A stretch of 64,000 nucleotides of DNA from Hemileia vastatrix (lineage: Eukaryota; Basidiomycota; Pucciniomycetes; Pucciniales; Zaghouaniaceae), in contig JASXTE010000005.1 of assembly GCA_030280995.1 (NCBI GenBank), positions 37,917,203 through 37,981,202 of the forward strand, written 5' to 3'. The notes under the pieces were generated by a model, which worked only from the letters and a program-made list of their open reading frames with translations, had not been told where the DNA came from and made no database searches. The position numbers were made by a program, and so were the translations under genes. Of the stretch, positions 1 through 64,000 are shown one piece after another. Numbering within the stretch: position 1 is the first letter of the stretch; each line of letters begins with the position of its first letter.

Positions 1-254
1 TTTAATGAAGCCTCCAAACCACTAATAGACATGCCCATCAGCATTCCTAGTAACCCATGACATGATTAGAAGAGTAAAAACCGTCAAAATCCTGTATTAA
101 TAAGGAAAATCCATCAAAATTAAAGAATAAGATAAAAAGAGAGTATATGCGTATTAAACAATAATATAAAAGACTAAAGAGGAAACTTTTAAGGTTAATA
201 ATAGTTTAATAATAAGGTAGATTCACTGTAGAAACAATGGGGCTAATCCTGACA
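1..254 (-). repeat. LTR piece, cut by window start
   Basis: This stretch is the reverse complement, with scattered mismatches, of 1127 to about 1370. Its inner end reads CTGACA at 249-254, i.e. TGTCAG on the minus strand, the same terminus as the plus-strand copy at 1127. It is therefore the first part of an LTR lying on the minus strand and running off the left edge of the window. No coding potential is seen. Confidence 0.6.
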
Positions 255-1126
255 TTATACTATGTGAAATTCCCATTCAAAAATACCCAATATTAACTGA
301 GAAACCACCCAAAAACCCAAAAAAGAGCGTGAGATGTGGGGTAACTACATGCAGTCCTTGGCAGGCGCTAGCACAGGTAAATCCTTGACTAATTTCAGGC
401 AAATTTAAGTGTGACAATAAAATAAGATGCCAAGAGTAAGGTTATTAATGAAATTAGTGCATATAAACAAGGTCAATGCATTATTAATTAAGCTAGGACA
501 CTAAATAAGCGCCTGTCGCCTATTTTAGTGTGTTTCCCCACAGTGGGCATAGAATGTGGGGTAATTATAGTGTGAAAAAGCTAACTTTGCTAAAAATGAA
601 GCTATTCACATGGGAAAAAAGCAGGCAGTATGTGGCCAGTACACAGAAGCCATTTCTGGCATAAAAAACACCAAATTTGAAAAGTGTTATTTTAATGTAT
701 TTAAATAGCCAAATCAATAGTCCTAAATGAGACAAATTGATCTGTCAAAGCACATTTTTGATATTCTCAATTTTATGGTGCATATAGTCAACTTTTAAGT
801 GAAATAAAGCGCATTTCTTGTTTTTTGCATTAAACAGTGAAAATAACAGCTTTAAGTGTACTTAAAAATTATGTAGCCTTATACTTAAGGTTCTTAAGAT
901 TACCCTAATATATTCCAACTTAATATTAAGTACATAAGACTAATAAAAGGTTGATATATGCGTGTGTATAAGGTGTTATAATGGCATATTTTGTATATTA
1001 TCATAATTTTACTTATGTATACTGTTTGTGTACTCTTAATTATTATTCCCATGTATAGTTCATGTGTTTAACATAACTTATAAGTACTTTTAACTCAGTC
1101 CTGGAGATATACAGGCTGACATATAA
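255..1126. other. Spacer between two head-to-head LTR pieces
   Basis: AT-rich DNA with no credible gene. Its last part (1053-1119) is a dispersed repeat found again at 4031-4097. Both contain ACTCAGTCCTGG followed by an ATATACAG motif and end at CTGACA. I cannot assign either copy to a named element. Confidence 0.4.
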
Positions 1127-1580
1127 TGTCAGGATCAGCCCCATCATTTCTACAGTGAATCCCCCTTATTATTAAGCTCTTATTAAGCTTAATTTTCCTG
1201 CTTTAGTCTTTTATATTGATGTATAATAGGCATATATTCTATTTTTTACTTATTCTTTAATTTTGATGGATTTTCCCTATTATTCCATGATTTTGGTGGG
1301 AGTTAATCTTCTAATTATGTAATGGGTCACTAGGGATGTTGATGGACATGTCTATTAGTTGGATGGAGGCGCCATTAATAGTATATTGTACTGGTAAATC
1401 AAGGGATTCATTGGGGAACTTATTGTGTATAAAAGGAGGAAGTTTTGGGTCTTGTTTTCAACATTCTTTATCATTAAAATTTAAACATATAACCAATACA
1501 ATTACAATACATATCAATAGTACTTATAAAGTCTTTGAATAGTATCTGAATTTATTAAATCTATTTTTCTACCAACTATA
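1127..1580 (+). repeat. Probable solo LTR
   Basis: Begins TGTCAGGATCAGCCCC and is the mirror copy of 1-254. Downstream it has a TATA-like box (TATAAAAGGAGG near 1429-1440), as expected of an LTR promoter. The 3' end is uncertain: TATAA directly precedes the element at 1122-1126 and recurs at 1577-1581, which could be a 5-bp duplication, but the sequence before the second TATAA does not end in CA. No internal retroelement genes follow, so a solo LTR is the simplest reading. Confidence 0.5.
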
Positions 1581-1754
1581 AAGATTGTAAGCCATATATA
1601 ATTAGTGAGATTAGAATTACTGAGACCCTCATATTTAGCTATAGCTATCTTATTGGATTTGTACTACAGTATTCATATAGGACCATAAAAATCTTCTAGA
1701 CAACTGACCATTCAAGCTAGTTCATCTCTTTGTACTTGACCTCAGCCTGACACA

Positions 1755-1985
1755 CCCCTTGATTCAATAATATGCAGGGGAGGGTATTGCCAAATTTTCA
1801 TATGAGGCTTACAAAAAAAATGACTTGAAATTTTGGTGATACCCATCCCTTACTTCAATAAAATTCAGGGGGGAGTATTGCCAAAATTTTATATAAGACT
1901 TGAAAAATTCTTTACTTGAAAGAATTTTGGTGATACCTGCCCCTTAGTTCAATCAAATTTGGGGTGGTACTGGGAAAATTTCAAA
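1755..1985 (-). repeat. Harbinger-family tandem array (copy 3)
   Basis: Two to three degenerate units, each with a CCCCTT..TTCAATAAAAT motif, a GGGG..GTATTGCCAAA motif, then a GACTTGAAAATT-like segment and a GATACC motif. The same array lies at 21480-21735 and 58882-59300, always next to the 3' end of the SANT/coiled-coil gene. Confidence 0.75.
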
Positions 1986-2182
1986 TATGACTTGAAAATT
2001 TTAACTAAAAAAGAATTTTTAACATTAAAAGTGCTTGAAAATTTTATTTAAAAGAGAATATATAATATTAAAATATGAAAATTCAACTAATGATGGATAG
2101 AGTAAAGAAATACAGGAAATTAAGAAAAAAATTTATGTACAATTAATTATGAACAGTTATAGTGCAAGAGAAATAAAACAAA

Positions 2183-3582
2183 TTAGTCATCAAACAATTT
2201 CTTTAAACATTCAATTTACTTAACAGATTTATTAGCTTTAACACATCCTATCAAGAAATCTTTCTTCTTGGAATTTTCTTCACAATCAAGCTTATATTTC
2301 ATCTGTTCCATGAGGTTTTAATGCTTGAGTGTTTTCTCCTCTTTCTTTGATTTTTCAATACTTTGAGATAACTCAAATTTCTTCTCCTCCAGGACTTGTG
2401 CCCTATCATCCTTCTGTTAAGAGAGTTCATACTTCCTCTCTTTCAAGACTTGTGTCCTATCATCCTTCCGTAAATAGGGTTGGAACTTCTTCTCTTCCAA
2501 ATCATGTGCTCTGTCATCCCTCCTTAAAGAGAGCTCGTATTTTTTCTTTTCAAAGTCTAGAGCCTCTTTAGTGATTTCAACTTGCTCTAGAGTGATAAGA
2601 AATATTAACGAAAAGTAGAATAAAAGCAGAGTAAAGTATTAAGAGGTTTGGTATCACTTACCAGAATCACGTTTCTCCAAAATTTCTTTGATAGAATAAA
2701 AAGGGGTTTGAGATGAAGTATCACTTTTTCTTCTTCTTTGAGAGTGGAAATTTAAACTACTTGACACCCTTCACTTTTTTTTAAAGGTCAAATTTTCCTC
2801 CTCATCATTGTTTCTGGCTTCTGACTCAGTTGATTGTGGCTCCTACATTTGTTCTTCAGCCTTTTTAGAAATAAGAAAATGTAAATAAAAAAAGAATTGG
2901 TAAGATAAAAGAAAAAAACATACTTGAGTTAGATCAGGTTGGTTTATATTGCCATAAGGATCTATTAAAAAGATATCTTGATTTGTGGAAGTTAAATGAG
3001 GGGAGGCTTGAGTAGAAGAAGAAAGAAAAAGATTTCTTTTGACATCATGTTTGGAGATAGAATTTTCACCATCCAACATGTTTTCAGGATTAACACCAAC
3101 TCACTCTCCAAAAATAGCATCCATCTCTTTAAAGTAAGGACATAAAGAATCAAGTTTATTTTCTATGTATTTGATGCCCTTACTGATATCAAGGTCAGTA
3201 ATACCAAAACCAGTAGAAGATGAAAGATTCTTTGCCTTCTTGTATTTGGCTTGATAATGCTTGAAGCGTTCAGACATCTGTTTCAGTAAAATATATATAT
3301 TTCCCTTAGTTTTATTTATTAATTCATTTGCCATTAGAAGATAGCCATTGACTTTTGATGCAGGGGGCCGCCATTCTTTAGTTGCATTCCCAGTACCAAA
3401 ACAAAAATCATAATTAGTTTTTATTTTTAGCCAGCTGATAAGAATGAGATGATCATCTTTATTTAGTTGAATGGTTTTGGATTTCTAAATTTTTCAGAAG
3501 AGAAAGGGAAAGAGGGAGTAGTGGGATTTGAAGAACAAATGGGTGATGTATGCCGTTGAGAAGATCTATGATGACGATGCAT
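2183..3582 (-). pseudogene. SANT/trihelix-like protein with coiled-coil tail (copy 3)
   Basis: Starts at ATG 3582 with MHRHHRSSQR, matching the start of the copy at 60829. A frameshift near 3470 moves the DNA-binding region to another frame, where KDDHLILISWLK and SKVNGYLLMANEL can be read (3334 downwards). This is a tryptophan-containing helical domain like the SANT/Myb-like accessory protein of PIF/Harbinger transposons. An exon of acidic and serine-rich sequence follows, then a C-terminal coiled coil with repeated R-K/R-DDR..LEE-K blocks (2560-2230). At least three nonsense or frame breaks mark it as dead. Role by family knowledge: helps the transposase bind DNA and enter the nucleus. Confidence 0.75.
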
Positions 3583-4022
3583 GTTAAGATAATTAAAGAT
3601 GAAAAGGAGTAGAAACAAGCAGATGGGATAGCATGATGAAAAGGAGCAGAAACAAGCAGATGAGAGAGTGAGATGAAAAGGAGTGGAATCAAATAGATGA
3701 AATGGGGAGAAATTCTTAGTGGATAGAATGAACAGGATGGGATGAGAATGGGAGTGCACAGAAAGGTAGAAGCCATATCCAGAGAGTAGTCCAAGATGTG
3801 GTTATGGCAGAAAGTTGTGCAACATGTGGTTATGACAGAAAGTTGTTCAAGATGTGGTTATGAAAAATTGGGTAGAAAAATGTTGGATAAGAGGTGAACC
3901 TTGACACATAAAGTGTTTAATAACCCAATTATTAGCAAAAATAATTGTGGTAGATAATTGGGGTATAAGTATTTTTATCTGCAATTAATTTAATTGCAGA
4001 TCCCTGAACATTGATACCCCCT

Positions 4023-6674
4023 ATGGTTTTCATGTATAGCCCATGTGTTTAATACAAATTATAAATAGTTTTTACTCAGTCCTGGGAATATACAGACTGA
4101 CAATTATACACAGCTCTAAACTTAGTATGTTAGATCTATTTTTTGTAACAAGATAGGTCCCATTATTGGCTTATATTTAATCAAATTTGATTGAAGAGCA
4201 TTCTTGTTTTAAGTAAAAATCATAGAGCTCCTTCTGAGTATTAATTTTCTTTTAGATGGATATTTCATAGTTTATACTAAAAATTTAGGCAAATACTAGT
4301 TTAAATTGATTTTTTTTTTTTCATAAACTGAAATTTTATTATAAAAAAGCTCTTGAAAACAATCTTTATTTCTAAATAGTTAAAATTCTTCTTGTTGAAA
4401 TTACTATTATTAAAAATATAAATATTCAAGTATTTCTATTTGATAAGGGAAATAACTAAGAAGATATATGTAGTCTGTTTTTGTCTAAAGATTATCAGAT
4501 TGAGTGTATTTCATAGATTTACTTTTTGTAAAAAAAAATTTCTTTACTTAATAATTTGAGTATTTTATTACTATTAAGAATCATTAAAATCTTGTAACCA
4601 TGTTGTTTTATGTGAAAAATATGTGTAAATTTCAAGCTGTGATTTATCCTTGTGGAATATTTTGTCACAAAGAACAAGTATGTGCACCTTCAACTTTGTA
4701 CTTGCATTAAAATTCCAAAGGAAAATATTAAAATATTTCCTTAAATTTATGTTAATTACAGTATAATTCTTCTAATATATACATTTTCTATTATAAGAGC
4801 TAAAAATATTGATCATTTGTATATTAAACAAACTTTATATTAAATTTTTCTATAAAAAAACTGGTATAATAAGCAAATGATACTCTTATTAAATATTCAG
4901 AAGATTTACTGAACAATAATAAAAAATTATATTCAAACTTAAATCCCATATATTCACATAAAATTACTTGGTACAATTTGTTGTGTGGGCTACAGAAGAA
5001 AAGTTTTATTGCAAAAAATGGTATTCCCAAAAAAATAAAATCTTAAATTAAGTTTTTAATCAATAGTATGGTTTATTTTAATTTCCATTTAAAAGTTTAG
5101 ATTCTTTTTAATTTTAATTTTTTTCAAAATAAAAATTTACTGACTATTGATAAATTTTTTTTCTTTTAATGAGATAAATTTACTACCCAAAGTTATCTTA
5201 CAGAATATCAATGGAAAAATATACCAAAAATATTCAGAACTTCAGAATTTAATTGTATTAAATTAAGATATATTATGTGTTTATTTATTAGTTTGTGAAT
5301 AACTATAGCTATAAGAAGGAGAAAATAATTTTCTTTGCAATATCAATAGTTTTGCTACATTTAAAAGGTGCAACAACATGATTGGATTATACCACTTGAA
5401 GAATTAAAACTATTTGAAGATACAAAATCCATTATTTCACATTTATCATTGATGAGTACAAAGAAAATATGAAATTACTTCATTGAGTTAAAAACTAACC
5501 AATAACACATGAATGAGTTTTTTTTTGGTTTTATGTGACTTTTACTTATTTCTTGATCTCAGAATTTAATAATCCTGATTTTTCAATATGCTTCTCATAT
5601 AATTCATTTAAATTCAAGAAATAATATTTTTCAATCTAAAAATTCTAATATGAAACACATTAGAACTTCAGTTTATATGGTTAATATTCAAATATTACTG
5701 TTTTGAATTATCAATGAGCATTTTTTTGACCTTTAAAAGGCACAAATTAGCTTTCATATGTTTTACAAAAGATTTTCTTAAATTAATAAATCAATTTAAA
5801 GATGATACCTTTAAAATTAATAATATATTTTTCTATCATTTTATTGATAAAATAGAGTTGAAAAATAAGATAAATATATAATTCATTAAAAAGAAATCTT
5901 TATTGAGAAGATTCTTAAACTTTCCTTATTGTGATTTTTAATCAGAGTTCATTTAGATTTCTCAATTGCTTCAGTATATATTCATCCATCATTAAGGAAG
6001 AGTTAAAGCTGATGCTAAAGTAGGTTTTAGCATGAGTTCTATCATATTTTTATCAGAGCTCCATCTTACTTCCATCTGACTTCAATTTGAGGACTTTCTA
6101 GAAAGTCCCCCCCCCAATTTTTGTGTGGTTGAGATATCATTAATTTTTGAGTAAACGGTGCAAGTCCTTTTATAAACCTGATATCTTTTTTCAAATGGAA
6201 GATTCAATTTACTATAAAAAAGAGAGAAAATTACCAATATATTCTTTTTCTTATCTTTCCCTCTTTTTGCATCATTCTAGTTTCTATATGAGATGATTTT
6301 AGCATATTTGTAACCAAATTATCAGATTAATTCTGCCCAGAAAGCTTCGAATAAGAAAAATCAAGGAATGAGTCTTATCATTGATGAGAATTCTGGGTCA
6401 ATATTTTTATTATTTTTTGCAGCTGTGTTTTGATGTACATGGCTTGGAAATAAGTTCTCATTTCTCTATTTTTCTTTTACACTTTCCTAAAAATCATTTT
6501 CTTCCATTTTAAATTGATTTCATGACTGGTGAAAGCCTTTTATTATAATATTTCAAAGAAAAAAAAGATAAATAATTTTCTTATCAGTTAATAATTGGTT
6601 AAACTTCTATTTCTGATAAAAAAGAAAAATAAGAGGGATATTAAAAGAGTATGGGAAGATAGACAGAAAGACAT
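4023..6674. other. AT-rich gene-free DNA with one decayed transposon end
   Basis: I see no gene here. Near the right side, 5985-6125 resembles the right end of the CACTA-like family found at 11724-11984 and 43034-44257: the phrase CCATCTGACTTCAATTTGAGG, then GGACTTTCTAGAAAGTCC, a C-run and a GTGTGGTTG-like end. The matching left end was not found, so this is a degenerate or truncated copy. The rest is long A/T runs and short direct repeats. Confidence 0.5.
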
Positions 6675-6725
6675 TAGGGGGTGTCCGTTCTAGAAAATCT
6701 GCACTTAACTTAAGTGTGGATTTCA
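6675..6725 (+). repeat. Left terminal inverted repeat, Harbinger copy 1
   Basis: Pairs with 34466-34516 with few mismatches. It holds an internal palindrome (6699-6719, CACTTAA/CTTAAGTG) that corresponds to CCGCACTTA..TAAGTGCGG in the right end. Confidence 0.88.
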
Positions 6726-7031
6726 AACCAAATCAGCACTTAAATTTTGCAAAAAAGTCACTTATTTCAAAAATGGGTGTCAGTTCTGACCTCAAATCAG
6801 CACTTTTTTTGTGTATTTTTTTCAAAACCACATGTTGGCCACATCATCCCTTTCTTTCCCATACCATCCCTATCACATGTGATACACTGACCTTCCTCGC
6901 TACCTACCCATCAATCCTTAGCACACACCCCTTCCTGAAATTTTCAACATTTTGACCAGGCATGTTTACATTCTTATTTACTTATTTCTTCTACCTCTTA
7001 ATCTTTGTTCTTGTTATGTGCCAGTTTCATA

Positions 7032-7244
7032 ATGCCTCCCAGACATTCCAAATCTCAAAAGGTAACTCAAAAATCTGCTTTGTCACAAAAGTATCCTCGT
7101 AAAGCAAGCCCTACACCTGAAAAATCAAAGTCAGCTTCAGGTCAGCTTAAAAAGGATGATTATCTCGTCATAATAAACTTCCTTAAAATAAAATGGAATT
7201 TTGAAGCATGTTTTAGATGTGAAAAGTCCACTTGTATTGGACGT
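7032..7244 (+). pseudogene. SANT/trihelix-like gene, 5' part (copy 1), split by Gypsy-1
   Basis: Starts MPPRHSKSQK at ATG 7032, followed by a basic, serine/proline-rich leader and then the first helix of the DNA-binding domain (KKDDYLVIINFLK). The reading frame is cut at 7244, where the LTR of Gypsy-1 begins. The target site ACGT (7241-7244) recurs at 20107-20110, and joining the two sides gives an uninterrupted frame aligned with the copy at 60829-59432. The gene is therefore dead only because of a precise insertion at this point, although the 3' part has further damage. Confidence 0.82.
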
Positions 7245-8384
7245 TGTGGCATTCCAAATCTGGGTAGGCTACTTAGGTGAAAATTTGATTGGACCTTGGT
7301 TGGAAGAAAATCATGGTGTTAGCAGGTGTTAATTTGGTTGAAGGGAGTTAACTGGATTTTTTTTGGGTGGATTTATGGTGATTTTTGGAGGATTTATGGT
7401 GAATTTTTTGGAGGATTTATGGTGTTTTGGAATGGATATATGTTGGTATTCCTATTGTTATTTGATGGTTTCATGGATTGGGTATTGGTTTTACTGGATT
7501 TTCTAGGGCTCTCTTGGTATTTTTGGTGGATGCAGTGTGCTCATGGAGTAGCCATTTTTTTCCGGTGCGCTCCGGTTCGCTCCAGTGATTTTCCGGTGCA
7601 AAAGCGAAGTCACTGTGGCAAAGTTGGTCATTGTGGCAAATTTTGGTCACTGTGCCAAAAGTTTGGCTATTGTGGCAAAATTTGGTTAGAAAGTTATTAT
7701 GCTTACTAGATCATATGCATGTAGGGTATTGTTGGAAAGGTCTGGAGCAGGAGAATCATATGGGGGGAATCTTAGTCTTCTAAATGTTTTTTGCCTTTTA
7801 GTTTTCATAATAAGGGTCTTTTTTGATAATTAACAATATTTAACATATAACAACAATTATAATAAAAAAATATCAACATATAGGGTACCATTGGATAGCT
7901 CTCATCCTTGGTGAATCAAATCTATTTCTTTTCTTATAAAATTTATAAAATAAAAATATAATAAGGAACACTCTTTAATTTTGGTGGGATACTGGGTAAA
8001 TCTGGGGCAGACCTTTAATAAGGCACCTTTGAACAGATCATCCCAAGGGTAGTTTCGGGGGTACTTTATTGTACTTTTCAGTCTCTGGGGCAAGTGTTGT
8101 GGCTTGTTCTAAGTATTTTCTGTGACTTGTATCAGTGTAATCTGGTATTAGGTATTTGTTTTGGGGGTGTAATCATTTATTGCACTTATTTTTTTTATAT
8201 TATAGGTTTCCAACACTTTCAAAGTCTTTCTCTCAGATTTTCAACTTATCCAACTCCTCAAGCAGATCTTCAAGCTTAGTTAATTGAATCTTACGTTTAC
8301 TTAGAGGGACAGGGATTTCTTTTTGTTTTTCCAACTCCCTTGGATTCTGCCTGAAGCAAGGTGACTGTAGGAGTCTACTCTACA
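7245..8384 (+). repeat. Gypsy-1 5' LTR
   Basis: Starts TGTGGCATTCC and ends GTCTACTCTACA. Nearly identical to 18950-20106; the 3' copy has about 17 extra bases near 19412-19428. The translated stretch in this LTR (around 7326-7709) is a shadow, not a gene. Confidence 0.92.
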
Positions 8385-8388
8385 TTTT

Positions 8389-8405
8389 TGGCGCCCAACA
8401 TGGGG
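8389..8405 (+). other. Gypsy-1 primer-binding site
   Basis: TGGCGCCCAACATGGGG lies four bases after the 5' LTR. It begins with TGG, as expected for pairing with the CCA end of a tRNA. I cannot name the tRNA without the genome's tRNA set. Confidence 0.7.
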
Positions 8406-8552
8406 TTCAAATTCTCTAGCTTCTGAAGAAACTTACTTGTTGGACTTCTGGATTTTGGTTTTCTGGTTGTTGGATTTTGATTGGTTGGTTATTTAGTGAT
8501 TCTGGTAACTGGCTGAAACAGTACAGGATCTGTGGTAGTAGGGATCTAGGTA

Positions 8553-8667
8553 TAGGGCTGAACCCTTGCTAGATCTGTTGTTTTTGTTTTTGTTTGTTGT
8601 TTTATCCTAGTAAAGGGCTGAACCCTTGTAGGATATTGTTGGTTGTCTGGTAAAGGGCTGAACCCTT
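8553..8667 (+). repeat. Three leader hairpins in Gypsy-1
   Basis: AGGGCTGAACCCT occurs at about 8554, 8614 and 8654. Each can form an AAGGG/CCCTT (or AGGG/CCCT) stem with a CTGAA loop. They lie between the primer-binding site and the gag start, where packaging or dimerisation signals of retroelement RNA are usually found. Function is inferred. Confidence 0.55.
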
Positions 8668-8699
8668 GCAGATTTTATTGGTTTCTGGTGCTATTTGGG

Positions 8700-10499
8700 A
8701 TGTCTTCTCCATCTGGTGCTGGTGTTATTTCTGCTGCTGCTGATGGTGTCAGGCCTTCAGTAAGGATTCAAACTTGGGATGGGCCCAAGTTTGTTGGTGA
8801 TGATGTAAATTGGTTTTTGGGCAGATATGAGGCTTCTGCTGGAATTGATGGGGCTTCTCATTTAGATATGGTGAAGCAGGTAATCTTTTTCATTGGTGAT
8901 AGGGAATTTGAGAAGGAGATTACTGGTATGGAGGGTTATAAGACTAGGGATTAGAAAAGGCTTAGTAGGGAAATGGTGGACAGATGGGGAGTCAGATATT
9001 CAATGGTGGATTTAAATAAGGTTGTTGGAGAATGGCAAGTGCAGGGTGGAATAACTTCTTTGGTGAGTTATAGGAAATTTGTTGGTAGTTTTGAAACTGT
9101 GGTGGAATATCTGGTGGAGGTAGAGGAATTGGCTCATGAAAATGCAGTCAAAGATTTATTTTGGTCCGCTTTTGGGAGGGATGTTAGGATGGATGTGTTA
9201 AAGGAGTTGTCTAGGAAGGGTTTGATGAAAACCTTACCTAATGAGGAACAGAAGTTGCTTGCACTTAAGGTGGTTAAAGAATAGGTGGAGTCTCACCTCA
9301 AGCTTTTGGCTGTGGACAGTTATCAAGAAACCTGTACACAGTATGTTAGCAAAATTAATGAAGTTTTGGCTGATAATAACGGTATTATGAAGAAGGCTCA
9401 GGAGGCAAGAAAAGCTCAGTTGGGGAAACCAGTTCCTAAGGTGGATAAGAATGTGGATAAGGAGATGGTGGATCAATTGGCTGACTTAACGAAGCAATTG
9501 AAAATTTTTGTTCAAGAAACTCAGAAGGCCAGCAGGGTTTCAGCTTCTTCTTCATCATCTTATTTAAGTAGAGGTTATGATAGGAGGAATGGTGGTACTG
9601 TTGATGTTTGGATTTGTTCCTACTGTAACTGGAAGAGACATAAGTCTAATAATTGTTGGAGTTTGAATAGGTATCAGGCTGCTGGTAGAGTAAAATTTGA
9701 TGGAAAGGTATTTAGGTTTTCTGATGGATCTTTTATCAAGCCCAGTGAAGGTCTGGCTCCTTCTGATTTGGTGAGGAGGAATAGTATGGGTGAAAAGAGA
9801 GCTAGGTTTGAGGAATTGCCTACTGAGGCTTCTTCTGGTACTTGAAATAATTCTGGAGATAAGGGGAAGGAAAAAGAGGTTAGTAAGGCTACTTTTTCTA
9901 CTTCATATGGTAATTTGGAGTTATTAAAGGTTGTTAAGGTGGATGGTGAGTGTATGGCTGGTTTATATGATGTGGAGGCTGCTAGGAGGGTGGCTGCTTC
10001 TAAATCTAGAAGCATTATTTCTAATCAGTTAATGTCAAAAGGTGGAAAGGCAGATTCTAAGAAGGCTGAAGATCCCAAGAAGATTTATACGCCTGAAGAG
10101 ATTTGTCAGATGCAGAAGGGGATAGCTGATATGGGTCCCCCTAGTTTTGGTGCTTTTGATCTTAATGGTGATCTTATGCCTTTGGGTGATGGTTCAGATA
10201 CAGAGGAGGATGTGCCTTTGGCTTCTTTGCCTAGGACAAGTTCTAGTGGGCCAATGGAGGGAGTTAGAACTACTGTTGATGGTTCTGGTTTGGTCTCTGT
10301 TGATGGAAACGTTCATGGGGATAATTGTGATGTGGAGATGTGTGATGTTGATAATGTGGGACCTCAGGAGTCTTCTAGTGCAAAGGTTGCTAGGAGTAAG
10401 GCTCATTATGAGAGGCCAGTGGTTTCTGGTCAAGAGAATGCTATGGATATTGTTTTTGGGAAGGGTGAATCAGCTTCAGATTCCATTATCTTTGGGTGA
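8700..10499 (+). pseudogene. Gypsy-1 gag (nucleocapsid precursor), broken
   Basis: Chosen start is ATG 8700 (MSSPSGAG), in the frame used throughout. Stops at 8953, 9282 and 9843 break an otherwise continuous frame of about 600 codons. A capsid-like helical region (about 8760-9500) is followed by a CCHC zinc knuckle (CSYCNWKRHKSNNC, about 9615-9660; CX2CX4HX4C), which binds RNA in the particle. The tail is acidic and low in complexity. The stops replace codons that look like W, Q and R in context, so this is decay and not programmed readthrough at three places. Protease continues in the +1 frame, so the gag-protease junction would need a frameshift. Confidence 0.8.
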
Positions 10500-11070
10500 A
10501 TTGCTCACTATTAGTCCAGCCCTTGCTGAAAAGAAGAAGAAGCATTTGACTAGGAGAAGAGTGGCTACTGGTGAGGTGGAGTATATGTGTGAAAATGTGG
10601 AGAAGTTTGGTAATGAGGTGGAGACTCATTTTTCTGCTCCTTTGGGATATTTGGTGGTTTCTTTAAATCGCAAAGATGTGAAGGCATTGGTTGATTCAGG
10701 CTCACAAATAAATTTAATTTCATTGGATCAATCAACTAGTCTGGATTCGCTAATTAAAGCTGGTGTTGGAGGAAATCTCAGAGGGATAGGTGGGCATGCT
10801 ACTGAGTTGATTGGTACAGCGGAGCATGTAAAGTTAGGTGTAGTTGGAGCTGTTGGAAAATTTCATTTTTATGTGGCTAGAGGAGCTGTGAAGACAGTTT
10901 TAGGAGGGACATTTTTGATGTATTTTGAGGCCAAGATTGGTTATCAGTCTGGTGTTGGGATTAGTTTGGAGATTACTGGGGAGGATATGAGGCGGTTACA
11001 TATGAGGTTGGCACCCCCAGGTGATGAAGGTTGGGAAACTAGGCCTGGTGTTTCTGCATCTTGTCAGTGA
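10450..11070 (+). pseudogene. Gypsy-1 aspartic protease region
   Basis: In the +1 frame relative to gag. The retropepsin-like motif ALVDSGSQINLIS (about 10684-10722) has the catalytic D-S-G triad, followed by a GIGGHATELIGTAEHVKLGV flap-like region. It would cut the Gag-Pol polyprotein. The frame ends at 11070, after which only fragments are open until the RT region; a MITE and an LTR-like insert lie in between. Confidence 0.75.
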
Positions 11071-11394
11071 TGCACTTGCACTAGGAAGAGAAAAAAATTG
11101 AAGTCCTCTTCTGGTGTATTTGAGGATAGTGGTGATCATTTTGTTGGTGACCCTTCTTTTTTAGGGTAGATAGGGCTGATCAGTCTAGTGCTGTAATCTC
11201 TCTTCAAGAAGAAATCCCGGATTGCAGTAGTTCAGCTCAAGTGGAGATATATCAAGTGGAATCTCAACTTTTTGTAGATAATATTACTTTATTATGTCAA
11301 TTTTCTTCAAATTATTTGTCTGGTTTCAGATTTTCTTCAAGTTTTTCTCTCAAGTTTATTTCAAGTTTTGAAGATGTTTTAGGGAAAATTTTGT

Positions 11395-11640
11395 TGGAGA
11401 GGAAAAGTTTTGGAGTGGTGGCAAATGGGTCTAAAATTAAGTCCCCCCAATTGTGCACCACTAGGGTTTCTTCTACACCTTTCAAAAACATTACCATGGC
11501 CACACATGTGAGCATTGGAGACACCCCTGGTTGTTTTTCTAGATATAGCAAGAAACCATTAGACAAAAATCAAGAAAAAAATCTCAAGATAACTGAAAAT
11601 CAGAAAAAAAAAATTTATGTAAAGATGTTGTCAGTAGGAA
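11395..11640 (+). repeat. Internal duplication in Gypsy-1 (unit A)
   Basis: Almost identical to 13545-13760 (unit B) in the same element. Both encode a GSK(I/S)KS..LCT(T/A)RVSS stretch and a THVSIGDTPGCFSR stretch. In unit B the frame is open; in A it runs into the MITE-bearing segment. The duplication makes the protease-RT spacer unusually long. Confidence 0.8.
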
Positions 11641-11723
11641 GGAGCCTACTTGGTTTACTGGTGGCCTCCAGCATGAGTATAAACTGCACAATAACTCTCA
11701 ACTAATGTCTCATTCTTATTTCT

Positions 11724-11984
11724 CACCACGCAATATGGGGGGCGGACTTGTTAGCAAGTCCGCAACCTTGGACTCAAGTTCACCACAGATTGAACACACA
11801 TTGAGCTATTGACAAAGGAACCATACAATCAGGGATAAACACCACTCAGCAGAACAGTTTTAGGTGTGTCTTCAAGTAGAGTTCAATATGAGTTCAGTAT
11901 GAGTTCAGTCTGAGTTCCATCTGAGTTGTGCCTGAGTTCAGGTTGGGGACTTGCTAGCAAGTCCACCCCCTATATTGCGTAGTG
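11724..11984. mobile_element. CACTA-like MITE with palindromic TIRs
   Basis: 261 bp, bounded by CACCACGCAATAT and the complement of CACTACGCAATAT, flanked by TCT at 11721-11723 and 11985-11987. The TIRs are about 40 bp; each carries an 18-bp (near-)palindrome of the type GGACTTGCTAGCAAGTCC. The interior right side has tandem TGAGTTC motifs (11880-11945). The CACTA/CACCA ends with a 3-bp duplication fit the CACTA (EnSpm) superfamily. No protein is encoded, so it must move with enzymes from elsewhere. Confidence 0.82.
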
Positions 11985-12147
11985 TCTCTCAAGAAAAATT
12001 GAAAATGCAAATAAATTGTCTGAATAATGAAAAGCAAGAAAAGGTGTTTGTTGATTTGGGTTCTGTGATGTGTGGTGATGATTTGGTTGGTGGTTTTTTT
12101 GGCAACACTGGTGTGTCTGTTTCAGCCAGGCTATCTCAGGAGTCCAG

Positions 12148-13328
12148 TAATTTATACAATAAATTACTGCAATCATATAAAGGAATAACATTATGTAATT
12201 ACAAAAAATAATTAAAATAAAATTATAAACATTTTATGAATAAATAAAATAATTACTATACTTAATTTTATTATTAAATAAATTTTATTACATAAACAAA
12301 TATAATATTCTATAATATCATGGTGTACTTTGTATGTATAAATAAATTATTTAAAATTATTTTATAAGGATAAATTTAACTTACACTGTAATTATAATTT
12401 CAATAATAAAATTTATATAAACTAAATACATATGATCATATAATACTATCCATAAATATTGGGCGCTTCCTTGATCCTTAATTGTGTCACTAAAATTACT
12501 AAATTAATTAAAAAAATTTATTTAATATGATTAAATTTAATTTCTCATGTTAAATAAGTTTCTTTATTAAATTAATTAATTGTTTCAATTAATTTAATAA
12601 TTAAACTACCTGGAATAGTTAAAATAATTAAATTACTTTTACTTATACTGAATGAAGATTATTTAAAAGCGTAAAAAGAATTCCTTTTATTTTAATTACA
12701 CTTTTTTAGCTATTTTTATTCCCTCTTTAGATTTCTCTCTCATAGTTCTCATTTTCCATATTCACGTAGTTATTTGTTATATCAATTCTTTTCTTTTTTA
12801 GAAATATCTGATGGGAAAAAATATCTGCTTAATCACGGGTTTATTTTTATTGTTTTTGATTAAATTTTTTAATTATTTCTTTCACATTATTTTACCTTTT
12901 TGTAATTACTATTGGATCGCTCCAGAAGATCCTCTTGCCTATAAAAGGGGTTTGGAAATCTCTCTGGTAGCTCATTACTTATTATACACTCACTTAAACA
13001 TATTTTTGAATATACTACTTTTATTTATTATTTTTATTAGTTCTACATATCTAATTTAAATAATATATAAATAATTATAGGTTGCTTTAAGTTTAATAAT
13101 ACTATCAGTGTTTTCCGCGCTTTTGAACATAAGTACAAATATACATATATTATAATTTAAATCAAAACTTATAGTTGCACTAAGTCTCAAGTCCTCTCTT
13201 CCTCTCTTCTCAAAATACAAATATTATATTATTATTATACATCTTTATAATATTTTATATTTTTCCTCCTACTTTCACTTTTCCATCTTCTCCTCCTCCT
13301 TCTTCTAGACAACTGGCTGATAGTCTGT
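12148..13328 (+). mobile_element. AT-rich LTR-like insertion in Gypsy-1
   Basis: 1181 bp flanked by the direct repeat GTCCAG (12142-12147 and 13329-13334). Removing it joins two open frames of Gypsy-1 in phase, so the boundaries are good. A TATAAAAGGGG box (12940) with a downstream pyrimidine-rich stretch suggests an LTR promoter, hence a solo LTR. The ends (TAAT..GTCTGT) are not a clean TG..CA, so another class of non-coding element is possible. Confidence 0.65.
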
Positions 13329-16296
13329 GTCCAGTTGCAGAAGAGAGTTTCTCCAGCATGAGGATAAAAGGCATGACTTTCTAGCTTCTGGTGGGGCGGT
13401 CACTGCAGTGCAGGACCTATCTGAAGGTAACATGGACAGTCTCTGTGATGAGAATCCTGAACCTTATGATGATGTTTATTGCCCTAGGGGCATTTTTGAT
13501 TTGGTTGGTGATTTTGGTACTAGTGAAGTGGATGAGCAGAATTTAGTATGGAAAAGTTTTGGAGTGGTGGAAAATGGGTCTAAAAGTAAGTCCTCCCAAT
13601 TGTGCACCGCTAGGGTTTCTTCTACACCTTTCAAAAACATTACCATGGCCACACATGTGAGCATTGGGGACACCCCTGGTTGTTTTTCTAGGAATAGCAA
13701 GAAACAATTGGACGAAAATCAAGAAAAAAATCTCAAGATAAATGATAATCAACAAAAAAATTATTTATGTAAAGATATTGTCAATAGGGCTGAGCCTACT
13801 TGGCATGCTGGTAATCTCCTGCATGAGGATAGACTGCGAACTTTTCATACTTTTGATTATTCTTTTCTTATTTCTAAAAATATAAATCAAATTAAAAATT
13901 GTCTGCATAATGAAAAACTAGATAACAATATTTTTGAAAATTCCAATAATTCTGTTTCTAAAGACTTTAATAATTCTTTTTCAAAAAATAAAAATAAAAA
14001 TAAAACTGATAAAATTTATTTATCTGATTTTAAAAATTCTTTTTGTAAATATTCTGTTACTCTTAATTCTGATGAAGATGAAGATTCTGTTGATGAAAGG
14101 AGCTCAATTCCTCAAGTACATGTGGAAGTGGAAGCGGCAAAATATAAGAAGGTTGCTGTAAAAGTTAAACCAATCAATGAAGCGCTTCCAACTGGATTGA
14201 ATCCGCCGTTCAAGAGACCATTTTTGTCAAGAGATCCATATGAAACTCCTTTAAGAAAGAATCCGCCTGAATTTTCTGAAACGTCAAAAATTATTTTTGA
14301 TAGGATTGGTGTTGTAAATTTTGGGCCAGAGGGTTGGTTATCTGGTGAGGAGATGAATTTGTTGTTGGATGTGATGGTGTTGAGGGAGAAGGCTATTGCA
14401 TTTGTGGAAGAAGAGAGGGGTGTTTTAAAGCATTCTTATGGTGAACCTTACAAGATTCAAGTTGTTTGTCATGAACCTTGGCAACTCAAGCCAATTCCGA
14501 TTCCTGCTGCTCTTAAAGATGATTATATTGAAGCTGTTAGTGAAAGGATTAGGACTGGACTTTATGAACAATCGTTATCAATTTATTCAAGTCCAGTTTT
14601 CTGTATCAAGAAGCCTAATGGAAAGCTTAGAGTGGTTCATGGTCTCAGGGAATTGAATAGGGTGACTATAAAAGATGCTGGTATTCCTCAAAGTGCAGAG
14701 GAATTTGTTGATGCTTTTTCTGGAAGTGTATGTTATGGCTTGGGTGATATTATGGGGGGCTATGATGAAAGAGAATTACATCCGGATTCAAGACCTCTGA
14801 CAACTTTTGATACTCCTCTTGGATGGTTACAGCTGACTAGATTACCTAAAGGTGCTACTAATTCTGTTGCTGTTTATCAAGCACAAATGGCTTGGATTCT
14901 TCAAGATGAAATTCCACAGTATGCTGGTGTATTTATTGATGATGGTGGAATTAAAGGTCCTTCAACTGATTATGATAATGAAGTGTTGGAGGAGAATCTA
15001 GGTATTAGGAGGTTTATTTGGGAGTATGCAGTAACTTTGGAAAGGATGTTGTTTAGGATTGAAGAAGCTGGTTTAACTATTTCTGGTTCTAATTTTTCTT
15101 GTTGTGTTCCAGCTTTAGAGATTATTGGACATGTGGTGTGTAGAGAAGGCTGAATTATGTCAAAGAAGAAAGTCAAGAAAATTCAATCTTGGCCGAGACC
15201 TAGAAACACTACTGAAGTTAGAGGATTTTTGGGAGTATGTGTTTATGTTATGATGTTTATTAGGGATTTCTCATTATTGGCTGCTCCATTGAGAAGGTTA
15301 ACTAGGAAGGATGCTGATTGGGATTGGGATGAAGCTTGTGAAGAAGTTTTCATTAAGTTGAAGAAGGTGGTTGGTGAAGATATTATTCTTCATAAGTTGG
15401 ATTATGGTGAAGGAGCTGGTAGGATTTATTTAGCTGTTGATTCTAGTCAGCTGGCTGCTGGTGCAGTGCTTTCTCAGATGGATAAGGGTGGTTACATTAG
15501 ACCAGTTAGGTATGAATCTGTATTTTTTACTGAGGTGGAATCAAGATATTCACAACCAAAGTTGGAACTCTGTGGTGTGGCAAAAATTTTAAAGAAACTT
15601 CAAAATATCTTATGGGGTCAACATTTTTAACTTCAAGTGGATGCTAAATCTTTAATTCAGATGATTAATTCACCTAGTTTACCTAATGCTCCAATGACTA
15701 GGTGGGTAGCTTTTATTCAACATTTTTCATTCGATTTAGTGCAAAGGCCTGGAAAATCTTTCACTATGCCTGATGGATTGTCAAGAAGACCACCTACAGT
15801 AGATGATTCCAATTCAGAAGAGTTTGATGAAGATATACCTATAATCAAGGCCAGTACCAAGGGTGCTGAGGACTTTCCATACCTCCCCCATGAGGTTAAA
15901 CTGGCTGGTTCTATTTTTGTTGAATTTGATGAAGTTGATGATCTAGTTGATCATGAGGTTTTTGTAGATGAGGATGGTGTGGTTGTTTGGGATAATTGGA
16001 AGTTGGTTAATGGTGTTTATGTTTGTTATCTGAAGAAGGATAGTGGTAGCATGGAAAAATGTTTGTATGAGGTGGATTATGTGGATTTCAGCAAACAGCG
16101 GAATGCTCAGAGAATGATTGCTCATTCACAAGTGGGAGATATTGGGGACAGGGAGGTTCCTTTGGATGTTATATTATTGGATTTTTCTGATGAAATTCGG
16201 GGCCAGACTGGGTTTTATTTTTTAATGGTGAAATATTTGTTGTCTCTGGGAAAACCAGAAGAATGTGATGAAGCTGAATGGGTGGCTATCAAATAG
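13329..16296 (+). pseudogene. Gypsy-1 pol: reverse transcriptase and RNase H
   Basis: A long frame to 15153 holds an N-terminal spacer (13329-14400) and RT. Seen are SPVFCIKKPNGKLRVVHGLR (14592-14651), the substrate-binding block TFDTPLGWLQLTRLPKGATN (14806-14865) and the catalytic FIDD (about 14931-14942, the YxDD box), so the catalytic aspartates are present. After a TGA at 15151 the thumb region and RNase H follow (YLAVDSSQLAAGAVLSQM about 15427-15480; KLELCGVAKIL; RPGKSFTMPDGLSRRP near 15745-15795), broken again by a stop at 15628. Together these copy the RNA into DNA and remove the template. Stops at 15151, 15628 and 16294 mark decay. Confidence 0.87.
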
Positions 16297-16314
16297 AAGT
16301 CATCCGGTTTTTAT

Positions 16315-17468
16315 TTGTCTGGTAGAAGGTTGATGAAAAGAAGACATCCAAATCCTCAAGTTGTTGTATCTCAAAGAAAAGGTCAAGAATTGGTGATGAA
16401 ATCTCTTCATGAAGATTTAGGGCATAGGGGCTTTGGAGAAACTTATAAGCGGATTGCTGATAGATTTTGGTGGCCTGGAATGAAGATGGCTGTTAGATCT
16501 TGGGTTTAGTCATGTGAAGAATGTCAGAGAAGAAGTTATTTAAGGCCAAAAGAACCTGGAAATGCTACTGGTCAAAACACTATCTTTGGACGGGTTAGTT
16601 TGGATTCTGTTCACATCAAGGAAGGTAAATATAAGTACTTGATTGTGGCAAGGGATGATTTGTCTGGTTGGGTTGAGGCTGTCCCTCTTATTAGTTTATC
16701 TGCTAAAAATGTAGCAGAATTTTTGATGAAGGAATGGGTGTATAGGTATGGTGTTATGAAGTTGGTAACTGTTGATGGCTGCTCCGAGTTTGGTGCAGAC
16801 TTCAAGGAAGCTGTTTCAAAAATTGGCTCAAAGGTTAGAGTGGCAACCCCATATTATCCTGAAGCAGAAGAAATGGTTGAAAGGGGGAATCAAGTTATTA
16901 AGGATGCTTTGGTTAAAATGTGTGGAAAAAGTGCTGAAAAGTGGAGGCATTATTTACCCCTTGTTTTATTTGCTGACAGGATTACCACCAAGAGGACAAC
17001 TGGTTATTCACCTTATGAATTAGTTTTCATTCAGAAAGCTGTTTACCGGTTGATCTTGAAGCTGAATCTTATCTTGGTGTTGATTGGAATGTAGTCAAAA
17101 CTACTGAAGATTTGCTTTGTGCTAGAATGCAACAGTTAGAAAAGAAGGAGAAATATTTGGAGAAGGCATACAATAGGATGACCAAGATCAGGGATCAGTC
17201 TGTCAGGTATTGGGATCAAAGGTTTGCTCATAGACTCAGGAAGCCTTTGAGGCCTGGTGATATGGTGTTGGTGTATAATAGGAGTTTGGAAAGTCAGTGG
17301 GGGAAAATGTTTGCTGATAGATGGAATGGACCATATAGGATTAGAGAACAGGTTTCTGGTGGTTCATATGTTTTGGAAGAACTGGATGGTGTTGTCTTAA
17401 AGAAGAGGGTAGCTGCTGATCAAGTGAAGAAGTTTTACCCTAGGGGCACAACGAGTGCTGAAGTTTGA
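16315..17468 (+). pseudogene. Gypsy-1 pol: integrase
   Basis: HHCC zinc-binding domain: HEDLGHRGFGETYKRI (16408-16455), RFWWPGM and, after a TAG at 16507, SCEECQRR. The core shows SLDSVHIKEG (first D, about 16597-16630), TVDGCSEFG (second D, about 16768-16795) and PEAEEMVERGN (region of the catalytic E, about 16858-16890). A frameshift near 17040-17110 separates the core from the C-terminal part, which has LRPGDMVLVYNR and WNGPYRIREQ, a GPY/F module. No chromodomain follows the stop at 17468. Confidence 0.85.
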
Positions 17469-18949
17469 CTCCAAAATGACGATAAACTACAACATCAATC
17501 TTTTAGGAAATCTCACAGTCTTTTGAAAAATCAATCATTACTTCAATTTTAAAATTTTATTATGTGGTGAAAATATGAGGGGGTAAAAAATTTTGTTAGG
17601 AGTGTTCACAGGGGAACCTTCTAGATTTTATATTGGCAAGTTTGGGGGTTATTGATGAGTTGGAAGGTCTATTCACAAATACCCCATAATGTTTGTTTCC
17701 AACCCTTCTCTGTTTCTAGTTGAATCCTGGCTTTGTTTTTTGTTATATAGGTAGTCCTCTATGACTATAAACTGGAACCTTACAATGACACAGCACAATC
17801 TTTTGGAAGTCTGGATTCAAGAATTTTGTTTTGTTTCATTTTTTTTGTTGTATTGGGGTGGATGATCACTTGTGGTCTCCAATCATTTTTACAAATTGGA
17901 GGGAGCCCACCCAGTGATCATTAGTTTGTTTCCTTGATTTTCATTAAATTATCATTTTTCAAATTTTCAAATTTTCAAAATTTAATTTTTTTTTAAAAAA
18001 AAAAATTAAAAATTATTTTCAAAATTTAATTTTCAAAAAAAAAATTATTATTTTCAAAAATAATTTAATTTCAAAAATTTCATTTTATGTTAAATTTTTT
18101 AATTTTTCTTTCCTGTGTATCCACAATCAAGGTGCACTTGGATGTGGGTATGATGTCAGGGGTTTGGCTCATCCAAATGGCTGGGGGACATCTTTTATTT
18201 TTTATTTATCTTTAATTTTATTTCTCTTTTTCTTTTGTTATATATTTATTTTATTTATTCTGCTAGTCCATCAAGACTTAAAGCTGAAATTCTTTTCAAG
18301 ATCATTTATGATTGGTCCTAAACTTCAAGACCGTGGAAAACTGAAGATGTCAATAAAACTAGGAATTATAATGGTCAAGATTTGAGGAGGATTTCTTTTA
18401 GTTAGAATTGTTCATTGGGGAACCTTCTAGATTTTATATTGGCAAGTTTGGGGGTAGTTTATGAGTTGGAAACTCTATACAAAATTACCCCACAAAGTTC
18501 GTTTATATGCTTTATTGTTTATAGATTGATCTCTAGCATTGGTTTTGTGATGCAGGTGGAAGTCCTCTAAGACTATAAACTTGTGATTTTTGTGTTTGAT
18601 GACTCAATAAAATTCAAGTGGAGGTTGTTTTTGGAAATTGGAGGACCTCATGGCGATGTCCAGATCATTGCAGTTCTGGCTCAGTGGAGATGAAAGCCCA
18701 CTCTCTTAATTTTTATTTTTTTTGTCGGAGGTGAATGGTAGAGGAGTTTTGAGGACCTCATGGCGGTGTCTAGATCATCGCAGTTCTAGCTCTGTAGGGT
18801 TTAAAGCCTACTCTTTCATACTCAGTGGATTGAAGCATTAAAAATCAAGTGGAGTCAACTTTAGAAGCAAAATTTTTATTGAAATGATGGTGGAAAAGTT
18901 TTTTATGTAATTCAGAATGGAATGGGGACATTCCATATTGGAGGGAGGA
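17469..18949 (+). other. Gypsy-1 3' non-coding region with internal repeats and purine tract
   Basis: No gene seen. A 170-bp segment is present twice (about 17610-17775 and 18405-18580; both contain GGGGAACCTTCTAGATTTTATATTGG as separate shorter matches and a GACTATAAAC end). A shorter unit with GAGGACCTCATGGCG is present at about 18643 and 18750. A/T homopolymer runs fill 17940-18090. The purine tract GGAGGGAGGA (18940-18949) touches the 3' LTR and would prime plus-strand synthesis. Confidence 0.7.
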
Positions 18950-20106
18950 TGTGACATTCCAAATCTGGGTAGGCTACTAAGGTGAAAATTTGATTGGACC
19001 TTGGTTGGAAGAAAATCATGGTGTTAGCAGGTGTTAATTTGGTTGAAGGGAGTTAACTGGATTTTTTTTGGGTGGATTTATGGTGATTTTTGGAGGATTT
19101 ATGGTAATTTTTTGGAGTATTTAGGTGTTTTGGAATGGATATATGTTGGTATTCCTATTGTTATTTGATGGTTTCATGGATTGGGTATTGGTTTTACTGG
19201 ATTTTCTAGGGCTCTCTTGGTATTTTTGGTGGATGCAGTGTGCTCAAGGAGTAGCCATTTTTTTCCGGTTTGCTCGTGTTCGCTCCGGTGATTTTCCGGT
19301 GCAAAAGCAAAGTCAATGTGGCAAAGTTGGTCATTGTGGCAAATTTTGGTCACTGTGCCAAAAGTTTGGCTATTGTGGCAAAATTTGGTTAGAAAGTTAT
19401 TATGCTTACTAGATCAATAGTTTATTGTAGATCATATGCATGTAGGGTATTGTTGGAAAGGTCTGGAGCAGGAGAATCATATGGGGGGAATCTTAGTCTT
19501 CTACATGTTTTTTGCCTTTTAGTTTCGATAATAAGGGTCTTTTTTGATAATTAACAATATTTAACGTATAACAACAATTATAATAAAAAAATATCAACAT
19601 ATAGGGTACCATTGGATAGCTCTCATCCTTGGTGACTCAAATTTATTTCTTGTCTTATAAAATTTATAAAATAAAAATATAATAAGGAACACTCTTTAAT
19701 TTTGGTGAGATACTGGGTAAATCTGGGGCAGACCTTTAATAAGGCACCTTTGAACAGATCATCCCAAGGGTAGTTTCTGGGGTACTTTACTGTACTTTTC
19801 AGTCTCTGGGGCAAGTGTTGCGGCTTGTTCTAAGTATTTGCTGTGACTTGTATCAGTGTAATCTGGTATTAGGTATTTGTTTTGGGGGTGTAATCCTTTA
19901 GTGCACTTATTTTTCTCTATATTATAGGTTTCCAACACTTTCAAAGTCTTTCTCTCAGATTTTCAACTTATCCAACTCCTCAAGCAGATCTTCAAGCTTA
20001 GTTAATTGAATCTTATGTTTACTTAGAGGGACAGGGATTTCTTTTTGTTTTTCCAACTCCCTTAGATTCTGCCTGCAGCAAGGTGACTGTAGGAGTCTAC
20101 TCTACA
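18950..20106 (+). repeat. Gypsy-1 3' LTR
   Basis: Starts TGTGACATTCC, ends GTCTACTCTACA, then the ACGT target copy. Few differences from the 5' LTR, so the insertion is not very old. Confidence 0.92.
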
Positions 20107-21209
20107 ACGTCCACCTTCTTCAAAGGTTAATGGCTACTTATTGATGGCCAATGAAGTAAGGAGGAAAACAAGGGGGAGAATAGATATCAATCCTAAACAA
20201 ATGAAGGAGAGATTGAAGAGTTACCAATCAAAATATAAAAAGGGTCATCATGCTGCAAATGAAACTGGCTTTGGTATTGACGATGATGATTTGGAGATTG
20301 GAATTAATACGGTTTCCAAAAAGCTCAATGTCATGTGTCCTTTCTATGAGGAAATGGATAATCTTTTTGGCTCCTGATTTGATGTAAACACTTGGTTTCT
20401 ACACGATACTACTAAGGATATACCCTCTGGATCCAAACCATCCTATAATCCTCCCGACACACCTTTACTTGAAGGAGATCAATCCCCTCCACCTTCTAAC
20501 CATAGTTCAGCTGAAGATGATCCTGACTATCAAGCAGAACAATTATATTGCAGCAGATCTGAATCCTCAGAGGCCCAAATTTTAAATGTATGTATACTTT
20601 TTGTTTTTTCTTCAATTCTTCTCTGAATTTCTCTTTCATTCTAGTCTCCTCCTACTCAAACTCAATTTCCATTAAATAATCTCAATTCTGGAAATGTGAA
20701 TCCCAATTTAGAAGCTGCTTTAGATGAACTTCCTGAAGCCTCTTGCTCAAGCTCCAAACTAAAGCGTCGAGCCTCAACTTCAATGAACTTGAACCATCTA
20801 TTAAAACGTGGTAATGCTTCAACAAGCTCATTTGGCTCCCTTGAGGATTATTTTGAAAAAAAATATATAAGTAAGATTTTTTTACTATATATCTTAATCA
20901 TTAACTCATTTATTTATTTATTTCAATTTAATTTTCTCAGCAAAATCAACTATTGCGAAAAATGCCCTTGACTTTGAGAAGATGAAGTTTGATCATATTC
21001 TAAAGAAAGATCAGCAAGCCTTATTTTTGGAAGAAAAAAATTTGAGGCAGAGCAGATGGAAAGAGTAAATGACCGTCAATTTCAAAGAGAAATGGCTACT
21101 TGTGAATTGGAAAAACAAGAGAGTTTTAAAAAAAAATTTCATTATGGAATGTGTAAAAAATGGCCAATCTTATGAGGACATTAAAAAATTACTTGACCTT
21201 TTCAATTGA
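20107..21209 (+). pseudogene. SANT/trihelix-like gene, 3' part (copy 1)
   Basis: Resumes right after Gypsy-1 with SKVNGYLLMANEVRRKTRGR and the second half of the DNA-binding domain (to about 20375), matching copy 2. A TGA at 20375-20377 interrupts the frame; the acidic spacer then continues to a GT donor near 20588. Two introns with GT..AG ends are readable (about 20588-20643 and 20869-20940). The last exon encodes a charged helical tail (FEKMKFDHILKKDQQALFLEE) with a frameshift near 21030-21130, ending at TGA 21207-21209. The tail lacks the tidy repeats of copies 2 and 3, so this copy is from a different subfamily. Confidence 0.75.
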
Positions 21210-21479
21210 TAAATTGTTTTTTTAGTTAATTTAATTTTGTTTGATTTATTTTTGGTAATATTTTCTTATATGCTGACTTATAAAAGGTCTTGAATATAGT
21301 ACATTATTTTTGACAAATTTTTGAAAATATCATACAATTTTTCTATCTTTACATTCAAGTCAATTAGTTTGCTTATACTTTTATTTTGATGAAAATTTGA
21401 AAATATGATAAAAATTTTCTATCTTTACTTTCAAGTCAATAAGTTTGCTTATCTAAATACTTCTAAGTCAATAAAATTC

Positions 21480-21735
21480 AATATCTCTTTTGAAAATTTG
21501 GCAATACCTCCCCTTGAATTTTATTGAAACAAGGGGTGGGTACCACAAAATTTTTCTAAGTCATCAATTTCACATGTCAGATTTAAAAAATTGGCAATAC
21601 CTTCCCCTGCATTTTATTGAAACAAGGGGTGGGTACCACCAAATTTTTCTAAGTCATCAATTTCACATGTCAGATTTAAAAAATTGGCAATACCCTCACC
21701 TGCATTTTATTGAAGTAAAGGGTGAAGGTCATCAA
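21480..21735 (+). repeat. Harbinger-family tandem array (copy 1)
   Basis: Two and a half units of about 97 bp. Each unit contains TTGGCAATACC, CATTTTATTGAA, then AAGGGGTGGGTACC and AAATTTTTCTAAGTCATC. It lies between the 3' ends of the SANT gene and the TET-like gene. The same array occurs in the other two copies. Confidence 0.85.
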
Positions 21736-21844
21736 AATTTAATATAATTACATAAATTAATTAATATATAAATAAGATATGTCAAATCTACTACTTTTAA
21801 ATTAATGACAATTCCTCATCCCAAAATGCAGATCAAGTCTAGAA

Positions 21845-21925
21845 ACTAGGTTTGGGACTTTCCACAGGTATAGGCTAGAGGAACCCCATGAAACAAATTA
21901 ATGTTATCATGATTACCTTTTATAC
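21845..21925. other. Conserved block shared by Harbinger copies 1 and 2
   Basis: The reverse complement matches 58688-58765 closely (GTAATCATGATAACATT, GTTTCATGGGGTTCCTCT, CCTATACCTGT, AAAGTCCCAAAC), far better than surrounding non-coding DNA. Both lie just past the stop codon of the TET-like gene. It could be a 3' untranslated element, an alternative last exon or a site needed for transposition. Confidence 0.6.
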
Positions 21926-22022
21926 ACCACATGGTCATTGGCCCATTACTTTAATTTCATAAATTGAAATATCATATTTATTTATTAAAAATTTATGGAA
22001 GAATATTAAATATTTGGTGACT

Positions 22023-23208
22023 CTACAAATCCCCATACTTTTTAGATCTACCTAAAGAATTTTTAAATTTATTACCTTTTTCTTCTTTTTTAAACTTGTT
22101 TTTTTGTTGGATTAACTTTTGACTGATCTGGAAAGAGTAACTGAAATGCGTGAAGTCTTGACAAGATTCCAAACCTGGAGGAGCCTTTGTGGTTTGGTGA
22201 TTATCGTAAGAAGAATTCCAAACTGTTTCGATGATTCCATTTCCTAATCCAAAATCGATTATACATCTATGATTTGGGAAATATAATCCATCTCCTTTAA
22301 TTTTTGCAGGTGACGGAATAGGTTGTCCATTGATAGGATTAATATATGTGAAAATTCCATAAGTGAGGTAATTGGCATCATTTCAGTTGGTGTGAATTTG
22401 GTTTTGAAATCCAGAATAAGTGATTATAACATTTGAAAACATTAGATAATCACTGCTAATATCTTCCCATTCAGAGTTGCACCAATTTTGTATTTCAAGT
22501 CTTGTAGCAACTTCATGATTTGTTTCAAAAGCTTTATTACAGAGTTTTTTAAGTCGAAGAGCAAGAAATGAATTAAATGAAGGTAAAGTCTTCAATTTTC
22601 AAAAATCATTATCTAATTCAGCTTTAGATAAAGATCTGAGTAAAGAATATATGGCTATTTGAATTAAATTCAGTAAAATGATATTAAAAAATCCAGAAAA
22701 ATTTTTAAACATACCAAGAGAAAAACCTTTATCAAATCCTGGTCTCCATCCAATACCAATCATGATTCCACCCAACAAATTCTTATTCCTTAAAGGTAAG
22801 CGAACCAAAGCCATTTGATAGAGTGTTATGATGAGATCACAGAGTTGATTAAATGATTCAACTTTTAAACCATTAAAAGAATGGTTTTCGTAAATAAATT
22901 GAAGTTTGAAAGTATTATTAATAACAGCTTTAACTTCATCACCTCCAGTTTCAGTTAAATAATGTATATTTTTAGGTAGCGTTTTCGGATATTGTTTTTT
23001 TTCAACTTTAGTTTTATAGTACTTGATTTTTTAAATATGGCAAAATATTTGATCCAAGTGAATTTTTTTTCAAATTTCTTTTATTTTGATACTGCTCATT
23101 TTTTGTCAATTTTTTAGATGATGATTGAAAAGAAGTTGAATTTGAAGATGATAATGAAGTTAAAGAAGATGAGAGTGAGTTAAGTGGTGAATCTGAAGTT
23201 AAAGACAT
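22023..23208 (-). pseudogene. TET/JBP-like 2OG-Fe(II) oxygenase (copy 1), decayed
   Basis: Starts MSLTSDSPLNSLSSSL at 23208 and ends RSKKYGDL at 22023. A serine-rich, low-complexity leader is followed by a frameshift near 23025. The rest is readable in one frame with two nonsense codons: MIGIGWRPGFDKGFSLGMF (about 22780-22725), WEDISSDYLMFSNVIIT, GIFTYINPINGQPIPSPAKI and FGLGNGIIETVWNSS. Family knowledge: Tet-like 2OG-FeII_Oxy domains use an HxD..H iron site to oxidise methylated bases. Here the HxD is lost (HTN followed by a stop, where copy 2 has HIDRND), so the protein would be inactive. It is nonetheless the fuller copy and shows what the N-terminus of copy 2 lacks. Confidence 0.78.
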
Positions 23209-23399
23209 GTATTTTTCTACTTTTGGGTGTTGTTACTTTTCAAACACCCAAAATTATACATTAAAAAAAACTCACTTAATTTAAATTAAAAAAACAAAAA
23301 TCCTCAAAAGACTAATAAGAATTTTTTTTATTTCACTTGAACTTGATGAATATTTTTCTCTAAAATTAAAAAAATCAAAAAAAAAAATTCAAAAAATTG

Positions 23400-23990
23400 T
23401 GAAATTTTGTTTATCACTTCCCCATTCCCCTAAATTCCACGCTCCAAACCCCTCTCCCACCTCCCCAAAACCCTTGTACAAAGCCCCCCTCCAACCTATT
23501 CACATCCCCTTTTAAACCCCTCCAAACCCCCTTCCAAACCTGCCTTCAATCTGCCCCAAACCCCCCTCCAAACCCCCCTCCAAATCCCCCTCCAAACCCC
23601 TCTCCAAATCCCCCTCCAAACCCCCCCTTCAATCCCCCCAAATCCCCTCCAACCCCCCCCCCAACCCCCCCTTCAATCCACCTCTATTCCCCCCCTCCAA
23701 ACCCCCCCTAACCTCCCCCTACCCCCCCCACTCCAAACCTCCCCCTACCCCCCCACTCCAAACCCCCTCAAAACCCCCCTACCCCCCCCCCCTCAATTTT
23801 CCTTAACGATTCGCTAACGAATTGTTAAGTTAATGAACGATTTGTTAGCGAATTGTTAAGGAACATTGAGGGGGGGTAGGGGGGTTTTAAGGGGGATAGG
23901 AGGGAGGTTAGGAACAGATTGAAGGGGGGTTGGAGGGGGGTTTGATGGGGATTTGGAGGGGGGTTGGAGAGGAATGAGGGGAGGAAATGA
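23400..23990. repeat. C-rich/G-rich foldback repeat
   Basis: The left arm (23400-23795) is a degenerate CCCCCTCCAAA minisatellite; the right arm (23865-23990) is its G-rich complement. They meet at the core 23798-23874, where TTAACGATTCGCTAACGAA and its near complement face each other. On one strand this can form a large hairpin; the G-rich arm can also form G-quadruplexes. Reading frames here (both strands) are composition artefacts. It lies inside Harbinger copy 1 between the TET-like gene and the transposase. Confidence 0.8.
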
Positions 23991-24264
23991 GGACACCAAC
24001 AAGGGTGAGAAAGGAAGAGATGAGACCAAAGATGGAGAAAAAGAAGGTTAGAGTGAGCCAGGAGGAAGGAATAAGGCAGCCAAAGGGGGGAAAAGGGGGA
24101 TGTATCCATTATAAGGAGAGGGTAAAGGTGGGAAAAAGCCCAGGCCAAGGGGGGATAAAGAATAGGATAAATGAGAGAAAAGAGGGAGAGAGAGAGAGAA
24201 AAAAAAAGGGTTAATTTTACCTATAAATTTAAAAAAAACCACTTACAAAAAAAAAAAAAAAACC

Positions 24265-25066
24265 TGTCACACACCACGTGACACTCGAGGCAAAAGCAGC
24301 TCATTAAATCAATGATAAGGGGCTCAAATCATACTTGAAGCACAGAAATCAATTCTCCATAGCAACTGCAACTTTCCTTTGTGTACTCGCTATTCAACCG
24401 TGCTAGTCTAAACTCTAAATCTAAATTAGTCAATTTCTCAATAGTGTGTCTTAGTCTTTTTCTCAATAAGCAATGCACAGCGCAATAATAAATATAATAG
24501 TACATTAAAAGGTTTATGAAATGTCTGTGGGTTATTAAGGGGTAGTGAGCATGGACGGAATGGTTAGTGAAGGATTAAGGGGTTAACGGATGTTAGTGAG
24601 GAGGGTCCAGGTGTAATGGATATATTTTAAATGGTTTGTGGTGTGCGGAATAGTGGATGGGTATGAGGTCAATGCGAGGAGGAGTAAAGGATATAAAAAG
24701 GGTTGGGTTTTTTGTTCGATATTCCTTAGAATTAAATTATAAAACTTATTTATAGTTAATAGTGGTAAAACTCTAAAGTGAAAATCATTATTATTGTATC
24801 TTTCTTTCATTTCTCAATAATCACTTCTAAATCCTAAATCTTGATTGTTGAGTTTCCAACCCTTTGTGAGATTGTACAAATTTTAATATTACCTTTCAAA
24901 CTATATTAGGATTCTTCTCGAACATATCTCGAAGCAGTAGATCTTCCTTTGAGTCATCTTCAAATCACTTCCTCGAACCATCCCTCTGTGCTTTGAAGAA
25001 GTATCTAAACCTTTCATCTCACTTGCAGGAACATCCTTGACCTTGTGCGTAGGTTGTCCGGTGACA
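24265..25066 (+). repeat. Gypsy-2 5' LTR
   Basis: Starts TGTCACACACCACGTG and ends GTTGTCCGGTGACA. A TATAAAAAGGG box lies near 24693. Almost identical to 31820-32622. Confidence 0.92.
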
Positions 25067-25143
25067 GTATAATTTAATTCTCCATAGTTCTCATTCTTTG
25101 CAGTACTAAGTCCCTTTTCAGGTGTTTTCTCTAAATCCTCAAA

Positions 25144-26297
25144 ATGGCACCTGTTCAACGCACTCCTCCTACAGGCGCTACTACTAGAGCTCGCGCCAGA
25201 GGCAGGCCAACAGCCACACGGCCTGTGTCCTCCACTCACTCCTTGGAGCCACTCGACCTTAGGGAACGGAAACATTCAGTCCAATCTGTAGAAGACATCC
25301 CACAAGATTTTGATGATTCTAGTGATGATGAAGAAGGAGAGGATACAATGCACAAGGCACCATCTGCCCCTGCTAACCACCCTTCTGGTCACCCTTCAGA
25401 GCCTGGACCATCTAATACTCTGGAAGATTTCATGAGACTTTCATGAAGACTCTTTCAACTTCAACATCTTCAGAGGGATCTAAATTCAAAACTCCCTCTA
25501 TGAAATCTCCTGATAAATTCTATGGAGAACATCCAGACAGATTGCGGCCCTTCTTGAAAACCTGCAAGCTCCTGTTCCATAATGACCCTCAAACCTTCAA
25601 TAACGACCGATCAAAGGTTGTTTATGCTTCTTCATTTCTGGCCGGAAAAGCAGCAAGATGGTTCGAACCTTATCTTCTCATGCTCTCTTCAACCAAAACC
25701 CATTTACTTATTAATAATTGGGAAAAGTTCGAAGACCAACTCTTCACGTTGTTTGGTGACCCTAATGAAACTGACAAAGCAGAAATTGAACTTGATTTTC
25801 TTTGCATGAGTGATAATGGTAAAGCCTCTGAATATATCTCGAACTTCAGAGCGCTTCAAACTCGAGTAGGTTGGAATGATGCTGCTCTCAAGTATCATTT
25901 CAAAAAGGGACTTCCTTCGAGGATTCTGGATCAATTAAATCTTCATGGTCAGAAAATGACTACTTTAACGGATTTAATGGATCAAACCCTCGAACTTGAC
26001 GGCGTTTACCAAGGACAACTGAAACTTTGTTGATACGCCAACAAATCTCAAGGCCTAAATTTTAAGTCAGGACCTTCTTCTCACCCACAAAAAACTCAAT
26101 CCCCCTCGACTAAATCCAAACCCAACAAGGGAAAGGACAAGCCTCGACCGAAAAGCTCAACCCCAGGTGATATCAGCAAAGTACTGGATCCTAAAGGGGA
26201 ACTTAAAGAGGCTGAGAAGAAGAGGCGAGCAGATAATGGGTTATGTATGTATTGTGGGGGTAAGCACAAGCTGGAAGATTGTGTAAAATTGAAGTAA
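25144..26297 (+). pseudogene. Gypsy-2 gag
   Basis: A 100-residue N-terminal frame (25144-25446, MAPVQRTPPTGATTRARARG, basic then acidic) overlaps by ATGA with the main gag frame beginning at 25443 (-1 frame). The main frame has the typical Retrotrans_gag core (YGEHPDRLRPFLKTCKLLF, SFLAGKAARWFEPYL, NWEKFEDQLFTLFGDPNE). A TGA at 26031 precedes a basic linker and a zinc knuckle CMYCGGKHKLEDC (26246-26284). A TAA ends the frame at 26297. Gag forms the particle shell and binds RNA. The ATGA overlap may be a small indel or a genuine stop-start arrangement. Confidence 0.8.
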
Positions 26298-26319
26298 AGA
26301 GAAGGTACTAGTTTGAAGT

Positions 26320-26385
26320 CAAAAAACTAGTAGATAGTTTACTTGTGTGCAAAGAAAACTAGTAGATAGTTTACTTGTGTGAAAA
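26320..26385 (+). repeat. Short tandem duplication in Gypsy-2
   Basis: AACTAGTAGATAGTTTACTT is present twice, about 30 bases apart, between the gag zinc knuckle and the protease. It adds to the frame disruption there. Confidence 0.7.
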
Positions 26386-26454
26386 GCAAACTATTTTATC
26401 TCTCCCAGCGCACAGAACCTCCATGTCTTAAGGACTGGAGTTGCCTTAAACCAC

Positions 26455-29400
26455 TTGAGATTCATTCTTTTTAAGGAGGATACCCCTTTCAGTTGTCTTA
26501 TAGACTCTGGAGCTTCAATTTCTTTTGTCAGTTTATCTTTTTCAGAGAAGTTACAGCTGACATTTACAGATATCGATCAAACTCCAATTTACTTGGTCAA
26601 ATCAGAGGAACCCAGATATTGGGTCAGTAAGAAAGTTTTATGGGTTTTCAACTTTCCGAATTTCCCCCCCTTCGAGTGGGAATTATCAGTCTTGGAAACC
26701 CGATTGATGGACGATACCATTCTTGGCCATGACTTTTTAACACATTGGAATCCTGAAATTGATTGGAAAAGGGGATTGATCACCCCACGGACTAAGTATA
26801 TTTCTTATTCTTCAATGCATGTCAATAGGGACCTAAACAACCCGCCTGACAATGTCCTGCTAGAGGACAAATCTCTGCCAGATGACTTGCAAGCATCTGA
26901 TCTTTCTTTAAATGAGCAATTGGCTAACCCTTCTAGCTCGATGACTTCACTCAAAGAGGATTTAAATTGCCTCAAAGTAATCAAATTATGCTCTCTCAAT
27001 TCTGGTCTTCCCTCAACAGATTCTCTCGAAGATGATGAGGACAACCAAATCGACGTTGAAGCCATTAAATTGACTCTACCAGAAATCTATCATGATTTCC
27101 TCGATGTTTTTTCAATTTGCAAGGCCAATAAGTTACCACCTCATCAACCCTACGACCATCAGATAGAGTTAATAGGTCCAGTACCTCCAGCAGGTCCTGT
27201 CTATTCCTTGTCAAAGGACGAATCTTAAGTTCTTTGAGACTACATTGCAGAGAATGTAGCCAAAGGTTTCATCAGAGCCAGTAAATCTCCAACCAGCTCC
27301 CCTGTCCTCTTTGTAAAAAATAAGGATGGTAGTCTTAGGTTGTGTGTTGACTATAGAAAGCTCAACACAGTCACTAAGAAGAATGCATATCCTGTTCCTC
27401 CTATGTCATTGCTTCTTACCCTTTTTAGTGGTGCTAATTTCTTTTCTAAAATTGATCTTAGAGGCGCTTACAATCTTATTTGCATTGCGGAAGGTCATGA
27501 ACCACTGACTGAAATGCGCACTAGATTTGGTAGTTTTGAATATTTAGTTATGCCTTTTGGATTATGTAACGCACCATCTACTTTTCAAACTTTTGTTAAT
27601 GACATCTTTCAAGATGTTGTTGAACAATTTGTTGTCGTCTACTTAGAAAATATTTTAATTTTCTCAAAGAAACTAGATGAACATATTCATCATGTTTGAC
27701 AGGTTCTAAATCCCCTTTGAGATCACGGTCTCTACGCCAAGCACAATAAATGCAAATTCCATCTCAAATCTATTGATTTTTTGGGGCTTATGTTGTCCAC
27801 TGATGGTTTAGTCATGGACGACAAAAAGGTCCAAAAAGTCCTGGAATGGCCTGAGCCCAAAACCATTAAATCCCTCCAGGGATTTTTGGTTTTTGCAAAT
27901 TTCTATAGAATATTTATTAAAAATTACTCTAAAACTATTTCCAATCTTACTTCTCTTCTTAGAAAAGATATTCCTTTTGTTTTTACTTCCACAGAACAAA
28001 AGGAATTTGAAGCATTGAAGACGGCGTTCACCACAGCTCCAATTCTTCGACACTTTGATCCTTCTGCTTTGACAATAGTCAAGACGGATGTGAGCGATTA
28101 TGCTATTGCAGGGGTCATTTCTCAATTGAATCCGGAAACAAAACTGTTTCATCCTGTTGCTTTTGAGTCACGCAAACTCATTGCAGCAGAATTAAATTAT
28201 GAAATTCATGACAAAGAGCTTTTAGCTATTATTCATTCTCTTAAAAAATGGTGCTCTTTTCTTCTCAGCTTAGATAGTCCTTTTCAAATTTTAACAGACC
28301 ATAATTCTTTGAAATACTTTATGTCTTCCAAAGTGTTAACCAGGCGTCAAGCCAGGTGGGCTGAATTTCTGTCTGAATTTCATTTTTCTATTTCCTATCT
28401 CCCAGGTAAGAACTGCATTGTCCCAGATATCTTGTCACGTTGGGCCAACGTTTACCCACAGCAGGGGGGCGCATTTGCTGACAAAAAACCAGCAAATGTG
28501 AAATCAATATTCAACGAATCAATGTTAACGACTCAACAAGTTAATTCAATGACAATTCTATCGTTTCAAAATCCACTATTCAACATCCTCAAAGCTCAGT
28601 CAAAGGACAATTATTGTTTAGGGTTAAAAGACAAAATACTCTCGAAGCAAGGGGCCAAAAGATTTAGTATTGAATAAGGTCTATTAGTCTTCGAAGGTAG
28701 AGTAGTCATACCCAACAACAATGAGATAAAATTATGGATTTTCAATAGTCAACATGATTCTCCATTAGCTGGTCATTTTGGGGTTGATAAAACCTACCAG
28801 TTAATAGCGAGGGATTTCTTCTGGCCAGGTATGACCAGGGAAATCAAGGCCTATATAAAAGCTTGTTACAAATGTAATAGGAATAAGGCTCCCTGTCACC
28901 AGAAGTATGGGTTGCTTCAACCACTTCCTATTTTCTCTAAACCTTGGGAATCTTTATTGATGGATTTTATTTCTCAACTTCCTCTTTCTAATAATTTTGA
29001 TGCTATATTAGTAATAGTAGATAGACTTTCAAAAATGTCTATTTTTATTAAAACCACTACTACTGCTACAGCAGAAGATTTGTCAAAATTGTTTCTAGAA
29101 TATGTATTTTCCAAACATGGCTTACCTAATGATATTATTTCAGATAGAGGCTCATTGTTTGTATCCACATTCTGGACTCAACTGTGTCGACAACTCAATA
29201 TCACGAGGAACCTCTCCACAGCCTATCACCCTGAAACCGATGGGCAAACAGAAAGGGTCAACCAAATCCTCAAACAATACCTTTGAATGTATGTCAGTTA
29301 CCAACAAGACGATTGGACCACATGGTTACCATTGGCCGAATTTGCTTATAATAACTCGACTCATTCTTCAACACAACAATCTCCTTTTGAAACTGTTTAT

Positions 29401-30009
29401 GGAAGACATCCTCAATTCAATTCAATCCATGTAGGAACTAATCATCCTGCGGGACATTATCTTCGAACCATATCACGACTCCAAGTGGAACTTAAATCAA
29501 ATTTGGAATTAGCGGTTTGAAGGTACAAGGAACAGGCCGACAAACATCGACAAACTGCTCCTTCTTTTAAACCAGGCAACAAGGTATGGCTTGACACACA
29601 AAATATTTGAACTACTCGACCATCAAAGAAACTTGTTGAAAAACGCTTGGGGCCATTCAAAATTGACTCTGAAGTCTCTAAAACTGCATTTTGACTCAAG
29701 CTACCTCCTAAATGGCAGGCTATTCACCCTGTTTTTCATGTATCTCTCCTGGAACGGGCTCGAGAAACATACCCGGGCAAGAACCAACCTCCTCCGGAAC
29801 CGGTTGAAGTAGAAGACCATCTAGAGTGGGAAGTAAGCCGTATCCTTGATTCAAGAATGCGCAAGGGGAAACTTCAATACCTTGTGGAATGGGAAGGCTT
29901 CCTCGATGACTCAGACAAAACATCCTGGGAACCAGCCATCAATGTTTCTAACGCCCCTGAACTCCTAAAATCTTTTCATCTTAAATATCCTTTAAAACCA
30001 AAACCTTAA
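26455..30009 (+). pseudogene. Gypsy-2 pol: protease, RT, RNase H, integrase, chromodomain
   Basis: Protease: CLIDSGASISFVS (about 26494-26532). [22 protein letters not shown] (27322-27381), [13 protein letters not shown] and [20 protein letters not shown] (27526-27585). The catalytic box reads [11 protein letters not shown], so both aspartates of YxDD are gone. RNase H: TDVSDYAIAGVISQL (28084-28128), DKELLAIIHSL and DHNSLKYF. Integrase: GHFGVDKTYQLI with CYKCNRNK for zinc, then MDFISQLP, IISDRGSLFVSTFW and HPETDGQTERVNQ, all catalytic residues kept. Chromodomain about 29830-29990 (WEVSRILDSR, YLVEWEGF, SWEP), which would steer integration to marked chromatin. Stops: TGA at 27235, 27697, 27718, 29284, 29518, 29608 and 29692; TAA at 27226 and 28675. 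Confidence 0.9.
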
Positions 30010-30731
30010 AACTCTCTTTTTTTTTTCTTCTTTCTTTCTTCTCTGTTCTTTTTTTCTTTTAAAATCTAAAACATCTTTACTTCTAAAAAATTCTTTTGTT
30101 TTCTTCTTTATTCTTTTTCTTTTTAAAATTTTTCAACTTTCTTTTAAAAAATAAATTAAATTAAATTAAAATAAAATAAAAATTAAATTAAATTAAAATA
30201 AACTAAAATTAAATTAAAATAAAATAAAATAAAACCAAATTAAAATAAAATAAAATAAAACAAATAAAAATAAGAAAATTTTCTTCTCAATTTTCTATAT
30301 ACATTCTTTCTTTAAAATTTTCTTTTCCTCGAACTATCAAAATTCTTCACAAACATTACACGACCATCTTTTTCGAACTTCACTTTAACTTCTAAATCAC
30401 TCTTTTAAATTCTTTGAAACAAATTACTTTTTTCTTTCAAAATCCTCTTAAAATTTTTATTTCTTCTTTTCCTTTTCTTTCTTTTCTTTTTTCAAATAAC
30501 TAAAATCCCTCAAATCTTCAATTAACAAACTTAAATAACAAATTTTTTTCTTTTCATTAAATTTTCTTTACAACAAATTTTTTCAATCAACTATTTTTTT
30601 CTCTTCTTCTTCTTTCTTCTCTCATTCAAATCTTATAAAAATAAATATTAAAATTCTAAATAAAATAACAAAATGAAATAACTAAATACAAATTGTTTCT
30701 ACATTCCTTTTTCTTCTTTTCTCTTTTCATT
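30010..30731 (+). other. Low-complexity spacer of Gypsy-2
   Basis: T- and C-rich runs, then a simple A/T array of AAATTAAAATAAAAT type at 30150-30270. No gene. It separates pol from the antisense gene. Confidence 0.7.
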
Positions 30732-31709
30732 TTAAATTTTCTCTTTTATCTTCTCCCAAACCAATCCCTTCATCTTCTCCAAAATTTCCCTTATCTCCTT
30801 TCTATATTTTTCAAAATTCTCCCCCTCTCCTACCGGAATCAATTCCCCAAGTTCAAGTAGCTCCTTGGCTATGTCGAAGGAAGCGGCATCAACAATTTTA
30901 TTGATCTCGCTGCTCAAGTCTTCAATAAATTTTGCTCGTCGAACCTGACGAGGCTTCTTCGACCATACTTGATTGAGGGTTTCTTCGTTTTCCTCCCTCA
31001 AGGTAACAGTCGGTAACCTATCCTCCACCGACACTGCCACTTCCACAGCAGTGGGTTCCACAAGGGTTGCTTCCACCGTAGGGACTTCGATGATGACATC
31101 TGAATTCTAAAACAGGATCATCAGTAATTAAATTTATGAATTATAAAAAAGTGAACTTACTTTGAAGATTGGGTCAGCCTCCAAAAATAATATAGGAGTG
31201 ACCTTCTCTGCCACCTCCCTCTCCTCTTGGTCATCTTCAATGACCACCCGTTGTTTTTTCGGGGTTTTCCTCGAGATGGGAATTTCTTCTTTCTCGTTGA
31301 CCAATTTGTCGACTTCCTCTTTGACGGCCCGCCTCTTGCTTGCATCCCTAGTCACCCAGGTTGTCACATCATCCTCAACTTCCTCCTCATTCTCCCCCAC
31401 CGATTGATTGTCCCCAATGGACACATCCCAAATTTCCTCAACTACTTCCTTCGTTTTGGGGATCACCCAATACTTCGTCTTAGTAAACCGACTCTCAATG
31501 TTGGCATTCTTTGCTAAGGCGTCACACGCCACCCTTTTCCATCGGCAAAACTCGCACTTCTGGTGAGGCCCTCGTGTCGCCGTGCTCTCCATGCAAAAAT
31601 ACTCCATTGACTCGCAGGCCGTGAAAGTCTTCAAAAATTGTTGTGTAACAACACCCCCATCCGCTTTAGGGTGTGGAGGCGTGGGAGTCGGTGTAGGAAA
31701 TTCCGTCAT
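30732..31709 (-). CDS. Spliced antisense gene carried by Gypsy-2, unknown function
   Basis: Exon 1 runs from ATG 31709 to 31161 and exon 2 from 31106 to the stop at 30732. The 54-base intron has GTAAGT..TTTTAG ends and is in phase, giving about 307 residues with no internal stop. The N-terminus is proline-rich. CEFCRWKRVAC (around residue 53) has the CX2CX6C spacing of half a Zn2Cys6 cluster, with other cysteines just upstream. The middle is acidic and then basic (RKTPKKQRVV), followed by a helical, charged C-terminus (EINKIVDAASFDIAKELLEL). I do not recognise the family. It lies antisense between pol and the 3' LTR and is intact while pol is ruined. A nuclear or nucleic-acid-binding role is inference from composition only. 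Confidence 0.68.
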
Positions 31710-31819
31710 AGTGAGTTAAAAAAAATAATAATAATAATAATTAAATAAAGAGGAAGGAAAATTAGTGTGAGAAATATGTCTTACGCTCAACGGAGCTCGC
31801 ATTCTTATACCCGGGCATC

Positions 31820-32622
31820 TGTCATGCGCCACGTGACACTCGAGGCAAAAGCAGCTCATTAAATCAATAATAAGGGGCTCAAATCCATACTCGAAGCGCA
31901 GAAATCAATTCTCCATAGCAACTGCAACTTTCCTTTGTGTACTCGCTATTCAACCGCGCTAGTCTAAACTCTAAATCTAAATTAGTCAATTTCTCAATAG
32001 TGTGTCTTAGTCTTTTTCTCAATAAGCAACGCACAGCGCAATAATAAATATAATAGTACATTAAAAGGTTTATGAAATGTCTGTGGGTTATTAAGGGGTA
32101 GTGAGCATGGACGGAATGGTTAGTGAAGGATTAAGGGGTTAACGGATGTTAGTGAGGAGGGTCAAGGTGTAATGGATATATTTTAAATGGTTTGTGGTGT
32201 GCGGAATAGTGGATGGGTATGAGGTCAATGCGAGGAGGAGTAAAGGATATAAAAAGGGTTGGGTTTTTGGTTCGATATTCCTTAGAATTAAATTATAAAA
32301 CGTATTTATAGTTAATAGTGGTAAAACTCTAAAGTGAAAATCATTATTATTGTATCTTTCTTTCATTTCTCAATAATCACTTCTAAATCCTAAATCTTGA
32401 TTGTTGAGTTTCCAACCCTTTGTGAGATTGTAACAATTTTAATATTACCTTTCAAACTATATGAAGATTCTTCTCGAACATATCTCAAAGCAGTAGATCT
32501 TCCTTCAAGTCATCTTTGAATCACTTCCTCAAACCATCGCTCTGTGCTTCGAAGAAGTATCTAAACCTTTCATCTCACTTGCAGGAACATCCTCGACCTT
32601 GTGCGTAGGTCGTCCGGTGACA
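31820..32622 (+). repeat. Gypsy-2 3' LTR
   Basis: Starts TGTCATGCGCCACGTG, ends GTCGTCCGGTGACA. Small substitutions against the 5' LTR, several of them C/T or G/A. Confidence 0.92.
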
Positions 32623-32922
32623 AAACCCAAAAAACCAAAAAAAAATAATTAGCAAAAAATTAAGTAAAAAAGATAAAATGACTTACCTGGAGAGATGAGT
32701 TGAGAAAAAAGAAATATAAGTGAAATTGTTTGAGTGATGTAGGAAGAGAGGAGAAAACGGATATGAGTGAAGAAAAAAAAGAGAGTGACTGAAAAAATAT
32801 GTGTTTGCTGAAAATATGCAATTTCATGTTGAGTTGATGAAAGAAAACACAGAGAGATAAAAAAAAAAGACTTTAACAGCAAATTCAAAAACCAAAAAAA
32901 TATGCAAAAAAATTTACCATTC

Positions 32923-34242
32923 TCAGTGAATAAGACATGCAAATTGATCATTTGAAGAGAATGAAAAAAAAATAAAATAAAATTGCGTTGAAAAATGTTG
33001 GAGTGTTATTGGGAGAATTTTTGCCCTTATACTAGTTGATTGAGAAATAAAAGTGTTAGATATAGTTGGAGGTGAATCAACTTGTTCATCTTCATACAGC
33101 TCTAACCATTGATCTTTGAGGTTAGCAAGTAGGTTATGAAGTATAGTGCAACACAGAATCCAGTTGATCACCGCCTCCATTTCAGATTTATTTCTAAGAG
33201 GACTTCTTAATTCCCTTAAACTAGAAAAATGGCCTTTCAAGATTCCAATAGAATGTTCAATACGGACTCTTGACTTTACCAAATGATTGTTGAACTTGGA
33301 ATTTTGACTGTCTTCTGAAGCTGCTCCCCAAAAAGCAGCAAGTACATGCTTTCCATTCGCATAAGCAGAATCTGCAAGAAGATACTGATCTTCATCAAAG
33401 AATTTTTCAGGTTCATTTGAAATTTGCATTCTTTGGAAGACGTAGGAGTCATGACATGAGCCAGGATAGCCAGCAAAGAATGATATAAATTTTTTGTTTA
33501 CGTCACATATAAGCTGAACTGAAATTGAATATCTATAAAGAAGATATGTTTGTTTGTGTTAGTTTCAAAGAGAATGAAAGGTGTTAAAAATAATCTACCT
33601 CTTTTTACGGTCAAAGTAATTGTTTCCACCTTGAGCAGGTTTCTGGCTCAAAGGAATAGCAGTACCATCAACAAAACCAATACATCCTGGGAAGCCCTCT
33701 GCTTGCATAACCTGAGATTATTCAAGTCGCTCTTCTTTTGTTGGCCAGGTGAGAAGTTGAGATTCTAAGGAGTTGATGGCAGTGATAAATTGTTTGGTAT
33801 AAGTGTTAACTGAACCATACCCTAAATCAAAGACATTTTCTAAACGTTTCAAAGCAGCTCCATTACCATTTGAACCCAAATGACATAGTGTGATGGCCAA
33901 TTGAATTGAAGGATGTTGTTGTTCTTTTTGAGAATTATTGTGAAATATAGTATGATCCTGAATAAGCTCAAGAAATTTAAGGAAAAATTCCTGAGAAGTT
34001 CTGAACAGCTGTCTAAATCTGGGTGTAGATAGGTTAAGAAGTGTTTGGATGGTGTACTTGGGGGTATGAAGTACTTGAGGCTTTCTGGGAAGAAGGTAAC
34101 TTTTCGTGGCCATTTTTTATAAAAAGACAAAATCTTTTTCTAGATCAGAATCAAAATCGGAATCAGAGTCCAAGAGCAGTTCAAGAGCCATGAAAGTCAT
34201 TGCTTTATGTAATTTATCTCGATTTGAAAGTGAGGAAGGCAT
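32923..34242 (-). pseudogene. PIF/Harbinger DDE_4 transposase (copy 1), nearly complete
   Basis: Start MPSSLSNRDKLHKAM at ATG 34242. A TAA at 34119-34117 interrupts the N-terminal region. An HTH-like segment follows (QLAITLCHLGSNGNGAALKR, then FDLGYGSVNTYTKQFI), then a second TAA near 33720. The catalytic core is complete: GFVDGTAIPLSQKP (first D, about 33690-33645), LLADSAYANGKHV (second D, about 33372-33334) and VRIEHSIGILKGHF (the E, about 33271-33230). A GT..AG intron (about 33598-33536) splits the core after NYFDRKK. The enzyme cuts and pastes the element at 3-bp targets. Only two nonsense codons separate it from an open frame, so it died recently relative to the other copies. Confidence 0.87.
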
Positions 34243-34465
34243 AACTCTTATATGATATGATATGAAGATGTAAATGATGTATGATGTTTTGAGTTATGAA
34301 GTGTTATGCTGCGGAGTGCTGCATATGAGTGGGATGATGCTGACAAATCAGTGAAATGGGACTTGATGGTGAAATCAGCACTTTTGGTTGAGAAAGTGCG
34401 GATTTGAGTGAAATAAGTGACTTTTTTCACTTTTGAAATCCACCAGTATTGGGGCTAGTGTGTTT

Positions 34466-34516
34466 TGGAAATCCGCACTTAGATAAGTGCGGATTTTCCA
34501 GAACTGACACCCCCTA
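34466..34516 (-). repeat. Right terminal inverted repeat, Harbinger copy 1
   Basis: Complement of 6675-6725. It carries the perfect hairpin CCGCACTTAGATAAGTGCGG at 34473-34492. ATT follows at 34517-34519. Confidence 0.88.
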
Positions 34517-35682
34517 TTAAAGGGGATCAGAAGAAGATATATTGTCAAGCACTGTACAATTGATTTCCACCAATTTAATACAATAGATGGTCAAGAAAAA
34601 TGACATGAAATTCAATTGGGTTTAGATTTTGATTGAGTTAATTTTGGGTGAATATAAATTTTAATATCCTTTAATATTTAATAAAAAAATATTTGAGTTG
34701 AGAGGGTAGTCCAGATAATTGTAAATCTGAAATGGTGGAAAAGGATAAGGCTAGAGCCTTGGATGGGGCTGGTGCTGTTACTTTTCAAGCTATCTTGTAT
34801 TCTTCTCTTACCTGTGCTTTTTTTGTGGTGAATCTGCATGTTAAATGATTCTGTTTTTGATAAAATTGGTGCTGGTTAGTTGGTTGGGCTTTAGTCATTT
34901 GGATAGGTGATGATGTTTAAAATTTGGGAACAGGTGCTCTAATGCTTTTGAGTATATTGTTAGAATATGATGAAATAAGTCCAGCAAAAAATGAAATCTC
35001 CAGTTTAGTAAATAAAATTTATTTATAGACTAGAATTTATTATATAGTTTATATGCCTAAGAATCCTTTATGAAGATAACTGAGAATTGTGTTGTGAAGA
35101 GTGATCCAAAATTGTCGGATATGAACGTAAGGATTATACTAAGAATTTATGCAATTAATATTCAAATTTGAATTACTAAGGAAACTATTACTATTTACAT
35201 GGCTATTTATATGTTTTCTTTGTAGAGATGCTCATTCTAAGTAGTAGTGATTAACTATCGAGTAGGTAGTAAGTAGGTTTCCTAATTATAACTATTATAT
35301 AGTATTATACATCTGTATTTTAACTATCAAGGGTTTTTCTGGAGAAGGGTGAGTGTAGAGAATATATTTTGTATTTACTGTATGACATTATGTCCCTCCC
35401 TAGAATATCCCCAGTAGGGATATCTCACTAGGGGGAAAAGTGTTTTTCATAAAGAGTGAATCAAGATGAAAAATAATCTAAGCTTCATCATAAATTGCAT
35501 ATGCAAAATGCCGTTTTCACAATGCTCCCCTCTGCAAAATTTGTCTCACCATTTTTTACAAGTTTTAAATTATTAATATTATTATACTTTGGATAATAAA
35601 CTTCCAGACAACATCTCAGTAAGAAGAGTAAAAATCAAATCAGGGTGAAGGGACATATTTACGTTTAAAATATATAAACACG
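34517..35682. other. Gene-free DNA upstream of the TAP42-like gene
   Basis: AT-rich, with no frame longer than chance and no repeat shared with the rest of the window that I can see. The last 250 bases are presumably the promoter and 5' leader of the gene starting at 35683, with ATATATAAACACG just before the start codon. Confidence 0.5.
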
Positions 35683-36466
35683 ATGATGACGAAGGATGAA
35701 ATAGCGGACGAAATCAGTTTGAGTCACTTAATCGACCGTTCAATCTCTGCTTACGAAACTATTACCTCTGCTCCGTCATCCAATGATCCTTCTATCCAAG
35801 TAAGCCACGCTTTTTTTTATCTATCATTCAAAAAAATAAACTTGAATTTCTTTGCTTTCCCTATATGATTCCACCTGTTTAAACCTACATTATGTGATAC
35901 ATATTCTTATTCGTTTTAAGCTCTTCTCCAACTTTTATTATTATTATTATTTATCTTTTTTAGTGTTCAAAAATAAGCAGAATCTTCACTCACTCACCTA
36001 TCTTCCTTCCTTTTTTAAAAAAATAAAAAATAAAAAAATAAAAAAATAAAAAAATAGAAACTGATAACCCTCACCCTTTCAGATCTAACTCTCTCTCGTG
36101 CACTTATATCGCATTTAGATATCTTGTCATCTAATGAATTATTAGAAGATATCAATACTAAAGATTTGAAATGTTTAGCCATTGATGGGATTCGAGGATT
36201 GATCGAATCTTTAAGAAAATCGTCAAACGAAAGTGAACGTCGAGAACACCTTGAGTTATCCAAGGTATGATGAGACAAAAAAAAATCGAAAAAAAATATT
36301 TGTTTATCTTTTTTTACTAACAAAGATTTCACTATGACTAATTTGATCAATTGAACTCATTCCTTCTCTTATATCTGTTTCATTTTCCTCTCTTTTTCTT
36401 TCCTTTTCAAAATTATACCATTTATAAATAAATCCAACAAACTCTTGCAACAAACTCTCTCTATCT

Positions 36467-36507
<41 letters not shown>

Positions 36508-37632
36508 AAGACACATCTAAAATCTTTTATCACCCAACTCGACTCATACAACCTTTTCGAACCCTCAGAACAAGAGAAAACTCGACTTCTTGGGTTTAAT
36601 GTCGGTAACCCAACACTTCCTTCAACTCTCCAAACCTTAGCATCGAAACGAGAAACAAAAATTGTACAATTCAAATATGAAAAGGAGTTACAAACAAAAT
36701 TAAAACTTCTTCACGAAATGAAATCTTTAAAAAAAGGAAAAAGAACAAATAGATCTCAATTATCAGATACCACCTCTATAGGCTTGGAAAGGACAAAAGA
36801 GGGTCACTCTTTATATGGCAATAATAATAATAATAATGATGATGATGATGATGACAGCGACGACGAATCTTCTCGAGACCTTCAATTAACCTGGTTAAAA
36901 TATCTCTACCTAAAAGCTTACCAAGAACTCTCCAGCATTCAATCTGAACTAGAAATCTTAGACCAACGATCTTCTCAAAATCTTCATCCTCATTCTCACC
37001 ATGATGTTCTTAATATTAAAAGATCTGATGATAATGATCATAAGGAAGATTCAAGTTGGAAATTAGATGATTTGGATTCAGATCCAAGTACTCGACCTTT
37101 CATCTCACCATCTGGAAAAGTGTTAAGACCATTTACAATTTTACCATCGTCATCAACATCATCATCATCATCATCATCATCAACAACAACTTCAACTTTC
37201 CATCACCAATTTCACAACCCAATCATCACAAATAATCAAATCAACACCTCGACTTCAACTTCAACTTCATCCTTCCCGTCCCCTTCAAATCCTTTCAGCA
37301 AATACGGTCATACCTTCACTTCCTCATCTACCAACCCAACTCTCAACCGAATCAGACTCCGCCAACAAGTCTTCAGACCCGATTGGAATCTACCCACCAT
37401 GACAATTGATGAATACTTAGACCAACAACGTGAGATGGGCAATTTCTTATCAGGTGGAGGTCCCGCACAGGAAACCCAAGAAACTCAAGGTGAAAAAAAT
37501 CAGAGGATGGCTGAACAAGATAACATGTCAGGTGAAGTTAAAAGTGAAGAATTGAGGATTGAAGCTATCAAGTGGAACGAATACACCGATCAGCATCGTA
37601 AAGGTGAAGGCAACATGCTCAACAGAGGATAA
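35683..37632 (+). CDS. TAP42: TAP42/alpha4-type regulator of PP2A phosphatases
   Basis: Exons 35683-35799, 36058-36264 and 36511-37632, all joined in phase 0, give about 481 residues. Family role: binds PP2A-type catalytic subunits in the cytosol downstream of TOR signalling. The N-terminal helical repeat region shows SNELLEDINTKDLKCLAIDG, the usual opening of TAP42 proteins. The C-terminus ends PTMTIDEYLDQQREMGNFLS then WNEYTDQHRKGEGNMLNRG, the most conserved part of the family. Between them lie low-complexity inserts: N6D6 (AAT/GAT repeats, 36820-36855) and a serine/threonine run (37150-37260). The first ATG is chosen, with a second ATG directly after it. Intron 2 is odd: a pure A tract of about 36 bases sits directly before its CTCAAG acceptor. 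The gene is convergent with VMA1, 528 bases away. It is longer than yeast TAP42 because of the inserts. Confidence 0.9.
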
Positions 37633-38160
37633 GAAGTCCTCTTTTATTCAGAGATCTATCTTCTATCGTAGCCTTTTCTTTTTATGCTTTCTGTTTTTTT
37701 CTTATTTTTGTAATAGCTATCTAGATTTAAATCTACCGGAATCAAAAAATGCTTTTTTATTACTGTCTGAGGTAATTCTAATATGATTCTGATAAGGTAT
37801 TTGCGTTATTAATCACGCAAAGGCACATGTTAAAGAACAAAACTATAATGAAAATTGAAACCGACAGTTGAAATTCAAAAGATAGAACGACATTTAATTC
37901 TAAAAGTATTGATTAAAATTCTAGAGTTTGGCGCAAATCATCATGATGAAATCTCATCTGATAAATCTAACTTCCACAATAAATTGAAACCATGATTTTC
38001 CCTCCTCCCACAGGGATAAACCTTTCAAAAAAAAGAAAAAAAATCTAGATAGACATCTAAATAATAAAATTATCAAATAAAGTAATCAATTTTTTGCATT
38101 ATTCCCTCATCATTGAGCTATTAGTCATTGAGTCTGTAAAATGTTGATCAACCCGACATA
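37633..38160. terminator. Shared 3' intergenic region of TAP42 and VMA1
   Basis: 528 bases between two convergent stop codons. Must hold both polyadenylation regions; AT-rich, with AATAAA-like motifs on both strands (for example AATAAA near 38080). No gene or repeat seen. Confidence 0.5.
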
Positions 38161-40790
<2,630 letters not shown>

Positions 40791-41084
40791 TTTTGAATAT
40801 TATATTATATTATATTAAAGACGAGGATGAAGAAGATGAAAATCGAAGGTAAGGATGAAGCGGCCAAGGAATTGGGTTGACCACGAGCAATGACGTATGT
40901 GACTGTTGGGCAGCGTGACCGGCTGAGCACTCAACTTTGGCTTGGGTGGGAGAGAGTGATTGCTGGTGTAGGATCATCAAACACAACACACAACCAGATC
41001 CTCTTGTTTTTTCTCCTTACATTAAGAAGATTGCATTTGACTCTTTCATCAAGAATGTGTATAACGCCCAGCTTTTCCCTTAGC
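40791..41084 (-). promoter_or_regulatory. VMA1 upstream region
   Basis: Contains ATATTATATTATATTA-type tandem repeats at 40798-40818 directly before the start codon, and a short, less AT-rich stretch (40850-40960). No confident promoter motif. The Tc1/mariner remnant begins about 300 bases upstream of the start. Confidence 0.4.
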
Positions 41085-41426
41085 TTGAAGAAAAAAACTG
41101 AAAGTGAAAACTTGTGCTCCTTGACAACAGTGCACCCATTCATACCTCCATTACTTCTTAAAAGTACTGAGAATAAGAAAATATTCACAAGATTTATCAC
41201 TGGCCTGAACACTCTCCCAAAATCAATTCCATTGAAAAATTGTGGCAAATTCTCAAAAATTGCATTCCTGAAGTCTTTTGCCCAACAACACAAACAGAAA
41301 TGATGGCAAGTTTGGAACCACTTTGGGATAAATTTCCCAAATCAATCCTCCTCAACCTTGTTGAATTTATACCAAGAAGAATCACAGCTATAATTGAAGC
41401 ATCAGGAGGTTCCACCCACTGTTGAC
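41085..41426 (+). pseudogene. Tc1/mariner transposase C-terminal remnant
   Basis: In two frames one can read a decayed LCSLTTVHPFIPP (in the place of the DNAPVH block) and then HWPEHSPKINSIEKLWQILK (about 41190-41250). The latter matches the WPxxSPDLNPIEnlW block with the third catalytic acidic residue, followed by a C-terminal helix region ending STHC. This is the tail of a DDE_3-type transposase that moves elements at TA sites. The N-terminal two thirds are missing. Confidence 0.72.
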
Positions 41427-42073
41427 CTTAAGAAAATTTTGAAAGTTATCATTTTTTTTATACTTTTTTTTTATGTTTTTTATTACAGTTAGATAGTATT
41501 TAGCTGTAAGAATTGATCTATGCTACTCTCATTTCTGAGATATGACTGGATAAAAAGTTGGTATCATGAATATTTACAAAAATTGAAATTGATAAAAAAA
41601 CAGTCCATTTTTTGGGCTATCTTTAGTGATATTTGAATTCTATGGTGTGAGTTTGACTATATTATCTATGAGTGGCGTAAAATAAAAGTGGTATTGTGGT
41701 TGTTAAAAGCTAAATAAAAATTGTGAGGACTGATTTCCAGGCACTTTATGTGCATAGATATACAATATGCACCTAGTTGTTATTGGCAGTTACTGGGGTA
41801 GCTTATAATTTTGGGAATTATCCAGTCAACTCCTTACTTTAATTATCAATGTGCTAACATATATATACATGGTGATACTGTGGTGCAGTTGATCTCTAAC
41901 ACCTGACCTCTTAACAAGATGTGGTGCATTATAATTGATATTAATTACTCTAATATTTCAAAGAAAGAAAAAAATAGAGAAATATAAAATGATTAATGTA
42001 AATGCTTTTTTTACTTTGTTTATTTATTTATTATTATTATTTGTATTTATAAGATTGAATGTAATAAGGTAAT
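41427..42073 (-). other. AT-rich DNA, probable 3' end of Copia-2
   Basis: No gene. As the sequence downstream of the Copia-2 stop on the minus strand, it should hold the 3' LTR, but its mate is outside the window so the edges cannot be set. A TGTTAAGAGG motif near 41920 (minus strand) could be an LTR start; this is a guess. Confidence 0.3.
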
Positions 42074-42660
42074 TTAGAAAAGACCATAAACTTGGCATGC
42101 ATTTTCATGGCATTGTTTATTCAGGGGTTTTGTCACTATATCAGCTTTTTTTTCTTTTGTTGGAACCCAGTGAAATGATAACTTTCCTTTATAGAGTTTC
42201 TTGTTAATGAAGTAGGATTCTCTGTCTCTGTGTTGTGTTCCTGTGTTTGAGGCTTGGTTGTCACACATTAACTTGAAGGTTCCATAATAGTTTACTAGTT
42301 CTCTGAGCAGATTTTGGATTCATATTCCCATCCTGGCTGCTGCCCGTAGTGCCATGAATTCAGCATGGAAATTTAATGTTGCCACTGGTGGCATCCTTTA
42401 GGATGACCAGAAAATAAGTGATTTTTTGAGCATGATGTTCATTCCTCCCATCATTCTAGAGAATTCCCTGCCCCAGTTTACATCAGAGAAGATCGTGAGT
42501 TTTGATTCTATTAAAATTCTAAGGTATAGTTTTAGTTTCTTCTTGATGGTGTATAGTAGATAGCCAAGTAGATAGTTTAGAGCTCTCCAACTTTCTATAT
42601 TTGGTTTTTTGGAATGTTTTTCAATTTGACTTACTGTAAAACTGAGATTCAGGTGGGTTG
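42074..42660 (-). pseudogene. Copia-2 pol, 3' part: end of RT and RNase H
   Basis: Minus strand, read across two in-frame stops: NLSFTVSQIEKHSKKPN, WRALNYLLGYLLYTIKKKLK, TIFSDVNWG (RNase H first D), AEFMALRAAA, KLMCDNQASNTGTQHRDRES and FHWVPTKEKKADIVTKPLNK. This is the standard C-terminal order of a Ty1/copia polyprotein. The preceding RT piece is at 45528-45702 and 61695-62520, beyond two insertions. Confidence 0.85.
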
Positions 42661-42668
42661 CTGCCAGC

Positions 42669-45519
42669 CCAGCAAAAAGTGGCTATGGCTGGCCTTCCTC
42701 AAATTACAAGAACCAATGAAGGATTGCAATGTGAGGGAATCAGTACAGGCAAATAAGCTGCACAGAAAACTAGTTTTAATTCAGTATTTGTGATTTCAGT
42801 ACCAGTATAATTGTATATATAAATATAAACTATTAATTTATACAAATGAATGTGTCACTAAAGCAATATATAATATATATAAAGTATTTTAAAATCACAA
42901 TTATTGTACCAGTAATTTAATACACAGACTACAAGAATAATTAAAGTCTTAAGAGTGTTATATACTTGACCAAATACTCCCAAAAATTATATCTTACATC
43001 AGACAATAATTTAAATAAGAATTTCAGATTATACACCACGCAATATGGGGGGCGGACTTGCTAGCAAGTCCACAACCTTGAAACCTAATTCATATCTTTT
43101 TGAGCCCACATTGAATTAGTGATGAAACCACCAAGAAAAAATATTGACATTCTGGTGAAATCAATATGAATACAACTTGAACATTTAATGAAGCATAGGT
43201 AATAATACTTTGAACAAATCTTGAGATATGAAGAATGAGAGTTTTTTATAGAAATTTTAATGCAGTGCAAACCACACCCAAATTATTCTGAAAAATACAT
43301 ATTTTAAACTATTTAAGAAGTTTCTTTGCAATTTTAAAAAAAAGTACACCAAAGTATAGATCCGGCAAGATACCATCTGACATAATTATATAACTTTCTT
43401 TGGCCAGAAATACATGGAGAAACTATAATTTGAAATATGTCAATTTGTTCATGAAAGGTGGGACTGAGTTGAAAGGGAGGAAATTGGGTTTTAAGGATTG
43501 TGGAGGGGAGGTAAAGGGAAGAATGGGGCTACAAGGGTTGAAGAGGATGGAGAGAGGGGAGAGGAAGGGTATATGGGGTAGCAAAAAGGTTGGGAAAGAG
43601 TTGGAAGGGAAGATTAAGGGTTTCCGAGACATTTTGAATGAAGAAAAGGGTCAGGGAGAGGTTGGGAGGGGTGAAATGGGGATCAAAAGAGGATGGCATA
43701 CAATGGGGCTGGGAGGGTAGCAAAAGGGGTGGGGAGGGAAGACAAGCATGTGTTGATAGAATTGAAAGGGATGGGGATTGGTGCAAACAGAGTGTGAAAA
43801 TAGGATGATGAACTCTGTTCTTTTGGCAAAGAACAGAGTTCACTGCCATAAAATATTAGCTGAAACATAGTTTTCAATTCTGTAAAAACAGTTGTAGGTA
43901 ATAGAAAAAGTCACTGATTTTTTTTATATGTAATCTGAAAGTTTTTAATAAAATTATTGCATTTAAGAATTGTGATATTTTCAATATATTTTCATTGATC
44001 AACTTAAATTAATAAATTATAATTTAAATAAGTTGCTTCAAAAAATACTGTGCATTGAGTAGACTCATGGAATGATTTTTTTTGGCTTCCATTCAGTTAT
44101 TCTCACACTTTCACTATGTTTTCAATATAGATCCATTATTATTTGTGTGATACTTCAAGTAAAGTTTCAGTATTACTTCAGTCTGAGTTCCATCTGATTT
44201 CCATCTGACTTCAAGTTGAGGACTTGCTAGCAAGTCCCCCCCAAATATTGCGTGGTGATATAACTTGTCTTATATCCAAGAGGTGACACATTTCTTACTC
44301 TAGGTATTTAAAAATTATTGAATACTTAAAAAATTATAATTTTAAATAAAAGATTATTATAAAAGACAGGAAAGAAGCCTTTATATAATAAAATCTCCCT
44401 TCCCATGCCCCATGATGTATTAGAGATCTCTAGAGCCAAATACCCTACTATCTGTCTTTCAGACCCCCTCTAGATTGGATGTTGTGTACCAAAGGTTCTC
44501 ACAAGCCTATGTTAACTACATCATCCTCAGTCCTACTCAGGATTAGTAGAGTCTAAAATCCTATTAACCTCCCACACCATGTTCTTACAACATTCTCATG
44601 AGAGACACACATTATATCTAATAAAGGTGAGAAAATAAGATCTGAGATGAGATAAAGTAACACCAGATCTAGATAGAAGAAAGCAGAATTAAAAAGAGTG
44701 TAAATAAATTAAATTAACCTCAAGAAAAGGAATACAAATAAGTTAAAGAACTTAAAGGAAGAAATAATAAGTTTTTAATATATCTTATTGGGAGTAAAAG
44801 GTAGATAAATGTGTAAAACTATACATATTTATAATTTATATCTAGACAACAGATAGAAAGATTTTTAAGAGTCATAAAGAGGACAGATCTTATCAGGTGA
44901 GGAATTTTTAACTGCTATAGCTATATATATGGAAAATAGATAAGAAAAACATAGCCTATTTTAAGATATAGTTTGGAAGGGAAAAAAATAACAGAAAAAA
45001 CAATAGAAAAATAATATGAATAAGAAAAAGAAATCCATTGAGATCAGTTTGAAGAATCCTCTAAGGTTTTAAATTGATCCAAGAATGAATACTGAAGATC
45101 TAATATTTAAATGAAGAGATTAAGTTGTCCATTGGTGTGATCCTACATCCAGTGAGGTTTTCTATCTAGGTGAGAATAGTAACACTTCATTGTTCCTTTC
45201 ACATCTAAGAGGAATTTTTTGACCAAGTTTAATCCCAAATTCAAGACCTTTTAATTAAGTGCTTAATTAGATTATAATGATCTCTTATAGCTTAATTGTT
45301 TCTCCTTCTTGAACATAACACCTTATGAAAAGAATATGTCCATTAGTATCTTCATGGATTGAAGTAAAAATATTTATTTATTTATTTAATTTTTATAGTT
45401 ATATATAGTCTTTCATGATCTTTTTAATAATATCTTAATATTTTTATATTATTATTGATTTATTATAAGCTATTCTGACTATAGCTTCTAGAAACTGTCT
45501 ATGGGTAGTCTGGTGGAGC
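42669..45519. mobile_element. 2.85-kb insertion with 8-bp target duplication, class unknown
   Basis: CTGCCAGC flanks it on both sides (42661-42668 and 45520-45527), and Copia-2 coding sequence resumes across the gap. An 8-bp duplication is typical of hAT or KDZ-type DNA transposons, but I see no clear terminal inverted repeats. The interior is AT-rich with no transposase gene and itself contains a CACTA-like element (43034-44257). Probably a non-autonomous DNA element. Confidence 0.6.
43034..44257. mobile_element. CACTA-like element, 1.2 kb, non-coding
   Basis: Bounded by CACCACGCAATAT and ATATTGCGTGGTG, flanked by ATA (43031-43033 and 44258-44260). Same family as 11724-11984. Each terminal repeat contains the perfect palindrome GGACTTGCTAGCAAGTCC. 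TGAGTTCC/TGATTTCC/TGACTTC motifs repeat in the right subterminal region (44180-44215). The purine-rich interior (43440-43780) gives long frames on both strands, but the protein would be low complexity; I read it as non-coding. Confidence 0.8.
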
Positions 45520-45527
45520 CTGCCAGC

Positions 45528-45702
45528 TGACAGTTTCAGTGGCTAAATATGTTAAAGATCCAAAAATTGATAGATATTCCAATTCTCTGTGAGGTTCTTG
45601 TGATGCATCAGTTCAAGTGATGTTTATTTTTGAGATTTACAGTTGGTGGTATTCAAGTCTCTTTGGGTGGTTTTTTGAGATAATTCTTTCAATCAGATCA
45701 TG
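45528..45702 (-). pseudogene. Copia-2 pol, small RT piece between two insertions
   Basis: Minus strand shows EYLSIFGSLTYLATE, the copia RT block usually written YxxxVGSLmYL. It is bounded by the 8-bp-duplication insertion on one side and the Gypsy-3 target site TCATG (45698-45702) on the other. Confidence 0.75.
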
Positions 45703-46011
45703 TGTTAAAACCTAAAAAGGCGGACTACTACTAGTGCTGACACTAGCCTGGGACAGTACTGACTATGCTACTAAGAAATGAGACCAAATAGAATGACTAT
45801 GTTGGGGTTACCAACAGTGAGGTGGGACTGACTATGCTTATACAGCAGTGAGAATAAGAAGTAACTGGATTACTATATAAGTTGTCTTATGAGGAGTGTT
45901 CCACAGTGCTTGCCGCATATAACATCCTTATGCAATATCCCCTCTTCTGCCTCTCACAATTCATAGCACCCATAGTGCTCCTCCTCTTCACCTCTCAACC
46001 AAATCCTAACA
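45703..46011 (-). repeat. Gypsy-3 left LTR (3' LTR)
   Basis: 309 bp, TGTTAAAACC..AATCCTAACA on the plus strand. Matches the split right LTR piece by piece, with moderate divergence. Confidence 0.88.
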
Positions 46012-46299
46012 TTACCCACTCTTTTACCCCTCCTTCCCCCTGCACTCCTTCTCAAACTCCTTCAACATTTCCTTAGCATTTGCCAAAATTTCCACTGGTT
46101 CTCAAGACCTATTTACAACCCTATATCCTTTCCAATGCAGTAATTACTGGAACCTTTCCATGCACACCCTCTTAGAAACAACTTTTTAAACCTCAAACTC
46201 CTCTTCATTTTCCACCTGGATTGGTTCTGGCAGCTCCTCTGGATGTCCTGGGATTGTATCTTAGTTATGCTTTGTGAGAAATTAAATGTATAAAACTGG

Positions 46300-47085
46300 A
46301 TGTAATTGCCTCATTAATATTGGTAGTTCCAGTTCATAAGCTGAGTCAGATACCTTTCTTTTGACTTTAAATGGCCCACTTTTGTGTGATCTAATTTAGT
46401 GCTGGGGTGCAATGTGGAAAGGAAACATGAGCTTAGGAAAACTTTTTCACCTACCTGTAGCACACAATTTTGGGTCCATTCTTGATTGTGATTACACTTC
46501 ATTGACTGCTGAGAAAACTTGAGAGCTTCTTCTAGCTCTTGAAATATACTAAATATTATTTTAATCTGCTCTTCTGCTTCTGGGGTTTGTAACATCGATG
46601 GGGTGCGAATTGAGAATGCTGGGTGATATCCATAGTTGGCATAAAAGGGTGACATGCCTGTTGAAGCATGTTTCTGGTTATTGTATGAGAATTCAGCCAG
46701 TGGTTAAATCTTCACCCAATCATCTTGCTGATAGTTAATAAAATGGCACAAATATTGTTCAATTGCCTTATTCACTATCCCAGATTGCCTGTCAGTATGA
46801 GGATTCTATGCTGTTGACAAGATGGGTTTAATGTTCAGTTTCTCATATATTGCTTTTAACAGCTTATAGTTAAAAGTAGTTCCCCTATCTGACACTATAC
46901 TTTCAGGAAATTCATTTAATTTCCAAACATGTGCCACCATCAATTCTGAAATACATTCTCATTTAACCTTAGTAGTGGTTTTGACAAAGTGTGCCATATT
47001 GGTGCAGTAGTAAACTACTGTGAGGATAGCATTATTTCCTTGAGACTTGGTTTATTCCACTATAAGATTATAGGAGACCTCCTTT
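46300..47085 (-). pseudogene. Gypsy-3 integrase, decayed
   Basis: Reading leftwards: PESIVSDRGTTF (second catalytic D, about 46920-46885), PHTDRQSGIVNKAIEQYL (where the catalytic E of TERVN is replaced), WVKI, PLAEFSYNN and then the open piece SPFYANYGYHPAF, LQVGEKVFL (46655-46314). Several stops separate these blocks. Confidence 0.8.
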
Positions 47086-47996
47086 CATGGATTATTGGAA
47101 ATGTTTAGTGGAATCAGTGGTGTTGTTGTTGGACTAGCCTTGTTCCTCTGGCAAGAGTCACACACCGCTGCATAGAGCTGGACATATGACTTCATGGACT
47201 TCCAGTCAAATTTAAAATTCACCAACTCTAAAGTCTTCAGAAGTCCTAGTTTTCCTTTCATTGGGGAATCATTCCTTGATTTTACTACCTTCCTCTTAAG
47301 CTCCTCATAATTTGGCACCACTATCCTCCCATTCCAATACAGCACTCCTCCTTCCAGGTGATATTCCTCAAATCCTTTCCTTGCCAATACCTCTTTTGAT
47401 AACAGTGCCTTCACCAAATCCTTCACTCCCTCATATTTTTCTTGCACCCATCTTACCCATTCCATCAAAGCCTCATCTGTCAATTCCACCTTGTCTAGGA
47501 TAACCCCCTCTTCAAGGTCCCCCTTCAACAACATTGCCCCAACAGTGTTTAGTTGGCCTGGCGCTGGACGCAAGTCAGGACGTATTGATAGCACATCAGG
47601 TTTGCCACTTTTCTTTCTTAGTTGGAATGTAACAACAAAATTAATTCTGCTTAGCAGTTCTACCCTGCATGTCTGCCAGTGAGTCAACTTTTTAGTGGTC
47701 AGAAAGGTTTCCAAGTTTTTATGATCCATGCAAAAAATAACTTGTGATCTGTGAAACCCCCCTTCCAAATATTGGTGCCAAGTGCATACTGCTTCTGCTA
47801 GTGCCAATAAATCCTTATCACATATTTCATTGTTTAATTTGGAGCCTAGCAGTTTTTGTGACAAATAAGATACTGGGTGCAAGACATTTTCAGCATCATA
47901 TTGAGATAATACTGCACCTAGTGTGAAATCTGAGCAGTCACATTCCAGAAAAAATGGCTTTAATAAGTCAGGGATCACAAGAATAGGGGCTGTCAA
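47085..47996 (-). pseudogene. Gypsy-3 RNase H and integrase zinc domain
   Basis: Open over 303 codons. RNase H begins FFLECDCSDFTLGAVLSQYD and continues YLSQKLLGSKLNNEICDKDL and FCMDHKNLETF. The linker VLARKGFEEYHLEGGVLYWNGR leads to the zinc-binding part with CDSCQRNKASP. It is the best-preserved part of the element. Confidence 0.85.
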
Positions 47997-47999
47997 AAA

Positions 48000-48990
48000 T
48001 TGTCTTTTCAGGTAGTAAAAAATATCTTGTTGGCTACTCTTCCAGATAAATTTTGCTTCCTTCTTTGTGAGGTCATGAAATGGTCAGCAAGTGTGTAAGT
48101 AATTTTCAATAAAAAATTTGTAAAAATTTTCAGAGCCTAGGAATAACTGGAGCTCTTTACTGATTCTGGTGTTGGCCATTCCCTTACTGCCTTTACTTTC
48201 TACTTGTCCATTTTCACCTGATTTTTTGAAATGATCATACTTAAGTAGGGTATTTCACTCACTGAGAAGACACATTTCTCCAGTTTTAACCATACCTGGG
48301 CCTCCCTCAAGTTCTGTAAACAGTCCTTTACACATATCTGGTGTTCCTCCATTGATTTAGAGTAAATAAAGATTTCATACAGGTATACCGCTTCATCTAT
48401 CCCTATTCTGTCTCTGAAGATACTGTTGGTGAAGTGTTAGAAAGTAGCAGGTGCATTACATGGACCAAATGGAATTATCTACCATTCAAAATGGACAGGT
48501 TTAGTGTAGAATGCCAGTTTGTGTTCATCACCTTCTTTTACACATATGTTGTGGTAAAATGCTCTAAGATCTAAAGATGTGAAGATCTCTACACCTTGAA
48601 GACTATCAATTAGCTCACTAGTCAAAGGAAGGGGATATCTTTTCTTTACGGTCAGCGCATTTAACCTTCTGAAATCCATGCAAGGTCTTAGTGAACCATC
48701 CTTTTTTCCTGAAAAGATCACAGGTGAAGACCAGGGAGATTTTTACTCCCTAATAAAACCATTCTTTAAATTTTCATTGATCATCTCTTTAGCACTGTTG
48801 AATCTAGGTTTGATAATGGGATTATGCGGCTAAATTGAGGGGTTGTGCCTGGAATCAGATCAAGGGAAAAATGGTATGGTCAATGTGGTGGTATGGTCTT
48901 GACTTCTCCATCTTTAAACATCAGTAAGAAATATCAATAAGCTTCAGGGACTATTTCCTTGAGGATTTTTTTTGGCTTTGAGAACTTGAA
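48000..48990 (-). pseudogene. Gypsy-3 reverse transcriptase, decayed
   Basis: An open piece (48721-48479) reads KKDGSLRPCMDFRRLNALTV, FTSLDLRAFYHNI and KLAFYTKPVHFEW. The catalytic box, about 48390-48360, reads AVYLYEIFIYS, so the YxDD aspartates are lost. The connection region follows in broken frames. Confidence 0.82.
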
Positions 48991-49580
48991 CTTGGCTGCA
49001 ATCTTGGAAGATATGTTCCAAGCTGTTGTGTTGCATTCCAGTTGCTCCTCTTCCTCATGCGCCCCCTCCAAGTCCTGAAACTTAGCATCAAGAGAAAGTG
49101 TCAGCTCTTACAGCAAGTCTACTTATGATAATGAAACACCAGGAGACTTTCCAGGAGGGGCCCCTTACCCCCAAAGAGGCCAGGGGACAAATTTTTTCTC
49201 TGTGCCATCCACCTTTTCATTTTCTGCCTTCCTTTTTCTTTGTTGCACCTTCTACTCTTCTTGGTGCACTTCACCCCCTTTCTGATCCTCCCCAGGGCTT
49301 TCCAATGGCACCCCATCCCCAGATTTCTGCTTAGAATTACAAGGAAGCATCAGTTCTGTTTGTAAGTCAACTGCTGATAACAAAACATCAGAAGACTCAC
49401 GAGGATGGGCCCCAGACCCCTGAGGTGGCCAAGGGGCCAATACTTTAGCACCAGAATCCCCTTTCCTTCCCATCTGAACCTTCATTTCCTTCCAATCAAT
49501 TTGTGGATTATATGGGTCCAGCCATGTTGTACTGGTCCTTCAGGTTTGTTGCATATGCCTTTCACTGAGACCCTCTTCAG

Positions 49581-50707
49581 TCACAGCAGAACCTGCAAAA
49601 AAATATTCTCTCTTGCTTCTCCTCCCCCACCTGGGGATCCTTCAAACATTATTAGATGCCTAGGGTGGTCCAATTTTTCTTTTTTCTTTTTATTTCTCTG
49701 TAAAAACTTATTAGAAACAAAACAGTCTGTGGCCACACAGTCCAGTAGGGCTTGTGCATTTGTTGTGGAATCAAGGGTCATTAAAGGCAATCTCAGTATA
49801 ATATGATTATCATTCACTAAAAGTGGCTTACACACTGATAATTCTTCTACTAAATCCTACTTATCCTTCCCCTCCAATTTGTTTAAGGAGGTCATAACCT
49901 TCACTCCCAAGCACTGTCTTTTACCTGCACCTTTCCTGTGCTATCCTCCACCTCACTAAACCTTATTTTCCTCTACACTCCCTTTCTAAATGAACACCAC
50001 TCTCACATTGTAGGCACAGCCCTCTACTCATATGCCTCTGGCACTCATCATCAGGAAACATTCTTCTCCCACTAGTTTCGCATGCATTTACTGCATTGAT
50101 ATCCATGGCATTTGGGTCCCTGGAGCTTGCCCTGCTTGATGAGGCATAGTTGCACAACTGACAAGTACCACTCCAGCAATCTATTTACTGATGCATAAAC
50201 TCATTGTCAGTTTGGATGGCCAGCTCTATTAGGTCTTGGAGGGAATTTGGGCAAGGGTGGCTGATTAGAGCATTTCTCATTTTTGATGAGAGTCCATTCC
50301 TGAAGTGAAACATGAGAGCCCCTTCTCCCCAAGTTGTGAGGTAGCTGGTGTGGCCCCAGAATTCCAACATATACTCAGCCACTGCATTTTTTTGCATAGT
50401 TGGTTTAGCCCATGTTGGGGTTGCCAAAAGCTAACTCAAATTCTGCCATGAACTGGTGGACTTTTGTTTCTGAACGAGTGTTTTCAAGGAGCTCCTTGGT
50501 GTATGGCCTTGCCCAGCATTCAGTCTCATTTGTGAGGTATGATATTGTGAACCCAATCTTTGCTCTCTGGTCTGGTAACTGATGCCCATTGAGAAGGACA
50601 TAGTGCTTTATCTGCGACGCATACTGATCTGCTTCAGGACCTTGTTTTCCATTGAAGATTGCTGGGACCACAATCTTTTGGCCTTTAACAAGTAGCACTG
50701 GTGTCAT
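49581..50707 (-). pseudogene. Gypsy-3 gag and protease, decayed
   Basis: Gag pieces: FNGKQGPEADQYASQI and EFELAFGNPNMG (50707-50405), GEGALMFHFRNGLSSKMRNA (50427-50185), a CCHC knuckle CLQCESGVHLEREC (about 50013-49972). The protease site reads ALLDCVATDCFVS (about 49750), where D-S-G-A is changed to D-C-V-A. The region 48990-49580 shows only scattered, low-complexity frames. Confidence 0.78.
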
Positions 50708-50880
50708 AGGTGGTGCCTGCGCCTTGGCTTCAGCTGGGCCACAATATGAGATTCTTTTCCTCCACTAGATGTTCCATGAGGCTGGTGTTTTGTTCTTGCA
50801 TTTCAGAAAGGGTTGCTGCATCAGGTTGACCTGAGGAATTCATTGTTCTGCAGTAGTGCACCAATTAAGATTGGAAAAAA

Positions 50881-51006
50881 TGTTAAGACCTAAGAAGGTG
50901 GACTACTACTAGCTCTGACACTAGCCTGCGACAAGACTGACTATGCTACTAAGCAGTGAGACTATCTAGACTGAATATGTTGGGGTTACCAAAAGTGAGG
51001 TGGAAC
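50881..51006 (-). repeat. Gypsy-3 right LTR (5' LTR), inner part
   Basis: TGTTAAGACCTAAGAAGG.. up to the Copia-1 target GGAAC (51002-51006). Continues at 61509. Confidence 0.88.
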
Positions 51007-51182
51007 TGTTATGTACTTAGACATATATGTACTTAGCTATCACGTGACTTGTGTATATAGACTGTAGTTTGCGCAGTTGAGTAACTCCGATTCTTCTCGG
51101 AGTTCTGATACTGACGCATTACTACAGGTAAAGTAATGATATCTGATTCTTCTCGGAGTTCTGATACTGACGCATTACTACA
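51007..51182 (+). repeat. Copia-1 5' LTR
   Basis: TGTTATGTACTTAG..ATTACTACA. Carries two units containing GATTCTTCTCGGAGTTCTG; the first unit can form a CTCCGA/TCGGAG stem. Confidence 0.92.
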
Positions 51183-51399
51183 GGTTATGGGACCCTTTAG
51201 CGCTCGTCATTAAATAAGTTAGCGTTTTTACTGCCGAGATTCGAATCCCGTCCGGTACACTGCCCGACGTAAAACTTCTTAGCCTTACACCAACTAGGCT
51301 TCTACTGTTCCGAGCCTTTACACCACTTAGGCATCGTTTTAATCTTTTCCCTTGCCTTCACACCGGATAAGGCATTTCCATCTCGTCTTCCCTCTACTC

Positions 51400-54300
51400 A
51401 TGCCACACACTCGATCACAAGGAGAACCTCCTGCAAGTCCTTCTGATAACAACTCTAATCCGGCTCCTCGTACTACCGCTTCCCCCGCCCTACCCCTTCG
51501 TGACCTTCCTCCCCACACTCACACCATGCCTCCTCAAAACCCCTCCCAATATTCATCATCTTCATCCGCCTCAACCCCAACCCCTCTCACCCTTGATTAA
51601 ATCCAACGCCGTCGCAAAGAACTCAGTGGTATCGTGAAAGTGACGACTGGTGTTGCCAAACTGTCTGCTGATGGTTCCAACTGGCACGATTGGGATTGGC
51701 AAATCAAGATTGTAATGACTAATTACATCGGTTCTTCCTCATATGCCATGAACGACAATATGCAGACCAGCGACGCTTTTGTTGATAGATTAGCATGGAA
51801 CATCATCTTCAACACGATTGATATTTCTCTTCAACGCTTATTATCATCCGAAAGTTCATGCCGCGAAGCATATTTGCTTCTTTTTAAAAAATTCAATCGG
51901 GCCACTCACACCTCCCGACTTTCTTACTTCAAAACTCTCTTGGCAATCCCTCTTCAACCTTTTATTTCTGTTGCCAAACATTGTGAACGTGTCGAAGAAA
52001 TCATTGACGCTATTATCCGGACTGGTTTTACATTCACCAATTCTTCCTTCAAGGCGATAATGCGACAAGTTCTTCTCCCAATCTCACAAGCTGAACTCTC
52101 CACTGACGTCAGCAAGGCGATAGAATCAAAAGGATCGTCTCTCACTTACTCTGCTGACAATTACCTTACAGAAATGTTGACCGCTGAATCAAACTTGTCC
52201 TTACTCAAACAAGCAAATGATTCACCCAATGTTTCTAACATCTCCCTTCAAGCTTTCAGACCACGACCTGATTGTCAAAGGCAAGTTGATTCATATCGAC
52301 CCCCAAATGCTCAACGTCGTTGCCATGACTGTGGTGCTTTCAAACACATCAACTCCGATTGTCCGTATAACACGCGCTCCTCCTTTTACTCACCAACCCT
52401 GAAATTATATTATGATCTCAATCAAAAGATCTCCGAGTTGGGTAAATTGCCTAAAATGACCAACGATAACAAAGGCAAAGTGCGAGTACATATGGCTGAT
52501 ACGGATGAACAGATAATTGAAGTTGACACTAACTCCATCGAGGCACTCTCAACCGCAATTAATCAGATTGACCTGAAGAGTTTTGAATGGCAAAGTGAAA
52601 ATTCTGTTACAGGAGCTGAGGCAATCATCGATTCTGGCGCTACTCATCATGTCACTGGAGACGTGAGTATCCTCTTCAACTTTAAAAATATTTCTCCTCA
52701 TATCCCAGTTAAGGTGGCCACTGACGGTCCACCAACTTTCATTACTGGCACTGGTGATGTGAAAGTTGTAGGCTTAGGTTGCACTATCCTTTTGAAGAAT
52801 GTATTCTTTTGCCCTCAAGCCCAAACGACATTAATTTCTCTTTTTGATTTGGTTAAAGCTGGAATGTCTTTTTCTATGTCTCATGATAAAGAACTTGTAC
52901 TTACACATGATAACACAAATATTTTGATGGGACATATTGATTTGACTGGAAGACGATGGGTTGTAAATACTATCAAATGTAATAACCCTGCTTCTTTTCT
53001 GAATACAAATCCAACTTCACTCTACGCATTAGCCGCACCTAAGTCCCCATTATCGGTTAATGCATTTAACCTTTTTCTTGATGATGTCAACTCAGCCAGT
53101 ATCCATCGTCCCTATGCTGCACCAGGTTCCCTTCTTGATTGGCATCGAAGACTAGGCCATACCAGCGACCGAGTTTTACGCAAACTCGTTAAACTCAATC
53201 TTGGTATCGGTTTGCCTTCCGAGTGTCCCAAAGGTAAGATAGATTGTGCCGACTGTGCCATTGCTAAAAGTGTACGAAAAACAACCGCACAACGTGAAAT
53301 CACACCCGAGTCATTGTTATCGCTAGTGGTTGGAGATCTTATAGGACCTATCAAAGATGCGACAGTTAATGGCAATTTCAAATGGGCTGCCTTATTTCGT
53401 GATTCTTTCTCTACATATGGTGAAGTTTTTCTTCTTAAAAACAAAAGTGATGCTATGAGTGCTTTTAAGACCTTTCATGACAGACTCACAACTGTTACTG
53501 GGAAGAAACTTCTAGTGTTGAGAACCGATGGCGGTGAACTTCACAGTAATGCGATGAAATCCTACCTCGCCTCAATTGGAGCTATACATGAAATCACTAT
53601 GCCATACCATGCTGAACAGAATGGCACGGCTGAGCATTTTAATCGAACAGTTGGTGATATAGCTAGGACATCATTACTGGCAAGTGGTCTACCAAAGAGT
53701 TTTTGGGGTCTTGCTTACAAATGGGCTTCTTTTGTACACAACAGAATTCCTAACAGCAAAGTTACTGATTCTACTCCGCTACAAATTGTTTATGGTACTC
53801 AACCCAACTTCAACAATTTATGAACATTTGGTGAAACAGCGTTTGTCCACATCCATAAGGAGATTAGAACAAAGCTAGATAACCGTGCAATTGAATGTCA
53901 AGTAGTAGGGTATGCTCAAAACAACTATGGCTGGTTATTCTGGCACAGAGAATCTGGACGCCTTTTTGAATCAGCCATGGCCATGTTTCCCACTCGCAAC
54001 CCTGAACCAATACAACAATCACGTCTTGCTCCACTGCATCCTACAATCAATACTCTTCCCGGATCTTTAGAATCTATCCTTAACACCCTTACTCTAGGAG
54101 ATTTCAGTGCAGAAAAAAGCATTGATGAACAAGATATTCTGATTGAAACCATGCAGGCTGCCACCTCCAGATCACCCATTCCTCTCCCTAACACATATCT
54201 ACAAGCAATGAAATCAACGGAATCCATCAACTGGCAATCTGCTTGCACTGATGAGCTGAACAATATGTCCAGATTAAAAGTATGGTCACCCGTTTCTCTT

Positions 54301-55677
54301 CCTCCAGGAATCACTCCACTCAAAGGCAAATGGGTATTTACCATAAAACAAGCACAAAACGATACTCCTTTGAAATTCAAAGCACGATATGTCGCTAAGA
54401 GTTTTAAGCAGCGTGAGGGCATCGATTATAACGATACTTTTGCTCCAACCGCCACGTTTGCTTCACAACGTATCTTACTTACCCTGGCAGCTATGTATGG
54501 ATGGAGAGTGAAATCTTTTGACGTTACTGCTGCCTACTTACACAGTAACATAGACGAAGACATATGGATAGAACCTCTGGCTGGCATGACGTTAACTGCT
54601 CCACATAATGCTCTCAAGTTGCACAAAGCACTATATGGCACCAAGCAAGCTGCTCGATGCTGGTGGCTACATATAGCAGAACGGCTGAAATCCCTAGGTT
54701 TTGTTGCCAGTCAGTACGACTCCAGCCTCTATATCTTGAAGGATCAACAATCAACCGGAATAGTGTGGCTGCACGTAGATGATGGGATTGTGACAGGGAG
54801 TGATGATACAGTGCTAAGTAAGTTGGAAGCGGGTTTGAATGGGGGGCTAGAAGTGAGATGGTTAGACGGCTTGGATGGTATAGTAGGGATGAAAGTGAAA
54901 CGTGTTGAACGTGGTTTTGAATTAGACTGTCACAAACTTATTGATAAGATACTAACTGACCACAATCCAGGCGGTTTGAAGTGTAAAACCCCTCTACCTT
55001 CGAATACTACTCTAGATTCTGCTAAAGAAGCTGATATTGGCATCAATTCAAACAAATATTTATCAATTATTGGAAGTCTGAATTATGTAGCCATAGCTAC
55101 CCGACCTGACCTTTCGTTTGGAGTCAATTTCCTAGCTAGATTTGCCTCGAAACCTCTTGATTGCCACTGGTCTGCCTTACACCATTTACTCAGATATTTA
55201 CAAGCAACCAAGAATCTCAAATTGCGACTTTATCCCAACTCCTCATCTAAACCCACCCTGACGGCTTATTCTGATGCATCATGGGGTGGTGAGTGGTCAA
55301 GATCAACCAGCGGTCACATTATTTATTTGAATGGATGCCCAATTTTATGGTCCTCCAAACGACAAACCACTGTAGCCGACTCAACTTGCTTTGCTGAATG
55401 TATTGCAATGTGCTTGGCAACAAAAGACTCAATATGGCTGCGAAATCTATTGACTGACATATGTGGCACAATCGACAGTGTATCTCTGAAATGTGACAAC
55501 AAAAGTGCTGTGTCTTCAGCCAAAAACAATCCTTCCAACAAACGTACCAGACATTCAGATAGGTATTTTTTCCTTGTAAATGAACATCTATATAAGAAAA
55601 ACATTGTTTTAGACTGGGTTCCGGGTACAGATCAATATGCTGATATTCTTACAAAAAACTTGGGACCTGTTCTCATT
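51400..55677 (+). pseudogene. Copia-1 gag-pol polyprotein, two nonsense codons
   Basis: One frame from ATG 51400 (MPHTRSQGEP) to the Harbinger insertion at 55678, broken only by TAA 51598-51600 and TGA 53821-53823. Order: gag; CCHC knuckle CHDCGAFKHINSDC (52324-52365); protease IIDSGATHHVTGD (52627-52665); integrase zinc domain LDWHRRLGHTSDRVLRK and CADCAIAKS (53137-53266); integrase core VVGDLIGPI, LRTDGGELHS, EQNGTAEHFNR; RT with WVFTIKQAQ, FDVTAAYLHSN and the catalytic WLHVDDGIV (54763-54789); RNase H with YSDASWGGEW and DWVPGTDQYADILTKNLG. All catalytic motifs are present. The frame resumes after the insertion at 61181 and stops about 30 bases later. Both stops look like single-base changes, the TGA from CGA. 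Confidence 0.93.
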
Positions 55678-55709
55678 AGGGGGTATCAATGTTCAGGGAT
55701 CCGCAATTA
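55678..55709 (+). repeat. Left terminal inverted repeat, Harbinger copy 2
   Basis: About 32 bp pairing with 61149-61180. Just inside it is a perfect hairpin, TTCTTATCCACTAGCCC (55760-55776) facing its complement at 55779-55795. Confidence 0.88.
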
Positions 55710-56057
55710 GGGATCAGGAATTTTTTTTCCCGGGATCAGACATTATTAATTGCGGAAGATTCTTATCCACTAGCCCCAGGGCTAGTGGATAAGAAATCCA
55801 CGATAATGCATTATCCCGCCTCTTATACCCCAATTTCCATTCCTAATTCCTGATCCCAAACTCATCTCATCCATGATGGATTTTTAAGAAAGTCACATGA
55901 CTTATAATTGCTGATGCCATCCTTAAGTATTTCCTCACTCTATGCTACTTAATTTTGGTGGCGAACACTTAAGTTTTTTTTCTATCTACACACCCCAACT
56001 GCACATTTGGCGGTGAATTCCCACTTCCCTCATCACATAACCCTTCCACCGGCAACA

Positions 56058-56690
56058 ATGAAACACCTCTCTACTAGGAAGCTACTTCACTCAACAATGA
56101 ATGCTATTACTTTTCTTTTAGTTCTTTACTATAAATCTGACTCTGATTTGGAAGATGCTTTAGCTTATATGTGTTTTCTTTCCAAAAAGCGTTACATCAT
56201 CACCAGGGGGCCAAATCTTTATCATGATCCCCGATATGATCTGGCCTCCATTCTCAACATTCCTCATTTAAACTTCACACAACTTTTTAGAACTTCTCCC
56301 GATTCTTTCTTCAAACTTTATCAACTCATCTCCGATCATCTTATCTTCCATAACAATTCTCATAACAAACAGCGTAATCCTGCCATCCAACTTGCTGTTG
56401 CTCTATGTCGCTTTGGCTCAAATGGAAATGGTGCTGCCGTAAGACGTTTGGATAATCTCTTTAACATAGGATATGGTACCATGATATTATACACCAAGCG
56501 CTGTATGATTGCTATCCTTTCCCTCAAGTCTCAAACTCTTGCTTGGCCAACTCCAGAACAGCAACTTGAATCCTCTCAAGTAATGCAAGCTGAAGGTTTC
56601 CCTGGCTGTGTAGGTTTTGTTGATGGCACAACCATCCCTTTGAGTCAAAAGCCTGCAATTACTCTCCAACATTTCTCTTCACCCTTTTAA
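56058..56690 (+). pseudogene. Harbinger transposase (copy 2), core deleted in frame
   Basis: From ATG 56058 (MKHLSTRKLLHSTMNA) the N-terminal half is open and collinear with copy 1: RTSPDSFFKLYQLISDHLIF, QLAVALCRFGSNGNGAAVRR and GFVDGTTIPLSQKPA with the first catalytic D. It then jumps straight to ITLQHFSSPF, the extreme C-terminus of copy 1. About 230 residues, with the second D and the E, are missing, yet the frame is kept to the stop at 56690. The product could not cut DNA but keeps the DNA-binding N-terminus. Whether this is chance or a retained truncated protein cannot be told here. Confidence 0.85.
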
Positions 56691-57957
56691 TTTTTAATTT
56701 TTATGTTTTCATACTTTCCAAATGTCCTCTTTGTGTACTTTAATCACTTGGTTTTGTATTTTGGTTTGTTGCATATTCATTTTTTTTTTTGAATTTACGG
56801 TGAATATCTTTTTTTTTGGATGGCTCATTGGTTTTCTTTCACCAGCTCAACATGAAATCACATATTTTCTGAAATTGCATATTTTGTCAGTGATTTTTTT
56901 TTTCATTCATCCCTCATATCCTTTTCCTATTCTCCTCCAACATCCCTCAAACAATTTGGTTTCATTCATTTTGTCATCTCATCTCTCCAGGTAAGTCATT
57001 TTATTCTTTTTTTTTGATTTTTTGATTACTAATTATAATTTTTTTTGTTTTTTTCTGTTTATTTTATTTTTTTTATCTAAATTTTTTTTGTAAGTGGTTA
57101 TTTTGGATTTCAATGGTATAATTAACCTTTTTTTTCTCTCCCTCTTTACTTTCTTTTTTAGCTCCATCACCCTACTCTTCATCCCTCCTTGGCATTGTCA
57201 TTATACCCCCTTTCCCTTATTTCACTTTTTTTTGGCTCCATTTCATTGAAACACATACATTGCACATTCTTTATGCATTTCACTTACTCCATATTCAATT
57301 TCCCCACAATTCCAACATCAATCTTTCTCACTCTATTTTTCCTACTTTTCAATCAAGGTAAGTTTCATCTCCTTTTTTTCATGCCTATATGATATCTCAT
57401 TCCTTTTATGAAAACTTCATACTTAAATATATGTATGACTCTTATCTGGATAACAGTGAACTTATAAAACTCCTTTTGATCTCATCTTCATTACCACTTT
57501 TCAAGTTTTTGTAAAATTTTGAAAATCAGACTTGGAATTAGGGTTAGATTTATTCAAATCTAATGTTCTTTTTACTGAAGATTTTCCTGAAGGCTACTTT
57601 TCATTTCCTGCAAACAGATTTGAATTTGATTCAGTGGTTGCTGAGATATTGACCGTTAAAGTTGAGCCTTTTTTTTCCCAATTTAAATTTTTATTTCATT
57701 TTTTTATGTAACAAATTAGGGTTAGGTTTATTTAAATCGCATGTCCTTTAACTGAAGATTCTACTAAAGCATATCTTTCATTTTCCACAAACAGGTTTGA
57801 ATTAGGTTCAGTGGTTGCTGAGATTTTGACCTTTGAAGTTGAGCCTTTTTTCCAAATTTCACTTGTCTTATTTCACATTTTTATATTGCATATTTATAGG
57901 ATAAGGATTCTGAAACTCTTATATGATTATTATCTAGGCATTTCAATTATATAGGCA
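56691..57957 (+). other. AT-rich spacer between transposase and oxygenase genes (copy 2)
   Basis: 56830-57140 aligns with the flanks of Gypsy-2 in copy 1 (CATCTCTCCAGGTAAGTCATTTTA is shared as consecutive shorter matches; GTAAGTGGTT also). 57530-57660 and 57710-57850 are two copies of a 130-bp direct repeat (GGTTCAGTGGTTGCTGAGAT is common). No gene is seen. The region has replaced the 5' half of the oxygenase gene that copy 1 still shows. Confidence 0.65.
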
Positions 57958-57965
57958 TATATTCG

Positions 57966-58583
57966 TTGGTCAAGAATATCACTAAAGCTCAAAAAGATGA
58001 AGATTTTCTCTTATGGGACACTCTACCTTCCTTTGACTCTTTTCTTGCTTTTCAACTCAACAAGCTCTGTAATAAAGCATTTGAAAAAAATCATGAACTT
58101 GCAACCAAAGTTGGAATACCGAATTGGTGTGACTCCGAATGGGAAGATATCAGCCACGAATATCTTTTATTTTCTAATGTTATTATCACTCATTCTGGAT
58201 TCCACAATAGGATTCATATCGATAGGAATGATGCCAATTTTCTTACTTTTGGAATATTCTCATATATCAATCTGATAACTGGCCACCCAATACCATCTCC
58301 AGCTAAAATCAAAGGACATGGTTTATATTTTCCAGACCACCGGTGCATCATTGATTTTGGTTTGGGAAATGGTATCATCGAAACTATTTGGAATTCTTCT
58401 AAGGATAATCATCAAACGACCAAAGCTCCTCCTGGTTTGAAATCCTGTCAAGATTTCACTCATTTCGGTTGCTCATTTCAAATCAGTAATAAGTTGATAC
58501 AAAGAATCAATAAGGTAAAGAAAGAAGGTAAAGTTATTCAATTTAAAAAAACTTTATCTAGATCCAAAAAGTATGGGCATTAG
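57966..58583 (+). CDS. TET/JBP-like 2OG-Fe(II) oxygenase (copy 2), open but 5'-truncated
   Basis: The open stretch of about 205 residues carries the catalytic half of the domain: PNWCDSEWEDISHEYLLFSN, the iron ligands in HIDRND (HxD, about 58218-58235), TFGIFSYINLITGHPIPSPA, IIDFGLGNGIIETIWNSS and NHQTT (about 58410), whose histidine fits the distal iron ligand, then HFGCSFQIS and a basic tail RSKKYGH. Family knowledge: Tet-like oxygenases (2OG-FeII_Oxy_6 type in rusts) are nuclear enzymes that oxidise 5-methylcytosine or related bases using 2-oxoglutarate. No ATG opens the frame, and copy 1 has about 200 more N-terminal residues, so the true start may lie in a lost or spliced exon. Lying inside transposon copy 2 on the transposase strand, it is cargo of the element. 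Substrate is inferred. Confidence 0.75.
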   Translation: MVKNITKAQKDEDFLLWDTLPSFDSFLAFQLNKLCNKAFEKNHELATKVGIPNWCDSEWEDISHEYLLFSNVIITHSGFHNRIHIDRNDANFLTFGIFSYINLITGHPIPSPAKIKGHGLYFPDHRCIIDFGLGNGIIETIWNSSKDNHQTTKAPPGLKSCQDFTHFGCSFQISNKLIQRINKVKKEGKVIQFKKTLSRSKKYGH

Positions 58584-58684
58584 AGTTGTCATCAAAAATT
58601 TTATATTTTTCCATAAATTTTTAATAAATATTTTTTATATATCAATTTTCTCAAAAAATGTGATGAGCCATCGAACTTGTGTTG

Positions 58685-58765
58685 TATAACAGGTAATCAT
58701 GATAACATTTATTTGTTTCATGGGGTTCCTCTTTCCTATACCTGTAGAAAGTCCCAAACTTATGT
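58685..58765 (+). other. Conserved block past the oxygenase stop (copy 2)
   Basis: Matches 21845-21925 on the opposite strand. It can be translated (NHDNIYLFHGVPLSYTC) with partial conservation, and CAG precedes it, so a spliced last exon is possible; a regulatory RNA or DNA element is equally possible. Confidence 0.55.
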
Positions 58766-58881
58766 TTCTCGACTTGGTCTGCATTTTGGCTTGAGGGATT
58801 GTCATTACTTTAAACTAGGGAAATTGATATATATTAGATATTTATTTAATAATTTATGTAATTATATTAAATTTAGATGAC

Positions 58882-59300
58882 TTCCACCCCTTACTTCAAT
58901 AAAATGCATGGGGGGGTATTACCAAATTTTCAAATCTGACATGTGAAATTGATGACTTAGAAAAATTTTGGTGATACCCACCCCTTGCTTCAATAAAATG
59001 CAGGGGAGAGTATTGCCAATTTTTTTAAACAGATATAGAATTTTTTTGACTTGTAAATATTTTTGTGATACCCGTCCCTTACTTCAATAAAATCCATGGG
59101 GGGTTGTGCCAAAATTTTTTATAAGACTTGTGAAATTCTTGACATGTAAGAATTTTTAAGATACTGGTAAAATGCAGGGGGTAGTAAAGCCAAATTTTCA
59201 TATAAAACTTTCAAGATTAATGACATGAAAGAATTTTTGTGATACCCACCCCTTACTTCAAAAAAATCCAGGGGTGGGGGATTGTCAAATTTTCAAAGGA
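58882..59300 (-). repeat. Harbinger-family tandem array (copy 2)
   Basis: About four units, each with CACCCCTTACTTCAATAAAAT, then GGGGG-T-TTGCCAAATTTT and a GACTTG-AAATT segment. Placed between the convergent oxygenase and SANT genes as in copy 1. The extra units make this the longest array of the three. Confidence 0.85.
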
Positions 59301-59431
59301 GACTTGAAAATTTTATTTAAAAAAAGAATATTTAACATTAAAATACGATATTTCAAGAAATACAGAAAATAATTGTAAAATTTATGTACAAATAAATATG
59401 AACACATGAAGTGTGAAAGAAATAAAAGAAA

Positions 59432-60829
59432 CTAGTCAACAAAAAATTTCATTAAACGTTCTATTTCTTCAACAGATTTGTTTGCTTTAATGCATTCGAT
59501 CAAGAAATCTTTCTTTTTAGAACTTTCTTGGAGATCATGCTTATACTTCATCTGTTCCATTAAGTTTTGATGCTCAAGTGTTTTTTCCTTATTTTTGGAT
59601 TTTTCAATACTAAGAGTTAACTCAAACTTCTTCTCCTCCAAATCTAGGGCCCTACCATCCTTCTGTAAAGAGAGCTCAAACTTCTTCTCCTCCAAATCTT
59701 GGATCCGATCATCCTTCCGTAAGGAGAGCTCATACTTCCTCTCTTCCAAATCTTGTACTCTGTCATCCCTCCTTAAAGAGAGCTCGTATTTCTTCTTTTC
59801 AAAGCTCAGTGTCTCTTTAGCAATTTCCACTTGTTCTAGAGTGAGAATAAAAATTAACATAAAGTAGAAGAAAAGCAGAGTAAAGTAATAAGAGGTATGA
59901 TATCACTTACCAGCATCACGTTTCTCTAAAAACTGTTCCATCGAAGAAAAAGGTGTTTGTGATGAAGTATCACTTTTTTGTCTTCTTTGGGAGAGGAAAT
60001 TTAGACTAGTTGAAGCCCTTCTCTTTTTGTTCAACGTAGCATTTTCCTCCTCATCATTGTCACTAGCTTCAGACTCAGTTGATTGAGGATCCTGGGTTTG
60101 TTCATCAGCCTTTTAAGAAATAAGAAAAAGATAAGTAAATAAAAAAATAGAATTGATAAGATAAAAGAAACAGACCTGAGTTAGATTGGGTTGGGTTAAA
60201 TCGCCAATAGGATCAATAGCAAAGCTATCTAGATTTGTAGAATTTAGAAGAGGGGAGGCTTGAGTGGAGGAAGAGGATGGGAAAAGATTTGCTTCGACAT
60301 CATGTTCGGAGATAGGATCTTCTCCATCCAACATGTTTACAGGATTAACATCGGCTCGCTCTCCAAAAATTGCTTCCATCTCTTTAAATTAAGGACATAA
60401 AGAATCAAGTTTATTGTCTATGGATTTTATACCCTTAGTTATATCAATGTCAGTAACCCCAAAACCAGTGGAAGATGAAAGAGCCTTTGCCTTCTTGTAT
60501 TTTGCTTGATAATGCTTGAAGCGTTCAGACATCTGTTTAGGCAAAAGATCAATCCTTCCCTTGGTCTTATTGCGTAATTCATTTGCCATTAGAAGATAGC
60601 CATTAACTTTTGATGTGGGGGGCCGTCCTACTTTAGTGGCATACTCAGTACCAAAACAAGAATCATAGTTAGATTTGGTTTTCAGCCAGTTGATAAGAAT
60701 GAGATGTTCATCTTTTTTTAATTGAACAGTCTTTGATTTCTTGGCTGAGCGGGGGAAAGAGGAAGTAGTGGGAATTGAAGAACAACTGGGTGATGGCTGC
60801 CTTTGAGAAGATCTAGGATGACAAGGCAT
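59432..60829 (-). pseudogene. SANT/trihelix-like protein with coiled-coil tail (copy 2)
   Basis: Exons 60829-60176, 60109-59911 and 59835-59432, with GT..AG introns. Residues 1-45 are basic and serine/proline-rich (MPCHPRSSQR). The SANT/trihelix-like DNA-binding domain follows (LKKDEHLILINWLKTKSNYD, GRPPTSKVNGYLLMANEL, MSERFKHYQAKYKKA), then an acidic, serine-rich spacer. The last exon is a coiled coil with four tandem blocks of about 17 residues (DDRIQDLEEKKFELSL type), ending KANKSVEEIERLMKFFVD. One TAA at 60391-60389 (CP-stop-FKEM) is the only break; copies 1 and 3 have tyrosine there. Family role: companion DNA-binding protein that recruits the Harbinger transposase to element ends. Confidence 0.85.
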
Positions 60830-61148
60830 GTTATTATAAATGAAGATGAAAAGGAGCAGAAACAAGCAGATGAGATAGCGAGATGAAAAGAAGCAGAATC
60901 AAATAGATGAAATGGGGAGAAATTCTGAGCGGATAGAATGAACAGGATGGGATGAGAATGGAAGTGCGCAGCAAGGTAGAAGGCTGGGATATCCAGAAAG
61001 TTGTCCAAGATGTGGTTATGAAATATTGAGGATAAAAATGTCAGATAAGAGGTGAACATTGACACGTAAAGTGTCTAATAACCCAATTATTAGCAAAAAT
61101 AATTGCGGAAGATAATTGGGGTATGCAGATTATTTTCCGCAATTAATT

Positions 61149-61180
61149 TAATTGCGGATCGGTCAACATTGATACCCCCT
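61149..61180 (-). repeat. Right terminal inverted repeat, Harbinger copy 2
   Basis: Complement of the left end. The hairpin CCGCAATTAA-T-TTAATTGCGG at about 61136-61156 overlaps its inner edge; the same module is seen in copy 3. Confidence 0.88.
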
Positions 61181-61271
61181 ATTGTTGATAAAAGGCATTT
61201 ATTGGGTGTTACATAGTTTTTTTTTTTCTCTTTGATTCTTTTTCTCACACGTTGATAGCCAAGTGGGGGGC

Positions 61272-61503
61272 TGTTATGTACTTAGACATATATGTACTTA
61301 GCTATCACGTGACTTGTGTATATAGACTGTAGTTTGCGCAGTTGAGTAACTCCGATTCTTCTCGGAGTTCTGATACTGACGCATTACTACAGGTAAAGTA
61401 ATGATATCTGATTCTTCTCGGAGTTCTGATACTGACGCATTACTACAGGTAAAGTAATGATATCTGATTCTTCTCGGAGTTCTGATACTGACGCATTACT
61501 ACA
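61272..61503 (+). repeat. Copia-1 3' LTR
   Basis: Same as the 5' LTR but with three 56-bp units in place of two (232 against 176 bp). Confidence 0.92.
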
Positions 61504-61508
61504 GGAAC

Positions 61509-61694
61509 TGACTATTCTGATACAGCAGTGAGACTAAGAAGTAACTGGATTAATATTTAAGTTTTCTGGTGAAGAGCGTTCCACAGTGCTTTCCTCATAT
61601 AACCCCCTTATGCAATATCCCCTCTTCTGCCTTTCACAATGCATATCACCCATAGCACTTCTCCTCCTCCTCACCTCTCAATCAAATCCTAACA
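61509..61694 (-). repeat. Gypsy-3 right LTR (5' LTR), outer part
   Basis: Continues the LTR from 51006 after the second GGAAC. Ends AATCCTAACA, then TCATG, the Gypsy-3 target copy. Confidence 0.88.
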
Positions 61695-64000
61695 TCATGT
61701 AGGCTTAGTAAAAAGCCACATTTGTTGTGCTCCACTCTGATTCCTACAGTTTTCACAAGATTTTCTTACCATCTTTTGTGAGTGTTTGTTATAAGTACCT
61801 CTCCAGTCCTTTGAGTGTTTCAATATTTTTCCCTGTTACAAGTCCATTTAAAACATTGAACCATATCATTGCTTTTGAGTTTTTATTTTATAAGTATATA
61901 CCACCAGAATAAAAAACTAACATCTTCTAGCAGGTGCTAAATTTTTTTTCCTGGTGCACTGTCGTCATAAGTTGACATGGTGTATCCAATTTACTTGAGC
62001 TGGTTTCAAAAGATTTTTCACCAGCAATGTACTACTTGAAAGGTTCCATAGACTGAATTCTTCAATTTTTATGCTTTCCCATCCTTGTTTTTAAAACCTG
62101 GTGGGTTGTTTGAACATATATCTTTGTTTATGGGGCTATGCAGGTAAGCTTCTGTGATATCAAAGTTATTTATGGGCCAATTTTTTGTGGCTGAAATCTT
62201 CAGGATCAGTCTTTGTGTTGTGAATAATGCTGTTGGCACAAAAATTTAAAATTAGTCAATCTCCTTTACTTTTCTGCATCCCTATGTGACATACCTTGCT
62301 TTGAGTCATTTTTTTCCTGTCATGCTGTCTAATTTCTGAGAAAAAACCAATTTGGTGTCAAGAATTTTGGCTCCCTCTTGTGGATACTGTCTGGTCCATA
62401 CATTCAGTGAGGTAATATTTTTTATCTCTTCTTCACATACTTCCCTTCACACAGTGCTGTTGATTGACTTTTGTGCTTCCTTGAACAACTTTGGAAAATC
62501 AGTTACAGAGAAATCACAGTTCTCTAGGATAGACTGTGATACCCTCTCTTGTTCAAGTATAAGTTCTTCCTCCTGGAATTTCCCAATTTTTTTCTGTTGT
62601 TACTGTTCTTATTTCTGCCTTTTTCAACAGTAAATGAAGTTCCATTTTCTCTGCTTACTTCATGTTGTGTGATGCTGAAGTTCCTTCTTTGAAAGATGCC
62701 CATGCCAAGGACACAAACTTGTTGGTGTATGGGTTCCAGAAATAGATTCATAAGTTTTTTTTCCTGAAACACGTTATTAGGGATTTAGTTGAGGATATAT
62801 GAGGCCCATTTGAATTTGAAGCTCCAGAAAACCTTTGGTAGTTCACTTTCAAAAAGCATCATCCTCCCTGATTCAGTAAGGGGTCTATTATATTTCTCTA
62901 TCTTTCCATTTTGTTAATGGTAGTAGAGAACAATATTTTCACAGATTATTTCCTTTTCATTGAAGTAGGATGCTTTGTTTCTATTGCAGAACTCACCCCC
63001 ATTTTCTGATTGGAAGATTTTTACTGTCAATCCAGTTTGCTTTTCCAGGTTGTTAATAACATCAATCACCCACTCTCTTACCTCACTCTTGTTGTGCAAT
63101 ATATGACATTCACTGTATGATTTTGCCACATCTTTGAAGGAAAGGGCATACAGTCCATTGTCTATGGAAATTTCCTCTATGGGTCCAATAAATTCAGCAG
63201 TGAAAACCTCTAGTTTGGTAGGATGTCTACCTGTAGTTTTTAAAAATTTTTCCTGTCTGATTTTTCACACCTGACAGTCATCACAGATATTTTTTCCTGT
63301 TGGAAGCTTTACAGGTATCCCTAAAGCCATTTTTGAGTTTAATATTCTTTGGATCTTTCTGAGAATAGTGTGTCCTAAGAGAAAGTGCTAATTGTATAAT
63401 ACTTCTTAATTCTGGGCTTTCTTCCTTATCTTAGGGTAACTCAAAGGTAGCTCCAAGCTGAGAACTTGTGTCTCAATCAGCTTACGTAGCATTGCTTCAT
63501 ACAAGTAGCAGACTCTATTTAAAACAGGTTTAATTGAGATGTGGGAGACATGGACTTGTTTAGGTTTGGTCCAGATCCTTTTTTCTTAGTTGAATGAGTT
63601 AATTTATATTATTTCCTGTTGAAAGATGATGTGAAATTTATGAGAGTGTGTCATCAGTAATTGTGCTCCACTTTTAATCAAAGAAGTTGGTGAAATGAGC
63701 ATACCACTGGCTTATTTTGAATAAAACACTGTACTAATACTGATAAATTACCCAGTTTCCCCAATGAGCCAGAGAATCCTGGTCCCTGTAATGAATTTTT
63801 TTGTGCTGTTATTGGCTACTTTCATAGGCATGGATGTGTGGAATGGAATGATATTTACCAGCACTTCCAGGCTTGTGGAAAAGTGATGAGTGATTCCTGT
63901 GTCAATTAATGATGCTTGTGAGTAGTCCTCATGCTGAGTGTTTTTTCTTTGAAAATCAGTGCTTGTTTCTTCAGTCAAATAATCAACTAGCTCCATGGCA
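61695..64000 (-). pseudogene. Copia-2 pol, 5' part: protease, integrase, RT (runs off window)
   Basis: Reading from the right edge leftwards on the minus strand: protease SLIDTGITHHFSTSLEVLVN (about 63925-63865); integrase FQSENGGEFCNR (about 63010), NGKIEKYNRPLTESGRMMLF and VFWSFKFKWASYILN (62915-62790); a linker with RRKNLYLNKRG; RT with YPQEGAKILDTKLVFSQKLD, PTALFTTQRLILKISATKNW and FDITEAYLHSPINKDI (about 62400-62100). Many stops and shifts. RT continues across Gypsy-3 at 45702. The gag end and 5' LTR lie beyond 64000. This is the outermost element of the right-hand nest. Confidence 0.85.

What the first reader, a model, noticed from the sequence alone, without database searches (positions are those of the whole stretch)
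6675..34516. Harbinger transposon family that carries a TET/JBP-like dioxygenase gene
Two full copies (6675-34516 and 55678-61180), bounded by matching TIRs and 3-bp ATT duplications, hold the same three genes in the same relative order: SANT/coiled-coil, then convergent TET-like oxygenase and DDE_4 transposase. Classical PIF/Harbinger elements have two genes. Fungal TET genes have been reported with KDZ transposons, but this transposase has the GFVDGT, LLADSAY and RIEHSIGILKGHF blocks of the Harbinger DDE_4 type. A transposon with its own candidate 5mC oxidase could undo silencing of its DNA. I cannot tell whether this pairing is already described.
Basis: partly seen in the sequence, partly recalled or inferred. 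Interest (0 to 1): 0.88.

Follow-up and report, generated by a model that had tools for sequence, protein, structure and literature searches.

The report
Rust-fungus transposon carrying a TET-like gene
A very numerous jumping gene in a large rust-fungus genome carries, besides its own transposase, a gene like the animal TET enzymes that remove DNA methylation; the pairing was published in 2025, but this family differs in how it inserts and has split into parts that seem to depend on each other.

Summary
Two elements with AGGGGG...CCCCCT termini and ATT duplications carry a DDE_Tnp_4 transposase, a Tet-like oxygenase (PF20515, E 6.6e-30) and a third, weakly Myb/SANT-like protein. Neither is intact. 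Copy 1 is split by two LTR retrotransposons and has in-frame stops. Copy 2 has lost the transposase's catalytic part, yet two other genome copies match it at 99% over 5.5 kb.

The pairing is not new. Kojima 2025 (PMC12730594) describes TET+ Harbinger ('PHISTA') in Puccinia and Austropuccinia. This family departs from that description: two empty sites show a 3-bp ATT duplication for copy 2, not TA (17 of 19 TIR pairs agree), and the third protein weakly resembles Myb/SANT.

In the 748-Mb genome all 10 sampled oxygenase loci lie beside other genes of this element. The oxygenase is as constrained between two families as the transposase (dN/dS 0.13 against 0.12-0.17). Trees indicate oxygenase cassettes moved between families. 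Transposase-only and oxygenase-plus-third-gene deletion forms both occur in near-identical copies.

Best reading: an element-encoded 5mC (or other base) oxidase acting in trans against silencing. The chemistry is inferred. CpG depletion is no weaker in oxygenase-carrying copies, which argues against protection of a copy's own DNA.

The parts
6676..34515 (-). Copy 1 (family F1): Harbinger-type element, own length 6611 bp, with two LTR retrotransposons nested inside; genes degraded
   Evidence: TIRs; boundaries and length; homology to copy 2
6673..6675 (.). left target duplication ATT of copy 1
34516..34518 (.). right target duplication ATT of copy 1
7033..7244 (+). third gene of copy 1, first part (split by the LTR element; the joined flanks read open)
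   Evidence: ORF
7245..20106 (+). LTR retrotransposon nested in copy 1 (TSD ACGT; LTR pair 97.0% identical over 1147 aligned bases)
   Evidence: RVT_1 and rve matches just under their cut-offs
20107..20377 (+). third gene of copy 1, Myb/SANT-like part (PF13837 E 7e-4, below cut-off)
22023..23030 (-). Tet-like oxygenase of copy 1, in three pieces separated by in-frame stops; HxD changed to HxN
24265..32622 (.). LTR retrotransposon nested in copy 1 (TSD AAACC; LTR pair 96.9% identical over 803 aligned bases)
32923..33558 (-). copy 1 transposase, ORF with second D and E (PF13359 E 2.4e-23)
33597..34116 (-). copy 1 transposase, upstream part with first D (GFVDGT); carries an in-frame stop
55678..61180 (+). 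Copy 2 (family F2): 5.5-kb deletion derivative, TSD ATT at 55675-55677 and 61181-61183; 98.9 and 99.0% identical over its whole length to two other genome copies
56058..56690 (+). copy 2 transposase N part with first D; catalytic D2 and E absent
57927..58583 (+). copy 2 Tet-like oxygenase ORF (218 aa, PF20515 positions 46-211, E 6.6e-30), HxD present
59432..60829 (-). copy 2 third gene: Myb/SANT-like N part and charged repeat C part; an in-frame stop lies between two adjoining ORFs
1750..4022 (-). Copy 3, partial F2-like element with the third gene and one TIR
51007..61503 (+). Copia element into which copy 2 inserted (TSD GGAAC; the 176 bases shared by its LTRs are identical)

Best explanation
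These are members of a very numerous PIF/Harbinger-type DNA transposon group of a rust fungus whose complete elements encode three proteins: a DDE transposase, a Tet-like Fe(II)/2-oxoglutarate oxygenase, and a Myb/SANT-like protein with a charged C part. The transposase, with the Myb/SANT-like protein as likely DNA-binding partner, cuts and pastes anything with AGGGGG...CCCCCT ends into a 3-bp AWT target. The oxygenase is kept by selection at the level of the transposing lineages and most likely oxidises 5-methylcytosine on silenced element DNA. It works as a shared product acting in trans, so that copies without it (transposase-only) and copies without a working transposase (oxygenase plus third gene) can both spread. 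Shown: gene content, termini, 3-bp duplication, purifying selection between families, linkage of sampled oxygenases to the element, near-identical copies of both defective forms. Inferred: the substrate, the trans action and the anti-silencing role.
For: Families: PF13359 and PF20515; of 40 transposase hits the 12 that name an organism are all Puccinia. TSD: 17 of 19 TIR pairs match as AAT (9) or ATT (8). The empty target of copy 2 was found twice, both with a single ATT, and none with three extra bases. Linkage: of 10 PF20515 places taken at about every 15th of the 150 scored, 9 have the transposase upstream on the same strand and 7 show the convergent third gene; the one without transposase (L032) has the third gene. 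On contig C2, 28 of 53 F2 oxygenase matches have the F2 transposase 24-mer upstream on the same strand within 6 kb, against 0 with the strand reversed and a mean of 0.46 (maximum 4) for random places. Selection: F1 v F2 dN/dS medians are oxygenase 0.13 (36 of 36 pairs), transposase 0.12 (24 of 36) and 0.17 (30 of 36), third gene 0.18 (24 of 36); a shifted frame gives 0.93-1.50. Spread in defective form: copy 2 is 98.9 and 99.0% identical to L036 and L035 and sits in a copia element with identical LTR stretches. Six transposase-only elements are 97.6-100% identical to each other over their first 1.7 kb and match the ends of three-gene element E_C631 at 95-97%.
Against: No activity, expression or methylation data. 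Against older families the oxygenase is less constrained than the transposase (F3: 0.27, 24 of 24 pairs, against 0.15 and 0.18). Within families dN/dS of oxygenase and transposase rises (medians 0.46-1.07), so most copies are probably decaying. Many have lost the metal ligand: HxN in 5 of 15 elements and in 18 of 53 F2 matches on C2. The oxygenase of the copy 2 subfamily lacks the N-terminal part, so it may not be active. CpG observed/expected is no higher in oxygenase-carrying elements (0.19-0.40, 6 elements) than in same-TIR elements without it (0.38-0.46, 8 elements), so no protection in cis is visible; age is not controlled. The AlphaFold models were unusable (mean pLDDT 44 and 38), and neither the oxygenase nor the third protein found a credible solved structure by sequence.
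Confidence: 0.6

Rival explanations
1. The oxygenase modifies bases for another purpose (hypermodification such as CMD1-type or base-J-type, 6mA, or RNA), for example marking element ends or controlling transcription, not demethylation.
For: Kojima writes that the function of the transposon-encoded oxygenases is not experimentally validated and leaves other activities open (PMC12730594). CpG depletion is not reduced in oxygenase-carrying copies.
Against: The family model is Tet-like (PF20515), and no further modifying enzyme was recognised among the element's ORFs scanned.
Confidence: 0.25
2. The oxygenase is a captured host or neighbour gene carried passively, without function for the element.
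For: Elements without it exist in near-identical copies; many copies are broken.
Against: Between-family dN/dS of 0.13 (36 of 36 pairs), as low as for the transposase; the same order and orientation in sampled loci of all four families F1-F4.
Confidence: 0.07
3. The oxygenase works only in cis or early, protecting the newly inserted copy's own expression, and the defective subfamilies are dead ends moved by chance.
For: [quoted passage not shown]
Against: A form without transposase catalytic residues that keeps the oxygenase is present in three read copies at 99% identity, and six transposase-only copies are 97.6-100% identical over 1.7 kb: each form needs the missing product in trans or does not need it.
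Confidence: 0.12

Closest known systems
PHISTA, TET+ Harbinger families of Puccinia and Austropuccinia psidii (Kojima 2025, PMC12730594; abstract, introduction, methods, results, discussion and figure legends read; not the figures or supplements)
   Same: Rust host; DDE Harbinger transposase; PU-type TET/JBP-like oxygenase inside the TIRs; a third protein; families with and without the oxygenase
   Different: PHISTA is defined by TA duplications; here copy 2's duplication is 3 bp (ATT) by empty sites. Kojima finds no Myb/SANT in the third proteins; here a weak Myb/SANT-like match recurs. Two complementary deletion forms in near-identical copies are not mentioned in the parts read
NuwaII and Pangu groups of PHIS transposons (Han et al. 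2015, PMC4482050, passages read)
   Same: DDE transposase plus Myb/SANT protein; 3-bp duplications; GG or AG termini. Pangu's 5'-ANT-3' duplication fits AAT/ATT
   Different: Two genes, no oxygenase; Kojima places PHISTA near or inside Nuwa with weak support. No PHIS-wide transposase tree was built here
KDZ (Kyakuja-Dileera-Zisupton) transposons with TET/JBP genes (reported by Iyer et al. 2014, not held here; taken from PMC12730594)
   Same: DNA transposon with a TET/JBP gene
   Different: Another transposase group, 7-8 bp duplications
CcTET of Coprinopsis cinerea and human TET2
   Same: Fe(II)/2OG oxygenase with an HxD motif; an HxTT motif like human TET2's HATTP (recalled)
   Different: No significant sequence match to any solved chain; substrate untested

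Membership tests
PIF/Harbinger-type (PHIS) transposon | DDE_Tnp_4 transposase with D, D, E | tested here: met
   PF13359 E 2.4e-23; D1 GFVDGT, D2 LLADS, E RIEHS located in copy 1; of 14 genome and window elements with the C part, 14 show E and 13 show D2, the other having no residue there. Copy 2 itself lacks D2 and E
PIF/Harbinger-type (PHIS) transposon | TIRs and 2-3 bp target duplication | tested here: met
PIF/Harbinger-type (PHIS) transposon | accompanying Myb/SANT protein | tested here: inconclusive
   PF13837 matched 3 of 4 and 3 of 4 third proteins, best E 7e-4, each time below the curated cut-off
PHISTA (Kojima 2025) | TA dinucleotide duplication | tested here: not met
   Empty sites of copy 2 with a single ATT, 2 of 2; 17 of 19 TIR pairs agree at the extra positions
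PHISTA (Kojima 2025) | third protein without Myb/SANT | tested here: inconclusive
PHISTA (Kojima 2025) | transposase clusters with Puccinia TET+ Harbinger transposases | not tested
   The organism-named hits are Puccinia, but the published sequences (Data S1) were not available
TET/JBP-like oxygenase (PU type) | PF20515 domain with HxD and distal H | tested here: met
   E 6.6e-30; HxD in 6 of 7 aligned rows, HxN in L029, and two later histidines in 7 of 7; over 15 elements HxN in 5
TET/JBP-like oxygenase (PU type) | oxidation of 5mC | not testable with these tools
   -

The most novel reading that the evidence does not exclude
A transposon community with division of labour: one class supplies transposase, another supplies the TET-like oxygenase and the DNA-binding protein. 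Both share termini and act in trans, and the oxygenase cassette is exchanged between families like a common anti-silencing tool. The enzyme's own catalytic aspartate codon lies in a CpG and is repeatedly lost by CpG-to-CpA change, as if the methylation it should undo is what kills it.
Probability: 0.3. Interest if true: 0.8.

Novelty: new variant of a known kind. Interest (0 to 1): 0.5.

Why it matters
It offers a natural experiment on transposon counter-defence: elements with the same ends, with and without the oxygenase, coexist in one genome, so methylation, expression and insertion age can be compared directly. It also questions the TA duplication used to define PHISTA, shows long-term purifying selection on a transposon-borne TET-like enzyme, and indicates that the enzyme gene moves between element families.

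Tried and rejected
TA duplication (the PHISTA rule): it fits the ends but needs an unexplained agreement at the next positions, and was rejected for copy 2 by two empty sites. Structure models of the third protein and the oxygenase: too poor to search, so no fold search was run. Solved-structure, NCBIfam and PHROGs searches for the oxygenase gave nothing credible. Protein-database searches: one hit for the oxygenase (41%) and one for the third protein (60%), both unnamed.

The idea that oxygenase copies escape CpG depletion was not supported. TCG-biased hypermutation: LTR pairs show CpG transitions (7 of 14 and 10 of 18 transitions) but too few to name a context. Iyer 2014 is not held. A Mantel test alone (r 0.74, 91 pairs, 0 of 2000 shuffles) suggested pure co-inheritance; the trees showed the exception. 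The groups tested there were chosen after seeing the distances, and L025's transposase row is 28% filled. A relaxed TIR search found only one end for E_C194 and for E_C348a, so these two enter the gene comparisons but not the duplication count. The oxygenase inside E_C348b (composite locus) and the one into which L023 inserted were left out of trees and dN/dS.
Full report
WHAT IS IN THE WINDOW. Pfam finds a Tet-like oxygenase (PF20515, E 6.6e-30) at 57927-58583, its decayed relative at 22023-23030 (E 1.4e-9 for the C-terminal piece), a DDE_Tnp_4 transposase (PF13359, E 2.4e-23) at 32923-33558, and a Myb/SANT-like hint (PF13837, E 7e-4, under the cut-off) at 20093-20377. These lie inside two TIR-bounded elements, copy 1 at 6676-34515 and copy 2 at 55678-61180, each with ATT on both sides. 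A partial third element with the third gene and one TIR ends at 4022.

COPY 1. Two LTR retrotransposons are nested in it (7245-20106, duplication ACGT; 24265-32622, duplication AAACC). Without them it is 6611 bp, and joining the flanks of the first one gives an open third-gene reading frame across the site. Its transposase and oxygenase carry in-frame stops, and the HxD of the oxygenase reads HxN.

COPY 2. The transposase has the first D; the part with the second D and the E is gone. The N-terminal part of the oxygenase has no match in it. It lies inside a copia element with duplication GGAAC whose shared LTR stretch is identical over 176 bases, so its arrival is probably recent. Two other genome copies, L035 and L036, match it at 99.0 and 98.9% over the whole 5.5 kb, same deletion included, each with its own AAT duplication. 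Copy 2 therefore belongs to a form that moved without its own catalytic transposase and kept the oxygenase and third gene.

TARGET DUPLICATION. The ends fit TA|GGGGG, the PHISTA rule, in 13 of 13 pairs printed. But in 17 of 19 TIR pairs the three bases outside an A...T terminus agree (AAT 9, ATT 8); the two misses are L018 5260-7813 and an inner pair of E_C348b that may not be true partners. The target of copy 2 occurs empty twice elsewhere in the genome, both times with one ATT, and never with the three extra bases that a TA duplication needs. The duplication of copy 2 is 3 bp.

THE GENOME. The window lies in an unnamed 747.6-Mb genome in 791 contigs. Of 40 transposase hits in the protein database, the 12 that name an organism are all Puccinia, so the host is very likely a rust fungus. 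The window's AT-richness and CpG depletion resemble what is written of Austropuccinia psidii (PMC8063080, passages), but the species is not established. First-look candidates were 7944 for PF13359 and 10849 for PF20515; only the best 150 of each were scored, and those listed are over the cut-off. Exact-pattern counts, whole for the genome with reversed-pattern controls of 0: F2 transposase-side TIR 4493, F2 oxygenase 1119, F2 transposase 1982, F1 transposase 1541, which does not tell three-gene from transposase-only elements. These count exact short matches, so diverged copies are missed.

IS THE OXYGENASE ALWAYS IN THE ELEMENT? Of ten PF20515 places taken at about every 15th of the 150 scored, nine have the DDE_4 transposase upstream on the same strand and seven show the convergent third gene in the 8 kb fetched. 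L032 has no transposase match but has the third gene; in L026, L030 and L033 no third gene was seen. On contig C2, 28 of 53 F2 oxygenase matches have the F2 transposase 24-mer upstream on the same strand within 6 kb (0 with the strand reversed; random mean 0.46, maximum 4), while 71 of 99 transposase matches have no such oxygenase match downstream. On the first 17.4 Mb of C2, 13 of 27 oxygenase matches have an exact TIR on the expected side (2 of 27 with the strand reversed; random mean 0.54, maximum 4), at distances near 2.5 (4), 3.15 (6) and 4.5 kb (3). The 2.5-kb class is copy 2's form, checked in two of the four, L035 and L036.

ELEMENTS WITHOUT THE OXYGENASE. The loci fetched around high-scoring transposases are not a random sample. 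Among them are six transposase-only elements of 2.55-4.03 kb (in L009, L010, L013, L014, L017, L018). They are 97.6-100% identical to each other over the first 1.7 kb, hold no oxygenase or third-gene match, and align to the two ends of three-gene element E_C631 at 95-97%, lacking the middle where the oxygenase and nearly all of the third-gene match lie. L015 and L023 have transposase and third gene but no oxygenase between their TIRs.

SELECTION. Between families F1 and F2 the medians of dN/dS are 0.13 for the oxygenase (36 of 36 pairs), 0.12 and 0.17 for the two transposase parts (24 and 30 of 36 pairs) and 0.18 for the third gene (24 of 36); a frame shifted by one gives 0.93-1.50. Against F3 the oxygenase stands at 0.27 (24 of 24) and the transposase at 0.15 and 0.18 (20 and 22 of 24). 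Against F4 the oxygenase is 0.20 (24 of 24), and the transposase 0.36 and 0.24 (20 and 11 of 24). Within families the medians are 0.46-1.07. The window's two copies alone give 0.17 for the oxygenase (bootstrap 0.10-0.26). Silent divergence between families is near saturation, so the exact ratios are rough. The oxygenase is thus maintained in the transposing lineages about as strictly as the transposase, and decays after insertion as the transposase does.

CASSETTE EXCHANGE. In the transposase tree L025 and L033 fall with F2 (support 100/100). In the oxygenase tree F1 and F2 group together without them (100/99), and a tree holding L025 and L033 with F2 is rejected (AU p 0.0019); for the transposase a tree holding F1 with F2 without those two is rejected (p 3e-36). 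Silent divergence F1-F2 is 1.09 for the oxygenase against 1.98-2.28 for the other genes. In the one pair of elements compared, the oxygenase region is 78% identical in DNA against 69-70% elsewhere (L024 v E_C631). The oxygenase region therefore most likely passed between the families after they split. The groups were chosen after the distances were seen, and L025's transposase row is short.

INACTIVATION. The aspartate codon of HxD lies in a CpG in both families, and in 5 of 5 elements with asparagine the change is CpG to CpA. It is seen in 5 of 15 elements and 18 of 53 F2 matches on C2. This fits loss through methylated-cytosine decay, but the methylation itself was not measured.

MECHANISM. 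Best reading: transposase plus Myb/SANT-like protein mobilise any DNA with these ends; the oxygenase removes or alters 5mC on silenced copies, supplied in trans. Against a cis-protective role, CpG observed/expected is 0.19-0.40 in six oxygenase-carrying elements and 0.38-0.46 in eight same-TIR elements without it. In the window, copies 1 and 2 stand at 0.24 and 0.36, the partial copy 3 at 0.13, the nested LTR elements at 0.18 and 0.59, and the copia element around copy 2 at 0.70. Ages are not matched.

NOVELTY. Kojima 2025 (PMC12730594; abstract, introduction, methods, results, discussion and figure legends read, not figures or supplements) already describes TET+ Harbinger families in rusts, their third protein, TET-less relatives and transfer of TET genes between superfamilies, and proposes escape from silencing. 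A term search of that text finds no 'purifying', 'synonymous' or 'CpG'. New here, as far as seen: the 3-bp duplication shown by empty sites, the Myb/SANT-like third protein, quantified selection, exchange between families within one genome, and two complementary deletion forms in near-identical copies. In the rows listed by searches (20 of 683 papers; 20 of 1039; 6 of 6; 10 of 453; 2 of 2; 8 of 140) I saw no other title or abstract start on TET-bearing Harbinger elements; most subscription papers are not held.

Noticed in passing
window 1-1378: An inverted-repeat pair (2-179/1201-1378, 84%, and 189-259/1122-1192, 89%) just left of the partial copy 3; perhaps another small element that truncates it.
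   Followed up: no
G000 contig C2, e.g. 2714544-2714993, 13381511-13381960, 16877290-16877739: Facing TIR pairs 450 bp apart (3 of 5 facing pairs under 1.5 kb), MITE-like derivatives with two transposase-side ends.
   Followed up: partly
window 58860-59320, 1750-1990, 21450-21740: Repeat units of about 90 bp with GGGG-rich cores between oxygenase and third gene, shared by all three copies.
   Followed up: no
window 36355-37632 and 39957-40700: Probable host genes: TAP42-like (PF04177, E 9e-50) and an ATP-synthase alpha/beta N domain (PF02874, E 6.5e-16).
   Followed up: no
window 51007-61503: Copia element with duplication GGAAC; its 3' LTR is longer than its 5' LTR by one 56-bp tandem unit.
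   Followed up: partly
window 23427-23990: Long C-rich then G-rich repeat (CCCCCCTCCAAA units) upstream of the copy 1 oxygenase.
   Followed up: no
E_C348b (L009+L022) 7015-10744: A TIR pair enclosing a transposase piece and an F2-like oxygenase (86.7% to copy 2); its outer bases do not match, so it may be a composite or two nested elements.
   Followed up: partly
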